DNA from: Affinirhizobium straminoryzae
GTDB taxonomy: Bacteria; Pseudomonadota; Alphaproteobacteria; Rhizobiales; Rhizobiaceae
Direction: 5' to 3'
DNA length: 64,000 nucleotides
Assembly (NCBI RefSeq): GCF_007004135.1
Contig: NZ_VJMG01000010.1
Location: 124,001-188,000 of the forward strand
The notes under the pieces were generated by a model, which made no database searches, was not told the DNA's origin, and was given only the letters and a program-made list of their open reading frames with translations. Shown piece after piece: positions 1-64,000 of this stretch. A program made the position numbers and the translations under genes. Within the stretch, counting starts at the first letter, position 1; each line of letters starts with the position of its first letter.

Positions 1-252
1 ACCCGCATCCGGGTGGAGGGGCAGCTTGCCTTCAATACCTCTTATCAATCGATTCTGGCCGCCACCGATGGTTTCGGCCTCGCCTTCGTGCCGGAGGATG
101 TGGCCCAACCCTATCTGACCGACGGACGTCTGCTCCGCGTCTTGGAAGACTGGACGCCGCCCTGGGACGGCTATCACCTCTATTATCCGAGCCGCCGCCA
201 GTCATCGCCCGCCTTCACGGCCTTGGTCAATGCGCTGCGCCACCGCGACTGA
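1..252 (+). CDS. LysR-family regulator, C-terminal fragment (cut by window edge)
   Basis: This is the last 83 residues of a LysR-type transcriptional regulator; the frame is open from the first base, so the start lies outside the window. The visible part is the end of the periplasmic-binding-like effector domain. The pattern ATDGFGLAFVPEDVA is the usual stretch where the domain recognises its ligand and judges 'always-on' alleles. It is followed by the LRVLEDWTPPWDGYHLYYPSRR strand pattern and a final helix (FTALVNALR) typical of this family. The target genes are not visible. A convergent cupin gene follows after about 30 bp. Confidence 0.85.
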   Translation, partial: TRIRVEGQLAFNTSYQSILAATDGFGLAFVPEDVAQPYLTDGRLLRVLEDWTPPWDGYHLYYPSRRQSSPAFTALVNALRHRD

Positions 253-283
253 GCACGCCGCGGCGGCTGAAGACCGCGCGGCT

Positions 284-679
284 TCACGCCTCGTATTCGG
301 CGTCCGTCACCTTTTCCAGCCAGTCTACGGCCTTCCCATCCAGCGATTCCTGAATGGCGATATGGGTCATGGCGGTCGCAGGACCGGCGCCATGCCAATG
401 CTTTTCACCCGGATCGAACCAGACGACATCGCCCGGTCGGATTTCTTCCACCGGGCCGCCTTCGCGCTGGACGCGGCCGAAGCCTGCGGTGACGATCAGC
501 ACCTGCCCGAGCGGATGGGTATGCCAGGCGGTCCGGGCCCCAGGCTCGAACGTCACCGCATTACCGGCCGCTCTGGCCGGGGGCGTCACCGGAAACAGCG
601 GATCGATTCGCACCGTACCGGTGAACCAATCGGCGGGCCCCCTGCCGGAAGGCTGGCTGCCTGCGCGTCGAATCTGCAT
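284..679 (-). CDS. Cupin protein, hydroxynitrile-lyase-like
   Basis: A 131-residue single-domain cupin. The start at 679 is preferred over 685 because the AAGGAG ribosome site sits 7 bases before it; this start also gives the same length as the manganese-dependent (R)-hydroxynitrile lyase of Granulicella tundricola. Recalled similarity to that enzyme is very high ([40 protein letters not shown]). Metal ligands fall at His53, His55, Gln59 and His94. Homologues in soil bacteria are often annotated only as cupin and may act on small carbonyl or phenolic compounds, so the physiological reaction is unknown. It has no operon partner and lies alone between two regulators. Confidence 0.85.
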
Positions 680-685
680 GGTCAT

Positions 686-1112
686 TCTCCTTCATTGCAG
701 TCTCAGAAAGGTTCCGGCAGCGCGCCGTCCGTTCTTCGCCTCGCAGCCTTGTCCCACATCCTCGCACGGCACCTCCAGATCGAAGACGCGGCCCGGATTG
801 ATAGATGCGGTTCAGGACACGATCCATCAAGGATGGCAGATAGGCTACCGGGCGGCGCCGCATTTTGCGCCTGCATCCTCGGCGCCTGCGTGCCGACGCA
901 TTACGGCACGCAATCAGACCAACCCGCATGTCATTTCAAGCGGACCAACCAACGCATCGAGGCAATCTTGCCCTGTCCGACGACGATTACAAATGGGATG
1001 GTCTCATCCGCCTCAGCCGCTTCGACGGCGGCATCGAAGCGCATCTGAGGAAAGCCGGAAACGGCTGCAGGACGACTGCATTTTCCGGCGGCTCCGGCCG
1101 ATACCCCCGGCT
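686..1112. other. 427-bp stretch without a convincing gene
   Basis: I see no reading frame with family resemblance or a good ribosome site here. Several open frames run through it but have arginine- and serine-rich shadow composition. It lies upstream of the cupin gene and downstream of the SorC gene, both transcribed leftwards, so it should hold the cupin promoter. Confidence 0.5.
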
Positions 1113-2114
1113 CTAGCCTGGGGGAGGCTGGGCGCCTTTCGGTCGCGCCGCCACCAGACCAGCGACAAGACTGTGATCGATGACCAGTGTGTTGGCGATG
1201 CCGGCCTTCAGCAGCGCCAGCAGCGGCTTCGTCTTGGCCATGCCGGCGGCCACGACGACATTGTCTGCCTTGCGCAGATCCTCGAATTCGATGCCGGTAT
1301 GGCGATCATTCAGGCCGGTCTCGGCGCGTGAACCATCCGCCTTCAGAAAATGTCCGGCCACTTCGCAGACCGCGCCGGCCTCACGCGCATCGTCCAGGTC
1401 TGCCGCGGACATGCCCGAAGCCAGAAAGAAGCTGCCGGTTTCCTCGCAGGCGCCGCAGGAAATCACGTTGAAGTCCGTCGCGGCCATCTCGGAGAGGATG
1501 GGGCGGATTGAGGGGTCTGCCTTCAGCGCGGCACAGGTTTCCGCAAGCCCGAGAACGAAGGGTACAGGCAGCGTTCGGGCACTACCGCCCACGATCTGCG
1601 CCATCTCCAGGCTCAGCGAATAGGCGCTTGTTCCATCATCATTGTGCGAGGCGCCCATCAGCGCCACGATGCGGGAATCAGGCTTCGAGAGCATGCGCAT
1701 GGCCTCGATCGTGCGCCGAACCGTCGTACCACCACCGACACCCACCGAGACGTTGCGCGTGTTGAGGATGCGCCGACTGACATAGTTGGCGGCTGCGATG
1801 CCGACCGCATCCTTGCGCTGCGGATCGAGCAGCGGATCGTCCGGATTGGCGGCATCGGCGGGCGGCGTGAGAATGCAGCGGGCAAGGCCGTAACTGGCGG
1901 CAATCCAGTCGGCCAAGGCAAGCGTCTCGGCCATCTGGTGCTCGAGGCTGATCTTGACGAGACCGCTCTCGCGCGCGCCAGACAGCATGCGGACCACCTT
2001 CGTCCGCGACACCTCGAGGCGACGGGCCACCTCCTCCTGGCCGAGGCCGTGCACGTAGTAGAGCCAGGCCGCCATCACCTGCAGGTCATGATCGTCAGAG
2101 CGTATGCGCGACAT
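1113..2114 (-). CDS. SorC-family sugar-binding transcriptional regulator
   Basis: A 333-residue SorC/CggR-type regulator. An N-terminal helix-turn-helix (AAWLYYVHGLGQEEVARRL then VSRTKVVRMLSGAR, residues about 14-50) is followed by the large sugar-phosphate-binding domain, with the marker patterns VGVGGGTTVRR and ALMGASHND. SorC proteins sense phosphorylated sugars or polyols and usually control the adjacent operon. The gene is divergent from a galactitol-type PTS operon across 196 bp that contains two inverted repeats. It is therefore probably the regulator of that PTS and responds to the phosphorylated product. It is the first of two SorC genes flanking the PTS and acetoin-dehydrogenase-like genes. 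Confidence 0.9.
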   Translation of the reverse strand: MSRIRSDDHDLQVMAAWLYYVHGLGQEEVARRLEVSRTKVVRMLSGARESGLVKISLEHQMAETLALADWIAASYGLARCILTPPADAANPDDPLLDPQRKDAVGIAAANYVSRRILNTRNVSVGVGGGTTVRRTIEAMRMLSKPDSRIVALMGASHNDDGTSAYSLSLEMAQIVGGSARTLPVPFVLGLAETCAALKADPSIRPILSEMAATDFNVISCGACEETGSFFLASGMSAADLDDAREAGAVCEVAGHFLKADGSRAETGLNDRHTGIEFEDLRKADNVVVAAGMAKTKPLLALLKAGIANTLVIDHSLVAGLVAARPKGAQPPPG

Positions 2115-2186
2115 CGCTTTCGTTCCTCATCGATTCACCGGGTTGCAGTATGCCGCAACTTTGCGGAGACACCAGTGTTTTGCACA

Positions 2187-2198
2187 TTTGCGCGCAAA
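2187..2198. promoter_or_regulatory. Perfect 12-bp palindrome, candidate SorC operator
   Basis: TTTGCGCGCAAA is a perfect dyad in the divergent region between the SorC gene and the PTS operon. A further partial copy precedes it (TTTTGCACA) and GCACA follows it. A TTGACA -35-like hexamer starts at 2207, with a weak TATGAT 20 bp further on. The location suits an operator for the divergent regulator, but binding is inferred only. Confidence 0.45.
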
Positions 2199-2254
2199 CC
2201 GCACACTTGACACGACCGATCGACGCGAACAATATGATCGCCGACGAACAAAAG

Positions 2255-2276
2255 TGCATTCAGGGGAGTGAATGCA
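2255..2276. promoter_or_regulatory. Inverted repeat with Shine-Dalgarno-like loop
   Basis: The arms TGCATTCA and TGAATGCA pair perfectly around a GGGGAG loop. The element overlaps an early in-frame ATG (2272) of the PTS IIC gene and lies about 35 bp before the better-supported GTG start. It could be a second SorC operator in DNA, or an RNA hairpin that holds a ribosome site in its loop. Confidence 0.45.
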
Positions 2277-2310
2277 TGGTTTGCCGTTCATTCACGTAAG
2301 GGAGGATAAC

Positions 2311-3735
2311 GTGGACGCACTTTTAAGCGGCCTGAAGGCCGTCATCGACGATCTGGGAGCCACCGTGCTCCTGCCCATCATGATTTTCATCATCGGCGTG
2401 GTTCTGGGTGCAAAGCCCGGCAAGGCGTTTCGCGCCGGTGTCACCATCGGCGTTGCCTTCATCGGCATCAATCTGGTCATCGGGCTGATGTGGACGAACC
2501 TCAGCGACGTGGCGCAGGCGATTGCAACCAATACCGGCGTCAAGCGCGATGTCGTGGATGTCGGCTGGCCGTCGTCGGCGGCCATCGCCTTCGGCTCGCA
2601 GGTCGGCCTCTGGGTCATCCCGATCGGCATTGCCGTCAATGTCGTCCTGCTTCTGGCAGGCTGGACGCGCACGCTGAACGTCGATGTCTGGAATTTCTGG
2701 CACTTCGCCTTCGTCGGCTCGCTCGTCACCGCCGCAACCGGTTCCCTGCCCTACGGGCTGGCCGCCGCCGCCCTCATGGCCGCACTCTCGCTGTTCTTTG
2801 CCGACTGGAGCGCAAAGCCGGTGCAGGCCTTCTACGGGCTGCCGGGCGTTTCGGTACCGCATCTGCTGTCGGCACAGATCCTGCCCATCGCGATCCTGAC
2901 CAATTGGTTGATCGAGCGCATTCCTGGCCTTCGCGACATCGATCTGTCCACCGATCACATCCAGAAGCGGCTGGGTGTTGCCGGGGAACCGGTCATTCTG
3001 GGCCTCATCATCGGCCTTGTTCTCGGTCTCGTCGGCTTCTGGAACCCGGCAGACATTCCCGGCATGACGGCCAAGGTGCTGAAGGCGGGCATCAATCTGG
3101 CAGCGGTGATGCTGCTTCTGCCCCGCATGGTCAAAATCCTGATGGAAGGCCTGATCCCCGTCTCCGAGGCAGCGCGCGAGTTCGTGCAGAAGCGGGCCGG
3201 CGACCGGCAAATCAATATCGGGCTTGATTCGGCAATCCTGATCGGCCATCCGGCGGCCATCTCGTCAGCCCTGCTGCTCGTTCCGATCGCGATCATTCTC
3301 TCGATCATCCTGCCCGGCAACCGCGTCATCCTGTTTGCCGATCTGGCAGTCATTCCGTTCGTGGTGGCCCTGGCTGCGCCCATCGTGCGGGGCAATGTGC
3401 TGCGCATGGTGATCATCGGCACGATCACGCTGACCATCGGCTTCTACATCGCCGGTGCGCTCGCGCCGCTCTTCACCTCGGCCGCCGGCAGTGCCGGTTT
3501 CAAGATGCCGGCCAATGCCAGCCAGATCACTGCCATCGGCGATGGCTTCGTCTGGATCGGCTTCGTCGTGGTGAAGCTGTTCAGCGGCCTCGGCTGGCTG
3601 GGCGCCCTCATCGTCGCCGCACTGATCGCAATCTGCATGTGGCTGCTGAAGGTACGCGCCGCAGCGATGGAGGCGCTCGCCTCGGCCAGCCCGGAGAAAG
3701 CCACTCAATCCAACGGCCGCAGGGTATCGGCATGA
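2311..3735 (+). CDS. gatC: PTS galactitol-type transporter, IIC component
   Basis: A 474-residue polytopic membrane protein of the galactitol (Gat) PTS family, the sugar-translocating subunit. Characteristic features shared with E. coli GatC are the early VLLPIMIFIIGVVLG segment, HVVDVGWP-like RDVVDVGWPSS, NVDVWNFWH and IGLDSAILIGHPA. About eleven hydrophobic segments are visible. I chose the GTG at 2311 because GGAGG lies 5 bases upstream and the protein then begins at the point where GatC proteins begin; the ATG at 2272 would add 13 unsupported residues. It is the first gene of a IIC-IIA-IIB-(HPr-EI) operon. GatC-family porters carry hexitols and other polyols, so substrate identity is open. 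Confidence 0.9.
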   Translation: MDALLSGLKAVIDDLGATVLLPIMIFIIGVVLGAKPGKAFRAGVTIGVAFIGINLVIGLMWTNLSDVAQAIATNTGVKRDVVDVGWPSSAAIAFGSQVGLWVIPIGIAVNVVLLLAGWTRTLNVDVWNFWHFAFVGSLVTAATGSLPYGLAAAALMAALSLFFADWSAKPVQAFYGLPGVSVPHLLSAQILPIAILTNWLIERIPGLRDIDLSTDHIQKRLGVAGEPVILGLIIGLVLGLVGFWNPADIPGMTAKVLKAGINLAAVMLLLPRMVKILMEGLIPVSEAAREFVQKRAGDRQINIGLDSAILIGHPAAISSALLLVPIAIILSIILPGNRVILFADLAVIPFVVALAAPIVRGNVLRMVIIGTITLTIGFYIAGALAPLFTSAAGSAGFKMPANASQITAIGDGFVWIGFVVVKLFSGLGWLGALIVAALIAICMWLLKVRAAAMEALASASPEKATQSNGRRVSA

Positions 3736-4220
3736 CAGACAGCATGAACACGACGAGTTTCCTCTCCAGGGAGGACATCTTTACCGGGCTCACGGCCCGC
3801 AATGCAAACGAGGTGATCGGCCAGCTGGCCGATCATCTTCTCAGCCGCGGCAAGGTGCGCTCGAGCTATCGCGGCGCAGTCGAGGAACGCGAACGGACCA
3901 TGCCGACGGGTCTGCCGCTGGAAGACGGGCTGGCCGTCGCCGTGCCCCATACCGATCCGGAGCATGTGATCGCCTCCGGGGCTGCCGTGGCCACGCTGAA
4001 AGAGCCCGTGACCTTCCGCAGCATGGACGATCCGGATAAGGAACTGCCGGTTCGCCTTGTCTTCATGCTCGCGCTTCACAGCAAGGAAGAACAGCTCGAA
4101 ATGCTGTCTGCCATCGGCGGGCTCATTCAGGACAATAAAACGCTTCAATCTCTGTGCGAAGCGCAAGACAGTGGTCAGATCTACGCTGACATCGATCGAT
4201 ATCTCAAACTGGGAGGTTGA
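3732..4220 (+). CDS. gatA: PTS galactitol-type IIA component
   Basis: A 162-residue cytoplasmic phosphotransferase of the PTS EIIA type-2 (fructose/mannitol/Gat) superfamily. It receives phosphate from HPr and passes it to the IIB protein. The phosphorylatable histidine is His73 in the VAVPHTDPEHV motif. An upstream GLPLEDGLA segment is typical for GatA. The start codon overlaps the IIC stop (ATGA), implying translational coupling. The IIB gene follows after 7 bp. Confidence 0.92.
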   Translation: MTDSMNTTSFLSREDIFTGLTARNANEVIGQLADHLLSRGKVRSSYRGAVEERERTMPTGLPLEDGLAVAVPHTDPEHVIASGAAVATLKEPVTFRSMDDPDKELPVRLVFMLALHSKEEQLEMLSAIGGLIQDNKTLQSLCEAQDSGQIYADIDRYLKLGG

Positions 4221-4227
4221 GACCAAA

Positions 4228-4512
4228 ATGACCAAGAAGACAGTCCTCGTCGCCTGCGGCACCGCCGTTGCCACATCCACCGTCGTTGCCACCGCCATCG
4301 TCGAGGCCATGGGGGATCGCGGCATCGACGTCGAGACCCGCCAGTGCAAGGCGACCGAGGTGCCGAGCATGCTCGATGGCGTGGACCTCATCGTCTCGAC
4401 AACGCCGCTGCCGCCGAATCTTCCGAAGCCGGCCATCGTCACGCTCGCTTTCCTGACCGGCATCGGCCGCGATGCCGAAATCAACAGGATCGCCGATATC
4501 CTGCGTGCCTGA
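4228..4512 (+). CDS. gatB: PTS galactitol-type IIB component
   Basis: A 94-residue PTS IIB of the lactose/cellobiose-like fold, with the phosphocysteine at Cys10 in the VLVACGTAVATS loop. It transfers phosphate from the IIA histidine to the incoming polyol bound by IIC. Length and the P-loop-like active-site turn agree with GatB. It sits between the IIA gene and the HPr-EI gene in one compact operon. Confidence 0.92.
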   Translation: MTKKTVLVACGTAVATSTVVATAIVEAMGDRGIDVETRQCKATEVPSMLDGVDLIVSTTPLPPNLPKPAIVTLAFLTGIGRDAEINRIADILRA

Positions 4513-4527
4513 GACAGAGGTGTATCG

Positions 4528-6492
4528 ATGGAAATCCAGCGCGCCGTCCGCGTTGCGGTTCCGGGCGGCATCCATGCCAGACCCGCGGCCGAGATCGTCA
4601 GGCTTTCAAAGGGATATAACAGCGAGCTTTTTCTGGAACACCAGGGCAAGTCGGCCACGACGCGCTCTTCGTTCAAGCTCATCCTGCTCAGCCTCAAGGA
4701 AGGAGCGGACGTGACCATCCGCGCGATCGGCGAGGATGCCGATCGCGCCGTGGAAGACATTGCCGGCTATCTGGAGGCGCGGCAGGGCGACCATGCGCAA
4801 GGCGCGGCGGCATCCCCCGAGGCTAAACCCGACCCCACAGGGTCTGGCGATGGCACGGCCCCGGCCGGGGCGCTCAGTGGCAATGCACTGAAGGGCGTCG
4901 CCGGCGGCTCAGGCGCGGCCATCGGCCCCGCCTTTGCCTTCCGCCAGCCGGTTCTGGAACCGTTTGCCGCTCTCGTTGCAGACGTGGATGCGGACATCCG
5001 CGCGGCACGGGAGGCCATGCAGCATGTGGGTCTTGCGCTGCGCCGCCAGGCCGCCGCGGCCAGCCGCGGCACGGCCGACGTGCTGAACGCCATTGCCGAA
5101 CTGTCGGACGATGCCGAATGGAGCGCCCGCGTCGAGGCATTGATCCGGGGCGGGCGAAGCGCCGGCGCTGCGGTTCTTGCCGTCGGAGCGGAGCTTGCGG
5201 ACGAACTCTCCGCGCTCGAAGACAGTTATGCCCGCGCCCGTTCGGAAGACATTGCCAGCCTCACGCGGCTGACGGCCCTGCACCTGCAGGGCAAGCATGC
5301 CTTGAGCCTTGCCGACGTGCCCGCAGGCAGCGTGCTGGTCGCCGATGAAATCAGCGCCGCCGAAGCGGGCGGTGCTGATCTGTCGCGGCTTTCCGGCATC
5401 GTGACCCGCCAGGGCTCTGCCTCCAGCCATGCCGCCATCCTCGCGAGGGCCGCGGGCGTTCCTGCCGTCTTCGGCGTGCAGGATCCGGACAGACGCCTGG
5501 ATCGCGCCCGCGAGATCGCGCTCGATGGCGATGGTGGACTAGTCTTTCCCGATCCGGATGCACGCGCACGCGACGATATTGTTCGCAGATGCGAAATGGC
5601 GAAGGCCGAAGCGCAGGCTCTGCGGACATGGATTGATGTGGCGCCAACGACGACCGATGGCGTTGCCATCACCATTGCCGCCAATCTCGGTTCGGTGGAC
5701 GAAATTGCCCAGGCGCAGGCGGCGGGAGCCATGGGCGTCGGCCTGTTCCGCACCGAGTTCCTGTTCATGAACAGGAATGATCTGCCAACGGAAGACGAAC
5801 AACTGGACGTCTACAAAAGCCTTCTGCTCGCCTTTCCCGACCATCCTGTCATCATCCGCACGCTGGATATCGGCGCCGACAAGCCGGTGCGCAGCCTTGC
5901 CCTGTCCCGCGAGGACAATCCCTTCCTCGGGGTGCGCGGCATTCGCCTGTGTCTTGCGCGCCCGGACCTCTTCAAGCCGCAACTGCGCGCCCTGCTGAGA
6001 GCTGCCCCCTTCGGCAGGCTGCATGTGATGCTGCCGATGGTGGCGGACACCGGCGAGATCGACGCAACCCGGGCTCTGATCGACCAGTGCCGCAGCGAGC
6101 TGATCCAGGAAGGCAAGACGGCGGCGGACTTCGTGCTCGGGATCATGGTGGAGACGCCGGCCGCAGTCTTTGCGGCGGAAACGCTTGCCCGCAAGGTGCG
6201 GTTCTTCTCGATCGGAACGAATGACCTGACGCAATATGTCATGGCGGCAGACCGGCTGAACCCCGGCGTTGCCGAGTTGTGCCGCGTCGATCAGCCGGCC
6301 GTCCTGTCCGCCATCCGCATGGTGTGCACGGCAGCGGAGAAGGCCGGGATCTGGGTCGGGGTCTGCGGGGAAGCCGCAGGCGATGCGGCGGTTGCCCAAC
6401 ACTTCATCGCCGCCGGCGTGACCGAACTCAGCATGGCGCCGGCTTCGATCCTCAAGATGAAAAGCGCCGTCTCCGGCTATATCAGGGGATAA
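4528..6492 (+). CDS. HPr-enzyme I fusion phosphotransferase
   Basis: A 654-residue fusion that starts the PTS phosphate relay from phosphoenolpyruvate. Residues 1-85 are an HPr domain: His16 in GGIHARPA is the phosphorylation site, and Ser47 aligns with the regulatory serine. A Pro/Gly/Ala-rich linker (about 86-118) leads to a full enzyme I. The EI phosphohistidine is His301 (GSASSHAAILAR), and the PEP-binding barrel has SIGTNDLTQYVMAADR and Cys613 in GVCGEAAGD. This gives the operon its own general PTS proteins. Alphaproteobacteria usually carry only the nitrogen-type PTS, so a dedicated EI/HPr makes the transporter self-sufficient. A strong terminator follows. Confidence 0.93.
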   Translation: MEIQRAVRVAVPGGIHARPAAEIVRLSKGYNSELFLEHQGKSATTRSSFKLILLSLKEGADVTIRAIGEDADRAVEDIAGYLEARQGDHAQGAAASPEAKPDPTGSGDGTAPAGALSGNALKGVAGGSGAAIGPAFAFRQPVLEPFAALVADVDADIRAAREAMQHVGLALRRQAAAASRGTADVLNAIAELSDDAEWSARVEALIRGGRSAGAAVLAVGAELADELSALEDSYARARSEDIASLTRLTALHLQGKHALSLADVPAGSVLVADEISAAEAGGADLSRLSGIVTRQGSASSHAAILARAAGVPAVFGVQDPDRRLDRAREIALDGDGGLVFPDPDARARDDIVRRCEMAKAEAQALRTWIDVAPTTTDGVAITIAANLGSVDEIAQAQAAGAMGVGLFRTEFLFMNRNDLPTEDEQLDVYKSLLLAFPDHPVIIRTLDIGADKPVRSLALSREDNPFLGVRGIRLCLARPDLFKPQLRALLRAAPFGRLHVMLPMVADTGEIDATRALIDQCRSELIQEGKTAADFVLGIMVETPAAVFAAETLARKVRFFSIGTNDLTQYVMAADRLNPGVAELCRVDQPAVLSAIRMVCTAAEKAGIWVGVCGEAAGDAAVAQHFIAAGVTELSMAPASILKMKSAVSGYIRG

Positions 6493-6506
6493 ACGACGCA
6501 GGTAAC

Positions 6507-6553
6507 AAGGCCAGCCAGCCGTCGCATCCGCGCGGCTGGCTGGCTTTTCTTTC
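6507..6553 (+). terminator. Rho-independent terminator after PTS operon
   Basis: A perfect 12-bp stem, GCCAGCCAGCCG/CGGCTGGCTGGC, has an 11-base loop. It is flanked by AA on the 5' side and TTTTCTTT on the 3' side, which extend the pairing and give the T-tract. It starts about 15 bp after the HPr-EI stop codon and lies in a convergent region with the second SorC gene. Confidence 0.9.
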
Positions 6554-6598
6554 GCATCCATGCCGTTACTGCCCACACGCTGCTGATCGAAGGGTACC

Positions 6599-7558
6599 TC
6601 AGGCGATCAGTGATCGTGCGGTCTGTTCGTCGGTGATGAAGGTGGTCGGGCAGACGATACGGATGGCGCCGCGCAGCGCAAGAATCTTTTCCTTGCCACC
6701 TGAGATGAGGACCCGTTCCGGGGTCCGCCGCAGACGGGAAAGATTTGCCGAGACGACGCGCGAATTCACATCATGATCAACGATTTCGCCCTTTTCGTTG
6801 ATGAAATTGTAGAGCACGTCCCCGACAGCACCGGCCTCCATCAGGGAGCGCCGGTCGGATTCGGAAATGTAGCCCGCCCGATAGCTTGTCGTCAGCGTCG
6901 AGATGCCACCAACCGACAACAGGGCGACATCCAGCTTGTCCGCCATCTCGAAAATCGCAGCGAGGCCGCAGCGTTCGAGAAGGGCATGCTTCGTCTCGGG
7001 ACTGTCCACCACCGCCGGCGCCGGTATCAGAAAGCCTTCGCCCTGGAACAACTCGGCGAACTGCCAGGCGAATTCGGCAGGGTTGAATCGGCGGGCGGCG
7101 GCAATCCCGCCCAGCAGAGAGACGACGCGGAAATCATCGAGCGCGCTGCCAAGGATGAAGGGCAGCGTGTTGTAAAGTGTCTGGCCCCAGCCGACGCCGA
7201 CGGACATGCCCGATTTCATCAGGCTGGAAATGAAGCCGCCGGCGGCAGCGGCAATCACCTTGACCGGATCGGCCTGCGGATCGTCAAAGGGCGCTACGAT
7301 CACGCGGTTGATCTCAAAGGCGCATTCGAGCTTGCGCTCGAGTTCGGTCAGTTCGGCCAGCGGCGAAGAGATGGTGACACGCACCTCATTTCGCCGCCGC
7401 GCCTCGGCGAGTGCCCGCACCACCATGATGCGATTGATGCCGAGAATGGCGGCAACCTCGTTCTGGGTCTTGCCCTCCACATGGTAGAGCCAGACGGCCT
7501 TGGCCCGCAGGCGGTCGGCTTCGCTTTGCACCCCAGCCGGCCTCGTCGCCTCCTGCAT
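6599..7558 (-). CDS. SorC-family regulator at end of acetoin-dehydrogenase-like operon
   Basis: A 319-residue SorC-family regulator. It has a helix-turn-helix near residues 20-60 (VWLYHVEGKTQNEVAAILG, then INRIMVVRALAEAR) and the sugar-binding domain markers VGVGWGQTLYNTLP and VVSLLGGIA. The ATG at 7558 is chosen because AGGAG lies 8 bases upstream; a GTG at 7567 would be too close to it. The gene starts 24 bp after the E2 gene and is probably its co-transcribed last gene, which would give autoregulation. It converges on the PTS operon. Its effector is probably an intermediate of the pathway, such as a phosphorylated polyol or deoxyketose. Confidence 0.9.
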   Translation of the reverse strand: MQEATRPAGVQSEADRLRAKAVWLYHVEGKTQNEVAAILGINRIMVVRALAEARRRNEVRVTISSPLAELTELERKLECAFEINRVIVAPFDDPQADPVKVIAAAAGGFISSLMKSGMSVGVGWGQTLYNTLPFILGSALDDFRVVSLLGGIAAARRFNPAEFAWQFAELFQGEGFLIPAPAVVDSPETKHALLERCGLAAIFEMADKLDVALLSVGGISTLTTSYRAGYISESDRRSLMEAGAVGDVLYNFINEKGEIVDHDVNSRVVSANLSRLRRTPERVLISGGKEKILALRGAIRIVCPTTFITDEQTARSLIA

Positions 7559-7582
7559 CCGCAACACTCCTGGTGATCTGTC

Positions 7583-8932
7583 TCAACCCGGAGCTTCGAC
7601 AGCTGCAAATTGTCTTTCGACGATCCTTGCCACGCGTTCCGGGCATTCGAAGTGAGGGATATGCCCGATGCCGTGCAGGAAATGAAGCGCAAAATCAGCC
7701 TCGATGCTCAAGGCATGACGGAAAGGCGTCACCTGGTCGCGACGACCCCAGACGATGCTGGCCGGCATGGAAAGCCGTGCAAAGGCAGGTCTGAGATCAA
7801 ATGCCTGCACGCCATCCGGGAAAAGCACCTCGGCCATCTCCATCTGGCAGCTTCGCAGGCCCGGATCGGCACGGCCCCGCATGGCGGCCTTTGCATAGTC
7901 ATCGCCGATCAGCTCGGCATTGCCGGCAAGCTGGCGCAGCCAGGGAGACAGGCTTTCGACGCGGGTGGCACGCGCAATTCCCGCGAGCATTTCCCCGTTG
8001 ATATCGGGTCCGAGCCCGGCAGGTGCCATGGCAGTGAGGCTCAGGACACGCGATGAACGGATATCGGCAATCGCCGCAGCAACGGCGCCGCCAAGCGAGT
8101 GCCCCAGAAGATGCACCCCGTCGAGACCGCGCGTTGCCTCATCAAAGGCCTCAAGCACCATGCGCGCCAGATGCGCGAAGTCCCGGATCTTCCGCTTTGG
8201 CGACCGGCCATGTCCGGGAAGATCGATGCGGATCAGGGCCCGGCCGGGCAGAAGCGCCTTTTCCAGTGGCAGCCAGCCGGTGCTGTCGGCCGCAAAACCA
8301 TGGATCAGGACCAGCGGCGCATCGCGGCCCGGGCGTCGGGTCACCGCCAGCGGACCGCTATCCGCCACCCAGCCGGAAACCGGTCGCGGTGGGGCCACGT
8401 CGCGCTCGCGAGCCAGCAGATCGTCCACATCCTGCTTCTGGATACGGCCGCGCGGACCGCTGCCGGCCACATCCGAAAGATCAAGGCCAGCCGTCCGCGC
8501 CGCGTGGCGGGCAGCAGGCGTTGCCCGCAGGAGAGACCCTCCGGGCATGGGGCTGGCGTGACCCGCCATGCCTTGCGGAGGCACAGCATAGGGGGCCTGT
8601 TCGGTTCCTCCGAGTGCCGGGGCATCGGGAACGGCAGCCTCTGCCGGCACGTCGCCCGGTGCAGGAACAGGCGGGAGCGTATCGACGGTCTCACCTTCCG
8701 CATAAAGCCAGGCAATGACGGAGCCGACCGGCACCTTCGTGCCTGGCTCGGCCAGCACATGCTGAAGGCGTCCGGTCGCCGGAGCCTCGACTTCCATCGC
8801 GGCCTTGTCGGTCTCGATGTCGAAAAGGGCTGCTCCCTTCTGGACCATGTCACCCGGCTTCACATGCCAGGTGGCCAGCGTGCCATGGGTCATGTCCATG
8901 TCGACCTTGGGCAGGATCACTTCCACCGGCAT
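7583..8932 (-). CDS. acoC: AcoC-type E2: lipoyl domain, E3-binding domain and alpha/beta hydrolase
   Basis: A 449-residue E2-like subunit. The lipoyl domain carries the lipoylated Lys43 (DIETDKAAMEVEAP). A Pro/Ala linker leads to a peripheral E3-binding domain (about 135-175: ATPAARHAARTAG to GRIQKQDVDDLL). The C-terminal part is an alpha/beta hydrolase, not the usual acyltransferase, with a plausible triad Ser279 (GHSLGG), Asp399 and His424 (GIGHIPH). This replacement is known for AcoC of acetoin dehydrogenase complexes. It would take the acyl group from E1 and pass it to CoA. The start ATG is one base past the E1beta stop (TGAcATG). No E3 gene is in the operon, so dihydrolipoamide dehydrogenase must come from elsewhere. 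Confidence 0.9.
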   Translation of the reverse strand: MPVEVILPKVDMDMTHGTLATWHVKPGDMVQKGAALFDIETDKAAMEVEAPATGRLQHVLAEPGTKVPVGSVIAWLYAEGETVDTLPPVPAPGDVPAEAAVPDAPALGGTEQAPYAVPPQGMAGHASPMPGGSLLRATPAARHAARTAGLDLSDVAGSGPRGRIQKQDVDDLLARERDVAPPRPVSGWVADSGPLAVTRRPGRDAPLVLIHGFAADSTGWLPLEKALLPGRALIRIDLPGHGRSPKRKIRDFAHLARMVLEAFDEATRGLDGVHLLGHSLGGAVAAAIADIRSSRVLSLTAMAPAGLGPDINGEMLAGIARATRVESLSPWLRQLAGNAELIGDDYAKAAMRGRADPGLRSCQMEMAEVLFPDGVQAFDLRPAFARLSMPASIVWGRRDQVTPFRHALSIEADFALHFLHGIGHIPHFECPERVARIVERQFAAVEAPG

Positions 8933-8933
8933 G

Positions 8934-9947
8934 TCAGACCTCCCGGCGCGCCAGGCGCCGCGCGGCAGCAAGGATCGTATCGACCTGCGGCACCGCAGCC
9001 CGCTCCAGATCGGGATTGTAGGGAATGGGTGCCTCGGCGCCGCCGAGACGCAGGATCGGGGCATCCAGGAAATCGAAGGCATCGCTTTCGGCTACCATGG
9101 CGCTTATTTCCGCACCGATGCCGTAGCTTTTCACGCCTTCATAGACGATCAGCAGACGCCCGGTCTTGCGCACGGAGGCGACGATCGTCTCGTGATCGAT
9201 CGGACGGATCGAGCGCAGGTCGATCACCTCGGCGCTCACGCCCTCACCTGCCAACTGCTCGGCGGCTTCGAGAGCACGATGCACCATGATCGAGGCGGCC
9301 ACGATCGTCAGGTCGCTGCCGGCACGGCGAACGGCCGCCTTGCCGATCGGGGTGGTGTAGTATCCCGCCGGCACCTCGCCCTTCATCTTGTAGAGAAGCT
9401 TGTGCTCGAACACGAGCACGGGATCGGGATCGGCAAGCGCTGCCAGAAGCATGCCCTTGGCATCCTCGGGCGTCGAAGGCTGGATGACCTTCAGGCCCGG
9501 CACGTGGCCGAACCAGGCTTCGAGGCTCTGGCTGTGCTGGGCAGCAGCGCCCGTCCCGGAGCCGGCCGGCATGCGAAACACCACCGGCACCGACGCCTCG
9601 CCGCCCAGCATGTAGCGCAGCTTGGCTGCCTGATTGACGATCTGCTCCATCGCCAGCGTCGCGAAATCGGAAAACTGGAACTCGAAGATGGGCTTCAATC
9701 CCGTCAGCGCCGCACCGACGGCAACACCTGCGCCGCCGAGTTCGGAGATCGGCGTATCCATCACCCGGTCCGGGCCGAAGCGATCGACCAGATCCAGTGT
9801 CACCTGGAAGGCGCCGCCATAGACGCCGATATCCTCACCCATCAGGATGACGGTGGGGTCCGCTTCCATGGCAAGCGCCATGGCCTCGCGGATCGCTTCG
9901 GAATAGGACAAGGTCCGGGTGGAGGTTTCCTGTGCCGTCACGTCCAT
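8934..9947 (-). CDS. acoB: Acetoin-dehydrogenase-like E1 component, beta subunit
   Basis: A 337-residue transketolase-like beta subunit of a thiamine-diphosphate dehydrogenase (pyruvate/acetoin/branched-chain type). Typical stretches are [49 protein letters not shown] and [15 protein letters not shown] start it at 9947, directly after the E1alpha stop (TGAcATG), with AGAGG upstream; an earlier ATG at 9968 lies inside the E1alpha gene. It pairs with the preceding alpha subunit to form the E1 heterotetramer that decarboxylates a 2-oxo acid or cleaves an alpha-hydroxyketone. The alpha/beta-hydrolase E2 next door favours the acetoin-type reaction. Confidence 0.92.
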
Positions 9948-9948
9948 G

Positions 9949-10947
9949 TCAGGCCTCTGCATATACATAGCGGGTCACTTCGCCGATTGCCGGGGCAGCA
10001 CTGCCCCTTGCAAATTCAATGCCCTGCTCGACGTCGCTGACGGCGGCCTCGGCAATGGCAATCGCTTCGGCCTCATCAAGCACGCCGTGGGCGATCAGTT
10101 CCGCCTGGAAACGGGCGATCGGGTCGCGCGCCATCCAGGCCTCGATCTCTTCCTTGGTGCGATAGCGGTTGCGATCCGATTTCGAATGGCCGCGCCAGCG
10201 ATAGGTGAGGTTCTCGACAAGGCTTGGGCCTTCGCCGGCCCGCGCGCGGGCAATGGCATGATGCACGGCCTCCGCCACGGCCGAAAAATCATTGCCGTCC
10301 ACCGTGACGCCCGGCATTGAATAGGCGGCGGCGCGCTCGGAAATGCGGCGCACCGCCGTTGATCTCTCGACGGAGGTCGACATGCCATATTTGTTGTTTT
10401 CGCAAATGAAAACGACCGGCAGCGTCCAGATCGCCGCCATGTTGAGGGCCTCATGGAAGGCGCCTTCATTATTGGCACCATCTCCGAAGAAGCACAGCGT
10501 CACATCCTTGCGGCCCAGCCGCTTGGCGGAAAGGGCCGCCCCCACGGCGATGGGGAGCCCGCCGCCGACGATGCCGTTCGCTCCGAGATTGCCGGTTTGA
10601 ACATCGGCAATGTGCATGGAGCCGCCGCGGCCGTGGCAATAGCCGGTTTCCTTGCCGAAGAACTCCGCGAACATGCGTGCCACATCCGCACCCTTGGCAA
10701 TGCAGTGGCCGTGACCGCGATGGTTGGAGGTGATCTTGTCGGCATCGGTCAGTTCGATGCAGCTTGCAACGGCGCTCGCCTCCTGCCCGATCGAAAGATG
10801 CATCGTGCCGTGGATGAGGCCGCGCATGTAGCTTTGCTCGGCCCCTTCCTCGAAACGCCGGACGAGATACATGCGCTTCAGCGCCTGCTTCAACTGCGCC
10901 GGTGAATAGGTGCGAATGGCGAAGGGTCGATTGTCTGTGGTGCTCAT
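9949..10947 (-). CDS. acoA: Acetoin-dehydrogenase-like E1 component, alpha subunit
   Basis: A 332-residue thiamine-diphosphate-binding E1 alpha subunit. The TPP motif is visible as [20 protein letters not shown] with the later [22 protein letters not shown] and [12 protein letters not shown] are also family signatures. The start ATG overlaps the stop of the upstream DRL-like gene (ATGA), so the two are translationally coupled. AcoA/AcoB enzymes cleave acetoin into acetaldehyde and an acetyl group carried to the E2 lipoate. In this operon the substrate could instead be another 1-deoxy-2-ketose, for example DXP. That assignment is inference; pyruvate dehydrogenase is less likely because of the E2 type and the neighbours. 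Confidence 0.92.
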
Positions 10948-12269
10948 TGCAGGCTCTCCAGCATCGCATCCTGCCGTGCGCGCAGGATCGCAATCGGACT
11001 GTCGGCGGGAACGGCCGTATTGAGGGAGGTCAGCAGTTCGCCCTTGCGCACCGGCGCCGTCGTGCGCGCACCGGCCAGCAGACCGCAGGGCACGGCATTG
11101 GCCAGGCGGGCATCTGTCGCAGTCATGATCCAGGCGCGGTAGCAATACTCGCCGATCTGGTCGAGCGTTTCACCCGGCAGGAGATCGCGCTTTGCGACCG
11201 CGCAGACTTCCGCGACCGGGCGCGAGAGCGGCACCATATCAGCCTTGCCGTAGAGCACGGCACGCGCGCAGGTGAGCGGCACTTCGAGCGATGTGAGATG
11301 ATAGGGCCGGAAGAAGGTGAAGTAGGGCCCCTGCCCCATTTTCAGATCTTCCATGCGCTCGCGAATACGGGGATGTTCCATTTCCGCAACGACGAAAACA
11401 CCGGGCGCGACACCCTTGCCGATCGAGAAATCGACGCAGCCTTCGCTGGAGGACAGGACACCGCCGGCCGACTGCGGCACCAGAACCTTGTTCAGTTCTT
11501 CACGCGAGCATGCGGGACCATGCATGCCGGGCTTGTCCGGCAGAAGACCGGTGGCATTGGCAATCGCCGCCATTTCCACCATCGTCTTCGATCCGTCGAC
11601 GAACTCCACCAGCATGCGCGGGTTCATGTTGCGACGGCGCGCCTCGTCGGCATAGAGGTCTGGCGTGGCATCAACGTTCAGTGGATTGTTCTTGCCCTTG
11701 CCGGCAGAAATGATGCGGTGGCCCATGGCACTGACGAATTCGATCAGCTCCATGCAGCTCGACGGCTCGTCGCCTGCGCCGAGCGAATAGACGACACCGA
11801 GCTTTTCGGCTTCTGCGCGCAGATAGGCGCCGATCGTCACGTCGGCCTCGACATTCATCATCACCAGATGCTTGCCCGCCTGCATGGCGGCAAGACCCAC
11901 CTTGGCGCCGACGGCGGGGATGCCGGTGGCATCGACAACCACGTCGATCAAGCCGGTATTCAGCAGCACATTCACGTCTTCGGTCACCGCGACCAGCCCC
12001 GCCTCCATGGCGGCATTGGCAGCGTCAACGCTCGTCACCTTCCGCGAACGATCATCCGTTCCATAGGCGATCTGGACCGACCGTTCCGCAGCACCCGGGC
12101 GCACCTCGCTGATCGCGCCGACCGCAATGCCCTGCATATGCGCGACGCGGCTGACAATATCGGTTCCCATTTCCCCGGCCCCGACAAGGCCGATCCGGAC
12201 GGGTTTTCCAGTATGGGCCCGCGCCGACAGGTCGCGGGCAAGCCCGGTTAGGGCAACATTCGTTGGCAT
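10944..12269 (-). CDS. DXR-II (DRL)-like NAD(P)H-dependent oxidoreductase with SAF domain
   Basis: A 441-residue protein with an N-terminal Rossmann fold (IGLVGAGEMGTDI, residues about 26-38) related to homoserine dehydrogenase and a C-terminal SAF-like domain (PVAEVCAVAKRDLLPGE onwards). From memory it matches the Brucella DRL protein along its length (GKHLVMMNVEADVTIG, LGAGDEPSSCMELIEFV, GKGKNNPLN, GPYFTFFRPYHLTSLEVPLT). Brucella DRL converts 1-deoxy-D-xylulose 5-phosphate to 2-C-methyl-D-erythritol 4-phosphate, standing in for DXR. Start at 12269 follows GGAGG by about 7 bases. It is the first gene of the acoABC-like operon, which points to a catabolic role, possibly in the reverse direction (MEP to DXP). 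The exact substrate is not proven. Confidence 0.8.
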   Translation of the reverse strand: MPTNVALTGLARDLSARAHTGKPVRIGLVGAGEMGTDIVSRVAHMQGIAVGAISEVRPGAAERSVQIAYGTDDRSRKVTSVDAANAAMEAGLVAVTEDVNVLLNTGLIDVVVDATGIPAVGAKVGLAAMQAGKHLVMMNVEADVTIGAYLRAEAEKLGVVYSLGAGDEPSSCMELIEFVSAMGHRIISAGKGKNNPLNVDATPDLYADEARRRNMNPRMLVEFVDGSKTMVEMAAIANATGLLPDKPGMHGPACSREELNKVLVPQSAGGVLSSSEGCVDFSIGKGVAPGVFVVAEMEHPRIRERMEDLKMGQGPYFTFFRPYHLTSLEVPLTCARAVLYGKADMVPLSRPVAEVCAVAKRDLLPGETLDQIGEYCYRAWIMTATDARLANAVPCGLLAGARTTAPVRKGELLTSLNTAVPADSPIAILRARQDAMLESLQ

Positions 12270-12305
12270 GGCATATCCTCCTCGGTGCGCCATTGATTGC
12301 GTACA

Positions 12306-12421
12306 TTTGTTATTTATGTCAACACAAAGTTCTCAATCTTTGATGCTGCAGCGCAGCACTTTTTCTCGATTGACACGCAAACATAATGAACACATGTTCT
12401 GAAAGTGAAATTTATGTTCAT
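12306..12421. promoter_or_regulatory. AT-rich divergent control region with several dyads
   Basis: This region separates the leftward DRL-aco operon from the rightward sugar ABC operon. It is much more AT-rich than its surroundings. Visible elements are TTTGT/ACAAA arms (12306-12328), GAACA-CA-TGTTC (12388-12399), and ATGAACA (12386-12392) paired with TGTTCAT (12415-12421). TTGACA hexamers occur on the minus strand (12322-12317) and the plus strand (12370-12375), without clear -10 partners. They are candidate sites for the SorC regulators and would coordinate both operons. Confidence 0.4.
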
Positions 12422-12488
12422 ATCAATCGCTGACCAGAGGAGTGGCGCAGCGATGTTCCTGCACAGGAAATCACACCGGGAGGACGAC

Positions 12489-14042
12489 ATGGGTAAGGAA
12501 TTCGCAGCGGTCTCGCGCCGCGGCTTTTTGCGTGCAACGGCGGCGGCAGGCGTCACCGCCGGCTTTGGGGGGCTCGCCATGCCAGCGCTGGCAAAGACAG
12601 CGCTGCCGGACGTCAAGTCCATTCTGGACGGCATCTCCGTCGAAGGCTATGTGCGGGCCGATTACCGCAAGCTCTACAACATGACCAATGATCCGCTGTG
12701 GGATCCGGCCAAGGACTGGATCCGCGCCGTGGACTGGGAGAAGGTTCGTTCCGAACAGGCGGGCAAGACGGTCCGCTTTGCCATCGGCGCGGCCGACCAG
12801 GAATCCGCGGCCGAAGGGCTGAAGCCGTTCGAGCAGCTCTCCGGCATCAAGGTGGAACTCGTTCCGATCCCGGATGACAGCTTCTACGACAAGGCGGTGG
12901 CCGAATTCATTTCCGGCAATGCCTCCTTCGATGCGCTGCAGTTCTTCTCGCCCTGGCTTGGCGATTTCGCCGGCCCGGGCTTCCTGGCGGAACTCGATGA
13001 CTACGCCGCCAAGTGGAAGCTGCCGCTGGATGATTTCTACGACACCTATCGCCTGAACTACGGTTATTTCGGCGGCAAGCTGGTCGGCATCCCCTTCGAC
13101 TGTGACGTGCAGATGGTGCATCTGCGCAAATCATCGATGGAGAAGATCCTGGGCGGCAAGATCGACCTCGCCAACTCCGTGCCGACCTACGACGAACTGA
13201 TCCGCATCACGGGCGAAGCCAACAAGCTCGGCGGCGGCGTTTCGGGCGTCGGCCTCATGCTGGCACGTGGTTTCTGGGCCACCTATACCTGGGAGCATAT
13301 CGCCGCGCAGGCGGGCCTGAAACTGTTCGATGAGCAGTGGAACCCCACGCTGAACAGCGATGCAGGCATGAAGGCCATGGACATCATCATGGCGCTCCAG
13401 AAGAATGCCATCGAAGGCGTGGCCGGTGCCGGCTGGGGCGAAAACCGCGCCGCCTGGCTCGGCGGACAGGTGGCCGCCAACATCAGCTGGCAGGACAGCG
13501 GCACGCAGGCCATGCGTCCGGATCAGTCCAAGATCGTCGATGACTTCGTCACCATCTACGAGCCGCGCATCAAGGGCGGCGTGTTTGCGCCGCCGAACAT
13601 TGCCGGTTCCACCTCCTGCGTGGCGGCGACCTCGCAGAATCCGGAGGGCGCCTTCCTGATGCTGGCCTTCCTGACGACGGCCTCGATCATGGCCATGAAC
13701 GAAGCCAATGCCAACGGCGTCGCCCCGGGCTACCGCTCCGTTCTCGCCAATCCGCGCCTGCGCGCCGTCAGCCAGCCGGCCAAGGTGTGGGCCGACAGCC
13801 TCGAACACGCCTGGTGCGCACCGCGCCTGCCCGGCATGTTCGAGATGGAGCAGGCACTCGGCAACGAGATCAACCGTGCCGCCACGGGTCAGATCTCCGC
13901 CAAGCAGGCGCTGGAAAACGGCGAGGCTGCCTGGAAGCGCATCATGGAGAAGAACGGCTTCAAGGGCGGCAAGGGACCGGTCGCCTATGCGGATGTCGCT
14001 CCGGGCATGTATGTGGGCGCCGGCAAGGCTCTGCCGTTCTAA
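12489..14042 (+). CDS. Sugar/polyol ABC transporter, Tat-exported substrate-binding protein
   Basis: A 517-residue family-1 type extracellular binding protein. The signal peptide carries a twin-arginine motif (SRRGFLRATAAAG), so it is exported folded by the Tat route, ending near AMPALA. The mature part has the typical open binding-protein pattern (KTVRFAIGAADQESAAEGLKPFE; SPWLGDFAGPGFLAELDDY). It is longer than the usual 400-440 residues because of an extra N-terminal stretch before the first beta strand. Start at 12489 is set by GGGAGG 5 bases upstream. It leads a five-gene operon with two permeases, an ATPase and a PfkB kinase. Substrate is unknown; the divergent DRL-aco operon suggests a polyol related to that pathway. 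Confidence 0.88.
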   Translation: MGKEFAAVSRRGFLRATAAAGVTAGFGGLAMPALAKTALPDVKSILDGISVEGYVRADYRKLYNMTNDPLWDPAKDWIRAVDWEKVRSEQAGKTVRFAIGAADQESAAEGLKPFEQLSGIKVELVPIPDDSFYDKAVAEFISGNASFDALQFFSPWLGDFAGPGFLAELDDYAAKWKLPLDDFYDTYRLNYGYFGGKLVGIPFDCDVQMVHLRKSSMEKILGGKIDLANSVPTYDELIRITGEANKLGGGVSGVGLMLARGFWATYTWEHIAAQAGLKLFDEQWNPTLNSDAGMKAMDIIMALQKNAIEGVAGAGWGENRAAWLGGQVAANISWQDSGTQAMRPDQSKIVDDFVTIYEPRIKGGVFAPPNIAGSTSCVAATSQNPEGAFLMLAFLTTASIMAMNEANANGVAPGYRSVLANPRLRAVSQPAKVWADSLEHAWCAPRLPGMFEMEQALGNEINRAATGQISAKQALENGEAAWKRIMEKNGFKGGKGPVAYADVAPGMYVGAGKALPF

Positions 14043-14046
14043 GCCG

Positions 14047-14988
14047 ATGGCAAGCTCCGCACACAGCATCAAGGCGGTGGCACCAGCCACCGCCCGTCCG
14101 TCCACCGGGACGTTGCGCCGCCGCTCGCCGCGGATGCGCAGCGCCTTCCCCTACCTCCTGGTCGCGCCAGCCGTTCTCTACCTGCTGGCCATCACCCTCT
14201 ATCCCGGTATCTTTGCAATCTACCAGAGCCTGTTCGTGGTCCGCTTCGTGAAATGGACCTGGGCCGGCCTCGATAATTACGAGCGCATCCTGCAGGACGC
14301 CGAGTTCTGGGCGGCGCTGTGGAATACGATCATTGTCGGCGGCCTGTCGCTCGGCCTGCAGACGGTGATTGCGCTGGCGCTCGCCTATTTTGCCTATCGC
14401 GATCCCCTCATCCGTGGCTGGCGGATCATCTATCTGATGCCGATGCTGTTCATGCCCTCGGCGGTTGCCTTCATGTGGAAGCTTGCCTTCAACGACGGGC
14501 GCGTGATCTCCGACCTCCTGATGACGATCGGGCTCACCCACGGCAATGTCGACTGGCTGGCCTCGGTCTGGCTGGCGCGGCTGACGCTGATCGTCGCCGA
14601 TGTCTGGCAGTGGACGCCGTTCCTGTTCATCATCTTCGTCGCGGCCCTGCAGGGCCAGGACCAGGAAATCGAAGAGGCTGCGCGGCTGGATGGTGCCTCC
14701 TGGCCGGCAATCTTCTGGAACATCTCGCTGCCGATGATGCGGCCGGTCATCGTGGTGGCCGTCACGCTGCGCGGCATCGATATCACCACCATGTTCACCA
14801 ATGTCTACATCATGACGCAGGGCTCGCCCGGCGGCGCGACGGAGACCATGAGCTTCTTCATCTATCGCCAGGGCTTCCGCATGTTCAATTTCGGCTATGC
14901 CTCCGCCGCCTCCGTGCTGATGCTGGCGATGACGATCCTGATTGCCCAGACACTCGTGAAGCGGGCCTTCCGCTCGGGGAGGAGCTGA
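14047..14988 (+). CDS. Sugar ABC transporter permease, MalF-like
   Basis: A 313-residue inner-membrane permease with an extended charged N-terminus and six hydrophobic segments. It has the EAA loop that contacts the ATPase (EEAARLDGASWPAIFWNISLPMMRP). The gene begins 4 bp after the binding-protein stop. Together with the next gene it forms the heterodimeric channel of a CUT1-type sugar importer. Confidence 0.9.
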   Translation: MASSAHSIKAVAPATARPSTGTLRRRSPRMRSAFPYLLVAPAVLYLLAITLYPGIFAIYQSLFVVRFVKWTWAGLDNYERILQDAEFWAALWNTIIVGGLSLGLQTVIALALAYFAYRDPLIRGWRIIYLMPMLFMPSAVAFMWKLAFNDGRVISDLLMTIGLTHGNVDWLASVWLARLTLIVADVWQWTPFLFIIFVAALQGQDQEIEEAARLDGASWPAIFWNISLPMMRPVIVVAVTLRGIDITTMFTNVYIMTQGSPGGATETMSFFIYRQGFRMFNFGYASAASVLMLAMTILIAQTLVKRAFRSGRS

Positions 14989-14989
14989 G

Positions 14990-15832
14990 ATGGCCTCCGT
15001 TCGTCGTGACCGAAGCGAACGCCTGTGGCTTCGCTATCTGATCCTCGGCTCCTGGGCGATCGTGTGTCTGGCGCCCATGCTGTGGTTTCTCACCATCGGC
15101 TTTCGTCCGCGCACGGAAATCATCGTGCCACACCCGATCTACTGGCCAAGCTGGAGTCTGGACGCCTGGCGTCTGCTGGTGAGCGACTGGCCGATTGCCA
15201 GCTACCTGCGCAATTCCGTCGTGGCCGTCGCCGGCTCGGTCGTCATCGATCTCGTGCTCGCGATCCCCGCCGCCTATGCGCTGTCGCGCTACGAGTTCAG
15301 GGGCCGCGAGGATATCGGGTTCTACATCCTCTCGACCCGTATGATGGCACCCGCCATCGTCGCCGTGCCGATCTTCTTCCTGTTCAAGAACATTGGTCTT
15401 CTCGACACGGTCTGGGCGCTGATGCTGGTCTATGCCGCCATCAATCTCAGCCTGGTGACCTGGATCATCCGCAGCTACATGCTGGATATTCCGAAGGAGC
15501 TGGAAGACGCAGCCCGCACCGACGGCGCCGGCGACCTGACGATCCTTCGGGAAATCATCATCCCCGCCTGCCTTCCCGGCATCATCACCGCAGCCGTCAT
15601 CGCAGCGATCTTCGCGATCAACGAATTCCTGTTCACGCTGCTGATCGCCTCCACCTCGAAGGCCTACACCATGTCCGTTGCGCTGGCGAATTTCACCGGC
15701 GGTTCGGACGGCATCATCTACAACGCAATTGCGCTCGTCTCCTTCCTCGCCTTCGTGCCGATCCTGATCGTCGTGATCCTGATCCAGAAGCACCTGTCGC
15801 GCGGGTTGACGATGGGTGCGGTGAAAGGTTGA
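14990..15832 (+). CDS. Sugar ABC transporter permease, MalG-like
   Basis: A 280-residue permease, the second half of the channel. The EAA loop reads EDAARTDGAGDLTILREIIIPACLPG, and the LSTRMMAPAIVAVPIF segment is typical of MalG/UgpE-type partners. It starts at the stop of the preceding permease (TGAgATG) and ends 3 bp before the ATPase gene. Confidence 0.9.
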   Translation: MASVRRDRSERLWLRYLILGSWAIVCLAPMLWFLTIGFRPRTEIIVPHPIYWPSWSLDAWRLLVSDWPIASYLRNSVVAVAGSVVIDLVLAIPAAYALSRYEFRGREDIGFYILSTRMMAPAIVAVPIFFLFKNIGLLDTVWALMLVYAAINLSLVTWIIRSYMLDIPKELEDAARTDGAGDLTILREIIIPACLPGIITAAVIAAIFAINEFLFTLLIASTSKAYTMSVALANFTGGSDGIIYNAIALVSFLAFVPILIVVILIQKHLSRGLTMGAVKG

Positions 15833-15835
15833 ACC

Positions 15836-16882
15836 ATGGCTTCCATTCAGCTCAACAATATCGTCAAGCGCTTCGGCTCCTTTGTCGGCGTGGAGAACAT
15901 GTCGCTCGACATCGCCGACGAGGAGTTCCTCGTGCTGCTCGGCCCCTCCGGCTGCGGCAAGACCACGACGATGCGCATGATCGCCGGTCTGGAACATCCG
16001 ACCGGTGGCCAGATCGTCATCGGTGGCGAAGTGGTCAATGAGATCGACGCCCGCGACCGTGACGTGGCCATGGTCTTCCAAGGCTACGCGCTCTATCCGA
16101 ACATGTCGATCTACGACAACATCCGCTTCCCCTTGCGCATGCGCAAGGTGCCGGCGGACCAGCACGACCGGCTGATCCGCCGGGCGGCCGAGATGGTGGA
16201 GCTTGGCGCCTTTCTGGATCGCAAACCAGGCGCGCTTTCGGGCGGCCAGCGGCAGCGTGCAGCGCTGGCGCGCGCGGTGGTGCGCGAGCCGCAGGTCTTC
16301 CTGATGGACGAGCCACTGTCCAACCTCGATGCGAAGCTGCGCGCCAGCATGCGGGTGCAGATCAAGCACATGCAGCGGCAGCTGAAGGTCACCACCGTCT
16401 ACGTCACCCACGATCAGATCGAGGCCATGACGCTGGCGGACCGGATCGTCATCATGAATCGCGGCATCATCCAGCAGGTCGGCACACCGGACGAGATCTA
16501 TTCCGACCCGGCCAATACCTTCGTCGCCGGCTTCATCGGATCACCTCCCATGAACCTGCTGGCGGGCGAGGCGCGCGACGGCATCTTCCGGAGCGAAGGC
16601 ATCGAGGTTCCCTGCCCCCGCACCGTCACCGGCAGCGTCACGCTCGGCATCCGGCCAGAGGACTGCACGGTCGGCGGCGGACATCTGCAAGGCATGGTCT
16701 ATGGCGTCGAGCCGACCGGGGACATCACCTATCTGACCGTCCAGACCGGCAAGCGCGCCGTGGAGATCAAGGCGGCCCGCGATTTCCGAGCGCCGATCGA
16801 CACGCCCATTTCGATTGGCTTCGATCTGTCGCGCCTCTATTTCTTCTCCGAGAACGGCGAGCGCATCCGGAGGCCTGCATGA
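15836..16882 (+). CDS. Sugar ABC transporter ATPase, MalK/UgpC-like
   Basis: A 348-residue ATPase of the CUT1 importer. Walker A is GPSGCGKTT, the signature is LSGGQRQRAALARAVV and Walker B is VFLMDEPLSNLD, followed by the switch histidine in VTHDQIEAM. The C-terminal third is the TOBE/regulatory domain (ILGIRPEDC-type VTLGIRPEDC). The following kinase gene overlaps it by four bases. Confidence 0.93.
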   Translation: MASIQLNNIVKRFGSFVGVENMSLDIADEEFLVLLGPSGCGKTTTMRMIAGLEHPTGGQIVIGGEVVNEIDARDRDVAMVFQGYALYPNMSIYDNIRFPLRMRKVPADQHDRLIRRAAEMVELGAFLDRKPGALSGGQRQRAALARAVVREPQVFLMDEPLSNLDAKLRASMRVQIKHMQRQLKVTTVYVTHDQIEAMTLADRIVIMNRGIIQQVGTPDEIYSDPANTFVAGFIGSPPMNLLAGEARDGIFRSEGIEVPCPRTVTGSVTLGIRPEDCTVGGGHLQGMVYGVEPTGDITYLTVQTGKRAVEIKAARDFRAPIDTPISIGFDLSRLYFFSENGERIRRPA

Positions 16883-17868
16883 CCACCCGCTTCGATTATT
16901 CCTGCATGGGCTTTTACACCTTCGATGCGCTCTGCCGGCCCGTCACACAGATCGCACCGGGCGGCGGCACCTACTTCGTCGAGGATTTCACGATGGCGGT
17001 CTCGGGTGCCGCCGGCTCCGCCTCGATCGTCGCGGCCAAGCACGGGCTGCGCGTTCAGGCGGCCGGTGGCGTCGGGGAAGACGACATGGGCGACTGGGTG
17101 CTGATGAAGCTGAAATCCTTCGGCATCGATACCGGGCTGATGGCGCGCTGCCCCACGTTTTCCACGTCTTCCTCCATCGTCACCACACGACCGGACGGAG
17201 CACGCCCAGCGCTCCACAAGCGCGGCGCGACTGACGGCTTCTTCATCGATGACGATCAGCTCGAACGCCTGCTCGATACCCGCATCCTGCATGTCGGCGG
17301 CGTCGGCCTGATGAACCGGATGGACGATACGGGCCGCACGCGCGAGGTGATGGCGGAGGCAAAGCGGCGGGGCGTCATCACCACGCTCGACGTCTTTGCC
17401 TCGACGGCCGACGATTTGCCCAAGGTCGCACAGCTGCTGCCCTATACCGATTACTTCCTGCCCTCGGAGGAGGAAGCTCAGGCTCTTTCGGGCCTCAGCG
17501 ACAACCGGGATCTCGCCCGGTTCCTGCTGGATCAGGGGGCAGGCTGCATCATCCTGACGCTCGGGGCAAACGGCGCCTATTACTGCAGCCGCGACGGACA
17601 GGAATTTCATACGCCGGCCTTCCAGGTGGATGTAAAATGCACCTGCGGCTGCGGCGACTGCTTCAATGGCGGCTTTGCGACCGGCTTGATCAAGGGCCTG
17701 CCGGCGGAACAGTGCGTGGAACTGGCGCAGGCCTCGTCGGCACAGAACGCCACCGGGCTCGGCAGTCAGGCAGGGGTCAGGGATTACGCACACACCCTGG
17801 AGTTCATCCGTTCGACACGACGGCATCAGGGTCTGGAGGCTTTCGTGCCGGCTCTCACCACGGTATAA
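16879..17868 (+). CDS. PfkB-family carbohydrate kinase with altered anion-hole motif
   Basis: A 329-residue ribokinase/PfkB-fold kinase that should phosphorylate the imported sugar or polyol with ATP. The N-terminal glycine region (AVSGAAGSASIVAAKHG, AAGGVGEDDMGD) is recognisable. The C-terminal PfkB signature, usually DTTGAGD, reads CTCGCGD (residues 254-260). The catalytic Asp260 is kept, but three positions of the motif are cysteine. Translational coupling to the ATPase (ATGA overlap) shows it belongs to the transporter operon. In the pathway proposed for this cluster it would be the second way, beside the PTS, of making the phosphorylated polyol. Confidence 0.88.
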   Translation: MTTRFDYSCMGFYTFDALCRPVTQIAPGGGTYFVEDFTMAVSGAAGSASIVAAKHGLRVQAAGGVGEDDMGDWVLMKLKSFGIDTGLMARCPTFSTSSSIVTTRPDGARPALHKRGATDGFFIDDDQLERLLDTRILHVGGVGLMNRMDDTGRTREVMAEAKRRGVITTLDVFASTADDLPKVAQLLPYTDYFLPSEEEAQALSGLSDNRDLARFLLDQGAGCIILTLGANGAYYCSRDGQEFHTPAFQVDVKCTCGCGDCFNGGFATGLIKGLPAEQCVELAQASSAQNATGLGSQAGVRDYAHTLEFIRSTRRHQGLEAFVPALTTV

Positions 17869-17896
17869 GAAGCCTCTCGGGAAGGGAGTGAATGCT

Positions 17897-18607
17897 GTGA
17901 ATCTGATGCCCATCCGTCCGGATCCGACCACGCTGCGGGAGGTGTTGCGCGGCGTGCGCCACGTGTTGCGCAGCGGCCGCAAGTCCCTGCAGGATGTGGG
18001 CGCGATGGAAAACCTGCCGGAACCGGCGGCACGGCTTGCCAGAACGCTGATCGGCGATGTCGATGATCTCGCCCGCGGGCTGGACGGCATGGCCTCCAGG
18101 ATTGCCGGCAAGGTAATTCCGTCCAACGGTTCGCCCGTCACGCCCTTTGCCGAATTCAACGCCCATCCGCAGGGCGATGCGCCTTTTGCCGTCGTGGCCT
18201 ATGAGGCCCTGAAGAAGGCCGTGCGCCACCTTCACGCCCGCAATGCCTTCATCAGCGAGGCCGCCGCACGCGCGGCCTTCCAGCGCATGCGCCAGTCGGC
18301 CGCGCCGGGACAGCCGGCGGAGGCCTCCGCAGCCGTTCTGCTTCTGGCCATGCTCGATCTGCGCGTGGTGCGCGCCGAGACGCTGACCGCAGAAACCCGT
18401 CTCAAGGCAGCGGACGTGGATGTTCTCGCGAGTTTTTCGGTGCTTCTGTGGCTGCTGGCAGATCGCTCGGACGCAGATCACGACATGGCGCTGCTCTCGG
18501 CCTGCGAACTTTCCCAGGCACTGGCCGATGGCATTCTTCAGGCCTCCGCAAGTCGCGACGTCGATGCACTGCGCCGGCTGTTCGAACGGTATGCCGTCAA
18601 TGTCTGA
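17897..18607 (+). CDS. Unrecognised protein, downstream of sugar ABC operon
   Basis: A 236-residue protein that I do not recognise. It is mostly helical in appearance, rich in Ala, Arg and Leu, with no signal peptide, membrane segment or known catalytic motif. AGGGAG lies 8 bases before the GTG at 17897, which I take as start; GTG at 17888 and ATG at 17906 are alternatives. It begins 28 bp after the kinase stop and overlaps the next gene by 8 bases, so both are probably translated as a unit and may be co-transcribed with the transporter. GC and codon use match the neighbours. Confidence 0.7.
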   Translation: MNLMPIRPDPTTLREVLRGVRHVLRSGRKSLQDVGAMENLPEPAARLARTLIGDVDDLARGLDGMASRIAGKVIPSNGSPVTPFAEFNAHPQGDAPFAVVAYEALKKAVRHLHARNAFISEAAARAAFQRMRQSAAPGQPAEASAAVLLLAMLDLRVVRAETLTAETRLKAADVDVLASFSVLLWLLADRSDADHDMALLSACELSQALADGILQASASRDVDALRRLFERYAVNV

Positions 18608-19172
18608 CCTGCCCCTTCTCCGGGTCGCGCTGCCGCCGACCAACCAGCCACTGCGCCTGGCCGTGCGCCGTTTCCGCTGGTTCAAGCTTGCCTTCCACGC
18701 CCATACGGAGGCAGCCGGCCGGCATCTCGGCTGCATCTTCGCGGTGGACGACGAAACGCTGGCGGATGTCTTTGTCCGCTGGCTGGAGGCCATCGACCGG
18801 CAGAACCCGCGCGACAAGGCGAGGCGCCGTGCCTTCTTCGAATTTGCCGCCTGCCTGATGCTGCGCGAACTGATTTCCGATCTGCCGGTTGCCAGAACCT
18901 CGGAGCCGAGCCGTGAAACGGGATCGGCCGGCGCCTTCTGGCCCGAAGGCTATGCCTGCACGATGTTCTGCCTGTCGATCCATGCTGCCGCCATGAAGCA
19001 GGAATTCAACCTCGACGTCGATATCAGCCCGAGCGTGGACGATCTTCGAAGCTGGTGGTCTTTCAAGGAAAATTCGGCGGAGAACCGCAGCTTCCCGGCC
19101 GGCTTCCTGCAAAAGCTTCTCGGCCACGAACCGAACTGGTCGATGCCCGACGTTTTTCGTGCGCAATTGTAG
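18600..19172 (+). CDS. Unrecognised protein, partner of preceding gene
   Basis: A 190-residue soluble protein without known motifs. Its features are a conserved-looking FAVDDETLADVFVRWLEAIDR stretch, an aromatic C-terminal part (LRSWWSFKENSAENRSFPAGFLQKLLGHEPNW) and no signal peptide. Its start lies inside the end of the upstream gene (8-base overlap), which strongly suggests the two proteins are made together. Function cannot be stated. Neighbourhood suggests a role with the sugar importer and kinase, or an unrelated two-protein system inserted at the operon end. Confidence 0.7.
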   Translation: MSDLPLLRVALPPTNQPLRLAVRRFRWFKLAFHAHTEAAGRHLGCIFAVDDETLADVFVRWLEAIDRQNPRDKARRRAFFEFAACLMLRELISDLPVARTSEPSRETGSAGAFWPEGYACTMFCLSIHAAAMKQEFNLDVDISPSVDDLRSWWSFKENSAENRSFPAGFLQKLLGHEPNWSMPDVFRAQL

Positions 19173-19297
19173 CCCCTGCCGGTCCTCCGGGAGGAAATTG
19201 CGTCCGCCGCCAAGGCGGCACCGTGCCCATTTTCCCGAACGAAATTCCATCACGCGGACGGATATGATGCCTGCATCGGCAAGATGAAGCGCGGCAG

Positions 19298-20647
19298 TTA
19301 CCGCGCCACCTGCTCCATGGCCGTTCTGACGGAGGCAGCATCACCGAGACCGGCCACCACGCCGTGCATGTCGTCGCCATCGATCCCGGCCCAGCGCAGG
19401 CAGTCGGTGAACTTGGCCCGCTTTTCCTCATCCGTCAGCGGGCAGGCGATCGATCCCTTCGCGTGAAGCCTCTCGGCGTGCAGAATGCGGCCGTCCTGCA
19501 GCGTGATGGAAACCTTGTGTGGCAGACGCTCGACACCGCGCTCTTCCTCGGGACTATAGGCGTCCATGGCAATCTTTGCCATGTGCGTGCGCACTGCAGA
19601 TCTCGACACCGCTTCCGGCGTGAAGTCGGACAATGACAATCGGCCCTGCAACAGGGCAACCGCGAGGCAGTACTGCATCGAAAAGCGCGCCTGCATCTCG
19701 TCGGCCGGGTCAGGATAGGCGAGATTATCGCGGGCGGACCGGCCCACTTTCGTCTCGATGCGGATAACCTCGTCAAGCGAGAAGCCGTGCTCTGCCTGAA
19801 GGTCGAGGGCGGCATCGATCGCCCGATGGGTGGAGGCGCAGCAGGGATGCAGCTTGGCCACCAGCCCCCGGGTTTCGATGACATGCGCTCCATCCAGGGG
19901 CAAATCCGCCCAGCCGGCCGCCTGATCCCCACCGAACAGGTCGAGAAAGCCCTGGTGTCGCTCCAGAATATCCAGCCGGCCGGTCAGCCCGGCGCGGCTG
20001 AGGAGTGCCGCCTCGATCGCATTGCGGGCAGCCATGCCGGCATGAAAGGGTTTTGCGGCCGTTCCGAACTGCCCTTTGGGGCCGGCGGCCATGCTGGCTG
20101 CCAGGCTCATGGCCTGCGCGACGCGATCCGCACCGAGCCCCATCAGGCAGGCAACCCCGGCCGCGGCCCCGATGCAGCCCACCGTCGAGGTGCCGTGCCA
20201 GCCCCTGTTGTAGTGGGAGGGATTGACCCCGAAGCCAACCGAGGCCTGCGCCTCGAGGCCGGCAAGATAGGCCGCAACGAGCTGATAACCTGAGATCGAC
20301 GCATTGGCCGTCGCGACCGCCAGGAGCGCCGGCACGAGCACAGCGGAGGCATGGGCGCGGGCCGGATGGAAGTTGTCATCGAAATCAAGGCAATGCGCCG
20401 CCGTGGCATTGACCAGCGCGGCAAGCGGTGGCGATGCGCGGCCGCCGGTCACGAGCGACGATGCTCCCTCTGCGCCGATGTCCCCGGCAAAGGCGCTTGC
20501 CACCGCCTGCGGCGCGGCGTCCACGGCGCCGGCCAGCATGCAGCCCACCGTATCCGTGATCGCATCGCGTGCCCGCGCCAGCGTGACGGAAGAAAACGTG
20601 TTGCGTGACACCACCTGCGCTGCGATCAACTCGAGAACCGTTGCCAT
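19298..20647 (-). CDS. MmgE/PrpD-family protein
   Basis: A 449-residue member of the MmgE/PrpD family (2-methylcitrate dehydratase fold, which also includes aconitate decarboxylase). Recognisable parts are the N-terminal helical domain with HCLDFDDNFHPARAHASAVLVPALLA, YNRGWHGTSTVGCIGAAAG and the AKLHPCCASTHRAIDAA loop. The start at 20647 has AGGGG upstream. There is no prpB, prpC or acn gene nearby, so methylcitrate metabolism is unlikely. Family members also act on other hydroxy- or unsaturated acids. It is divergent from a LysR gene across 112 bp, probably its regulator. Confidence 0.88.
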   Translation of the reverse strand: MATVLELIAAQVVSRNTFSSVTLARARDAITDTVGCMLAGAVDAAPQAVASAFAGDIGAEGASSLVTGGRASPPLAALVNATAAHCLDFDDNFHPARAHASAVLVPALLAVATANASISGYQLVAAYLAGLEAQASVGFGVNPSHYNRGWHGTSTVGCIGAAAGVACLMGLGADRVAQAMSLAASMAAGPKGQFGTAAKPFHAGMAARNAIEAALLSRAGLTGRLDILERHQGFLDLFGGDQAAGWADLPLDGAHVIETRGLVAKLHPCCASTHRAIDAALDLQAEHGFSLDEVIRIETKVGRSARDNLAYPDPADEMQARFSMQYCLAVALLQGRLSLSDFTPEAVSRSAVRTHMAKIAMDAYSPEEERGVERLPHKVSITLQDGRILHAERLHAKGSIACPLTDEEKRAKFTDCLRWAGIDGDDMHGVVAGLGDAASVRTAMEQVAR

Positions 20648-20759
20648 TCCATCCAACCCCTGCAAGTCTTCGTTCCGGGCCGCATTGATGGGGAGCGATG
20701 CCCGACAGCGCAATCTTATGCAGATTGCGGGTGGTGCTATTCAGTTTGAGGAAGCAGGC

Positions 20760-21665
20760 ATGCGGCAGAACAACGACATAACGATCAGCGTGAAGCACAT
20801 CCAGACCTATGATGCGATTGCCGCAACCGGCTCAACCATTGCGGCGGCGGCAGACCTCGGCATTTCGCAATCCAATGCCAGCCGTCTTCTGCACCAGCTG
20901 GAAGTCTATCTCGGCGTGCGCCTCTTCGAGCGCGACAAGAACCGGCTGTCGATGACCCGCGAGGGCCTGCAGCTCGGCCCGGAAATCCGGGCGATCTCCG
21001 ACCGGCTGACGGCGCTGAAGGTGACGGCCCGCGAACTGGAACAGGGGCGTTCGCTGGAGATTCCGCTCCGGCTCGCCTTTCCCGCCAGCCTTTCGGTGAC
21101 GCTGGTGCCGCGCCTGATCAAGCGGTTCCTCACGGACAACGGTCCGGTGCGAATCGAGATCGCCTCCGGCAACTATCTGGCGATCGAGCGTATGGTGGCC
21201 GATGGCCAGGCGGATCTGGGCTTCACCCGGCTGCCCTCCCCCACGGCCGGCCTGCGCGAGGAGCATGTCATGCCGTCGCGCAACATCTGCGTGATGCACC
21301 GGGATCATCCGCTTGCCGCACAGCAGGCCCTGACGGTGCCGGAACTGAAATCGCATGATCTCATCCTGCTGAACCGCGAGCGGCCCGTGCGCCACGAACT
21401 GGAAGCGTTGTTCTACCGGCAGGGGCTGCGCCAGCGGCCGGCAATCGAGGCCCATTCGGTCGGCTGCGCCTGCGCGCTTGCGGCGGAGGGACTGGGCATC
21501 GCCATCGTCAGCGCGCTGCTGGCGCGGGAATATGCCACGCTGCCGCTTGCCTTTGTGCCGCTGGAGCCGGCGCTTGGCGTCGACTATGCCATCGTCAGTT
21601 CGGACCGGCAGCCGCTGCCGAAATCTGCGGCGCCCCTGTTGCAGTATCTGCGCGAATGGGCATGA
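20760..21665 (+). CDS. LysR-family transcriptional regulator
   Basis: A 301-residue LysR regulator. The winged helix-turn-helix is at residues about 12-70 (AIAATGSTIAAAADLGISQSNASRLLHQLE), followed by the effector-binding domain with GFTRLPSPTAGLREEHVM and AAEGLGIAIVSALLA. GAGGAAG precedes the chosen ATG. It is divergent from the MmgE/PrpD gene, which is its most likely target in classic LysR arrangement. It is a close paralogue of the next gene, so the pair probably arose by tandem duplication. Confidence 0.92.
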   Translation: MRQNNDITISVKHIQTYDAIAATGSTIAAAADLGISQSNASRLLHQLEVYLGVRLFERDKNRLSMTREGLQLGPEIRAISDRLTALKVTARELEQGRSLEIPLRLAFPASLSVTLVPRLIKRFLTDNGPVRIEIASGNYLAIERMVADGQADLGFTRLPSPTAGLREEHVMPSRNICVMHRDHPLAAQQALTVPELKSHDLILLNRERPVRHELEALFYRQGLRQRPAIEAHSVGCACALAAEGLGIAIVSALLAREYATLPLAFVPLEPALGVDYAIVSSDRQPLPKSAAPLLQYLREWA

Positions 21666-21711
21666 GAGGCAGAGGCCGCTTGACGGCATGGCATGAAGGT
21701 CCGCGCGCTCC

Positions 21712-22629
21712 ATGATCAATTTCCGACAGCTCGAAGTGCTGAAAACCCTGCTGGCTACCGGCTCGACGATTGCCACCGCCAGAAGCATGGGACTGAGCCA
21801 GTCCGGCGTCAGCCGTCTTCTGCAGCAGCTGGAAACGGATCTGTCGCTCCGGCTGTTCGAACGCGACAAAGGCCGGCTGATCCCGACGCCGGAAGCGCAT
21901 ATTCTGGCCCGCGATGCCGAGACCATTCTTCTCGGGCTGAACCGGTTTTCCGGACTGGCGGAGGATCTGCGCAGCGGCGCCAAGGGGCCGGAAGTCGTAC
22001 GGCTTGGCCTGCCGAGCAGCATGTGGGAAAATTTCGCACCCGCCATGCTGGTCGATTATGCCCGCGATTATCCCACGGTTCGCATCGAAACCTTCTTCGA
22101 AACGACCTCGAACATCGCCCGTCTGGTGGAGCAGAAGGTCATCGATTTCGGCTTCCTCCGTCATGAGGACCAGGTGCCGCCCGGCATCGACATGGAGATC
22201 GTGGCAACGGGCACCGGCGTCTGCGTGATACCGGAGGATCATCCGCTCACCGCCCTCCGGGAGATCACGCCAAAGGATCTGCGCGGTGTGCCGCTGATCC
22301 TGATCGGACGCCAGCGGCCGACCCGCATGCTGCTCGACCAGACCTTCCAGCGCGCCGGCGTGAAGCAGAACGTCAAGATCGAGACGCATACCAACAGTTC
22401 GGCCTGCGCCTATGTGGCGCACGGGCTTGGGGTGGCGATCCTCAGCAGTTTCTTCGCCAACCTCTATCGCCATCTGCCCATCGTGCAACGTCCCTTCGTG
22501 CCGGTCACGACCCAGGATTTCGCACTGGCAACGCCTTCCGGCACCTCCTCCTCTCTGGCTGCCAAGGCGCTGATGGAAACGCTGAAGCGCCAGATCGCCA
22601 TTTCGCAGCAACAGACTTCCGCGACCTGA
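21712..22629 (+). CDS. LysR-family transcriptional regulator, tandem paralogue
   Basis: A 305-residue LysR regulator. Its HTH (TLLATGSTIATARSMGLSQSGVSRLLQQLE) is strikingly similar to that of the preceding gene. The effector domain includes VRIETFFETTSNIARLVEQKVIDFGFLR and YVAHGLGVAILSSFF. It lies 172 bp before a peptide-type ABC operon and may regulate it. A weak AT-rich stretch between the two genes (about 22685-22745) would hold the promoter. Confidence 0.92.
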   Translation: MINFRQLEVLKTLLATGSTIATARSMGLSQSGVSRLLQQLETDLSLRLFERDKGRLIPTPEAHILARDAETILLGLNRFSGLAEDLRSGAKGPEVVRLGLPSSMWENFAPAMLVDYARDYPTVRIETFFETTSNIARLVEQKVIDFGFLRHEDQVPPGIDMEIVATGTGVCVIPEDHPLTALREITPKDLRGVPLILIGRQRPTRMLLDQTFQRAGVKQNVKIETHTNSSACAYVAHGLGVAILSSFFANLYRHLPIVQRPFVPVTTQDFALATPSGTSSSLAAKALMETLKRQIAISQQQTSAT

Positions 22630-22801
22630 AGCACCGCCCGCGCGGATTGCCGCGAGGGGCGGTCAGACTGCCCGGAATCCGCATCAACATATGACAAAAG
22701 CGCATAATATTGCGCCATTTTTGATCAGCCTTCATAGTCTCGGCATAAACAGCCGGTGACTTTGTCAGATCCGGCCCCGCCAATCGCGTTCAGGGGAACC
22801 G

Positions 22802-23746
22802 ATGATACGTTTCATACTTCACCGCCTGCTGATGGCGGTCCCTACGCTTGTGATCGTCGCTGTCACGGTCTTTGCGCTGATCCGCTTTATTCCGGGCGAT
22901 CCGGCCGCCCTGATGCTGGGCGACATGGCAACACCGGACCAGATCGCCGCCATGCGCAGCGATCTCGGGCTCGACAAGTCCATGCCGCAGCAGTTCCTCG
23001 TCTGGAGCGGCAATGTGCTGAGCGGCGATTTCGGCCATTCGATCGTCAGCAAGGAAGCGGTCCTGCCGCTCGTCCTGTCGCGTTTCATGGTGTCGGCCGA
23101 AATCGTGGTGGTCGCCGTCATCCTGGCAAGCCTGATCGCGGTTCCCGCCGGCGTGATTGCCGCATGGCGGCAGAACAGCCTCACCGACCTTGCCCTTGTC
23201 GGCACGGCAACGGTGCTGTTGTCCATCCCCACCTTCTGGCTCGGCCTGCTGCTGCTCTTGTTCTTCGGCCTGAAACTGGGCTGGCTGCCGGTGCTCGGCT
23301 ATGTCTCGATCGGCGACAACATCGTGGGCGGACTGCTCTATCTGGTTCTGCCGATCATGACGCTGGTCATCCACGAATCCGGCGTGCTGATCCGCATGGC
23401 GCGCGCCTCCACGCTGGAGGTGCTGCGCCTGGACTACATTACCCATGCCCGCGCCAAGGGCCTCTCGGAACAGGCGGTTCTATGGAAGCACGCCTTCAAG
23501 AATGCCTTCGGCCCGACCTGGACGATGATCGGCCTGATCCTCGGCAACCTGCTCGGCGGCATCGCCGTCATCGAGACGGTCTTCACCATCCCGGGCCTTG
23601 GCCGGCTGATGGTGGACAGCATCTTCCAGCGGGACTACCCGGTCATCCAGGGCTGCCTGCTGCTGGTCGCCCTGTCCTACGTGGTCGTCAACCTGATCGT
23701 CGACCTGCTTTATCCCCTCTTCGATCCGCGCGTGGTGGCCGAATGA
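22802..23746 (+). CDS. dppB: Peptide/nickel-type ABC transporter permease, DppB-like
   Basis: A 314-residue permease with six membrane segments. It starts with the typical FILHRLLMAVPTLVIVAVTVF and FIPGDPAALMLGD of the DppB/OppB family. The EAA-type loop lies at YITHARAKGLSEQAVLWKHAFKNA. AGGGGA sits 5-6 bases before the ATG. It is the first gene of the operon and overlaps the next by four bases. Confidence 0.93.
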   Translation: MIRFILHRLLMAVPTLVIVAVTVFALIRFIPGDPAALMLGDMATPDQIAAMRSDLGLDKSMPQQFLVWSGNVLSGDFGHSIVSKEAVLPLVLSRFMVSAEIVVVAVILASLIAVPAGVIAAWRQNSLTDLALVGTATVLLSIPTFWLGLLLLLFFGLKLGWLPVLGYVSIGDNIVGGLLYLVLPIMTLVIHESGVLIRMARASTLEVLRLDYITHARAKGLSEQAVLWKHAFKNAFGPTWTMIGLILGNLLGGIAVIETVFTIPGLGRLMVDSIFQRDYPVIQGCLLLVALSYVVVNLIVDLLYPLFDPRVVAE

Positions 23747-24561
23747 AGTTCTTTTCTCTCAACGGCCTGATCGGCGGCGTCCTGATTGCCGCTCTCCTGA
23801 TCGTCGCAGCCACCAGCCTGTTCTGGACCCCCTTCGATCCGATGAAGCTCAGCTTCACCGCGCGTCTGGCAGCCCCCGGCGCCCAGCATCTCCTCGGCAC
23901 CGACGAGTTCGGGCGTGATGTGCTGAGCCGCCTGATGATCGGCGCCCAGGCCAGTGTCTGGATCGGCGGCCTGACGGTCGGCCTCGCGGTCATCGCCGGC
24001 ACCCTGATCGGCCTGATCAGCGGCTATGCCCGTGGCGTCATCGATGGCGTCATCATGGCCATCAACAATGCGCTTCTCGCCTTTCCCGGCATCCTGCTGG
24101 CGCTTGGCCTGCTCGCCGTGTTCGGCGCCAACCAGTACGGCATCATCTTCGCGCTCGGCATTGCCTATACGCCCTCCATGGCGCGTGTGGTGCGCGGCGC
24201 CGTGCTTTCGCTGCGCGAACGGGAGTTCATCGAGGCCTCACGGGTGATGGGCAACGGCGAGATCTACACCATGCTGCGGCATATCCTGCCCAACTGCCTG
24301 GCGCCGATCACCGTCCTCGCCACCTCCATGTTCGGCTGGGCCATCCTGTCGGAAAGCGCACTCAGCTTCCTCGGCCTCGGCGTACCGCCGCCGGCACCGA
24401 CCTGGGGCAACATGCTGGCGGCCGGCCGGCCCTTCCTCGAACAGGCGGTCTGGCTCGGGCTGTTTCCCGGCCTCTGCATCGCGCTCACCCTGCTCGGCAT
24501 CAATCTGCTCGGCGATGCGCTGCGCGACAGGCTCGATCCCCGCATGAGAGGTTTGAAATGA
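23743..24561 (+). CDS. dppC: Peptide/nickel-type ABC transporter permease, DppC-like
   Basis: A 272-residue permease of the DppC/OppC family: HLLGTDEFGRDVLSRLMIGAQ and the EAA loop EFIEASRVMGNGEIYTMLRHILPN. It forms the channel with DppB. ATGA overlaps join it to both neighbours, so stoichiometric translation is expected. Confidence 0.93.
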   Translation: MKFFSLNGLIGGVLIAALLIVAATSLFWTPFDPMKLSFTARLAAPGAQHLLGTDEFGRDVLSRLMIGAQASVWIGGLTVGLAVIAGTLIGLISGYARGVIDGVIMAINNALLAFPGILLALGLLAVFGANQYGIIFALGIAYTPSMARVVRGAVLSLREREFIEASRVMGNGEIYTMLRHILPNCLAPITVLATSMFGWAILSESALSFLGLGVPPPAPTWGNMLAAGRPFLEQAVWLGLFPGLCIALTLLGINLLGDALRDRLDPRMRGLK

Positions 24562-26186
24562 CACAGGAAAAGCTTCTCAGCGTCAAAAACCTCTCGCTCG
24601 AGATCGCCCGCCGCAGCGCCACCGTCGTCAACGATGTCAGCTTCGACGTGGCGCCCGGCGAGATCTTCGGCATCGTCGGCGAAAGCGGCTCGGGCAAATC
24701 GCTGGCGACACGGGCACTCGTCTCGCTGCTGCCGCCGGTGATCCGCCAGACGGCGGGAGAGATCATCTTCAAGGGCCGTGACGTGACCGCCATGAGCGAA
24801 AAGGATCTGCGCAGCATGCGCGGCGCCGAAATCGGTCTCGTCTTCCAGGAACCAATGACCTCGCTCAATCCGTCCATGACCATTGGACGGCAGCTGGAGG
24901 AAGGTCTTGCCCTGCATAGCCGGGCGACGCAGGACGAGCGACGCACCAAGATCCTCGCCATGCTGCACCGTGTCGGCATCCGCGATCCGGAAGGGGCGCT
25001 GACCGCCTATCCACACGAGTTTTCCGGCGGCATGCGCCAGCGCATCATGCTCGCTTCCGTCATGCTCCTGAAGCCGGCCCTGCTGATCGCCGACGAACCG
25101 ACCACGGCGCTCGATGCCGTCGTGCAGCGCGATGTCATGGAACTGATGGTGGAACTGACGCAGGCGGAAGGAACAGCGGTGGTTCTGATCAGCCATGACC
25201 TGCCGATGGTGGCCCGCTACACAAGCCGCATCGTGGTCATGGAAAAGGGCCGGATCGTCGAAGCCGGCAGCACCGAGGACATCCTGGAGCGGCCGCAGCA
25301 CCCCTATACCCGCAGGCTGCTCTCCTCTCTGCCGATCCGCGGTGCGGCGCGAACGATCGAGACCGCCTCGGCGCCGGTTGTCTCGGCGCGCAACATCGTG
25401 GTGGACTATCCCGGCCGCAAGTCGCTTCTCAAGAAGGGGGCGCCCAAGCGGGCCCTGCATGGGGTCTCCATCGACATTCATGCCGGCGAAGTGGTGGCGC
25501 TGGTCGGCGGCTCGGGCTCCGGCAAGACCACACTCGGACGCACCATCGCCGGCCTCGTGCGGGAAAGCGGCGGCGAGATCCTGTTCGAAGGCCGGCGGCG
25601 GGATATCGACTGGCAGGACTATCGCCTCAACTGCCAGATGGTGTTTCAGGATCCCTATTCGTCGCTCGACCCGCGCATGACGATCCTTTCGCTGGTGGAG
25701 GAGGCCCTGCGTCTGGTGCCCGGCATCGACAGGGCCGCCAAGAGGAAGCGGGCCTATGAGACGCTGGAGGAAGTCGGGCTCGGCGCCGACTATGCGCTGC
25801 GCTATCCGCACGAACTGTCCGGTGGCCAGCGGCAGCGCGTGGCGATTGCACGCGCGATTGCCCGTCGTCCCCGCTTCCTCATCGCCGACGAGCCGGTCTC
25901 GGCGCTTGACGTCACCGTTCGCGCCCAGGTGCTGACGCTCTTTTCCGACCTGCAGAAACGCTACGGCTTTTCCTGCCTGTTCATCAGTCATGACCTCGGC
26001 GTGGTCGAACAGGTGGCGGACCGGGTGGTGGTGATGCAGGACGGGCGCATCATCGAGGAAGGCGACCGCGACACGATCTTCGACACCCCGAAACAGGCTT
26101 ACACCCGTCGCCTGCTCTCGGCCATTCCCGCACTCGATCTCAACGAGACCGGCGGCGTCCGCCTGAAGTGGCGCCTGGAGACCTGA
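24558..26186 (+). CDS. Fused double ATPase (DppD-DppF) of peptide-type ABC transporter
   Basis: A 542-residue protein with two complete ABC domains. The first (residues about 5-260) has GESGSGKS, FSGGMRQRIMLASVML and LIADEPTTALD. The second (about 275-535) has GGSGSGKTT, LSGGQRQRVAIARAIA and LIADEPVSALDVTVRAQ. In many bacteria these are separate DppD and DppF proteins; the fusion, common in rhizobia, gives a single energy-coupling subunit. C-terminal oligopeptide-type extensions follow each domain (RPQHPYTRRLLSSLP; PKQAYTRRLLSAIP). Confidence 0.94.
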   Translation: MTQEKLLSVKNLSLEIARRSATVVNDVSFDVAPGEIFGIVGESGSGKSLATRALVSLLPPVIRQTAGEIIFKGRDVTAMSEKDLRSMRGAEIGLVFQEPMTSLNPSMTIGRQLEEGLALHSRATQDERRTKILAMLHRVGIRDPEGALTAYPHEFSGGMRQRIMLASVMLLKPALLIADEPTTALDAVVQRDVMELMVELTQAEGTAVVLISHDLPMVARYTSRIVVMEKGRIVEAGSTEDILERPQHPYTRRLLSSLPIRGAARTIETASAPVVSARNIVVDYPGRKSLLKKGAPKRALHGVSIDIHAGEVVALVGGSGSGKTTLGRTIAGLVRESGGEILFEGRRRDIDWQDYRLNCQMVFQDPYSSLDPRMTILSLVEEALRLVPGIDRAAKRKRAYETLEEVGLGADYALRYPHELSGGQRQRVAIARAIARRPRFLIADEPVSALDVTVRAQVLTLFSDLQKRYGFSCLFISHDLGVVEQVADRVVVMQDGRIIEEGDRDTIFDTPKQAYTRRLLSAIPALDLNETGGVRLKWRLET

Positions 26187-26188
26187 CC

Positions 26189-27058
26189 ATGACCGATACC
26201 ACAACCATCGAGAACACCGCCGTGGCCGAACGGCTGAATGTGGTCTGCGACGCGCACCCCTTCGTCACGCGCTTTGCCATCCGCAATCTTGTCACCGGCG
26301 AAACCTTCGAGCGTGGCGCGGACGAAGAGACCCCGTCCGCCAGCACCCGCAAGACATCGATCATGATGGCGGCGCTGAAAGCCGTCCGCGATGGCAGGCT
26401 CGATCTGGATGAGCGCATTACCTATGAGGCGCGCTTCGCCGAAGAGGTGGCAAGCGGCATGTTCCGCTACCTGACGCCGGGCATCGTGATTTCGCTGCGC
26501 GATGCCATCACCGGCATGATGGTGCTCTCCGACAATGTCTGCACCAAGATGGTGTTCGAACGCCTGACGCTGGAGGAAGTGAACGCCTACTGCCAGGCGA
26601 TCGGAATGAGCGGTACGCATCACCGTTTTCTCATCCCGCCGCTTGCCCTGTCGCCCGATCACGCCCTGAAATCGGTGACCACCACCACTGCGCGCGACCA
26701 GATGCTGCTGCTTGAGTGGATCCTCGACGCGCAGACCTCGGCTGCCGCAGCCGAACGGCTCGGCGTGACGCCAGAGCTTGCGGCCTATGCCCTGCAGACG
26801 CTGAAAAACCAGATCCTGCGCTACGCCATTCCGTCGCGCCTGCCCTTCGGCACCGTGGTCGCGCACAAGGGCGGCACCGGCAAGCGCGGACGAATGAATG
26901 CCGGCATCGTCTACCGCGACGGAAAGCCCTTCTACATCATCGCCGCCTTCACCGACGCGGTGCCCCAGGAAATGGCGGATGGAACACCGGGCTACACGCT
27001 GTCGCTCGAAACCATCGGCCGCCTGTCCCGCATCTGCTGGGACGGCTTTCACGCCTGA
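26189..27058 (+). CDS. Cytoplasmic serine hydrolase of the class A beta-lactamase fold
   Basis: A 289-residue protein of the class A beta-lactamase/transpeptidase superfamily. It has the SxxK motif at Ser52-Lys55 (STRK), SDN at 114-116, TTARD near 166-170 and KGG at 227-229 in place of KTG. No signal peptide is present, and the omega-loop ExxLN glutamate needed for efficient beta-lactam deacylation is not evident. It therefore more likely acts as an intracellular amidase or peptidase on the imported substrate than as a resistance enzyme. The gene lies inside a peptide-type ABC operon, 2 bp after the ATPase and before the binding protein, which supports that role. Confidence 0.85.
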   Translation: MTDTTTIENTAVAERLNVVCDAHPFVTRFAIRNLVTGETFERGADEETPSASTRKTSIMMAALKAVRDGRLDLDERITYEARFAEEVASGMFRYLTPGIVISLRDAITGMMVLSDNVCTKMVFERLTLEEVNAYCQAIGMSGTHHRFLIPPLALSPDHALKSVTTTTARDQMLLLEWILDAQTSAAAAERLGVTPELAAYALQTLKNQILRYAIPSRLPFGTVVAHKGGTGKRGRMNAGIVYRDGKPFYIIAAFTDAVPQEMADGTPGYTLSLETIGRLSRICWDGFHA

Positions 27059-27096
27059 CATTTCCGGAACAACGAACAACAGAGAGGGTAGAACAC

Positions 27097-28641
27097 ATGA
27101 AAAGCTTACTTCTGGCCGGCACCATTCTGATGGCGCTGACCTCGGCCTCCGTCGCCCGCGACATTGTCATTGCCCAGAGTTCGGACCTGCGCAGCAACAA
27201 TCCCGGCGTCAACCGTGACGGCAATACCGACGGCGTGATCCTTCACATCGTCGAGGGGCTGGTGGGCTATGCCAACAATGGCGAAGTGAAGCCGCTGCTG
27301 GCTGAAAGCATTGCCATGTCCGCCGATGGCCTGACCTACACTTTCAAGCTGCGCCCGGACGTGAAATTCCACAATGGCAAGGCCCTCACCGCCGACGAGG
27401 TTGTCTGGAACTGGAACCGCTACATGGATCCGGCCACCAAATGGACCTGCATCAAGGACTTCGATGGCAGCGGCACCGTGAAGGTGACCGGCATCCAGGC
27501 AACCGATGCCACGACGGTGGTGATGACGCTGGAAAAGCCCTCGGCCGTCTTCCTCGGCCTGATGTCCCGCCCGGAATGCGGCTATACCGGCATCATTGCG
27601 CGGGAATCGCTGGCGGCCGACGGTTCGTTCGACAAGCCGATCGGCACCGGCCCCTTCCAGTGGGACGCGTGGAAGAAGGGCGAATACATCCACCTCAGCA
27701 AGTTTGCCGGCTATGCCTCGCCGGCCAATGACGGCAAGCCGGATGGCATGGTGGGCTCCAAACGGCCGCTCGTGGATGGCATCAAGTTCATGGTCATTCC
27801 GGATGCCTCCACGGTGAAGGCCGGCCTGCAATCGGGCGTGCTCGACACGGCGGAAATTTCTCCCGATCTCATCCCGGAATTCGAGAAGAGCGATAAGACC
27901 AAGGTCATCATCTCCCAGAACAACGGCAAGAACCTGTTCTATATTCAGACCCGCGATCCGGTGCTCGGCAAGCCGGGCGTTCGCCGCGCCATGGCCATGG
28001 CGCTCGACCTCGACGAACTGGTGGCCGCCGCTTCAAACGGAACCGGCAAGCCGAACGGCTCGATGGTCTCGTCGGACTCGGTCTATTTCAGCGATGTCCA
28101 AAAGAAGCGCCTGCCGCATGATCTGGCAGCCGCCAAGAAGGAACTGGCGGCCTCCGGCTACAAGGGCGAACCGATCAGCATCATCGCCAACAAGCGCGGC
28201 AATGTCCCGAGCTTCCCCGCCGCCGTCATCGCCCAGGCGATGCTGCAGCAGATTGGCCTCAACGTGCAGATCGAGGTGCTGGACTATGCCACGCAGGTGG
28301 ACCGCCGCCGCTCGGGCAACTACCAGATCATCTCGCAATCGGTGGCCCCGCGTCTCGATCCCGCGCTGATGTACAGCTTCTACACCGGCGACAAGGACAA
28401 GAACGCCTCCCTGATGTGGGACAATCCGAAGGCGATCGCGCTGATGAAGGCCGCCTACACGGAAATCGACGGCAAGAAGCGGCAGGCGATCTTCGACGAG
28501 TTCCATGAACTCATGCTTGAGGATATGCCGGGCATCTTCCTCTACGACATGGTCGATGTCTGGGGTGCGGCCAAGTCGCTGAAGGGACAGCCCGTCTGGC
28601 AGTCCAATGCGCGGCTCTGGGAAGTCTCCTTCGACAAGTAA
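27097..28641 (+). CDS. Peptide-type ABC transporter substrate-binding protein
   Basis: A 514-residue family-5 extracellular binding protein (DppA/OppA type). The signal peptide ends near SASVA. Family patterns are IVEGLVGYANNGEVKPLLAESIAMSADGLTYTFKLRPDVKFHNG and PIGTGPFQWDAWKKGEYI. AGAGGG precedes the ATG. It delivers the substrate to the preceding permease-ATPase module; the operon order places it after the hydrolase gene. Substrate is unknown. The downstream AbgB-like amidohydrolase suggests an amide-bonded acyl-amino acid or a similar conjugate. Confidence 0.92.
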   Translation: MKSLLLAGTILMALTSASVARDIVIAQSSDLRSNNPGVNRDGNTDGVILHIVEGLVGYANNGEVKPLLAESIAMSADGLTYTFKLRPDVKFHNGKALTADEVVWNWNRYMDPATKWTCIKDFDGSGTVKVTGIQATDATTVVMTLEKPSAVFLGLMSRPECGYTGIIARESLAADGSFDKPIGTGPFQWDAWKKGEYIHLSKFAGYASPANDGKPDGMVGSKRPLVDGIKFMVIPDASTVKAGLQSGVLDTAEISPDLIPEFEKSDKTKVIISQNNGKNLFYIQTRDPVLGKPGVRRAMAMALDLDELVAAASNGTGKPNGSMVSSDSVYFSDVQKKRLPHDLAAAKKELAASGYKGEPISIIANKRGNVPSFPAAVIAQAMLQQIGLNVQIEVLDYATQVDRRRSGNYQIISQSVAPRLDPALMYSFYTGDKDKNASLMWDNPKAIALMKAAYTEIDGKKRQAIFDEFHELMLEDMPGIFLYDMVDVWGAAKSLKGQPVWQSNARLWEVSFDK

Positions 28642-28755
28642 GCCTCTCTAAAAATGAGGGTGCCGCAACCGTCAGGCGGCACCCATCCGCCTGTCCGGAT
28701 GGCCAACAGCCTGCTTTCCACGCTCCCCGCCATCCCGTCTCCCCAAGGATACACC

Positions 28756-30198
28756 ATGCCCGACATGCCCGCCCTCGACGCGCTGACCCGATCCATCGAC
28801 AGTCTGGCGCCCGACATCGTGACACTCAGCGACCGGATCTGGGATTTTGCCGAACTGAAGTTCCAGGAATTCCGCTCCGCCGACCTGCTGATCGGCGCGC
28901 TCAGACAGAACGGCTTTACGGTGCGCCAGGACATTGCCGGCATGAAGACCGCCTTCATCGGCGAATTCGGCGAGGGCAAGCCGGTCATCGCCTTTCTCGG
29001 TGAATATGATGCACTGGCGGGCATGAGCCAGGAGCCGGATGTGGACTATCCGGCAGAGCAGACACCCGGCGCCAGCGGCCATGGCTGCGGCCACAATCTT
29101 CTCGGCTGCGGATCGCTTCTCGCCGCCATTGCGCTGGCGCGGCATCTCGCCGAACACAAGCTGCCGGGAACCGTGCGCTACTACGGCTGCCCCGGCGAGG
29201 AAGGGGGCTCGGGCAAGACCTTCATGGTGCGCGCCGGCGCCTTCGCCGATGTCGATGCCGCGCTCACCTGGCATCCCGCGCCCTTCAACGGGGTGCGCTC
29301 GACCAACAATCTCGCCGTGCTTGAATATTACTACCGGTTCAAGGGCACGGCCGCCCATGCCGCCAATGCAGCCCATCTCGGCCGTTCGGCGCTCGACGCC
29401 GTCGAACTGATGAATGTCGGCGTCAACTTCCTGCGCGAGCACATGCCGCAGGATTGCCGGGTGCACTATGCCATCACCGATGCCGGCGGACGGGCGGCCA
29501 ATGTCGTGCAGGCCAGGGCCGAGGTCCTCTATCTGGTGCGTGCTCCCGAAATGTCGCAGGCGCTGGCGCTTGCCGAGCGGGTCAACCAGGTGGCGCAGGG
29601 TGCCGCCATGATGACCGGAACGGAAGTCGAGATCGTGTTCGACACGGCCGCCACCAACCTGCTGCCGAATCTGGCGCTGGAAGCGGCGATCCACGCCAAT
29701 CTGGTATCGCTTGGTCCCGTTCCCTTCGATGAGGCCGATCTCGATTTTGCCCGCAGGATCCAGGCAACCTTCACGCGTGAAGCCATCAGGAGCAGTCTCC
29801 GGCTCTACCAGATCGACCGCGACGTCTTCTCCAACGAGAAGATCGACGGATCAACCCCGCTGCATCTCGGCCTGCGCGACTTCGAGGGTCGCTCGCATTT
29901 CCGCGCCGGCTCCACCGATGTCGGCGACGTCAGCCGGGTGACACCGACCGCACAGTGCTGGGCTCCGACCTGGGCCATCGGCACCAATCCGCATACCTGG
30001 CAGGTCGTGGCGCAGGGACGCAGCCCCGGCGCCCACAAGGCCATGATCCACGCCGCCAAGGCACTGGCGACCACCGGCCTCGATCTGCTGACCTCGCCGG
30101 CTCTGCTGGCAAAGGTCCAGGCGGAATGGTCCGAAAAGATCAGCCAGGAACCCTATGTCTGCCCGATCCCGGACCATATCCAGCCGGATGTCGCCTGA
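28756..30198 (+). CDS. M20-family amidohydrolase, AbgB-like
   Basis: A 480-residue metallopeptidase of the M20D/AbgB group, the same length as the p-aminobenzoyl-glutamate hydrolase B subunit. Metal ligands are visible in GASGHGCGHNLLG and CPGEEGGSGK, and the dimerisation domain begins at YYRFKGTAAHAANAAHLGRSALDAV. AAGGA lies 6 bases upstream of the ATG. It is cytoplasmic and would hydrolyse an amide bond in the compound brought in by the ABC system. It ends the operon, just before a bidirectional hairpin. Confidence 0.9.
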   Translation: MPDMPALDALTRSIDSLAPDIVTLSDRIWDFAELKFQEFRSADLLIGALRQNGFTVRQDIAGMKTAFIGEFGEGKPVIAFLGEYDALAGMSQEPDVDYPAEQTPGASGHGCGHNLLGCGSLLAAIALARHLAEHKLPGTVRYYGCPGEEGGSGKTFMVRAGAFADVDAALTWHPAPFNGVRSTNNLAVLEYYYRFKGTAAHAANAAHLGRSALDAVELMNVGVNFLREHMPQDCRVHYAITDAGGRAANVVQARAEVLYLVRAPEMSQALALAERVNQVAQGAAMMTGTEVEIVFDTAATNLLPNLALEAAIHANLVSLGPVPFDEADLDFARRIQATFTREAIRSSLRLYQIDRDVFSNEKIDGSTPLHLGLRDFEGRSHFRAGSTDVGDVSRVTPTAQCWAPTWAIGTNPHTWQVVAQGRSPGAHKAMIHAAKALATTGLDLLTSPALLAKVQAEWSEKISQEPYVCPIPDHIQPDVA

Positions 30199-30203
30199 AA
30201 AAC

Positions 30204-30233
30204 AAGCCCGGACGTCGCGGGCGTCCGGGCCTT
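30204..30233. terminator. Hairpin between convergent genes
   Basis: A 9-bp stem, GCCCGGACG/CGTCCGGGC, has a 7-base loop and lies between the converging amidohydrolase and phosphatase genes. Read leftwards it is followed by TTGTTTTTC, a good T-tract, so it mainly terminates the phosphatase transcript. Rightwards only CCTT follows. Confidence 0.7.
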
Positions 30234-30266
30234 GCATCGCAGCACACGGCCCTTCGGGCACCGGCC

Positions 30267-31079
30267 TCAGACCGTTGCCGCCGTCCGCTCGTGCAGGGCC
30301 AGAAGGTCACCATAGCAGGAGGTGTTGCTGGCGAGCACCGGCTTGCCGGTAAACAATTCCTCGCCCTCGGCCGGATAGGGCATGAACGCGCCACCGGCTT
30401 CCTTCACCAGGCAGAAACCCGCCATGCAATCCCAGGCGCGCATGTGCGGTTCGTAGTAGCCGACGAGACGCCCGGCCGCGACATAGGCAAGCATCAGTGC
30501 ACCGGAACCGTTGCGGATGAAGCTGCCGCCCTGTTCCATCAGATCCGCCACGATGCGGCCCACCCGCTCGGCCGTGACATAGTTGTTGCAGCCGATCCCC
30601 GTCAGCGCATTCTGGAGATTGCGCGCGGGATCGAGCCGCAGCACCTGACCATTGAGCGTCGTCCCCTTACCTTCGGCCGCAGCATAGAGTTCGTCCATGC
30701 AGGGCACCTGGATCACGCCGATGACCGGCAGGCCATCACGGAGAACCGCGATGGAGACACACCAGCTCGGCATGCCGTTGACGAAGGGAGCCGTTCCATC
30801 GATGGGATCCACCACCCAGGTGTAACCGGACCGGCCTTCCCTGAAACCGTGTTCCTCGCCCAGGAACCCGTCATCCGGAAAGGCGGCAGCCACACGCTCA
30901 CGCAGAAGCGTTTCGACATTGCGGTCGGCAATCGACACCACATCCTGCGGGTCGCGCTTCGTCTCGATCACCAGGCTGTCGCGCCGGTTGAAGTAATCGA
31001 GCGCCATGGCCCCGGCCTCGACCGCCAACGCCCTTGCCCGTTCGAAGCGTTGTTCGAGGCCGTCATTCTGTCCTGTCAT
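30267..31079 (-). CDS. Inositol-monophosphatase-family phosphatase
   Basis: A 270-residue Mg-dependent phosphatase of the FIG superfamily (inositol monophosphatase, CysQ, FBPase-like). Metal and phosphate-binding motifs are all present: GEEHG, WVVDPIDGTAPFVNG and RAWDCMAGFCLVKEAGG. An AGGA ribosome site 8 bases upstream favours the ATG at 31079. An alternative ATG at 31115 overlaps the ATPase stop and would add 12 residues. It is the last gene of an ABC importer operon that I read as a sugar-phosphate uptake system, so it could dephosphorylate the imported compound. Confidence 0.88.
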   Translation of the reverse strand: MTGQNDGLEQRFERARALAVEAGAMALDYFNRRDSLVIETKRDPQDVVSIADRNVETLLRERVAAAFPDDGFLGEEHGFREGRSGYTWVVDPIDGTAPFVNGMPSWCVSIAVLRDGLPVIGVIQVPCMDELYAAAEGKGTTLNGQVLRLDPARNLQNALTGIGCNNYVTAERVGRIVADLMEQGGSFIRNGSGALMLAYVAAGRLVGYYEPHMRAWDCMAGFCLVKEAGGAFMPYPAEGEELFTGKPVLASNTSCYGDLLALHERTAATV

Positions 31080-31111
31080 GTCCCTTTTCCTGTCCTTCAC
31101 TGCTGGAAATG

Positions 31112-32173
31112 TCATGCAGCAATCAATGCGATGCCGCGTTTCTTGAGGTCGAGCGTCACATCCGTGGCAGCGGGCAGCCCTTCCGTCATGTCGTGATCGA
31201 CGATGAAAAGCGTTCCGACAGCCGTTTCCACCTCATATTCGACATGCCCGCCGAGATAGGCCGAATGGAGAATGCGACCGGGAATGCCCGGCCCGCCAGA
31301 CGCGCCGATGCGGATCGATCCCGGCCGGACGGCGAGCTTGGCGCTGCCGGGACGCGCATGACGGCTTGCTACCCGATGATCGACACCGGCGACCCGCACC
31401 AGCGCCTCCTCTCCCTCCTGACCAACGACTTCGCACGCGATGACATTCGCCTCTCCCATGAAGTCGGCAATGAAGGCGGAGGCGGGAAATTCGTACAGGT
31501 CGCGTGGCGCGCCGGCCTGGGCAATCGCACCGTCCTTCATCACGATGATCCGGTCGGAAACGGCCAGCGCCTCATCCTGGTCATGCGTTACATAGACGGC
31601 CGTGAAGCCCAGCCTCTGCTGGAGATCGCGGATTTCGGTACGCACGCGCCGACGCAGGCGCGCATCGAGATTCGACAGCGGTTCATCGAGCAGCAGAACC
31701 TGCGGCTCCAGAACCAGCGCCCGGGCAACCGCCACGCGCTGCTGCTGGCCACCGGACAGTTCGGCCGGAAGGCGATGTCCCATGCCGGCGAGGCCGACAA
31801 GTTTCAGCCCCTCCTCCGCCTTCTCGCGCGCCTCGGCCTTGCGAAGGCCGGAGGACTGCAGCCCGTAAGCCACGTTGTCCAGCGCGCTCATGTGCGGAAA
31901 CAGCGCGTAGGACTGGAAGACCATCGAGACATCACGCTCATTGGCGGGCAGCATGGTGACGTCCTTGCCGCCGATCAGAATCCGGCCGGAGGTCGGATGT
32001 TCCAGGCCGGCCAGCATGCGCAGCGTGGTCGTCTTGCCGCAGCCGGAAGGGCCAAGCAGCGTGACCAGCGTGCCGGGCTCGATGGTGAGCGAGAGATCGG
32101 GGATGGCGGTGAAGGCACCGAAGGTCTTGCTGACATTTTCAAAGACGACGGAACCCGGCTTGACGTTGATCAT
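31112..32173 (-). CDS. ABC transporter ATPase, AfuC/FbpC-like
   Basis: A 353-residue ATPase: Walker A GPSGCGKTT, FQSYALFPHM Q-loop region, signature LSGGQQQRVAVARALV, Walker B VLLLDEPLSNLD, VTHDQDEA. A C-terminal TOBE domain follows (AVRPGSIRIG). It belongs to the ferric/sugar-phosphate/polyamine cluster of ATPases. Its start overlaps the permease stop by four bases and its end overlaps the possible early start of the phosphatase gene. Confidence 0.93.
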   Translation of the reverse strand: MINVKPGSVVFENVSKTFGAFTAIPDLSLTIEPGTLVTLLGPSGCGKTTTLRMLAGLEHPTSGRILIGGKDVTMLPANERDVSMVFQSYALFPHMSALDNVAYGLQSSGLRKAEAREKAEEGLKLVGLAGMGHRLPAELSGGQQQRVAVARALVLEPQVLLLDEPLSNLDARLRRRVRTEIRDLQQRLGFTAVYVTHDQDEALAVSDRIIVMKDGAIAQAGAPRDLYEFPASAFIADFMGEANVIACEVVGQEGEEALVRVAGVDHRVASRHARPGSAKLAVRPGSIRIGASGGPGIPGRILHSAYLGGHVEYEVETAVGTLFIVDHDMTEGLPAATDVTLDLKKRGIALIAA

Positions 32174-34401
32174 GCGGTTTTCTCCTGAGCAAGGGGAATG
32201 GAAGGCGTGTCCTTCAGGCCCGCCACGCGGTTCTCGCGGCGCAGGCGACGCTCGCCGACGAGAAGCTGGAAGCCGCCGATCACGGCCATCATGACGACGA
32301 TGAGCATGGAGGAATAGGCGATCGCCACACCGTATTCCCCGTTCTCCACGAGGCCGACGATGTAGGACGTTGCCATGTTGTACTGGGCGCTGACGAGGAA
32401 GATGACGGCGCTGATGGAGGTGATCGCCCGCACGAAGGAATAGACGAGCGCGGCGCGGATGGCCGGGCGCAGCAGCGGCAGGACGATCAGGCGAATGGTC
32501 CGGAAGCTGTTGGCCCTCAGCGTCAGCGACGCCTCATCGAGACTCTTGTCAAGCTGGCTCATGGCTGCAATGCCGCCTCGCACACCGACCGGCATGTTGC
32601 GGAAGACGAAGCAGGCAATGAGGATGAGCGCCGAGCCCGTCATTTCCAGCGGCGGCAGGTTGAACGCCATGATGTAGCTGACGCCGATGACCGTGCCGGG
32701 AATGGCAAAGCTCATCATCAGGGCAAATTCGAACAGGTTGCGCCCCGCAAACTTCTGCCGGACGATGATGTAGGCGGTCAGCAGGCCGACGGCGGCCGTC
32801 AGCGGCGCGGAGATCAGGGCGATCTCCATGGTCGTCCAGAAGGAATTCCAGGCCACGCCGGTCCAGGCGATCGAGCCATTGTGCATCCCGACAGAAAAGG
32901 CGCGGACGTAATGCTCAACGGTCAGGCTATTGTCGAGACCCCAGGTCTTCACGAAGCCGCCGACGAGGATCATGCCGTAGATGACGACCGTGAATGCCAT
33001 CCACGGGATCACGATGGCATGCACCGCGACAGAAAGCGAACGCGGCAGGGCTATGTGGGCGCCGCTATCCCCCTTGCCCGTCACCGTGGCAAAATTCTTG
33101 CCCGACAGCCAGAAGCGCTGCGCGAGAAAGGCCGTCAGGGTGAAGCAGAGCAGCACGATGGCCAGAACTGCCGCCCGCGACGGATCGTTCTGCGAGCCGA
33201 CCACGGAGAAGAAGATTTCGGTCGACAGGACGCCATGGCTGCCCCCCAGCACCAGAGGATTGCCGAAGTCCGCCATGCTTTCGATGAAACCGATGAGGAA
33301 GGCATTGGCAAGGCCGGGCTTCATCAGCGGCAGGGACACCCGCCAGAAGGTGCGCCAGCGGTCGGCGCGAAGCGTCTGCGACGCCTCCTCCATCGAGGGA
33401 CTGACCCCTTCCACGACACCGATCAGCACCAGAAAGGAGATCGGTGTGAAGGACAGCACCTGTGCAATCCAGATTCCCGTCATGCCGTAGAGCCAGCGGC
33501 CCGGTTCGACGCCGAACAGGTTGGAAATCACTTCGGTGACGACACCCGCCCGCCCGAACAGAAGCGTCAGTGCAAGCCCGATGACGAAGGGCGGCGTGAT
33601 GATGGGCAGCACCGTCAGAAGGCGAAGCCCCTTCTTGAAGGGGAAACGGGTGCGCGTGGCGACGAGCGCGAAAGCAAGACCAAGCAGCGTGGAGCCGCTC
33701 GCCGTCATGAGGGCGAGGAAAAAGGTTCGCCAGGCGACACCGCATCGGCCGGCGCCGATCACGCAGTCGAGGCTCCAGATCGAGGGATCGCGCAGATTGC
33801 GCAAAAGGCCTGTGGGATTGAAGGAGCCATCAATATCCTGCACCGCCGCGACCATCATGCTGCCGATCGGATAGAAGACGAAAACGCCGACAAGGAAGAT
33901 CAGCAGCGAGATGCACGAGACGATGAAGGCGTCGCCCTTCATGAAGCCGCGCTCGGCAAGACCGAAGGCAAGCATCAGCACAAAGACGGTGGCAAGCGTG
34001 ACCGCTCCTGCCCCCATCGAGGGCTGACCGTCCGAAAGTTGTCCGAACAGCCGTTCCGTGATGCCCCACGTCCAGCCGGTAAAGCCGATGGCAAGACCCT
34101 GCAGCGTGAGGTAACCGAGACCGAGGGAGCCTGCGACAACAAGAATTGTGCCCCGCTGCCTCGGCCGATCGACCAGACGGGCGGCCAGGCCGACGAGGAA
34201 AAAGACGAGGGCTCCCAGAAGCCAGGGGTGGCCATGGAACATGATCTGCAGAACGGCCGGTGCCGCCTGCGACGAAAAGGGAAAGCCGGAAAGCCAGCCA
34301 AGGCCGAAGAAGCCGCTGTCGATGCGGTACCAGGGCAGCAGGATCAGGGCCGCAGCGCCCAGCGCCAGGACAATGTCCAGCCTGCGATTGCCATGTCTCA
34401 T
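32170..34401 (-). CDS. Fused double permease of AfuB/FbpB type
   Basis: A 743-residue inner-membrane protein with two permease domains in one chain, as in FbpB/AfuB. The N-terminal 200 residues add several extra hydrophobic segments. EAA loops are seen at EEASQTLRADRWRTFWRVSLPLMKPG and DEASLTLRANSFRTIRLIVLPLLRP. A homodimer partner is not needed because both halves are present. GAGGT precedes the ATG. It follows the binding-protein gene by about 70 bp and overlaps the ATPase gene by four bases. Confidence 0.92.
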   Translation of the reverse strand: MRHGNRRLDIVLALGAAALILLPWYRIDSGFFGLGWLSGFPFSSQAAPAVLQIMFHGHPWLLGALVFFLVGLAARLVDRPRQRGTILVVAGSLGLGYLTLQGLAIGFTGWTWGITERLFGQLSDGQPSMGAGAVTLATVFVLMLAFGLAERGFMKGDAFIVSCISLLIFLVGVFVFYPIGSMMVAAVQDIDGSFNPTGLLRNLRDPSIWSLDCVIGAGRCGVAWRTFFLALMTASGSTLLGLAFALVATRTRFPFKKGLRLLTVLPIITPPFVIGLALTLLFGRAGVVTEVISNLFGVEPGRWLYGMTGIWIAQVLSFTPISFLVLIGVVEGVSPSMEEASQTLRADRWRTFWRVSLPLMKPGLANAFLIGFIESMADFGNPLVLGGSHGVLSTEIFFSVVGSQNDPSRAAVLAIVLLCFTLTAFLAQRFWLSGKNFATVTGKGDSGAHIALPRSLSVAVHAIVIPWMAFTVVIYGMILVGGFVKTWGLDNSLTVEHYVRAFSVGMHNGSIAWTGVAWNSFWTTMEIALISAPLTAAVGLLTAYIIVRQKFAGRNLFEFALMMSFAIPGTVIGVSYIMAFNLPPLEMTGSALILIACFVFRNMPVGVRGGIAAMSQLDKSLDEASLTLRANSFRTIRLIVLPLLRPAIRAALVYSFVRAITSISAVIFLVSAQYNMATSYIVGLVENGEYGVAIAYSSMLIVVMMAVIGGFQLLVGERRLRRENRVAGLKDTPSIPLAQEKTA

Positions 34402-34474
34402 GGTCAACCTCACGTTCGAAATCAGGAAAAAGCGGGCCGGACACGGTCGCCAGGGTGGTCCGGCCCGATGCGCA

Positions 34475-35500
34475 TCAGTTGGCCTTGGCGCCGATTTCCT
34501 TGTCCCAGCGCTCCAAAAGCGCCTTGCGCTTGTCCGGATCGCCATAGGTCTTGAAATCATAGTTGATCAGCTTGATGTCCTCGAAGCGCGGCGCTTCCTT
34601 CGGGATTTCCGCCTTCTTGTTGGACGGCAGCTGGAAGGACTTGGCCTCCTTCATGCGCGACTGCACATCCGCCTGCAGGGCCCAGTCGTACCAGATCTTC
34701 GCATTCTCGAGATTGCGGGCTCCCTTGACGATGGACATGGAACCGATCTCGTAGCCGGTGCCTTCGCACGGCGCGATCGACTTGACCGGGAAGCCTTCTG
34801 CCGTCTGGGCCACGGCATCATGCATGAAGACGATGCCGAGGGCCGTTTCCCCGCGGGCAGCCGCCTTGACCGGCGCCGAGCCGGATTTGGTATACTGGGA
34901 GACGTTGACGTTCAGCTGCTTCAGATAGTCGAAAGCCTTGTCTTCGCCCATGATCTGGATGAGCGAGGCAAGCGCGGTATAGGCCGTACCGGAAGAATTG
35001 GGGTTGGCGATCTGGATTTCGCCCTTGAGTTCCGGTGCCAGCAGATCGGCCCAGCACTTCGGTTCCTTGTAGCCCTTCTTCTTGAAAATCTCGGTATTGT
35101 AGCCCCAGCCGAGCGCGCCGGCGTAGACGCCAACCGTCTTGTAACCGGCACTTTCGGCCTGGCTCTTGGCCCAGTCCTGCAGCTCGTCCAGCATCTTCGA
35201 CTTGTATTCGAGGGTCAGATTTTCGCTGGCGGCCTGAAGATGCGGATCGCCCGTTCCCGCCCACCACACATCCGTCTTCGGATTGCGGGCCTCGGCTCGG
35301 ATCTTGGCATAGGCCTCGCCGGACGACATCCGCACCATGTTGACCTTGATGTCGTGCGTCTTTTCGAAGTCGCCCTTCATCTGTTCGCAGATGACCACAT
35401 CCGCCGCGCAGATCAGGTTGAGTTCGCCGGCCGCATGTGCCGGCAGGGCAGAAAGCGCCGTTCCGGCGAACAGCAGGGTGGAAAGTAGTGTCAGTCGCAT
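34475..35500 (-). CDS. ABC substrate-binding protein, AfuA-like (first copy)
   Basis: A 341-residue periplasmic binding protein with a clear signal peptide (LLFAGTALSALPAHAA). It belongs to the ferric-binding-like group, but the patterns VWWAGTGDPHLQAASE and NLICAADVVICEQMK resemble AfuA, a binding protein for hexose phosphates, more than iron-binding FbpA, whose paired tyrosines I do not see. GGAGGA precedes the ATG. It lies directly before the permease gene and behind a second paralogue. Substrate remains unproven. Confidence 0.88.
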   Translation of the reverse strand: MRLTLLSTLLFAGTALSALPAHAAGELNLICAADVVICEQMKGDFEKTHDIKVNMVRMSSGEAYAKIRAEARNPKTDVWWAGTGDPHLQAASENLTLEYKSKMLDELQDWAKSQAESAGYKTVGVYAGALGWGYNTEIFKKKGYKEPKCWADLLAPELKGEIQIANPNSSGTAYTALASLIQIMGEDKAFDYLKQLNVNVSQYTKSGSAPVKAAARGETALGIVFMHDAVAQTAEGFPVKSIAPCEGTGYEIGSMSIVKGARNLENAKIWYDWALQADVQSRMKEAKSFQLPSNKKAEIPKEAPRFEDIKLINYDFKTYGDPDKRKALLERWDKEIGAKAN

Positions 35501-35612
35501 GATTTTCCTCCGTTTGAATGCGTCTGAAGACAGATGAAAGGCAAACTCCTCGCTCTGCGGGACCGGCCTGCCGGCCGCCGCCTTGCTGCAAGGAGAGGGG
35601 ATGATGGGAGCG

Positions 35613-36650
35613 CTATTGGCTGGGTGGGTGCACGTCCGCGTCGAAGCGCGCAAGAAGGCGACTTCGCTCGGCAGGCGACCCGAAGGTCGCAAAATCGTAA
35701 TCGACCATCTTGATGAGAGAAAGGTCCGGTGCGCCAGCAGGCAGGCTCGCCCTGGCATTGGACGGAACCTGGTTCTGTCCTGCCTGGAAGCCCGTCGCCT
35801 GACCTTCAGGGCTGAGTGCGAAGTCGACGAAACGCTGCGCCTCCTGCAGCCGCGACGTGCCGCGAATGATGCTGACGGCGCCGATCTCGTAACCGGTCCC
35901 CTCGCAGGGCGCGACGATCACCAGCGGCGCGCCGGCCTGTTTCTGGGTCACGGCGTCATGCATGAAGGAAATGCCGATCAGCGCATCCCCCCGTGCCGCA
36001 GCCTTCACCGGAGCAGCGCCCGCCTTGGTATATTCCGCGACGTTGCGGTCAAGTGCCTTCATGTAGGCAAAGGCCTCATCCTCGCCGAACAGCTGGACCA
36101 GCGTTGCAAGCATGGTAAAGGCCGTTCCGGAAGAGGTCGGATTACCGGCAAGGATCCGGCCGCGATAGGATGGGCTGGTGAGATCCTTCCAGCAGTTCGG
36201 AGCCGATACATTCTGCTTGCCGAGAAGCTCCGAATTGTAGGCGAAGCCCAGCGCTCCCGCATAGATGCCGGCAGCCCTGCCGCCTGAGAGGGCAAAGAAG
36301 TTCTGCGCCCAGGGCAACAGGTCGGTTTCACGCGTCGAGGTGTAGGCCTGAAGAAGATCTTCCGATGCTGCCTGAAGATGGGTATCGCCGGTGCCGCCCC
36401 ACCAGACATCCACCGCAGGGGCATCCTTTTCGGCGCGGATCTGGTCGAGGATCTCGCCCGTGCTCTTGCGCACCATGTTGATGCGGGTGGCGGTGCGCGC
36501 TTCATAAGCCTGCTGCATCGTCATGCACCAGGCCTCATCCACGCCACACAGAATGTTCAGCCTGTCGCCGGCAAAGCAGGATGCTGCACCAAGCAGCCAA
36601 ACGGCAATCCCTGCGCACAAAGCGGCGCCAGCCCTCACGTCAACCTCCAC
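35613..36650 (-). CDS. ABC substrate-binding protein, AfuA-like (second copy)
   Basis: A 345-residue paralogue of the following binding protein (shared VWWGGTGDTHLQAASEDL, FMHDAVTQ, APCEGTGYEIG, VDYDF). Its signal peptide spans about residues 7-27. GTG at 36650 has GGGGAGG 6 bases upstream; GTG at 36638 is a possible alternative. It opens the leftward operon and is divergent from the two-component genes. Like the UhpC or PgtC pattern of periplasmic sensors, this extra copy might present ligand to the histidine kinase, though a second transport receptor is equally possible. Confidence 0.86.
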   Translation of the reverse strand: MEVDVRAGAALCAGIAVWLLGAASCFAGDRLNILCGVDEAWCMTMQQAYEARTATRINMVRKSTGEILDQIRAEKDAPAVDVWWGGTGDTHLQAASEDLLQAYTSTRETDLLPWAQNFFALSGGRAAGIYAGALGFAYNSELLGKQNVSAPNCWKDLTSPSYRGRILAGNPTSSGTAFTMLATLVQLFGEDEAFAYMKALDRNVAEYTKAGAAPVKAAARGDALIGISFMHDAVTQKQAGAPLVIVAPCEGTGYEIGAVSIIRGTSRLQEAQRFVDFALSPEGQATGFQAGQNQVPSNARASLPAGAPDLSLIKMVDYDFATFGSPAERSRLLARFDADVHPPSQ

Positions 36651-36752
36651 CTGGAACCTCCCCGTTCCATTCCTGAGCTGAAGGATGTCAGATCACGCGG
36701 TTTGCGCAACCGCCGGAATGGTTACCGATCTTTCAACGGTAAGCGAATGCAA

Positions 36753-36778
36753 ACGAATAATGTTACGAATATTACGAT
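36753..36778. promoter_or_regulatory. Repeated ACGAAT/ACGAT sites in divergent region
   Basis: ACGAATA occurs at 36753 and 36765, and ACGAT at 36774; TTACGA also repeats 9 bp apart. OmpR-type regulators bind direct repeats, so this is a candidate site for the adjacent response regulator controlling the transporter operon and perhaps itself. Confidence 0.4.
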
Positions 36779-36806
36779 CGTGACAGTTGGCTTCATCATC
36801 CAGGTT

Positions 36807-36835
36807 TTGAAGTTTGCACTCCGCTTGCCTATGAT
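36807..36835 (+). promoter_or_regulatory. Sigma-70-like promoter of response-regulator gene
   Basis: TTGAAG and TATGAT are separated by exactly 17 bases, with the -10 ending 21 bp before the GTG start. This is the best vegetative promoter match I see in the window. Confidence 0.7.
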
Positions 36836-36856
36836 CGCCCCCGGGAGGACTGCAAC

Positions 36857-37603
36857 GTGTTGAATCAGAAGGTCAGGATCCTGATCGTCGAGGACGATCC
36901 GGACATGGCGGAGTTGATCTCCGATCTCGTGGAGGCGGAAGGCTGGATGCCGTCCTGTGCATCCTCTGCCGAGGAGGCCGAGCAGATGCTGGCGCGGGAA
37001 CGGGTGCATCTCATTCTCGTCGATCACAATCTGCCCGGCATTTCCGGGCGCACCTTTGCCCAGCGCCTGCGCGCAGGCAGCCACGCGTCCATCGGCATTG
37101 TCATGGTCACCGCGGCAGGGAGTGCAACGGAGAGGGTTCTGGGACTGGAAACGGCAGCGGATGATTACGTCGTCAAGCCGTTCGAGCCCATTGAACTGAC
37201 CGCGCGCATCAAGGCCGTGCTGCGCCGGACAATCCCCTCCTTCCGGGTGGAGAAGGAGAGCGACCGGGAGCATGAGGCAAATGCGCTGCGTCTCGGCGAT
37301 TGGGCGGTGGATCTGGCAGCGCGGCGCGCGATCTGCCTTGCCGACCGCAGCCGGACGCTGACCTCTGCGGAATTTGCGCTTCTCGAAATCCTTGCGGAAA
37401 CGCCCAACCGCCCCGTCAGCCGCGCGCACATCCTCGACCGGCTCGGCGCCGAAACGGACAGGTTCATCGATCGCAACGTCGATGTGCTGGTGCTGCGGCT
37501 GCGCCGCAAGATCGAGCGCAATCCCGACCTGCCGCAGCACATTCAGACACGGCGCGGCAAGGGCTATGTCCTGCATACCGACGATGCCGAGATGCAGCCG
37601 TGA
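36857..37603 (+). CDS. OmpR-family response regulator
   Basis: A 248-residue two-component regulator. The receiver domain has acidic residues VEDDPD, the phosphoacceptor Asp56 (LVDHNLP), Thr85 and Lys107 (VVKPFE). The C-terminal winged helix (about 145-235) contains LTSAEFALLEILAETPNRPVSR and RNVDVLVLRLRRKIE. The start is a GTG with GGGAGGA 7 bases upstream. It overlaps the histidine kinase gene by four bases (GTGA). Being divergent from the AfuABC-like operon, it most likely activates it in response to an external sugar phosphate or related ligand. Confidence 0.94.
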   Translation: MLNQKVRILIVEDDPDMAELISDLVEAEGWMPSCASSAEEAEQMLARERVHLILVDHNLPGISGRTFAQRLRAGSHASIGIVMVTAAGSATERVLGLETAADDYVVKPFEPIELTARIKAVLRRTIPSFRVEKESDREHEANALRLGDWAVDLAARRAICLADRSRTLTSAEFALLEILAETPNRPVSRAHILDRLGAETDRFIDRNVDVLVLRLRRKIERNPDLPQHIQTRRGKGYVLHTDDAEMQP

Positions 37604-39699
37604 TCAGCCGGCATTTCCTGTCATCGATCGCGTTCCGCCTGCCCTTTGCCCTTGCCTTCATCTGTACCTGCGTCGTCATCCTTTCGGCGGTGGCGATCTA
37701 CGGGCTGCAGAAAGCCCGGGTGGAAATGGCAACCTACAGCGTGGAAGCGCTTTCCAGTCTGGCCCGGGCCTCGCTTGTGTCGCGGCAGGTCTCCGACCTC
37801 GTCTCCAGCGCGCCCTTTCTGATGAACGCCACCTCCCCCTATCGCGTCTCCAGCGAAAGCCGATCGGTGGTGGCCCAGGTGGACAGTCTGCTCGTCTCCA
37901 TGATGCCGGTCGGCGGGGAAGCGCCGGCCGGCGGCATCGCGACGGACGAGATCGTCAGCCTGCTCAGGACAATCCGCAGGCAGACATTGACGCTGGCAGC
38001 CCATGCCGACGCCGCACAGAGCCACAAGGCCGCCGCAGCGGCGGCACTCGGCGAGATCGCGACGGGCAGCCGCGTCGCCGATGCACGGCTGCGCGAGCGC
38101 CTGAATGTCATCGTGCAATCGGTCTCCAATGCGGCAAGCCTGTTCCAGCTGGGGGAACTGCAGCGACGCTACGTGGCCGAAACGGCAGCTTTTGGCCAAT
38201 CCGACAGGACCGGTCCCACGCTGTCACAGGCCGAGCTTCATCCCTACGAGCGGGTTTTCCAGGCACAGACGCAGTATCTCCTGGAGATGTTTACCATCCG
38301 CAGCGCCGTCGCACAGCTGCATTCGGTATCCCGGGATCTGTCCCACGCCACCGAAACCCAGAGCGAGGCGGCAGCCCTGCGCCTGAACGACCGCCTTTCC
38401 TCTGCCTCCGATGCGCTCAGCCGTCTTCTGGCCATGGTGGCGCTTGCCTCGCTTCTGGTGCTGGTTCTCTCGATCATCTCGATCCGGTCGGTGATGCGCG
38501 TCTCCCGCGGCATCACCGCCTTGTCGAACGGCATGAATGCGCTGACGAGAGGCGAGCAGAATGCCGGCCTGCCGGTCTATGCCGGAACCGAAACGGAACT
38601 CGTTCACCTGTCCGACGCGTTTCGCGCCTTCAAGGAAAGCGTCGATCGCGTGTCGCGGCTCCGGCGGACAGCCGAGGCGGCGGCGCGCACCATCCGGTCC
38701 ACCTTCAGGACCATGAACGAGGGCATAGCCCTGTTCGACGCCAGAGGCAGACCGATCACCATGAACCGGCGCATGATCGAACTGATGGGGCGCACAGGGT
38801 CGTCGCGCAAGCTGCCGCTGCGCCGCTTCGTGGAAACAGCACCCGCGATCGAGCCTCATCTGCTGCCATCCGGCGATGATGCGGGAACGCTGACGGAGCG
38901 GGTGAGCATCCGCCACCGTACCCGGGATCAGGAGATCATCGAGGTTTCCGTGTCGCGCCAGCCGGATGGCGGCATCGTGCTTCTCGCGCGGGATGTGACA
39001 GCGCTTGACCGTCAGGAGGCTGAAGCCGCCAAGGCACAGCGTCTGGATGGCATCATGCGGATGACCCATCAACTAAGCCACGAGGTCGGCAACATGATCG
39101 GCATCATCACCGGCAGTCTCGGCCTTCTCGAGCGCGAGGGCGGCTTTACCGAACGTCAGAGACGCCACATCACCCGCATCCGCAAGGCAGCAGACAGGGG
39201 CAGCGCGCTCGCAGGCAGCATGCTGTCGATCGGCAGCCAACAGGCGATCCACGCTACCTTGATAGACGTTGGCAGCGTGCTGCGCGGCATGGTGGATATC
39301 CTGGAAATTGCCGTGGGGGCAAAGAGCACGATCCGGCTTGATCTCTCCGGCACGCTGCCACCCGTCGCCCTTGATCCCTCGCTCTTCGAACAGTCCATCC
39401 TCAACCTTTGCCTCAACGCCGCAGCGGCCATGCCGGATGGCGGCTCTATCACCCTGTCGGCCAACCAGCAGGACCATGTGCTGATCGTTGCCGTCAGCGA
39501 TACCGGCACTGGCATGAGCCAGGAGATCGCCGACAAGGCTTTCGAACCCTACTTCACCACCCGCGGCAACGAGGGCGGCGCTGGGCTCGGCCTCGCCATG
39601 GTCTACGGATTCGTGCGCCAGAGCGGCGGGGACGTGGACCTCAGCTCGCAACCAGACAAGGGCACGACAGTCAGATTGAAGTTTCCACTGGGGTCATAG
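37600..39699 (+). CDS. Membrane sensor histidine kinase
   Basis: A 699-residue sensor kinase starting at a GTG that overlaps the regulator stop. A first membrane helix (LPFALAFICTCVVILSAVAIYGL) leads to a roughly 260-residue periplasmic sensor region of helical character. A second helix follows (LLAMVALASLLVLVLSIISI), then HAMP and a PAS-like domain (TMNEGIALFDARGRPITMNRRM). The H box has His494 (LSHEVGNMIG, an unusual HEVGN form). The ATPase domain has the N box NLCLNAAAAMPDGG, DTGTGM and GGAGLGLAMVYGFVRQSGG. No receiver domain is attached. It should phosphorylate the adjacent OmpR-type regulator. Confidence 0.93.
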   Translation: MISRHFLSSIAFRLPFALAFICTCVVILSAVAIYGLQKARVEMATYSVEALSSLARASLVSRQVSDLVSSAPFLMNATSPYRVSSESRSVVAQVDSLLVSMMPVGGEAPAGGIATDEIVSLLRTIRRQTLTLAAHADAAQSHKAAAAAALGEIATGSRVADARLRERLNVIVQSVSNAASLFQLGELQRRYVAETAAFGQSDRTGPTLSQAELHPYERVFQAQTQYLLEMFTIRSAVAQLHSVSRDLSHATETQSEAAALRLNDRLSSASDALSRLLAMVALASLLVLVLSIISIRSVMRVSRGITALSNGMNALTRGEQNAGLPVYAGTETELVHLSDAFRAFKESVDRVSRLRRTAEAAARTIRSTFRTMNEGIALFDARGRPITMNRRMIELMGRTGSSRKLPLRRFVETAPAIEPHLLPSGDDAGTLTERVSIRHRTRDQEIIEVSVSRQPDGGIVLLARDVTALDRQEAEAAKAQRLDGIMRMTHQLSHEVGNMIGIITGSLGLLEREGGFTERQRRHITRIRKAADRGSALAGSMLSIGSQQAIHATLIDVGSVLRGMVDILEIAVGAKSTIRLDLSGTLPPVALDPSLFEQSILNLCLNAAAAMPDGGSITLSANQQDHVLIVAVSDTGTGMSQEIADKAFEPYFTTRGNEGGAGLGLAMVYGFVRQSGGDVDLSSQPDKGTTVRLKFPLGS

Positions 39700-39941
39700 A
39701 GGTGCCGTTCGTTTCGATGGCTATCGCCGGTCGAGGCGGTCTGCCCGCTCAAGTTCAGACCCAACAGTGGTGATCTATGCCATCCGGCGCTGGCCAACCT
39801 GATCCAAGCCAACGCGCGGATCGCCGCCGTCACCGTGGTCAGACACGAAACGAAAACCTTTTCGGAAGAATACCGCCCAGTCGCCCCCGCAAGACCATGT
39901 GACATGGCGATGCCCCCAGAACACCTCCAAAACATCCATTT

Positions 39942-39954
39942 TTGGTACGACCAA
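39942..39954. promoter_or_regulatory. LldR-type operator O1
   Basis: TTGGTACGACCAA is a dyad with arms TTGGT/ACCAA and a 3-base centre, the form expected for FadR-subfamily GntR regulators such as LldR. An identical copy lies 85 bp downstream. Confidence 0.75.
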
Positions 39955-40026
39955 TTTTGAAATATAAAACGGAACAATCACAAAATGCTGAAAACAATAC
40001 AGTGCAGTTGTGCAGAACTTTAAAAT

Positions 40027-40039
40027 TTGGTACGACCAA
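40027..40039. promoter_or_regulatory. LldR-type operator O2
   Basis: This is the second exact copy of TTGGTACGACCAA. It ends 14 bp before the lldR start codon, just ahead of the AGAGGA ribosome site. Binding here would block transcription; with the upstream copy it could form a repression loop. Confidence 0.75.
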
Positions 40040-40053
40040 AACAGAGGACCACC

Positions 40054-40806
40054 ATGCCAACGCTCGCAGAACAGCTCGAAGCCTTCATTGTCCGCAGCCA
40101 TCTCGCCCCCGGAGCCCGACTGCCGCCGGAGCGGACACTTGCCGCGGATCTGGGCGTGTCCCGCTCGCGTCTGCGTGAGACAATCCAGCAGCTCGTCAGC
40201 CGCGGTCTGATCGTCAGCCGCCGCGGTGGTGGCAATTTCATCGCGGAACCGGCGGCCGATCTGGCTCTCGACCAGGCACTGAAACCGCTGCAGCCTCTGG
40301 CCGAAAGCGAGGCCGGCTACTGGCGCGACATTCTGGAAATCCGCCAGTCGCTGGAAACCGATGCCGCCTATTACGCGGCGCTGCGTGCCGGCCAGCAGGA
40401 CAAGGAAAGGCTGACGGCCGCCCTCGATGCCGTCTGCGCGGCTTCAGACGACGCGGCCGTGCAATCCCGGGCAGACGCCGCCTTTCATCTGGCCATCGCC
40501 GAGGCCTCCCACAATCTGGTTCTCAGACAGGTGATGTCCGGCCTGTTCAACCTGCTGAAGGTCAGCATCGCCGAGAGCCTGACGAAACTGCATCAGCTGC
40601 CGGATACGGTGGAAGCGCTGAACGCGCAGCATCGGTCCATCGTCGAGGCCATTCTTGCCGGACGGGCGGAGGAGGCGCGCCATGCAGCAGCGCTGCATCT
40701 CTCCTTCGTCGAGGACAGGCTGCGTCACATCGAAGAAGAAGCGGCCCGCCTGCGACGGGCCACGGCCTTGCGCCACACGATCCCCCAGGAGGACACGTCG
40801 CCATGA
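40054..40806 (+). CDS. lldR: GntR-family (FadR subfamily) regulator of lactate use
   Basis: A 250-residue regulator with an N-terminal winged helix ([31 protein letters not shown], about 23-55) and a C-terminal FCD effector domain ([42 protein letters not shown]). The start is fixed by AGAGGA 5 bases upstream; earlier in-frame codons lie inside the operator. It overlaps lldD by four bases, the standard lldR-lldD pairing. LldR represses until L-lactate binds; the two upstream dyads show autoregulation of the whole operon. Confidence 0.9.
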
Positions 40807-41942
40807 TCATCTCGTCGTCGACCGATTACCGGGAAGCCGCCCGCCGTCGATTGCCGCCATTCCTGTTCCACTATATTGACGGCGGCGCCTATGCCGAGCA
40901 TACGATGCGCCGCAATTCGGAAGACCTCTCCGATCTGGCGCTGCGCCAGCGGGTTCTGAAAAGTGTTGGCGAGGTGGACATTTCGACCACCTTCTTTGAT
41001 GAAGCGGTCTCCATGCCGGTCGCGCTGGCACCGGTGGGACTGACCGGCATGTATGCGCGTCGCGGCGAGGTCCAGGCAGCACGCGCGGCGGCCAAGAAGG
41101 GCATTCCGCTCACCCTCTCCACCGTATCCGTCTGTCCCATTGAAGAAGTGCAGCAGAGCGTTGCCCGGCCGATCTGGTTCCAGCTCTACGTGCTGCGCGA
41201 CCGCGGCTTCATGAAGAACGTGCTGGAGCGCGCCTGGGCAGCCGGAATCCGCAAGCTGGTCTTCACCGTCGACATGCCGGTGCCAGGTGCCCGCTACCGC
41301 GATGCCCATTCCGGCATGTCAGGGCCCAATGCGCCGCTGCGGCGCATCCTGCAGGCGGTGACGCATCCCGCCTGGGCGGTGGATGTCGGCCTGCTCGGCA
41401 AGCCGCACGATCTCGGCAATGTGTCTGCCTATCGCAAGCAGAAGACCAATCTCTCGGACTATGTCGGCTGGCTCGGCCAGAATTTCGACCCTTCCATCGG
41501 CTGGAAGGATCTGGAATGGATCCGTGACTTCTGGAAGGGGCCGATGATCATCAAGGGCATTCTCGATCCCGAGGATGCGCGGGATGCGGTCCGCTTCGGC
41601 GCCAATGGCATCGTCGTCTCCAACCACGGCGGACGCCAGCTGGACGGCGTGCTCTCCTCGGCGAGAGCATTGCCGGCGATTGCCGAGGTCGTGAAGGGCG
41701 ACATGACGATCTTCGCCGATTCCGGCATCCGCTCCGGTCTCGATGTCGTTCGCATGCTGGCGCAGGGTGCCGATGGCGTGCTGATCGGTCGCGCCTTCGT
41801 CTATGCGCTTGCGGCAGCCGGCGGCGCCGGCGTGGAAAACCTGCTGGATCTGTTTGCCAAGGAAATGCGGGTGGCGATGACGCTGACCGGCGCCCGCAGC
41901 ATATCGGAAATCTCCGCAGACAGCCTGGTGCGCGCCGCCTGA
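40803..41942 (+). CDS. lldD: FMN-dependent L-lactate dehydrogenase
   Basis: A 379-residue FMN enzyme that oxidises L-lactate to pyruvate and passes electrons to the respiratory chain at the inner membrane. The catalytic His275 lies in [10 protein letters not shown], at the same number as E. coli LldD. FMN-binding patterns include [32 protein letters not shown] and [25 protein letters not shown]. Related glycolate or mandelate oxidases are possible, but the fused lldR-lldD arrangement favours lactate. A terminator follows. Confidence 0.92.
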
Positions 41943-41977
41943 GGCAGCGCTGCACGCTCTCGATCGTCTCATGACCC

Positions 41978-42005
41978 GCGCGGGTGGCACGGCCGCCCGC
42001 GCTTT
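41978..42005 (+). terminator. Terminator after lldRD
   Basis: An 11-bp stem GCGCGGGTGGC/GCCGCCCGCGC (one T-G wobble) has a 3-base ACG loop followed by TTT. It lies about 35 bp after the lldD stop. Confidence 0.75.
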
Positions 42006-42113
42006 GCGTTGCGGCTTGTCAGAAGCCCTTTGAAAAACATGACACATCGTTCCCCGCACGTCCGGATCGATCGGGACACGCAGGGATCAGGCCACGATAC
42101 GGCAGTGACGACA

Positions 42114-43508
42114 TCACCGTTCACGCAAGCCGTCGTGCAGATGTTCCATCAGGGGGGCGAGAAGGAAATCCATGAGGCGCCGCTTGCCGGTGAGGATTTC
42201 GGCCTTGACGGACATGCCGGGCTGTATCGATGCGGTGTGATCGCCATCGGTCAGGGAGGCGCCGGGGTCAAGCACGACACGGACCGAGTAGCGCAGGCGC
42301 TCGCCCGCCTCCACGGCATCCGCGCTGTCCGCACCGCGCTCGGCTCCTTGCGGGGTTGCGCCGGGCAAGGGGCTGCCCACTTCGGCATCGCGATCGATGG
42401 AGACAACGGTGCCTTTCAGCAGGCCGAAACGGGTGAAGGGATAGGCATCCACCTTGATCTCGACCTTCTGTCCCGGTGAAACGAAACCCACATCGCGGTT
42501 GCTGACCTGAGCCTCGATTTCAACGGAGGCATCGATCGGGGCAATCGACAGCAGCTGCGCCGCCGGGGTGAGAACACCCCCGACCGCAAAGACATGCATC
42601 TGCTGCACCTGCCCGTCGATGGGAGCACGCAACGTGAGCAGCGCGATCCGGCGCTCGGCCTTGGCCAGCGCCTCATCAGCGGCAACGGCACGCTGCCGGG
42701 CGCTGGCGAGATCGGCGCTCGCCGTATTGGCAATTTCGGCCCCGGCGGCGATCAACTGCTGGCGCAAGCCCGTGATGGCGGCATCCACCGACACGAGCCG
42801 GGCTTCGTCGGCCTGTCGTTCGCCCCGGGCCTCGACCACCGCCTGCAGGCTTGACAGCGCCTGATACTGCGGCAGGAAGCCGCCTTGCGCCGTCTTGGAC
42901 ACGATTTCGTTGCGCTTCTCGATCAGCGGCAGGGTCGCATCCAGCTTCAGGATCGTCTGGCGAAGCGACTCGCGCTCGGCGAGCTTCTCGGCAATCGCCT
43001 GCTCGATGCCGGCGATCCTTGCATTGCGAGCCACCACCTGCGTCCGCAGCTGTTCCTCGGCGCGTCTGACCTCATCGATCGGCGCATCCGGAACCGATTG
43101 GAAGGAAGCCGTCTCCTTCCCTGCCAGAAAGGCATCAAGCCGCACGATGTCCAGCCTTGCCTGCGCCCCGTCCCGCCTTGCCCTGTCGAGTTCGGCCACT
43201 GCGGTCGTCTTGTCGAGTTCGATGAGCGGCGCGCCGGCGCGGACCACATCGCCAGGCTTGACGCGAATGGCGGCAACCGTCGACGTCTCGAAGGCCTGCA
43301 CGACCTGTGTGCGCACGGGTGTCACAAATTTTCCGGGCGCGACCGCAACGATATCGACGCGACCGAAATAGGCCCAGGCAATGGCACAGAGTGTGGCCAC
43401 TCCAATCGCGACGATGAGAAGGCGCCCCAGTGGATTGGGCGGCGTTTCCATCACCTCCAGGGCTGCCGGAAGGAAGCTTCGCTCGGGGGCATGAGAAAAA
43501 AGTGCCAT
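42114..43508 (-). CDS. Type I secretion membrane-fusion (adaptor) protein, HlyD-like
   Basis: A 464-residue adaptor linking the inner-membrane ABC exporter to an outer-membrane TolC-type channel. It has one N-terminal membrane anchor (LLIVAIGVATLCAIAWAYF), a lipoyl-like half (VRTQVVQAFETSTVAAIRVKPGDVVRAGAPLIELD) and long periplasmic coiled-coil helices. The second lipoyl half begins at LTLRAPIDGQVQQM, and the HlyD C-terminal beta domain follows. GGGAG lies 8 bases upstream. It is cotranscribed with the exporter gene 15 bp upstream. No tolC gene is in the window. Confidence 0.93.
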   Translation of the reverse strand: MALFSHAPERSFLPAALEVMETPPNPLGRLLIVAIGVATLCAIAWAYFGRVDIVAVAPGKFVTPVRTQVVQAFETSTVAAIRVKPGDVVRAGAPLIELDKTTAVAELDRARRDGAQARLDIVRLDAFLAGKETASFQSVPDAPIDEVRRAEEQLRTQVVARNARIAGIEQAIAEKLAERESLRQTILKLDATLPLIEKRNEIVSKTAQGGFLPQYQALSSLQAVVEARGERQADEARLVSVDAAITGLRQQLIAAGAEIANTASADLASARQRAVAADEALAKAERRIALLTLRAPIDGQVQQMHVFAVGGVLTPAAQLLSIAPIDASVEIEAQVSNRDVGFVSPGQKVEIKVDAYPFTRFGLLKGTVVSIDRDAEVGSPLPGATPQGAERGADSADAVEAGERLRYSVRVVLDPGASLTDGDHTASIQPGMSVKAEILTGKRRLMDFLLAPLMEHLHDGLRER

Positions 43509-43523
43509 GATCGATACTCCCGA

Positions 43524-45641
43524 TTATCGAAGGCCGGCCTGAAGGCGGAACAGGCTCGAATAGCGCCCGTCTCCCGCCACCAGCGTCTCATGGGTTCCGT
43601 CCTCGACGACACAGCCCTCCTCAATGGTGAGGATACGGTCGGCACGGCGAACGGTGGAGAGACGGTGAGCGATGATGAGGACCGTGCGCCCCTTGCAGAT
43701 CGCGCTCATATTGGCCTGGATGGCGGCCTCGGATTCCGAATCCAGCGCCGAGGTCGCCTCGTCGAAAATGAGGATGCGCGGGTTTCCGGCGAGCGCCCGC
43801 GCAATAGCAATGCGCTGGCGCTGCCCGCCGGACATCGAGACGCCACGCTCGCCGACCTTGGTGTCATAGCCAAGCGGCATCTGGGCGATGAAGTCGTGCG
43901 CGCCGGCCATGCGGGCAGCCTCCATCACGCGCTCCAGCGACATCGTCGGATCTGCCAGCGCGATGTTCTCGCGGATCGTGCGATTGAAGAGGATATTGTC
44001 CTGCAGCACCACCCCGATCTGACGGCGCAGCACGGCCGGATCCAGCAGGCTGATGTCAATGTCATCGATCAGGATGCGGCCGCTCTCCGGCTGATAGAGA
44101 CGCTGGACCAGCTTTGCGAGCGTGCTCTTGCCCGATCCGGAGGGGCCGACGATCCCGACGACCTGACCAGCCCGGACCCTGAGATCGAGCCCGCGGACCA
44201 CGGCGCGCCCTCCCGGCGCATAGCGGAACGTCACGTCCTCGAAGCGGATATCGCCGTCAATCCTCTGAATGGAGACGGCGGTTGCGCCCTGCGGTTCCAC
44301 CGGCGTATTGAGGATGTCACCGAGGCGATCGACGGACAGGCGAACCTGATGGAAATCCTGCCAGACCTGAACAAGCCGCAGGATCGGACCGCTGACCTGT
44401 CCGGCCAGCATGTTGAACGCCACAAGTTCGCCGACGGTCATCCTGTTTGCGATGACCAGGCCGGCCCCTATGTACAGGATGAGCGCCGTCAGACCCTTGT
44501 TGAGCAGGTTGGCAACCTGTGATGCGCCGTTGCCCAGCTGTGCCGCCGAGAAGCTGGCGGAGACATAGGAAGACAGCTGCTCTTCCCACCGGTTCTGGAT
44601 ATGCGGTTCCACCGCCATGGCCTTGATGGTCTCGATGCCGGTGATGCTTTCGACGAGGAAAGCCTGGTTTTCCGCGCCGCGCCTGAACTTCTCGTCCAGC
44701 CGCTTGCGGAAAGCCGGCGTGGCCGACAGGGAGAGAAGCGCATAGAGCGGCAGGCTTGCGGTGACGATCCAGGCAAGCGTCGATGAATAGAGGAACATCA
44801 CCCCGATGAAGATCGTCCCGAACAGCAGATCCAGCACGAGCGTCATCGACGTCGACGTCATGAACTGGCGGATCGTTTCGAGCTCACGCACCCGGGCAAC
44901 ACTGTCGCCGACGCGACGCGCCTCGAAATAGGAAAGCGGCAGTCGAACCAGATGCTTGAAGAGACGCGAGCCCAGCTCGACATCCATCCTGTTGCTGGTA
45001 TGGGCAAAGAGCCAGGTCCGCAATCCGGACAGCACCGCATCGAAGAGGGCAATCAGTGCCAGGCCACAGACCATCACGGTCAGGGTTTCATATCCACGGT
45101 GGACAAGGACCTTGTCGATGACCGTCTGGAAGATCAGAGGCGTTGCGAGCGCGAACAGCTGCAGCACGAAGGAGGCAAAGAAGACTTCTCCGAGAATAAA
45201 CCGGTACTTCGCAGCCGCCGACAGGAACCAGCCGAGGTTGAACTGCCGCGCCAGATCGGACACGGGCGCACGCTTGGCCAGCAGGATGAACTGACCGGAC
45301 GTCCGTTCCATCAGCTCGGCAACGGGGACCAGCCGCGGGGCAGCAGAATCGATGAACTGCACGAGAACCTGTCCGTCGACATATTTGCCGGCTACGGCAA
45401 AGCTGCCGTCGATCAGGCAAAGGATGGCAGGAAAAGGCACCCGTTCCAGGCGTCTTGCGGTCATGACGACGCGCCTGGCCTTGACGGGAAACCCCTTCGC
45501 ACTGCGCAGGACGTCCGTGACATCGAAGGGGCCGGCCTTGCCGGCGTCCCGCCACAGCCGCAATGGGTCCGTGACAATGCCGTTCAGGTGAAGAACAAGC
45601 GCCAAAGCCCATGCACCGCTATCGGGCAGTTCAGTCGTCAT
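43524..45641 (-). CDS. Type I secretion ABC exporter with inactive C39-like domain
   Basis: A 705-residue HlyB-type exporter. Residues 1-125 resemble a C39 peptidase domain but lack the catalytic Cys (ALALVLHLNGI where Cys is expected), so it is a C39-like recognition domain and does not cleave a double-glycine leader. The membrane domain spans about 145-430. The ATPase has GPSGSGKST, MSGGQRQRIAIARALA and ILIFDEATSALDSESE. Substrates of such exporters carry an uncleaved C-terminal signal. Divergent from a calpain-like protease gene that is its obvious cargo. Confidence 0.93.
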   Translation of the reverse strand: MTTELPDSGAWALALVLHLNGIVTDPLRLWRDAGKAGPFDVTDVLRSAKGFPVKARRVVMTARRLERVPFPAILCLIDGSFAVAGKYVDGQVLVQFIDSAAPRLVPVAELMERTSGQFILLAKRAPVSDLARQFNLGWFLSAAAKYRFILGEVFFASFVLQLFALATPLIFQTVIDKVLVHRGYETLTVMVCGLALIALFDAVLSGLRTWLFAHTSNRMDVELGSRLFKHLVRLPLSYFEARRVGDSVARVRELETIRQFMTSTSMTLVLDLLFGTIFIGVMFLYSSTLAWIVTASLPLYALLSLSATPAFRKRLDEKFRRGAENQAFLVESITGIETIKAMAVEPHIQNRWEEQLSSYVSASFSAAQLGNGASQVANLLNKGLTALILYIGAGLVIANRMTVGELVAFNMLAGQVSGPILRLVQVWQDFHQVRLSVDRLGDILNTPVEPQGATAVSIQRIDGDIRFEDVTFRYAPGGRAVVRGLDLRVRAGQVVGIVGPSGSGKSTLAKLVQRLYQPESGRILIDDIDISLLDPAVLRRQIGVVLQDNILFNRTIRENIALADPTMSLERVMEAARMAGAHDFIAQMPLGYDTKVGERGVSMSGGQRQRIAIARALAGNPRILIFDEATSALDSESEAAIQANMSAICKGRTVLIIAHRLSTVRRADRILTIEEGCVVEDGTHETLVAGDGRYSSLFRLQAGLR

Positions 45642-45952
45642 CGTCAGTATAAGCCCCGTTGTGCCGGGGAGCTTAGGACGGCGCCTTTGCGAAGCCGTTA
45701 AACAACGGAAATTTCGGATAATTCAGTTAAAGCTTTATGGATGTGGAGTGGTGATGCCGACTGCCGCGCGAGGAAGGGGCCGCACTGACGCCCCGAGGGA
45801 CCCGGCAGGCACCCGCCCGCTTGCGCAACAAACAGGCCAGCTACAATTTTTGGGGTAGCCGCTAGAATTTTAGCCTTCTCTGTAAAAGCGCATCAAGAGC
45901 TGCATGTCACGGTCTCGCCCAACGAGCAACTCCGACGAGGAAAGAGGGTGGC
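45642..45952. other. 311-bp divergent control region of secretion system and protease
   Basis: No gene is supported. AT-rich patches lie near 45700-45740 and 45840-45885. TACAAT (45842-45847) with TTGCGC 15 bases upstream is a weak promoter candidate for the protease gene; the long leader after it is about 100 bp. Confidence 0.45.
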
Positions 45953-47698
45953 ATGCTGGAACTGATGGACGACATGGCATTGGCATTGTCGGCAGCTCGC
46001 AAGAAGGCCGGCGGCACGACCGCCTGGGCTGACGATCCGAGCTCCTCGCTTCCGTTCGGATCCGAGCATCTCTTTGCCGCGCAGGCCAACGCCTTTGCGG
46101 CTGCGATCGTATCGGTCCAGCCATCGACATCTGCAATTGCGCCGCGGCAGACTGGCACAAGCAGCGCGTCCACGGCATTGTCGTCCGCAACCGGATCGCG
46201 GGGCTCCTCGCCTGAGGGTTACGCTCATCCGGTCTCGGCGCTTGTCTCTTCCATCCCGACACTGGCGACCGTGGCGGTTGCCACCAGGACGCCTGTTGCC
46301 GTTGTCGCAGCGACAACCCCGAGCAAGCCATCGACGACCGCCAGCTTCCTGCCGACCTGGGTGTCGAAGGTGACAACCTCCTCGATTGCAAGAGACCTGA
46401 CCGCCGCCTTCTCGACGGGGACCGTGAGCGGAACCGGGCTGGCAACCATGCTGACCAATCTGGCGTCCACGCTGACGACCACGAAATCCAACCTGACGTC
46501 GCAGCAGTTCGCCGATCTCAAGACCATCGCAACCAATCTCTCCGCAACCGCCACGACGTCCTCCTACCTCAGCTATGTGTTCGGCGCTCTGGTCAACGGC
46601 CACAGCGCGAACGCGACCTGGACGGGTGGTGCGGCATCATCGGTAAAGCTTGGAAATCTCGCCATCGGCTCAACAGCGACGCAGATATCGAGACTGACCG
46701 GCAAATGGCTGCTGGGCACGGACACACCGAGTTCATCCGTCAAGGTCTCAAACACGACGATGACCATCAGCTACTCGATCGTCTCGAAGCCGCTGTTTGC
46801 TGATTCTGGTCCCGCCATGACGGACATCAACCAGGGCGCGTTGGGCGACTGCTACTTTCTGTCCAGTTGCGCTTCCATCGCCAACCAGAATGCAGCCCTC
46901 TTGAAGTCGATGTTCACCGACAACGGAAACGGCACCTACGGCGTTCGCTTCTATTCCAACGGCAAGCCGCAATATGTCACGGTGAACACGCAGCTGGCCA
47001 ATGGCGGCTACAAGTTCGACTATTCCAGCTCCAGCCTGTGGGGCCAGCTGGCGGAAAAGGCCTGGGCACAGTTCCAGACCGGCGGCGTATCGACCGGCAA
47101 CACCTCGGTGAACTACGGAAATTCCTATTCCACCATCGGCAATGGCGGCTATGTGGCCAATGCACTTGCCGCCCTCACCGGTGCCAGCACCATTACCGAA
47201 TATTACGGCAACGGCTCGAGCTGGGCGGCCTACACCCGCAATGCGTCACTGGCCTATACGGGGGTCAAGACCGGGCTTTCGACCGCAAGCATACAGACCT
47301 CTCTGATCGCCGCGCTCAATGCCGGTTATGATGTCGTGCTGTCGTCCTACACGAACGCCAAGGATGCCCAGAACAAGACCACGCTGGTCGCCAGCCATGC
47401 CATGACCATCTATGGCTTCAACAGCGCGACCAACATGTTCAAGATCTACAATCCCTGGGGCACAGGCGGAGCCTCGCAGTCCTGGCGGACGACCTTCGAG
47501 GTCAGCCTTTCGACACTGCTGGCCGCAAAGGATGTAATCACCGTGGACAATGTCAGCGCGGCAACCTCGTCTATTGCATCGGCTGCGACGAAGCTGACGA
47601 GCTCGATTGCCGGCCTTACCTCGTCGGATTCGGCGACATCGGTTCTCGCAAGCCTGTCCTCCACAAGCCCGAGGATCGAACTCGCGACGGCTGCATGA
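45953..47698 (+). CDS. Calpain-family (C2) cysteine protease, probable type I secreted effector
   Basis: A 581-residue protein. Residues 1-280 are Ser/Thr/Ala-rich with no classical signal peptide. Residues 290-530 form a calpain-like protease core. Cys300 lies in DINQGALGDCYFLSS (calpain GxLGDCWFL), SLWGQLAEKAWAQF matches the calpain LWxxLLEKAYAK helix, His482 is in LVASHAMTIYGF and Asn500 in IYNPWG. The complete Cys-His-Asn triad suggests an active enzyme. The C-terminal 50 residues are Ser/Ala/Leu-rich, as expected for an uncleaved type I secretion signal. RTX calcium repeats are absent. It is divergent from its likely exporter. GAGGG precedes the ATG. Targets and host are unknown. Confidence 0.85.
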   Translation: MLELMDDMALALSAARKKAGGTTAWADDPSSSLPFGSEHLFAAQANAFAAAIVSVQPSTSAIAPRQTGTSSASTALSSATGSRGSSPEGYAHPVSALVSSIPTLATVAVATRTPVAVVAATTPSKPSTTASFLPTWVSKVTTSSIARDLTAAFSTGTVSGTGLATMLTNLASTLTTTKSNLTSQQFADLKTIATNLSATATTSSYLSYVFGALVNGHSANATWTGGAASSVKLGNLAIGSTATQISRLTGKWLLGTDTPSSSVKVSNTTMTISYSIVSKPLFADSGPAMTDINQGALGDCYFLSSCASIANQNAALLKSMFTDNGNGTYGVRFYSNGKPQYVTVNTQLANGGYKFDYSSSSLWGQLAEKAWAQFQTGGVSTGNTSVNYGNSYSTIGNGGYVANALAALTGASTITEYYGNGSSWAAYTRNASLAYTGVKTGLSTASIQTSLIAALNAGYDVVLSSYTNAKDAQNKTTLVASHAMTIYGFNSATNMFKIYNPWGTGGASQSWRTTFEVSLSTLLAAKDVITVDNVSAATSSIASAATKLTSSIAGLTSSDSATSVLASLSSTSPRIELATAA

Positions 47699-47872
47699 AG
47701 TCCGGGCCGGCCCAGGCGAAAGCGATGGTGAGAGATGTCGAACGGCTCTTTTGTCGTCGGCATCTGTCGTCGGCATCCCTCCTCAGGCAACCGTTCCAGC
47801 GGATGGGCCTGTTCGTGATGGCCTGCCCCAACCAGCATTCCCGGGCGCGACGCACGGATACGCGCGCGGGCT

Positions 47873-48901
47873 CTACCGGATCGCTGGGGTTGTGTTGCCT
47901 TCAACGAGACTGAGCGGTGCACGCCAGAACGAAGGTGACGCTTTCCGGCCAACAAGATCCAGGAGCGCCCTTGCCGCGATTTCCCCGATGGCCGTGCGTG
48001 GAACATCGACCGTGGTCAGCCTTGTGCGCACGGTGTTGGCTATCGAGGTGCCGTTGAATCCGATCACCGACACGCCTTCGGGAACCTGAACGCCAACCTC
48101 ATGCAGATAGGATAGTCCGCCCAGCGCCATTGCATCATTGAGGAAATGGATCGCCTGGATATCGGGGTGCTCGGCCAGCAACTGTTCGGCCAGAACGCGC
48201 CCGCTGACAGCCTGCCGCGGCATGCTTTCCGAGTTCCGGGTGACCAGCGTTATGCCCTCCTCCGCGAGGCGGGCGCGCAAGGCCAGATAGCGGCGCTTTG
48301 CACAAAGGTCTTTTTCCAGTTCCGTGCCGATATAGGCGATGCGGGAAACGCCTTGCGCGAGGAAACGTTCAGCCACCATCCGTCCAGCCTCCTCATGCGA
48401 GGGGCCGGCGGCAAAATCGAGATCGTTCTCCTCGCAGTCCCAGAGCTGGATGGCGGGACAGGCACGCTTTCGCAGCAGTTCACCGCCCTCGGGATTTCGC
48501 ACCATTCCTCCGTTCAGCAGCAATCCCGCCGGCTGGAAGGAGAGCATGGTACGCATCAGCTCCATTTCAGTCTCGGGTTCGAAGTGGGATTCGCCTATGA
48601 AGGTCTGTAATCCCTGCGTCTTCAGCACGCTGTTGACGCCGCTCAGCACCTCCGAAAACACCACATCCGCCATGGAGGGAATGATGACGGCAACCAGCCT
48701 GCTCCTGCGGGAACTCAGCGACTGAGCCAGGCTGTTGGGTACGTAGCCAAGCTCGCGCGCCGCGTTCAGCACCTTGTTGCGTGTCGTGGCCGAGATGTTG
48801 CCGACGTTTCGCATTACCTTCGAAACCGTCATCTGGCTGACACCGGCAAGGCCGGCGACATCACGGATCGTGATGACGTTTTTCGACGGGGGCTCAGCCA
48901 T
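47873..48901 (-). CDS. LacI-family transcriptional regulator
   Basis: A 342-residue LacI/GalR regulator. The HTH and hinge helix are ITIRDVAGLAGVSQMTVSKVMRN and YVPNSLAQSLSSRRSRLVAVIIP. The periplasmic-binding-like core follows (GLLLNGG, HFLNDAMALGG, VIGFNGTSIANTVRTRLTTVDVP). ATG at 48901 is chosen because AGAGGA is 8 bases upstream; one at 48910 would be too close. It is divergent from an amino-acid-type ABC operon, with two LacI-type dyads between. LacI members of this GntR-like kind sense sugars or sugar acids, so the importer may carry such a ligand. Confidence 0.92.
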   Translation of the reverse strand: MAEPPSKNVITIRDVAGLAGVSQMTVSKVMRNVGNISATTRNKVLNAARELGYVPNSLAQSLSSRRSRLVAVIIPSMADVVFSEVLSGVNSVLKTQGLQTFIGESHFEPETEMELMRTMLSFQPAGLLLNGGMVRNPEGGELLRKRACPAIQLWDCEENDLDFAAGPSHEEAGRMVAERFLAQGVSRIAYIGTELEKDLCAKRRYLALRARLAEEGITLVTRNSESMPRQAVSGRVLAEQLLAEHPDIQAIHFLNDAMALGGLSYLHEVGVQVPEGVSVIGFNGTSIANTVRTRLTTVDVPRTAIGEIAARALLDLVGRKASPSFWRAPLSLVEGNTTPAIR

Positions 48902-48940
48902 TGCGCACATCCTCTTGAATCATTCTTGACGGCATGAATT

Positions 48941-48952
48941 GTTATCGATACC
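48941..48952. promoter_or_regulatory. LacI-type operator, imperfect copy
   Basis: GTTATCGATACC has a CG-centred dyad and shares the GTTATCG half-site with the better copy centred 22 bp downstream (two helical turns). Both lie between the LacI gene and the importer operon. Confidence 0.5.
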
Positions 48953-48959
48953 ATTCAAT

Positions 48960-48977
48960 TAGGTTAACGATAACCTA
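48960..48977. promoter_or_regulatory. LacI-type operator, perfect dyad
   Basis: TAGGTTA-ACGA-TAACCTA has seven-base perfect arms around a central ACGA. The form fits a LacI-family operator, and its position suits control of both divergent genes. Confidence 0.65.
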
Positions 48978-49154
48978 TGCTGCGGGAGGCAGCAAGCTCG
49001 GGATGAAGACGCCTTGGGAGGGGCGGCAAGCATCGGCGCCACCATCGGCGCGCATTGTCCGATCCCCCCTGCCAGACACAGACCCGGAGCTTGTCCTGCG
49101 ATGCAGGCCGGCGGGAACGCCGGAGCAAACGAAACGACAAAGTGGAGGAATGCG

Positions 49155-49958
49155 ATGAGACTCGGAAAATGCATGCGGGCGGCGATCGCCGCGGTTGCCA
49201 TGGGTGTTGCGGCGCTGGCAACGGCAGGACAGGCAGAGGCGGTAACGCTCAACGACATCATCTCGCGCGGCAAGGTTCGCATCGGTGTTCTGACCGGCGC
49301 GCCGCCGATGGGCATGGTCGATGAAAAGGGCAATCCCACAGGTTACGATGTCGATGTCGCAAACCTGCTCGGCAGCTATCTGTCGCTTCCCGTGGAACTG
49401 GTGCCGCTGACGCCGCCGGCCCGGATTCCTGCTCTGCAGACCGGCAAGGTGGATTTCCTGGTCGCGACCCTCGCCCCGACCGGCGAGCGCGCCAAGACCG
49501 TGATGTTCACCCAACCCTACAGCGCCTTCAACATGGACATCATCTCGGGACCGGGCGCCACCTTCACCAAGCTCGCCGACCTGCAGGGCAAACGTGTGGC
49601 CGTCAATCGCGGCTCCTCCCAGGAAACGGCTCTCCGCAAGGCGGCGGTGCCGGGCCTTCAGATCGTCGTTTTCGAGGACGATTCCACCAGTGCGCAGGCG
49701 GTGATCGCAGGCCAGGCCGATGCCGTCGCCCTGCCCTCCACGGTTGGCGAAGCCATCATCAAGCAGCGGCCGGACGCACAGCTGCATGTGGGCTTCACCT
49801 TCTTCCAGCAAGGCAATTCCATGGCCACCAAGCTCGATGACTTCGAACTGCGCCAGTGGCTCAACACCTCGATCTACCTGATGAAGATCTCCGGCGATCT
49901 CGACCGGATCGCCACCAAATGGACGGGCCGCCCGATGCCGGTTCTGCCGACATTCTGA
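49155..49958 (+). CDS. Family-3 ABC substrate-binding protein (polar amino-acid type)
   Basis: A 267-residue periplasmic binding protein. The signal peptide ends near GQAEA. SBP family-3 patterns are VRIGVLTGAPPMGMVDEKGNPTGYDVDVANLLG, ALQTGKVDFLVATLAPTGERAK and LQGKRVAVNRGSSQE. GGAGGA lies 5 bases upstream of the start. The family binds polar amino acids, opines or related small acids. LacI control makes a sugar-derived opine or amino sugar acid worth considering, but the ligand is not visible in the sequence. Confidence 0.9.
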   Translation: MRLGKCMRAAIAAVAMGVAALATAGQAEAVTLNDIISRGKVRIGVLTGAPPMGMVDEKGNPTGYDVDVANLLGSYLSLPVELVPLTPPARIPALQTGKVDFLVATLAPTGERAKTVMFTQPYSAFNMDIISGPGATFTKLADLQGKRVAVNRGSSQETALRKAAVPGLQIVVFEDDSTSAQAVIAGQADAVALPSTVGEAIIKQRPDAQLHVGFTFFQQGNSMATKLDDFELRQWLNTSIYLMKISGDLDRIATKWTGRPMPVLPTF

Positions 49959-50033
49959 CAATGATGACCGCAGGCCGGCCGAGCACACCGCGAGTGTTGC
50001 CGGCAGGCCTGCCCATCCGGCGGGGTCCGTGAC

Positions 50034-50738
50034 ATGTCCTATACGTTTCAATTCGGCGCGCTGCTACCCTACAAGGCCGATATTCTGGCCGGCATCTGGC
50101 TGACGCTGAAGCTCTCCTTCATTTCCATCCTCCTCGGCGGACTGGCGGGCGCCGTGCTGGCATCGCTGCGCTCGACCTCGGGGCGCGCTGTGCGGCTCGT
50201 GATCGACGCCTATGTCGAGATCATCCGCAACACGCCCTTCCTCGTCCAATTGTTCATCGTCTACTTCGGCCTGCCCGGTCTCGGCTTTCGCGTCGGGGCT
50301 GATACGGCGGCACTCATCGGGATGACGATCAATCTGACCGCCTACTCCACCGAGATCATTCGCGCGGGCATCGAGGCCATTCACAAATCGCAGATCGAAG
50401 CCGGCGAAGCGCTGGGCTTTACCCGCTTCCAGATCCTGCGGCACGTGATCATCGTGCCGGCAGTCGGCAAGGTCTATCCGGCACTCTGCAGCCAGTTCGT
50501 GCTGATGATGCTCGCATCGAGCATCTGCTCGGCGATATCGACGCCGGAACTCGCAGCCGCCGCCGCCTTCGTGGAATCGCAGACCTACCGTTCCTTCGAG
50601 GTCTACATCCTCGTCACGCTCATCTACTTGACGCTGGCGCTCGTCCTGCGCGGCGCACTCGCGCTGCTGGGGCTCTGGCTGTTCGGACGCCGCGCCGTCC
50701 GCCGCCCGCTCGCTGCCATGCCGGAGGTTTCCGCATGA
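50034..50738 (+). CDS. Polar amino-acid-type ABC transporter permease 1
   Basis: A 234-residue permease of the HisM/GltK family. YVEIIRNTPFLVQLFIVYFGLPG and the EAA loop SQIEAGEALGFTRFQILRHVIIVPAV are diagnostic. It overlaps the second permease by four bases. Confidence 0.93.
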   Translation: MSYTFQFGALLPYKADILAGIWLTLKLSFISILLGGLAGAVLASLRSTSGRAVRLVIDAYVEIIRNTPFLVQLFIVYFGLPGLGFRVGADTAALIGMTINLTAYSTEIIRAGIEAIHKSQIEAGEALGFTRFQILRHVIIVPAVGKVYPALCSQFVLMMLASSICSAISTPELAAAAAFVESQTYRSFEVYILVTLIYLTLALVLRGALALLGLWLFGRRAVRRPLAAMPEVSA

Positions 50739-51394
50739 CCCTTCGTACATTCGGCTTCAGTGAATTCGGATTTCTGCTGCAGGCCCTGCAATGGACCGTG
50801 CTTCTGACCGTGATTGCGCTCATCTTTGGTGGAGCACTGGGTTTCGTCGTCGCGCTGGCACGAACCTCCCGGTCGAATGCGCTTCGCCTGGCCGCAGCAA
50901 CCTATATCCAGCTGATCCAGGGCATTCCGGTGCTGATGATCCTGTTTCTGTCCTATTACGGGCTGAGCCTTGCCGGCTTCGAGTTGCCGCCGCTTTTTGC
51001 CGCCGGCGCATCGATGGCGATCTACGCCTCCGGCTATCTTGCCGAGATCTGGCGCGGCTGCATCCAGGCCGTTCCGAAGCAGCAGTGGGAGGCGTCAGAA
51101 TCCCTCGCCCTGTCACCGCTGCAGCAGTACCGGTATGTGATCCTGCCACAGGCGATCCGCATCTCGCTGCCGCCCACCGTCGGCTTTGCCGTGCAGGTGG
51201 TCAAGAACACCTCGGTCACCTCGATCATCGGATTTGTCGAACTGGCGCGGGCGGGCACGCTGATCAACAACGCCACGTTCCAGCCTTTCCGGGTCTTCGT
51301 GGCCGTCGCCATCCTTTATTTCGTGGTTTGCTATCCATTGTCCCAGCTGTCACGCGTGCTGGAGAAGAGGCTTCATGTCGGAAGTAGTCGTTGA
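50735..51394 (+). CDS. Polar amino-acid-type ABC transporter permease 2
   Basis: A 219-residue permease of the same family: YIQLIQGIPVLMILFLSYYG and the EAA loop QQWEASESLALSPLQQYRYVILPQAIR. Pairs with permease 1. Its last 20 bases overlap the ATPase gene start. Confidence 0.93.
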   Translation: MTLRTFGFSEFGFLLQALQWTVLLTVIALIFGGALGFVVALARTSRSNALRLAAATYIQLIQGIPVLMILFLSYYGLSLAGFELPPLFAAGASMAIYASGYLAEIWRGCIQAVPKQQWEASESLALSPLQQYRYVILPQAIRISLPPTVGFAVQVVKNTSVTSIIGFVELARAGTLINNATFQPFRVFVAVAILYFVVCYPLSQLSRVLEKRLHVGSSR

Positions 51395-52106
51395 AAATGT
51401 CCACAAGAGCTTCGGCGCGCTCGAAGTTCTCAAGGGTGTATCGCTCACGGTCGGGCGTGGAGAGGTCTTTGCCCTGATCGGTCGCTCCGGTTCCGGCAAA
51501 AGCACGCTGCTGCGCTGCATGAACGGACTGGAAAAGATCAATTCCGGCCGCATCGAGATCGCCGGCCATGTTCTGGGCGGCGATGCGAAGGCCCTGCGCA
51601 GCCTGCGCACCGATGTCGGCATCGTATTCCAGAGCTACAATCTGTTTCCTCACCTGAGCGTCGGGGAGAACATCATGCTGGCGCCCCGCATCGTGAAGGG
51701 CGTGCCGCGGGCTGAAGCGCTGGGCATCGCCCGCGAAGTGCTGCAACTGGTCGGGCTTTCGGAGAAGATCGACGCCTATCCCGACCAATTGTCCGGCGGC
51801 CAGCAACAGCGTGTCGCCATTGCCCGCTCGCTGGCGATGCGTCCGAAGGTGATGCTGTTCGACGAGGTGACCTCAGCGCTTGATCCGGAACTGACCGAGG
51901 AAGTGCTGCTGGTGATGGAGCGGCTGGCGCGCGACGGCATGACCATGATCCTCGTCACCCACGAAATGGGCTTTGCCCGGCGGGTGGCGACACAGACCAT
52001 CTTCATGCACAAGGGAACGATCTGGGAAGCCGGACCATCCGGCCCGCTGTTTGCCGATCCCCGCACGCCCGAGCTTCGCCAGTTCGTCAAGGCGGACGTC
52101 AAGTAG
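51375..52106 (+). CDS. Polar amino-acid-type ABC transporter ATPase, GlnQ-like
   Basis: A 243-residue ATPase with IGRSGSGKST, FQSYNLFPHLSVGENI, LSGGQQQRVAIARSLA and VMLFDEVTSALDPELTEE. It energises the two preceding permeases. The end is followed by a TTTGCGC/GCGCAAA inverted repeat (52161-52184) without a T-tract. Confidence 0.94.
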   Translation: MSEVVVENVHKSFGALEVLKGVSLTVGRGEVFALIGRSGSGKSTLLRCMNGLEKINSGRIEIAGHVLGGDAKALRSLRTDVGIVFQSYNLFPHLSVGENIMLAPRIVKGVPRAEALGIAREVLQLVGLSEKIDAYPDQLSGGQQQRVAIARSLAMRPKVMLFDEVTSALDPELTEEVLLVMERLARDGMTMILVTHEMGFARRVATQTIFMHKGTIWEAGPSGPLFADPRTPELRQFVKADVK

Positions 52107-52220
52107 CCTTCGCTCTCTGGCGCGGGTGTGATTGTTCACATCCGCCTGGCTTGGTTTCGTTTTGCGCGAGAACCTTGGCGCAAACAGTGCCGGAACAGTT
52201 CCATCCCTCAATCAAAAACA

Positions 52221-52235
52221 TGACTTAAATAATCA
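52221..52235. promoter_or_regulatory. Iron-responsive-operator-like motif
   Basis: TGA-N9-TCA (TGACTTAAATAATCA) fits the RirA iron-responsive operator pattern of rhizobia. It lies about 45 bp before a decayed gene that looks like a siderophore-binding protein, which gives the weak motif more weight. Confidence 0.4.
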
Positions 52236-52278
52236 TTCTTTTGATTGATCATTGTGTAGCAAACATCAAGGGAGCGCC

Positions 52279-52540
52279 GTGCACATCTGGAATTGGACGA
52301 GTGGCCTCTGGCCTTGCCCTCACGCCGTGCCTTGCGGGTCCGACGGCCGGACGTGCGGAGGAGGACAAGGCCCGGACCTTTACAGATTGAGCGCGGTGTC
52401 GCGGTTCAGGTTCCCGCCCATCCGCAGCGCACTGCGTCGATCTCCTTCTTTGCGACCGATCTTTCGTTTGCGGTCGGCGTGAAGCCGGTTGCAACAACCT
52501 ATATGGTGGCCAACCGCTATCCGGATTGTCTGCCAGGTCA
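52279..52540 (+). pseudogene. Decayed N-terminal piece of an iron-siderophore ABC binding protein
   Basis: AAGGGAG is followed by a GTG and a signal-peptide-like start (HIWNWTSGL), then in another frame LALTPCLAGPTAGRAEEDKARTFTD. A shift near 52390 is needed to continue as ERGVAVQVPAHPQR and SFFATDLSFAVGVKPVATTYMV. Joined, this reads as the start of a TroA-fold siderophore-binding protein (pattern FTDerGvaVqVPahPqR). Two frameshifts and an abrupt loss of similarity after YPDCLPG show that it is not functional. The LysR gene begins about 120 bp later. Confidence 0.65.
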
Positions 52541-52661
52541 GGGCAGCGTGCCGCCCCGGCATCGCCGGAGAGCGCGATGCCGGATGAGCGGTCGAGCGAC
52601 GGCATGCAGGACGGGGCAGACCCCGGTTGCCGGATCGGAGAGGCAAGAGGATGGAGGATGC

Positions 52662-53600
52662 ATGCTGACATTGCGGCAGATCGAGGTCATCCGGGCAATC
52701 ATGGTTACCGGCAGCATTGCCGGGGCGGCGCGGCTGCTCAATGTTTCGGCCCCGGGCATCAGCCGGCTGATGAAGTATTCGGAGGATTCGCTCGGCGTGC
52801 GGCTGTTCGATCGCCGATCCGGTCGCTATGTGCCAACATCGGAAGCGCGCAACATTTTCGATCTCCTGGATACGGTGCATCGCAAGCTGGAAGACCTGCA
52901 GTCGGCGATTGCCGATCTCGGAACCGGGAAGAGCCAGGAATTGCGCATTGCCGCCGTGCCCAGCATTGCCAATGTCATGGTGCCGCGCGCGATTGCGCAG
53001 GTGCGCCGGCGCTATCCGGATGTCGCGCTCGACGTGAACATCCTCAAGATCGAGGAGGCCATCGATTATCTGCTGCTCGGTCGCGGCGAACTGGTGGCGA
53101 TCTCGTCCCGCTTCGACCATCCGCTCATCGAGTTCGAGCCGCTGGCCAGCGGCACGCTCTTGTGCATCGTGCCGGAAGACAGCCCGCTCGCCGCCCGCGA
53201 GACGATTACGCCGCAGGAGATGGCGCATCACCCGCTGATCGGCATCAACCCCAGGGATCCCTATGGCGCGATCATGGCCGCCATGTTCACCACGGCGGGC
53301 ATAGATTATCGCATGACGGTGAAGGCCCGTTTCGGCACAACCGTCTGCAGCCTCGTCGCCGCCGGTCTCGGCATCGCCATCATCGACGAGTTCACCGTCG
53401 CACATAACGTCGTCAGGGGATTGAAGACGCTGAGAATCGATGCCGATTCCATCTTCAACACCTATATCGCCTATCGCCGCGACCTCCCGCTATCGGTCTA
53501 TGCCGAGTTCTTTCGCGATTGCCTGCGACACGAGATGGACAGCGTCAGCTCCCTGAAAAAGCCCGGCCGACGCCGGAGCGGAGACACGCGCAAACCGTAA
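52662..53600 (+). CDS. LysR-family transcriptional regulator
   Basis: A 312-residue LysR regulator. HTH: LTLRQIEVIRAIMVTGSIAGAARLLNVSAPGISRLMKYSE. The effector domain has LRIAAVPSIANVMVPRAIAQVRRRYPDVALDVN and SLVAAGLGIAIIDEF. GGAGG sits 4 bases before the ATG. It lies upstream of the shikimate-dehydrogenase-like gene and the Liv-type importer in the same direction and is their likely regulator. The C-terminal KPGRRRSGDTRKP tail is a basic extension. Confidence 0.92.
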   Translation: MLTLRQIEVIRAIMVTGSIAGAARLLNVSAPGISRLMKYSEDSLGVRLFDRRSGRYVPTSEARNIFDLLDTVHRKLEDLQSAIADLGTGKSQELRIAAVPSIANVMVPRAIAQVRRRYPDVALDVNILKIEEAIDYLLLGRGELVAISSRFDHPLIEFEPLASGTLLCIVPEDSPLAARETITPQEMAHHPLIGINPRDPYGAIMAAMFTTAGIDYRMTVKARFGTTVCSLVAAGLGIAIIDEFTVAHNVVRGLKTLRIDADSIFNTYIAYRRDLPLSVYAEFFRDCLRHEMDSVSSLKKPGRRRSGDTRKP

Positions 53601-53701
53601 CATCATGTTATGGATCAGCGCAGATTTGGTATGCGATCTTTGCACCGAAAGACGCTAGCTTGACGAATATCCAGTTTCTTCCCGCCAAGCGCCCGATCAC
53701 G

Positions 53702-54562
53702 ATGCAACCGCAGACCGCCCCCGACCAGACATCGACTGGCATCACCGTGAACGGAGAGACGCGTCTCTTTCCGGTGCTGGGCGACCCCGTTGATCAGGTA
53801 CGTTCGCCGGAGGTGGTGAGCCGCATTCTCGCCGAACGCGGGTCGAACGCGATTGTGGTGCCCATGCATGTGAAACCCGCAGACCTTGCTTCGGTGTTTT
53901 CGGCCTTTCTCCGGATTTGCAATCTCGGCGGCATGCTGATCACCGTTCCGCACAAGCAGGCGTCGCGTGACCTGTGCGCCGACTGCAGCGACCGGGCGCG
54001 CTTTGTCTCCTCCGTCAATGTCGTGCGCCGCACCGCAAACGGCTGGTATGGCGACAATACCGATGGCATCGGCTTTCTCGACGCGATCGCGGCGAAGGGG
54101 TTTGACGTGACACGCAAGCGGGTGCTGCTGGCAGGCCTTGGCGGCGCCGGCGCGGCCATCGCTCTCGAGTTTCTTCTCCGCGGCGTCGGCCTGCTTGCCC
54201 TGCACGACATCGATACGATCCGCCGCGACAGCCTTTGCGATCGACTTGAGGCACGCTTTCCCGGCCGGGTTGCGACTGGCGGTGCAGACCCCCGCGGCTT
54301 CGATCTGCTGGCCAATGCCACACCGCTCGGAATGCGGCCAGATGACCCCTATCCATTTGATGTCGAAGGCTTCCGATCCGGTCAGTTTGTGGCTTGCGTC
54401 GTCACCAAGCCGGAAATATCACCGCTGATACTGGAAGCCAGACGGCGGGGATGTGACACCGTAACAGGTATTGACATGTTCGACGCGCAGGCCGCAAGGC
54501 TTGCCGGGTTTCTGGAGCGACGCAACCTTGATGAGAGGGAGCGTCAGATCATGCGTCTCTGA
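53702..54562 (+). CDS. Shikimate dehydrogenase family protein
   Basis: A 286-residue AroE-fold NAD(P)-dependent dehydrogenase. The substrate domain has FPVLGDPVDQVRSPEVV and the catalytic Lys in LITVPHKQA, with GDNTDGIGF supplying the Asp. The nucleotide-binding site is VLLAGLGGAGAAIALEF. The usual SLS substrate serines are replaced by QVRS. This points to a catabolic or substrate-shifted paralogue (quinate/shikimate or another hydroxy-acid) and not the biosynthetic enzyme. No good ribosome site precedes the ATG, so the start is uncertain. It lies 74 bp before the Liv-type binding protein. Confidence 0.85.
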   Translation: MQPQTAPDQTSTGITVNGETRLFPVLGDPVDQVRSPEVVSRILAERGSNAIVVPMHVKPADLASVFSAFLRICNLGGMLITVPHKQASRDLCADCSDRARFVSSVNVVRRTANGWYGDNTDGIGFLDAIAAKGFDVTRKRVLLAGLGGAGAAIALEFLLRGVGLLALHDIDTIRRDSLCDRLEARFPGRVATGGADPRGFDLLANATPLGMRPDDPYPFDVEGFRSGQFVACVVTKPEISPLILEARRRGCDTVTGIDMFDAQAARLAGFLERRNLDERERQIMRL

Positions 54563-54636
54563 CGGCAAGGAATGATCCGGGTGGCGTGGAGGAGACGGCG
54601 CCGAAAGCCCGGTCTGAAACAGAGGGAGGACTTCAT

Positions 54637-55773
54637 ATGCTTCGCAAGACCTTATGGATTGCCACAACGGCGCTGCTTTCTGCATTGGGGACCGCGCATG
54701 CCGCAGATACGGTAAAGCTCGGCATGGTGGCCGAACTGTCCGGCGCCGGGGCGCCGGCCGGCACGAACTGGCGCGACGGCATCAAGATCGCCGCCGAGGA
54801 AATCAACGCCGAAGGCGGCATTCTCGGCAAGAAGGTCCAGATCGACGAATACGACACGCAGACCGATCCGCAGGTTTCGCGCGCGCTCGTACAGAAGGCG
54901 ATCGACGGCGGCGCCTATGTCATTCTCGGTACGATCTATTCCGGCTCCACGATGGTCAACATGCTGGTCGCCCAGCAGAACAGCATGCCGCAATTCGTCG
55001 GCTCGGAATCGCCTGCCGTCGTGCAGAAGGGCAATCCCTTCGTGTTCCGCACCTCCTCCGGCGCGCAGAAGGGCGTTCCGGCGCTCACCGCCTATTTCAA
55101 GGACACGCTGAAGGCCAAGACTGTCGGCGTTGCCTGGGTCAACAACGAGTTCGGCAAGGGAGGCCACACCGTATTCCTGAAGGAGATGGAAAAGGCCGGC
55201 ATCAAGGTGATTGCCGACGTTCCCTCCGAACAGGCGCAGACCGATTATGCCGCCGACGTTGCCAAGCTGAAGCAGGCCGCTCCGGATGCCGTCTTCGTTT
55301 ACATGAACCAGGAGGAATCCGCCCGCTTCCTCATCGAGGCCAAGAAGCAGTCGCTCGCCATGCCGCTCGTCGGCGAGGTGACGCTGACGGAAGCCAAGGT
55401 GATCGAGCTTGCCGCCGGTTCGGCCGAAGGCGCCATCGCCCATGTGGGCCTGACCGCGACGGCAACCGACGTGCCGGGTATCGCAGCCTTCGCCACCAAG
55501 TTCGAAGCAACCTTCAAGCGCAAGCCGACCCATGATGCGATCAAGGGTTATATCGGCGCCTGGACCACGAAATATGTCACCGAGATGGTCGGCAAGTTCG
55601 ATGGCGAGGCCTTCTCCACCAGGATGCACGGCCTGTGCCTGAAGGTGGCCGACCATCCGAAGATCCTGATGGACACCTGCTGGGACGATACCGGCGAAAT
55701 GTCGCGTCCGAGCTTCATGGTTCAGGTCAAGAACGGCACGCCTGTCGTGATCGGACAGGTGCCCGCCAACTGA
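54637..55773 (+). CDS. Branched-chain amino-acid-type ABC substrate-binding protein
   Basis: A 378-residue LivK-like periplasmic binding protein. The signal peptide ends at AHA; VKLGMVAELSGAGAPAGTNWRDGIKIAAEEINAEGGILGKKVQI is the family pattern. GGGAGGA lies 6 bases upstream. Members bind branched-chain amino acids, amides, or aromatic and hydroaromatic acids. The adjacent shikimate-dehydrogenase-like gene makes a hydroaromatic acid a reasonable guess. Confidence 0.92.
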   Translation: MLRKTLWIATTALLSALGTAHAADTVKLGMVAELSGAGAPAGTNWRDGIKIAAEEINAEGGILGKKVQIDEYDTQTDPQVSRALVQKAIDGGAYVILGTIYSGSTMVNMLVAQQNSMPQFVGSESPAVVQKGNPFVFRTSSGAQKGVPALTAYFKDTLKAKTVGVAWVNNEFGKGGHTVFLKEMEKAGIKVIADVPSEQAQTDYAADVAKLKQAAPDAVFVYMNQEESARFLIEAKKQSLAMPLVGEVTLTEAKVIELAAGSAEGAIAHVGLTATATDVPGIAAFATKFEATFKRKPTHDAIKGYIGAWTTKYVTEMVGKFDGEAFSTRMHGLCLKVADHPKILMDTCWDDTGEMSRPSFMVQVKNGTPVVIGQVPAN

Positions 55774-55837
55774 TCCCCGTCACGGTTCAGTCTCGCCGCG
55801 GCGCCTGTCGCCGCGGCCTTTCCCGAAAGAGACAACG

Positions 55838-56716
55838 ATGTCCCAATTCCTGCAAGTCATGCTCTCAGGCCTGGCGACGGGCTCGATCTATGCGCTGGTC
55901 GCCATTGGCTTCACCCTCGTGTGGCAGGCCGCCCAGACCGTCAATTTCGCCCAGGGCGAGTTCGTCATGCTGCCCGCCTTCTTCGTTCTGGCGGCCATGA
56001 AACTTCTCGGCATGCCGTTCTGGAGCGCGCTGCTTCTGGGGCTCGCGATCTCTCTGCTGGTGCTCGGCCTGCTGTTCAAGAAACTGATTGTCGAGCCCAT
56101 CCTGCCGCATGGCGGCATCACGCTCATCATCGCCACCATGGCGCTTGGCATCCTGTTGAAGGAAAGCGTCAAGGAATTCTACTCGGCGGAAGCGCAGCCC
56201 TTTCCCTCGCTGTTTCCTGCCCGGCATCTGGATTTCCACGGGGCGGTTCTTTCGCTGCAGGATATTTTCAACCTCGTCCTCTGCCTGGCGATCGTGGTGT
56301 CTCTGACGCTTTTTCTCAATCGCACGCGCACAGGACGCTGCATGCAGGCGACCGCCCAGAACCCGGCTGTTGCCGAAATCCTCGGCGTCAACGTCAAGCG
56401 CATGATCCTCTACACCTTCCTGATCAATGCCGGACTGGCGGCCATCGCCTCCTTCCTCATCACGCCGGTCTATCTTGCGAAATTCTCGAATGGCGAGAGC
56501 CTTGGCCTGATCGCCTTCATCGCCGCCATCGTTGGCGGCTTCAACCAGATCCGGGGCGCGCTCGTCGGCGGGCTGCTGATCGGCGTGCTCGACAACCTGA
56601 CTGCAACCTATGTGACCGCCGAATATCGCGCGGCGCTGCCACTGGTGCTGCTGATCGCGGTCATCCTCGTGCGCCCGCAGGGCCTGCTCGGCACCAAGGA
56701 AGGGAGAGCCGTATGA
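55838..56716 (+). CDS. livH: Liv-type ABC permease LivH
   Basis: A 292-residue permease with about eight membrane segments. LATGSIYALVAIGFTLVWQAAQTVNFAQGEFVMLPAF is the LivH signature, and RCMQATAQNPAVAEILGVNVKR is its ATPase contact loop. It overlaps livM by four bases. Confidence 0.94.
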   Translation: MSQFLQVMLSGLATGSIYALVAIGFTLVWQAAQTVNFAQGEFVMLPAFFVLAAMKLLGMPFWSALLLGLAISLLVLGLLFKKLIVEPILPHGGITLIIATMALGILLKESVKEFYSAEAQPFPSLFPARHLDFHGAVLSLQDIFNLVLCLAIVVSLTLFLNRTRTGRCMQATAQNPAVAEILGVNVKRMILYTFLINAGLAAIASFLITPVYLAKFSNGESLGLIAFIAAIVGGFNQIRGALVGGLLIGVLDNLTATYVTAEYRAALPLVLLIAVILVRPQGLLGTKEGRAV

Positions 56717-57696
56717 CGAAGGTAAACAAGGGTTTCATCGTCGCAGCCCTTCTCCTCGCCGTCGCCATCGTGGCACCGATCGGACAGGGCAACTACATCA
56801 CCTATACGCTGGCCTCCTGGCTGGTCTTCTCCATTGCAGCCATGGGGCTCAACCTGACGCTTGGCTATGCCGGCCAGATCTCGCTTGCGCAGGCCTCCTT
56901 CATGGCGATCGGGGCCTATATCACCGCGCTGCTGACGCTTTCCGGCTGGCACTGGATGGCGGCGATGCCGCTCGGCGTGATCGCCTGCTTCATCGTCGGT
57001 CTTCTTCTCGGCTATCCGGCGCTGCGGCTGAAGGGCCATTTCCTTGCCTTCGTGACACTTGCCTTCAACACGCTCGTCTTTCTCGTCCTGCGCAACGAGG
57101 AGTGGCTGACTGGCGGCAGTTACGGCCTGACGGGCATGCCGCGACCGGGCTTTGGCCTGTTTACCACCATGAAGCAGTTCAATTTCTACTACTTCACGCT
57201 CGCCGTAACCGTCCTTGCCGCGCTGGTGATGTGGGGCATCGTGCGCTCGCCCTGGGGCCGCGCGTTCACGGCGCTGCGGGAAAACCCGATCCGTGCCGAG
57301 AGCCTCGGCGTCGATACGCGGCGCATCACGCTTCTCGCCTTTGCCATCGGCTCAGCCTATGGCGGGCTTGCCGGATCACTCATTGCGCCGCTCGTGCAGT
57401 TCATCGAACCGGGTTCCTTCGGGCTTGCCCATTCGCTGCGCATCCTGCTGATGGTCATCGTTGGTGGCGCCGGCTATTTCGGTGGTCCCTTCCTCGGTGC
57501 AGCCGTGGTGATCCTGCTGCCCGAAATGCTGCGCTTCACCCAGGGTTATTACCTCATCATCTACTCCGCGCTCGTCATCGTCATGCTGATCTTCGTGCCG
57601 GCAGGCCTGATGGGAATGGGCCAGAGATTGCGCGAGAAATTCTGGCCGGGACGCCAGCAGCGGGCTGACATGGCGGAAGGAGCGCGTCTGAAATGA
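56713..57696 (+). CDS. livM: Liv-type ABC permease LivM
   Basis: A 327-residue permease: AMGLNLTLGYAGQISLAQASFMAIGAYITALL and GRAFTALRENPIRAESLGVDTRR. Partners LivH. Its stop overlaps the livG start (ATGA). Confidence 0.94.
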   Translation: MTKVNKGFIVAALLLAVAIVAPIGQGNYITYTLASWLVFSIAAMGLNLTLGYAGQISLAQASFMAIGAYITALLTLSGWHWMAAMPLGVIACFIVGLLLGYPALRLKGHFLAFVTLAFNTLVFLVLRNEEWLTGGSYGLTGMPRPGFGLFTTMKQFNFYYFTLAVTVLAALVMWGIVRSPWGRAFTALRENPIRAESLGVDTRRITLLAFAIGSAYGGLAGSLIAPLVQFIEPGSFGLAHSLRILLMVIVGGAGYFGGPFLGAAVVILLPEMLRFTQGYYLIIYSALVIVMLIFVPAGLMGMGQRLREKFWPGRQQRADMAEGARLK

Positions 57697-58439
57697 GCAA
57701 ACCGGTTCTGTCCGTACGCAATATCCAGAAGAGCTTCGGCGGCATCAAGGCCGTGCGTGGCGTGTCCTTCGAGGTGCAAAGGGGCGAAATCCTCGGGCTC
57801 ATCGGCCCGAACGGGTCCGGCAAGTCCACGCTCTTCAACTGCATTCTCGGCCAGTTGCCAGCCGATACCGGCGAAGTGGAGGTCAACGGCAAGCCTGTTT
57901 CGAACATACGGCCCTCCGATCTCAACAAGCTCGGCGTCGGCCGCACCTTCCAGCAGCTTTCGGTCTTCCCGAAAATGACGGTTCTCGACAATGTGATCCT
58001 GGCCGGCCAGGAGCATCGCGGCACCATGCTGTCGCGGCTGTTCGGGCCAGGCGATGCGGGGCTGACCGCCGAGGCCGAGAAGATGATCGAGTTCTTCCGG
58101 CTGACACCCTACCGGGATACGCCGGCAGGCTCGCTCTCCTACGGCCAGCAGAAGCTTGTCGATGCCGCCATGGCCTTCATGGCGGGGCCGGATCTCGTGC
58201 TTCTCGACGAGCCGGCGGGTGGCGTCAACCTCACCATGCTCGCCAACCTGAAGGACCGGCTCGTCGCCTACAATGCCGAGCACGGCACCACCTTCGTGGT
58301 GATCGAGCACAACATGGAATTCGTCATGAGCCTTTGCACCCGCATCATCGTGCTGGCGGAAGGCGCCGTCATTGCGGAAGGGAGCCCGGCGGAGATCCGG
58401 GCGAACCAGACCGTGATCGACGCGTATCTGGGAGGCTGA
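57693..58439 (+). CDS. livG: Liv-type ABC ATPase LivG
   Basis: A 248-residue ATPase: GPNGSGKST, GRTFQQLSVFPKMTVLDNV, LSYGQQKLVDAAMAFM and LVLLDEPAGGVN. The signature LSYGQQ is typical of LivG. The C-terminal IRANQTVIDAYLGG motif closes the domain. Confidence 0.94.
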   Translation: MSKPVLSVRNIQKSFGGIKAVRGVSFEVQRGEILGLIGPNGSGKSTLFNCILGQLPADTGEVEVNGKPVSNIRPSDLNKLGVGRTFQQLSVFPKMTVLDNVILAGQEHRGTMLSRLFGPGDAGLTAEAEKMIEFFRLTPYRDTPAGSLSYGQQKLVDAAMAFMAGPDLVLLDEPAGGVNLTMLANLKDRLVAYNAEHGTTFVVIEHNMEFVMSLCTRIIVLAEGAVIAEGSPAEIRANQTVIDAYLGG

Positions 58440-58441
58440 GC

Positions 58442-59170
58442 ATGCTGGAACTCAAGAATGTCCATGGCGGCTATGGCAAGGTGACCATCCTGAACGGCGT
58501 CTCGTTCACGATCCCGAAGGCCTCCATCACCACCGTCATCGGCCCGAACGGGGCCGGCAAGTCCACCGTGTTCAAGGCGATCTTCGGCCTTCTCAACATC
58601 CATTCCGGCCAGATCCTGCTGGATGGCAAGGATGTGACGCGCCAGAGCCCGCGGCAGATGATCGAGCAGGGCGTCACCTACGTGCCGCAGGGCCGCAATG
58701 TCGTGCCGCAGCTTTCGGTCTATCACAATCTGGAGCTCGGCGGCATCACGGCAAGCGATCAGGACCGTGTACGCGCGCGCATCGAGACGGTGATGGACCA
58801 GTTTCCGATGCTGCGTGAATTCCGCAATCGCAAGGCCATCGAACTGTCAGGCGGACAGCAGAAGCAGCTCGAAGTGGCACGCGCCCTTCTGCTCGATCCC
58901 AAGCTGATCCTGATCGACGAACCCTCGATCGGTCTTTCGCCCAACCTCGTGCAGGAAGTGTTCCGAACCCTCATCCGGCTGCGGGACCAGGGTGTGACGA
59001 TCCTGATGGTGGAGCAGAATGCCAAGGCGGCGCTTGCCATGTCCGATGACGGACTGGTGCTGGAGCTTGGCCAGACACGCATGCATGACAAGGCAGAGAC
59101 GCTGCTTCGGGATCCCCGCGTCGGCCAGCTTTTCCTGGGCGGGCATATCGAGACGGCGCAGAGCCACTGA
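58442..59170 (+). CDS. livF: Liv-type ABC ATPase LivF
   Basis: A 242-residue ATPase: GPNGAGKST, VTYVPQGRNVVPQLSVYHNLELG, LSGGQQKQLEVARALL and LILIDEPSIGLSP. It is the last gene of the importer operon, 2 bp after livG. Confidence 0.94.
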   Translation: MLELKNVHGGYGKVTILNGVSFTIPKASITTVIGPNGAGKSTVFKAIFGLLNIHSGQILLDGKDVTRQSPRQMIEQGVTYVPQGRNVVPQLSVYHNLELGGITASDQDRVRARIETVMDQFPMLREFRNRKAIELSGGQQKQLEVARALLLDPKLILIDEPSIGLSPNLVQEVFRTLIRLRDQGVTILMVEQNAKAALAMSDDGLVLELGQTRMHDKAETLLRDPRVGQLFLGGHIETAQSH

Positions 59171-59604
59171 CCGCTATCGTCGGGCGGCATCAGCGGTCCC
59201 CATGAAGGAAGGCCAGTCGGGATGCCTGGCTGGCCCTCAAAGTGCAGAATTGGTCTGCCGCCAGAGATCATCAGCCGGAATGCGCCCAAGGTCCGTGTGG
59301 GAAACGAGCAGACACATCCGCACTCGTTGACGGATCTTTTCCGGCGGGCACGCCTCAGGGAAGATCACCCGGCACAGACCTGATGCAAAGCCGGGGGATG
59401 CAAAGCGCCGGTCTGCCAGTCTCCTGTCTTCCGATCCCCACAGCGATGACCGGACGCAGTTCATCTGTTCCTTCGGTTCGAGAAAGAGGCTCTGATGCCT
59501 CCGGTCGTTCGCCACAGGCAACAGCAACCTGCGTGATTGCCTTCACCTCGATTGCACGCTAAAAAAGATTACCCAAACAATCAACTTTTAGACCCCCATC
59601 CGAG
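59171..59604. other. 434-bp gene-free region upstream of sigma factor gene
   Basis: No protein here is convincing on either strand. Near the right end, GCACGCTAAAA (59554-59564) overlaps AAAAAAGATT (59561-59570). Both elements recur (the first inverted) upstream of the TonB-dependent receptor gene, so this is probably the sigma-gene promoter region. Confidence 0.5.
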
Positions 59605-60120
59605 ATGAGCGTAAAGACCCCGCGCCAGATGGCGCTTTTTCTGGAGCACAGGCCGGCCTTGGTGGATTACGCCGCCCGGCTGATGGGCTCGCGCGATCAG
59701 GCGGAGGATATCGTGCAGGACGCCTTTCTCCGATTGAAGCCGAAGGAATCGGAAGACTATGCTCCGCGCCAGATACTTTCCTATCTCTATAGCATCGTGC
59801 GCAACCTTGCGCTTGACCAGTTGAAGCGCCGCAGCGTCGAGAGCAGGGGCCGCGATACGGATCCGCCATTCTGGATCCTGCCGCAGAATCCGGGCACGCC
59901 GGAAGACGCTGTTCTATGGTCCGACCAGGCGCGCGTCGCGGCGGAAACACTGGAGGGCTTGCCGCCGGAGATGCGTCTGGCCATCGAACTCTACCGAACC
60001 GAAGGGTGGACGCTGGAGGCAATCGCCTCCGAATTGAAGGTCTCCGTGGCAACGGCGCACCGGTTGATCCGCACCGGTATGGTGAGGATCGCCCTGTCGC
60101 TGGATCAGGCCAGCCATTGA
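59605..60120 (+). CDS. fecI: FecI-type ECF RNA polymerase sigma factor
   Basis: A 171-residue extracytoplasmic-function sigma factor. Region 2 covers about residues 15-75 (AEDIVQDAFLRLKPKE, ILSYLYSIVRNLALDQLKRR) and region 4 about 110-165 (LPPEMRLAIELYRTEGWTLEAIASELKVSVATAHRLIRTGMVRI). FecI-type factors read one receptor promoter when released by their FecR partner, which is encoded next after 111 bp. Sensing goes through the outer-membrane receptor two genes downstream. Confidence 0.93.
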   Translation: MSVKTPRQMALFLEHRPALVDYAARLMGSRDQAEDIVQDAFLRLKPKESEDYAPRQILSYLYSIVRNLALDQLKRRSVESRGRDTDPPFWILPQNPGTPEDAVLWSDQARVAAETLEGLPPEMRLAIELYRTEGWTLEAIASELKVSVATAHRLIRTGMVRIALSLDQASH

Positions 60121-60231
60121 AAATACCGGTGAACCGATGAAAAATCCGACCGTGCCGATCGTTTATCAAGAAGCCGCACACGCAGGCGCGCAAACGGCCA
60201 GACAATCACGCAACGAGGGAACCGCCGGCCG

Positions 60232-61239
60232 GTGAGCACCACAGATCACCCAGAACACGAAGGCGGACTGGCTCTCGAGCAGGCGATGGATTGGTTCATG
60301 CGCCTGCGGGATACACCCTGCGAGGAAGACGTTGTCCGGCAATGGGAGGCCTGGCTTCGGGAATCCGAGAAGCATGCCGCAGCCTGGACACGGATCTGTC
60401 GCACCTGGGTCGCACTGGGCGAACGACCGGCACCGCTCCCCTCCGCGCGGCCTCCCCTTGCACCCACGGCATCATTCGTACAGCGGGCAGGCAAGGAACG
60501 GCCTTTCTCGCGGCGGCGCTTCGGCCTGACGGGCGCAGCACTGCTCTGCCTCAGCCTCGCCGTCATCTTCTTTGGAACCGACCTGCTGTTGCGCTTCGAA
60601 GCGGATTTCCGCACCGGTGCAGGCGAAACCCTGACGACGACACTGGCAGACGGATCGCGCGTGACACTGGCACCGGAATCCGCCCTCTCCGACGCCTTTG
60701 ACGGTACCAATCGCAAAGTGCGGCTCCTTGAGGGAGAAGCCTATTTCGAAGTAACCCACGACACCACGAGGCCTTTCGTGGTCACGGCCAGGGACGCCTC
60801 TGTCCGCGTGCTGGGCACCGCCTTCAGTGTTCGCGACACCGGGCACGGAACGCGTGTCGAACTGGCCCGTGGAGCCGTCGAACTCCGGTGGACGGATGCC
60901 ACCGGAGATACGGCCATGGCGCTGGCACCGGGCGATGCGGTAACCGTCGACAGGTCGAACGGGAAGGCAGACCGAAGCCGTGTCGATCCGCACGACATCG
61001 CGCTCTGGCGTGAGGGACGTCTGTCGGTCACCGACCAGACGCTCGGCGATGTGGTCGGCCTGATTCAGCGTCAGCATCCCGCCTGGATCGTCGTGGCCGA
61101 GGCTGACATTTCAGCGCTGCGGGTGACCGGCCTTTACGACCTGAATGATCCGGACAAGGCCCTGGCGGCACTGATTGCGCCGTTCAACCTGCATCTGCGC
61201 CCCTTTTCACCCTATCTCCGGGTGATTTCGAGCCGCTAA
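60232..61239 (+). CDS. fecR: FecR-type anti-sigma/signal-transfer protein
   Basis: A 335-residue FecR-family protein. The cytoplasmic N-terminal FecR domain has ALEQAMDWFMRLRDTPCEEDVVRQWEAWLRESEKHAAAW. One membrane helix follows (GAALLCLSLAVIFFG, residues about 100-116), and then the periplasmic beta-rich FecR region (TTTLADGSRVTLAPESAL, LLEGEAYFEVTHDTTRPFVV) with a C-terminal secretin/TonB short domain. It relays the ligand-loaded receptor signal to FecI. The start is a GTG with GAGGGA about 10 bases upstream. Confidence 0.93.
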   Translation: MSTTDHPEHEGGLALEQAMDWFMRLRDTPCEEDVVRQWEAWLRESEKHAAAWTRICRTWVALGERPAPLPSARPPLAPTASFVQRAGKERPFSRRRFGLTGAALLCLSLAVIFFGTDLLLRFEADFRTGAGETLTTTLADGSRVTLAPESALSDAFDGTNRKVRLLEGEAYFEVTHDTTRPFVVTARDASVRVLGTAFSVRDTGHGTRVELARGAVELRWTDATGDTAMALAPGDAVTVDRSNGKADRSRVDPHDIALWREGRLSVTDQTLGDVVGLIQRQHPAWIVVAEADISALRVTGLYDLNDPDKALAALIAPFNLHLRPFSPYLRVISSR

Positions 61240-61246
61240 GTACTTG

Positions 61247-61296
61247 TTTTAGCGTGCGAGAGCGCATGCATGCAGCATCGAGTTCCAAAAAAGATT
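61247..61296 (+). promoter_or_regulatory. Control region of TonB-dependent receptor gene
   Basis: TTTTAGCGTGC (61247-61257) is the exact reverse complement of GCACGCTAAAA found before the sigma gene. AAAAAAGATT (61287-61296) repeats the same ten bases also found there. The receptor promoter read by the FecI-type factor probably lies here; the shared sequence could be a sigma or a regulator site. Confidence 0.4.
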
Positions 61297-61374
61297 CGAG
61301 GCGCCTGAAAAACTTGCCTCCTTCACTCGTATTTACCCGCAGACGGCCTGGGCCGTTTCTGTATGGGGACGAGT

Positions 61375-63669
61375 ATGACACTGACGAGATTTTCTGCCGA
61401 ACGCGGCCCGCGGGAACGCGCCTTGCCGCGTCGACTGCTGACCACCACCGCCTGCGCCCTGACGCTCCTGACGGGGACAACAGCTCTGCCCGCCATGGCG
61501 CAGGTGGCAGGAGAGGCGGCCGCGTCGCGCAGCTACGACATTCCGGCACAGCCGCTCGCCAATGCGCTGAGAACATTCGGTCGCCAGTCGGGCCTGCAGG
61601 TGTCGCTACCCGCAGAGGCCGCGCGGGGCGGCAGTTCCGCACGCGTCTCCGGAACGCTGAGTGCTGAGGCAGCACTTTCACAACTGCTTGCGGGCACCGG
61701 ATTATCCTACCGTATCAGCAATGGCGTCGTCGTGGTCGGCGCCCAGCCGCCGGCAGCCACCAATGACGCAGCACCGGCCGATGGGGCGACCGTGCTCGAC
61801 AAGATCCACGTGACCGGCGAGCGGACAGCAACCAGCGTCAGTTCCGTCAACATCGGGGCCGAACAGCTCGAAGCCCGCAATCCTGCCAGCATTGCCGATG
61901 TCTTTCGCGACGAAGCGGGCGTCAGTGTCGGCAGTTCGATCCCGACATCACAGAAGGTCTATGTCAACGGGCTGGAGGAAACAACGCTCGCCGTCACGAT
62001 CGACGGCAGTCGTCAGAACAACCGCGTCTTCCACCACAATGCCACCAACCTCATCGATCCATCCCTCCTCAAGGCAGTGGACGTTGATGCCGGCATTGCC
62101 CCGGCCGATGCCGGACCGGGCGCGCTCGCGGGCTCGATCGCCTACGAGACCAAGGACGTGAAGGACCTGCTGTCCGAAGACGGTTTTGGCGGCATGGTAT
62201 CGGAAACCTACAATTCGAACAGCAGAACCTTCACCACCGGCCTCGGCGGCTGGGGGATGCAGGACGGCTTCGAATTCCTGGGCTTCCTCAACTATGGCAA
62301 GGGAAGCAATTACGAGGCCGGCAATGGCGCCGAGGTCCGCGGGACCGAGACCAACCTTCTGAGCGGGCTCGGCAAGTTCGCCTATGAGGCGGACAGTGGC
62401 GACCGCTTCGAAATCAGCCATGAACGCGTCCGCGACGATGCGGAACGGCCCTATCGGGCAAATGCCAGCGCGGTTACCACCGGTCGCCCCTGGGAACCGC
62501 TCTACCGCAACTACAAGCTCGACCGCGACAACACCGTCTTCACCTATACGGACACCACGCCGGAAGGCTGGTGGGATCCGACGATACGGCTTGCCTACAG
62601 CCATAGCTCCGTCAAAACGCCGATCTTTTACAATGCCGGCGGTGGGGTTGGCGCCTCCTATGCCGGACAGGGGGAGAGCGGCAGCCTGAACGGCAAGGTC
62701 GAAAACAAATTCACGCTGGAAAATGGTACTGTCGTCGCGGGTCTGGACTTCTACAGCGATCGGATCGAGCTGGATACGGCCGTCAACACCGAGGATGCCC
62801 GGGAAAGGGCACGCAATGTCGGGATCTACAGCCAGGCGCGCCTGGAGCCTCTTGATGCGATGCGCCTCTCCTTTGGCGGGCGCGCCGACAAGCAGTGGTT
62901 TGAAGGCACAACGGGACAGGAATGGGACCATCAGGGCCTCAGCGGCAATGCATCGGTCGAATATGATCTGACGAGCTTCCTGACGGCCAAGGCCGGTGCC
63001 TCGCATGTGTGGGCCGGCATTCCACTCGCCGAAGCCTTCATCATGAACCCGGCCTGGAACTACGGTTCGTCAGGGCCGGAGGTAACGACCGCCAACAATG
63101 TCATGGCCGGCCTCGAATTCCATCACGACGGCTACACGGCAGGGGCAAACCTCTTCCGCAACCGCATCAGTGATGCGCGCGTCGCCAAGTGGGCGTCGGC
63201 CTCAGCCAATCTGAACTATGACGTGGAAACGCACGGCTTCGAGATCAGCACCGGGTACGACTGGATCGATGGATTCATCAAGGTCAAATATGCGCATATC
63301 GAGGCCGAGATCGACGGCAAGCCGGCCGATTCCGACACCGGCAACTATCTGACCACACCGGTTGGCAATATCATCACCGTCTCGGCCGCCCACCTCTTCG
63401 CGGACTGGGGCCTGAGGATCGGGACCGACATGGAGTTCGCGCCCGAATACAAGGACGGTGCAACCACCTATGCCTCCTATCAGGTGGTCAACCTCTACAC
63501 GGAATGGAAGCCGGAACAGCTGCCGCACATGACCTTCCGCGCGGAGGTGCAGAACCTCTTCAACGAGACCTATGCGAGCCGCGCCACCTATGGCCAGGAA
63601 TTCGGCAATGTGACGCCGCTCTACGAACCGGGTCGAACCTTCCTGCTGTCAGTCAGGGCAACCTTCTGA
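61375..63669 (+). CDS. TonB-dependent outer-membrane receptor with signalling (STN) domain
   Basis: A 764-residue transducer-type receptor. The signal peptide ends near AMAQ (residue 43). The STN signalling domain spans about 54-120 (YDIPAQPLANALRTFGRQSGLQVSLP, ALSQLLAGTGLSYRI). A TonB-box-like DKIHVTGE, the plug (ADVFRDEAGVSVGSS; VNGLEETTLAVTIDGSRQNN) and a 22-strand-type barrel ending in Phe (LLSVRATF) follow. ATG at 61375 has GGGGA 5 bases upstream; 61363 is an alternative. The barrel region IPLAEAFIMNP resembles the FRAP-NPDL region of haem receptors but is not exact, so substrate may be haem or a siderophore. Confidence 0.92.
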   Translation: MTLTRFSAERGPRERALPRRLLTTTACALTLLTGTTALPAMAQVAGEAAASRSYDIPAQPLANALRTFGRQSGLQVSLPAEAARGGSSARVSGTLSAEAALSQLLAGTGLSYRISNGVVVVGAQPPAATNDAAPADGATVLDKIHVTGERTATSVSSVNIGAEQLEARNPASIADVFRDEAGVSVGSSIPTSQKVYVNGLEETTLAVTIDGSRQNNRVFHHNATNLIDPSLLKAVDVDAGIAPADAGPGALAGSIAYETKDVKDLLSEDGFGGMVSETYNSNSRTFTTGLGGWGMQDGFEFLGFLNYGKGSNYEAGNGAEVRGTETNLLSGLGKFAYEADSGDRFEISHERVRDDAERPYRANASAVTTGRPWEPLYRNYKLDRDNTVFTYTDTTPEGWWDPTIRLAYSHSSVKTPIFYNAGGGVGASYAGQGESGSLNGKVENKFTLENGTVVAGLDFYSDRIELDTAVNTEDARERARNVGIYSQARLEPLDAMRLSFGGRADKQWFEGTTGQEWDHQGLSGNASVEYDLTSFLTAKAGASHVWAGIPLAEAFIMNPAWNYGSSGPEVTTANNVMAGLEFHHDGYTAGANLFRNRISDARVAKWASASANLNYDVETHGFEISTGYDWIDGFIKVKYAHIEAEIDGKPADSDTGNYLTTPVGNIITVSAAHLFADWGLRIGTDMEFAPEYKDGATTYASYQVVNLYTEWKPEQLPHMTFRAEVQNLFNETYASRATYGQEFGNVTPLYEPGRTFLLSVRATF

Positions 63670-63739
63670 CTGATCAGACCGTGCTGTGCCGGGAAACCGG
63701 CGCAGCACGCCAGCGCATCGAGCAACGAGGAAACCCCAG

Positions 63740-63820
63740 ATGAGCGACAGGCGCACCGCGCGCAACCTCCGCCTCGGGCTTTGCAGTCCCCTGTCGAAAC
63801 GGACCGGAGGATGGTCATGA
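63740..63820 (+). CDS. Possible 26-residue small ORF coupled to next gene
   Basis: The frame encodes MSDRRTARNLRLGLCSPLSK and six more residues. It has GAGG 9 bases upstream, and its stop overlaps the next start as ATGA, the same coupling seen at many real junctions in this window. It resembles no family I know, including HemP. It may be a leader peptide or chance. Confidence 0.3.
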   Translation: MSDRRTARNLRLGLCSPLSKRTGGWS

Positions 63821-64000
63821 TGCCGCGCGCACCCATGCCGGCCGCGCATGATCCGCAGGCGATCGCCGCGGCGGCGACATTCCAGAGCTTTGCCAATTGC
63901 TACATCCGCGAAATCGATCCCGGCTGCGCTACGTGCATGGCGCTCGATGGCTGCGAGCGGCACTGCCTCGACTGGTATCTCTCGGCGCAGCGGCTGCATC
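63817..64000 (+). CDS. Unrecognised protein, N-terminal part (cut by window edge)
   Basis: Sixty-one codons are visible. ATG at 63817 has GGAGG 6 bases upstream. The sequence contains AATFQSFANCYIREIDPG and then a Cys-rich stretch, CATCMALDGCERHCLDWY. The first part faintly recalls the start of IucA/IucC-type siderophore synthetases, and the position after a TonB receptor would fit iron metabolism. This is not enough to name it. Confidence 0.55.
   Translation, partial: MMPRAPMPAAHDPQAIAAAATFQSFANCYIREIDPGCATCMALDGCERHCLDWYLSAQRLH

Follow-up and report, generated by a model that had tools for sequence, protein, structure and literature searches.

Enzymes of the DXR-II family form MEP, and DXR-II proteins complement DXR-deficient E. 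coli; the four DLO proteins tested are reported not to do so (PMC3847144). The Brucella member of the family (DRL, PDB 3upl) is biosynthetic, converting DXP to MEP, and M. loti and O. anthropi are each described as having two functional DXR-II paralogues (PMC3847144). The same 2013 survey reports DXR-II from two Firmicutes without other MEP or mevalonate genes, and asks how a redundant MEP-forming enzyme arose and stayed beside DXR-I (PMC3847144). DXR catalysis is given as reversible in PMC13001223.

Galactitol and glucitol operons encode a GAT- or GUT-family PTS that imports and phosphorylates a polyol, as in DRL clusters, but the cluster described here has a reductoisomerase in place of a simple polyol-phosphate dehydrogenase. 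Acetoin dehydrogenase cleaves, in CH3-CO-CHOH- compounds, the same bond that would be broken in the pathway proposed below. The cluster shares with AcoABC a TPP-dependent E1, a lipoyl E2 and, in particular, an E2 of the AcoC type, but its E1 falls in a clade of its own and its substrate would be a sugar phosphate. PDH is said to form 1-deoxyxylulose, and a mutant PDH yields DXP in vivo, according to a study (PMC3424233) whose reference 39, judged by its title, concerns pyruvate and acetoin dehydrogenase as sources of 1-deoxyketoses. The Lsr pathway for AI-2 likewise takes a phosphorylated C5 compound to acetyl-CoA and triose phosphate, with a related type of regulator (PMC8016206); however, it uses the thiolase LsrF and the isomerase LsrG, whereas the cluster would use DRL and a TPP/lipoyl E1/E2, with a polyol as the entry compound.

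Results

Organization of the locus

The window analysed is a stretch of 64,000 nucleotides from Affinirhizobium straminoryzae (contig NZ_VJMG01000010.1, positions 124,001 to 188,000). Three gene sets occupy positions 1113-17868: a galactitol-family PTS that includes a fused HPr-EI, the operon DRL-E1alpha-E1beta-E2-SorC and, divergent from it, the genes for a sugar ABC importer and a PfkB kinase. Every gene listed in the original prediction was confirmed by Pfam and NCBIfam profile matches, and the third (ABC/kinase) operon was found to extend beyond 17868, through two orphan genes, to 19172.

A SorC-family regulator, sorC1 (1113..2114, minus strand; Pfam Sugar-bind, 147 bits), is divergent from the PTS operon, which encodes on the plus strand a GAT-family IIC (2272..3735; EIIC-GAT, 292 bits), IIA (3732..4220; PTS_EIIA_2, 103.7 bits), IIB (4228..4512; PTS_IIB, 37.4 bits), and a fused HPr-enzyme I with four PTS/PEP-utiliser domains (4528..6492) that would provide a dedicated PTS phosphorelay. 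The earlier description of this system as gat-type holds for the family of its IIC, but not as a strict galactitol label, since all three proteins fell short of the NCBIfam galactitol cut-offs (IIC, TIGR00827, 450.6 against 542.2 bits; IIA, 72.8 against 139; IIB, 60.3 against 95); a plain galactitol operon is thereby ruled out.

The DRL operon lies on the minus strand and begins with the DXR-II/DRL reductoisomerase gene (10944..12269), whose reading frame continues to 12293 and whose start, judged from the alignment with 3upl, is probably at 12269. It overlaps the gene for E1alpha of a TPP-dependent dehydrogenase (9949..10947; E1_dh, 299 bits) by 4 bases, and is followed by E1beta (8934..9968), by an AcoC-type E2 with lipoyl, E3-binding and alpha/beta-hydrolase domains (7583..8932), and lastly by a second SorC-family regulator, sorC2 (6599..7567; Sugar-bind, 179 bits). 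The divergent importer genes on the plus strand (12480-16882) encode a sugar substrate-binding protein (12480..14042; SBP_bac_1, 98 bits), two permeases (14107..14988 and 14990..15832) and an ATPase of the UgpC/MalK type (15836..16882). A PfkB/ribokinase-family sugar kinase (16879..17868; PfkB, 129.5 bits) and the orphans hypA (17888..18607) and hypB (18600..19172) complete the operon.

Neither orphan had a credible family match in Pfam, NCBIfam or a further family search, and homologues of both recur near DRL clusters (the hypB alignment comprises the window and 32 of 35 loci). In hand-compiled genome tallies, hypB was present in 26 of 297 genomes and the E1 clade described below in 26, with 24 holding both. 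Fisher p-values for co-occurrence in the 297 genomes were 7.6e-31 and 4.8e-20, calculated as if the genomes had no shared ancestry.

Among solved structures, the best matches of sorC2 were DeoR and LsrR, with a sorbitol operon regulator and Listeria Lmo0547 lower down. Against the LsrR model both regulators scored far under the cut-off of 486 bits (sorC2, 116.4; sorC1, 83.5). The motif GAACAWWTGTTC occurred with two mismatches or fewer in 17 of 26 DRL upstream regions, compared to 0.68 expected from a mononucleotide shuffle, these being the same hand-chosen regions (window plus 25 loci) from which it was derived. In the window six sites were counted where 3.89 were expected, and three of the six, all on the plus strand and all tentative, lie in the two promoters of the cluster: 2246..2257 before the PTS genes (two mismatches), and 12301..12312 and 12388..12399 (one mismatch) in the divergent DRL/ABC promoter. 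This is suggestive only of a putative SorC operator.

The reductoisomerase and the canonical dxr

The window DRL aligned with Brucella DRL over almost its full length (656.9 bits) and far exceeded the cut-off for the Pfam DRL catalytic domain (226.2 against 27 bits). DLO-type proteins also exceed that cut-off, and the diagnostic residues are a stricter test: all ten DXR-II diagnostic and active-site residues checked (G121, K191, K193, T229, H250, R320 and four more, as given in PMC3847144) were identical to those of 3upl. Nine of these sites were invariant across the window and all 96 E1-linked loci compared, and the tenth, V351, was kept in the window and in 88 of the 96. The E1-linked label here carries a 9 kb limit, by which Priestia, with E1/E2 just outside, is classed with FGGY; these loci and those of the linkage counts are non-independent, and genomes may recur between the data sets.

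The original prediction had proposed a genome search for a canonical dxr, and this gene was found, together with dxs. DRL is therefore dispensable for isoprenoids and need not be biosynthetic, and its being the only DXR of the genome is ruled out. The window protein thus shares family and checked residues with the biosynthetic Brucella enzyme (PMC3847144), but it sits beside a canonical dxr and in a catabolic-looking operon. A canonical dxr match was absent from 45 of the 55 sampled genomes with DXR-II, a tally likewise compiled by hand. Four dxr-minus genomes in the order sample had DXR-II solely as the copy linked to E1, which may serve both biosynthesis and catabolism. All seven genomes of one genus, which we take to be Mesorhizobium, carried one E1-linked and one unlinked DXR-II-type copy, which makes it probable that the functional DXR-II paralogues include one that is E1-linked.

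The E1/E2 complex

E1 proteins linked to DRL in Alphaproteobacteria formed a separate clade (support 100/99), and those of four acetoin operons (Paracoccus, Acinetobacter and two Enterococcus species) formed their own (100/96). The window E1 was also apart from the PDH-like L196 of its own genome (38.9%), from L195 of the same genome (43.0%) and from one Burkholderia pdhA, with weak support at the deep forks (83/24). Of the acetoin-dehydrogenase likeness predicted earlier, the E2 part stands (NF011457, 339.6 bits, cut-off 307), but the E1 lies outside the acetoin-operon clade, which rules out a plain acetoin operon. No acoR, acoX or 2,3-butanediol dehydrogenase gene was found among the cluster genes scanned (1113-19172). 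DXR-II was present in 25 of the 26 sampled genomes holding the E1 clade (E1beta matches of at least 70% identity; three genomes at 56-57%, G146, G173 and G195, were dropped), and the exception was a genome 58% complete.

Linkage and uptake modules across genomes

Of 80 close relatives, the best of 566, 69 have DRL, E1alpha and E1beta on one strand and no more than 4 kb apart. Among 20 control loci, hand-chosen from the DLO loci listed, one had an E1-like match anywhere in 16.5 kb, at 58 bits and on the opposite strand. This comparison, together with the co-occurrence over 297 genomes, makes chance clustering unlikely. The cluster is widespread in Alphaproteobacteria and not confined to this genome. 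The suggested co-occurrence check also gave a positive outcome, since other genomes combine DRL and E1/E2 with PTS genes of the gat or gut type. In the order-wide sample of 297 genomes (DXR-II-type matches of at least 212 bits over 489-495 bases, which misses fragments), DRL was linked to E1alpha-E1beta in 21 of 69 matches; at the other 48, E1/E2 was beyond 4 kb or absent, which counts against the pathway reading. So does the DRL tree (midpoint root, 3upl left unplaced), which requires the E1 link to have been gained or lost 13 times. The sequences nearest to 3upl were E1-linked (77.6%, split frame), E1-linked (75.0%) and then unlinked (74.8%).

Other arrangements also count against the pathway reading. 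In Listeria, Ligilactobacillus and Enterococcus raffinosus, DRL accompanies a gut-type PTS with no E1/E2 within about 9 kb, and the reading does not account for such Firmicute loci. A further kind of cluster combines DRL with FGGY and ABC genes but lacks E1/E2, and two of the genomes that carry it are dxr+. In C. difficile, E1/E2 lies beside SorC and PTS genes, and DRL was not found in the stretches examined. In favour of the reading, the Priestia locus reads E1-E2-lpdA, SorC, MFS, SorC, DRL, FGGY kinase, and lpdA and lipA come after E2 in S. meliloti Rm41, whose cluster is on pRM41A, and on an Agrobacterium plasmid.

Uptake modules vary among DRL loci, comprising ABC with PfkB, gut-type PTS, gat-type PTS and, in Priestia, MFS with FGGY kinase. 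Judging from gene content, each recognised module would supply a phosphorylated substrate, the phosphorylating step being constant. ABC uptake with phosphorylation by PfkB is probably a second way, besides the PTS, of reaching one and the same intermediate. None of the uptake sets tested was present at 41 of the 96 E1-linked loci, which counts against the pathway reading; some of these loci (e.g. L061 and L094) have ABC genes without any kinase of the query set.

Discussion

We propose that the cluster serves to break down 2-C-methyl-D-erythritol or a closely similar 2-methyltetrol, and place the probability of this reading at roughly 0.6. The sequences directly establish the genes, their arrangement in operons that are conserved, and the presence of a distinct dxr for biosynthesis; from these we infer substrate and direction. 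Either the gat-type PTS would take up and phosphorylate the polyol, or the ABC importer would admit it and the PfkB kinase phosphorylate it. Both routes would give MEP, which DRL would oxidise and rearrange to DXP. E1/E2, with an E3 encoded elsewhere in the genome, would cleave DXP: E1 would take the CH3-CO- end as hydroxyethyl-TPP and free glyceraldehyde 3-phosphate, and E2 would transfer the acetyl group via lipoate to CoA, so that the net products of the C5 polyol would be acetyl-CoA and glyceraldehyde 3-phosphate. The DXR equilibrium favours MEP, and the reverse step would therefore have to be pulled by E1/E2. The two SorC regulators would sense a phosphorylated intermediate. In bacteria without a canonical dxr, the same enzyme family would be biosynthetic, mostly as a copy unlinked to E1/E2. 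Methylerythritol catabolism had already been predicted for this locus, and the presence of dxr, the linkage and the chemical precedents support it in part; an E1 of acetoin type is no longer part of the model, and the ABC importer with PfkB now figures as an alternative entry. We found no description of a methylerythritol catabolic pathway of this kind among the open-licence papers listed.

The alternative that survives best, although we regard it as unlikely, is degradation of another branched polyol such as apiitol, with hydroxymethyl for methyl. DRL would then yield a pentulose 5-phosphate, and glycolyl-CoA would be the product of E1/E2, unless that complex acted on something else. Residue conservation does not separate a CH3 from a CH2OH substrate, and in Ligilactobacillus the DRL and gut-type PTS genes adjoin genes for transketolase and fructose-6-phosphate aldolase, an arrangement that fits a pentulose phosphate. 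However, an E1/E2 that forms acyl-CoA would be unnecessary for a pentulose phosphate, and E1/E2 nevertheless adjoins DRL in the large majority of close relatives; the acetoin type of the E2 and the complementation of DXR-deficient E. coli by DXR-II proteins (PMC3847144) also argue against this alternative.

Less probable again is import of 1-deoxy-D-xylulose, or of an autoinducer-2-like 1-deoxypentulose, which the ABC importer and PfkB would convert to DXP for cleavage by E1/E2, with DRL on a side branch. The place of DRL at the head of the operon, overlapping E1alpha, argues against a side branch. LsrR is related to the cluster SorC proteins and the Lsr pathway has similar chemistry (PMC8016206), but both regulators score far under the LsrR cut-off, and the scan of the cluster genes recognised neither LsrF nor LsrG nor LsrK. 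Consistent with such a route are the phosphorylation of 1-deoxyxylulose by XylB (PMC3424233) and the C. difficile locus, where E1/E2 has PTS and SorC neighbours and the stretches examined showed no DRL.

It is distinctly improbable that DRL serves biosynthesis or salvage, directing imported methylerythritol to isoprenoids beside an unrelated acetoin or pyruvate dehydrogenase. In its favour are the biosynthetic role of the Brucella enzyme (PMC3847144) and the lack of a canonical dxr match in most sampled DXR-II genomes, but this genome has both dxs and dxr, its E1 is apart from the acetoin-operon references and its own PDH-like copy and tracks DXR-II, and DRL would be superfluous for salvage because PTS import would yield MEP directly. 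That a polyol PTS, an acetoin operon and a DRL gene are neighbours by chance, without a common pathway, is highly improbable: all the parts come from common families, but DRL and E1alpha-E1beta are kept together in the relatives and co-occur across the 297 genomes.

Methylerythritol catabolism would also bear on the history of the family. We tentatively suggest, at somewhat less than even odds, that DXR-II was catabolic at its root, acting on 2-methyltetrols with a dedicated 'DXP dehydrogenase' and hypB, and that isoprenoid use in Brucella, Bartonella and other dxr-less bacteria is a later recruitment in the reverse direction. If true, this would explain why DXR-II is kept beside DXR-I and occurs in bacteria without the MEP pathway, and a catabolic role would answer the question raised by a seemingly redundant isoprenoid enzyme. 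The E1/E2 would be a new ketose-phosphate-cleaving TPP/lipoyl dehydrogenase, and DXR-II, discussed for antibacterial screening, would be recast as a recruited catabolic enzyme. 2-Methyltetrols arise in air from isoprene (PMC4740749), and the pathway, if confirmed, would be a biological sink for 2-methyltetrols derived from plants and from isoprene aerosol.

Results

Gene calls and profile searches of the window, which comes from a genome of 5.5 Mb, revealed a cluster of three closely spaced operons, in which all of the genes named in the original prediction were confirmed and two orphan genes, hypA and hypB, were added to them. The first operon (gatC-gatA-gatB-HPr/EI) is divergent from the SorC regulator gene sorC1; the second, on the minus strand, comprises the DXR-II-type reductoisomerase gene (DRL), E1alpha, E1beta and E2 of a TPP/lipoyl dehydrogenase complex, and a second SorC gene (sorC2), with a four-base overlap between DRL and E1alpha; and the third, divergent from the DRL operon, encodes a substrate-binding protein, two permeases, an ATPase, a PfkB kinase, hypA and hypB. 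Plasmid NZ_CP049244 of Allorhizobium pseudoryzae, the closest named record found (DRL 96.1%), carries the same cluster, sorC1 through hypB. An MmgE/PrpD-family protein (19298-20713, minus strand, Pfam), a LysR-type regulator (20817-21662, plus strand, Pfam) and an apparent second LysR regulator (21712-22629, plus strand, by eye) probably form a separate unit.

Aligned to the solved Brucella DRL, the window DRL scored 656.9 bits. PMC3847144 distinguishes functional DXR-II from the families DLO1 and DLO2; four proteins of these families were tested there and failed to complement. Ten sites drawn from that paper, K191, K193, T229, H250 and R320 among them, were compared, and the window protein has the same residue at each. 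Nine show no variation across the E1-linked loci compared (96/96), and the tenth, V351, occurs in 88/96. Most of them are also present in unlinked DRL copies, and they therefore indicate DXR-II chemistry, not catabolism. Among the 54 loci that carried none of the neighbour labels used, 14 have A at position 121.

Co-occurrence of DRL, E1 and gat genes elsewhere, which the original prediction had proposed to examine, was found: E1alpha and E1beta lay on the DRL strand within 4 kb in 69 of 80 close relatives (the best 80 of 566), and gat or gut PTS genes accompany the pair in other genomes. Among the 11 unlinked relatives, one is truncated by a contig end (L100), and two, in Phyllobacterium endophyticum and Aminobacter anthyllidis, are second, unlinked copies whose genomes contain a linked DRL as well. 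Across the order sample, 21/69 DXR-II matches were linked; in another, L147, E1beta is ~9 kb from DRL, beyond the stretch examined; DLO-type control loci gave 1/20, a 58-bit E1beta-like match on the opposite strand. On the DRL tree (quick method, midpoint root), the link required 13 gains or losses, versus 36.6 in shuffles, and is thus clustered, yet does not mark a single clade. The unlinked DRL of two dxr-lacking genomes (L175, L185) is divergent from gatCAB PTS genes.

DXR-II-type matches (scoring 212 bits or more across 489-495 bases) were present in 55 of the 297 genomes of the order, ten of which also have canonical dxr. The window's own genome is among these ten, which answers the search for dxr suggested at the outset, and dxs was likewise found there. 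Six of the ten have a linked DXR-II, which in five is the sole DXR-II-type match (G000 was scored from the window itself). Among the 45 genomes lacking dxr, 15 have a linked copy. By the 4-kb same-strand measure, 41 of these 45 have at least one unlinked copy; the other four have only linked copies. Those four apart, the distribution fits a division into catabolic and biosynthetic copies.

The E1alpha-E1beta sequences of DRL loci formed one clade (100/99; 54 alphaproteobacterial rows, near copies removed). Four acetoin-operon references (100/96) fell outside it, as did three further E1s of PDH-like or other type; its weakly placed sisters were the DRL-linked E1 from Priestia and a Clostridioides difficile E1 beside SorC and PTS genes. 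Window E1alpha shares 38.9% identity with the PDH-like copy in its own genome and 43.0% with a second copy there. With an identity cut-off of 70%, E1beta of the clade was found in 26/297 genomes; DXR-II accompanies it in 25, the exception being a genome 58% complete, and in three (G155, G210, G282) the two genes are located separately. Two E2 builds, AcoC-like and PDH-like, occur among the loci, and both are consistent with acyl transfer to CoA. Dihydrolipoyl dehydrogenase and lipoyl synthase genes directly follow E2 in S. meliloti Rm41 (L115 14791-17236) and an Agrobacterium plasmid (L124 14820-17328), and a thiamine biosynthesis operon lies close to the cluster on one Rhizobium plasmid (L123 16829-21320).

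No credible Pfam or NCBIfam match was found for hypB (18600-19172), whose alignment shows invariant Trp, Pro, Glu and Cys residues; hypA (17888-18607) is also an orphan. hypB occurs in 26/297 genomes, as does the E1 clade, with both in 24, an overlap whose p-values are uncorrected for kinship, and it is found beside ABC-type and PTS-type clusters alike. It is probably a dedicated pathway component.

Among the 96 E1-linked loci (within 9 kb), 26 have ABC plus PfkB, 24 gut-type PTS, four gut plus gat, and one, the window-like A. pseudoryzae locus (L116), gat plus ABC/PfkB; the 41 without any tested uptake set include short contigs and ABC loci without a query-set kinase. Priestia has an MFS transporter and an FGGY kinase. 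Every recognised set would be predicted to leave its substrate phosphorylated. The solved SorC protein Lmo0547 resembles sorC2 and, going by its gene number, apparently neighbours the Listeria DRL; a ligand bound in its structure (PDB 4r9n), if any, could identify the inducer.

Discussion

The cluster is real, conserved and coherent. Uptake phosphorylation together with a lipoyl-dependent, acyl-CoA-forming complex suggests a phosphorylated polyol, and points to DXP as the DRL product that would need acetyl-CoA-forming cleavage. PMC3424233 states that 1-deoxyxylulose is a product of purified PDH, and refers to a study on how acetoin dehydrogenase forms 1-deoxyketoses; the DXR step is given as reversible in PMC13001223. 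From gene content, the best available reading, to which we assign a probability of roughly 0.6, is that external 2-C-methyl-D-erythritol, or a close 2-methyltetrol, would be converted via MEP and DXP to acetyl-CoA and glyceraldehyde 3-phosphate. It is possible that apiitol, or 1-deoxyxylulose, is the external substrate instead. Among the open-licence papers listed in our searches, we found no description of such a methylerythritol pathway.

Some loci do not yet fit methylerythritol catabolism. In Listeria, Ligilactobacillus and Enterococcus raffinosus, DRL is accompanied by a gut-type PTS and SorC, and E1/E2 were not found within ~9 kb of it; in Ligilactobacillus salivarius (L117 8995-16566), fructose-6-phosphate aldolase and transketolase accompany these genes, a possible sign of a different fate for the DRL product. 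A further DXR-II branch (L142, L130, L149, L146) has FGGY kinases, a sugar ABC importer and a dehydrogenase resembling, by eye, glycerol-1-phosphate dehydrogenase, in clusters without E1/E2, and is perhaps a sister pathway. A C. difficile plasmid record (L200 7007-16957, L208 10186-20001) carries E1/E2/E3, SorC, PTS IIA-IIB-IIC, class II aldolase and lipoate ligase, with E1beta 58% identical to that of the window; DRL was not found in these stretches, which possibly represent a direct 1-deoxy-sugar route.

Why DXR-II is kept beside DXR-I is a question raised in PMC3847144, and methylerythritol catabolism would offer an answer to it.
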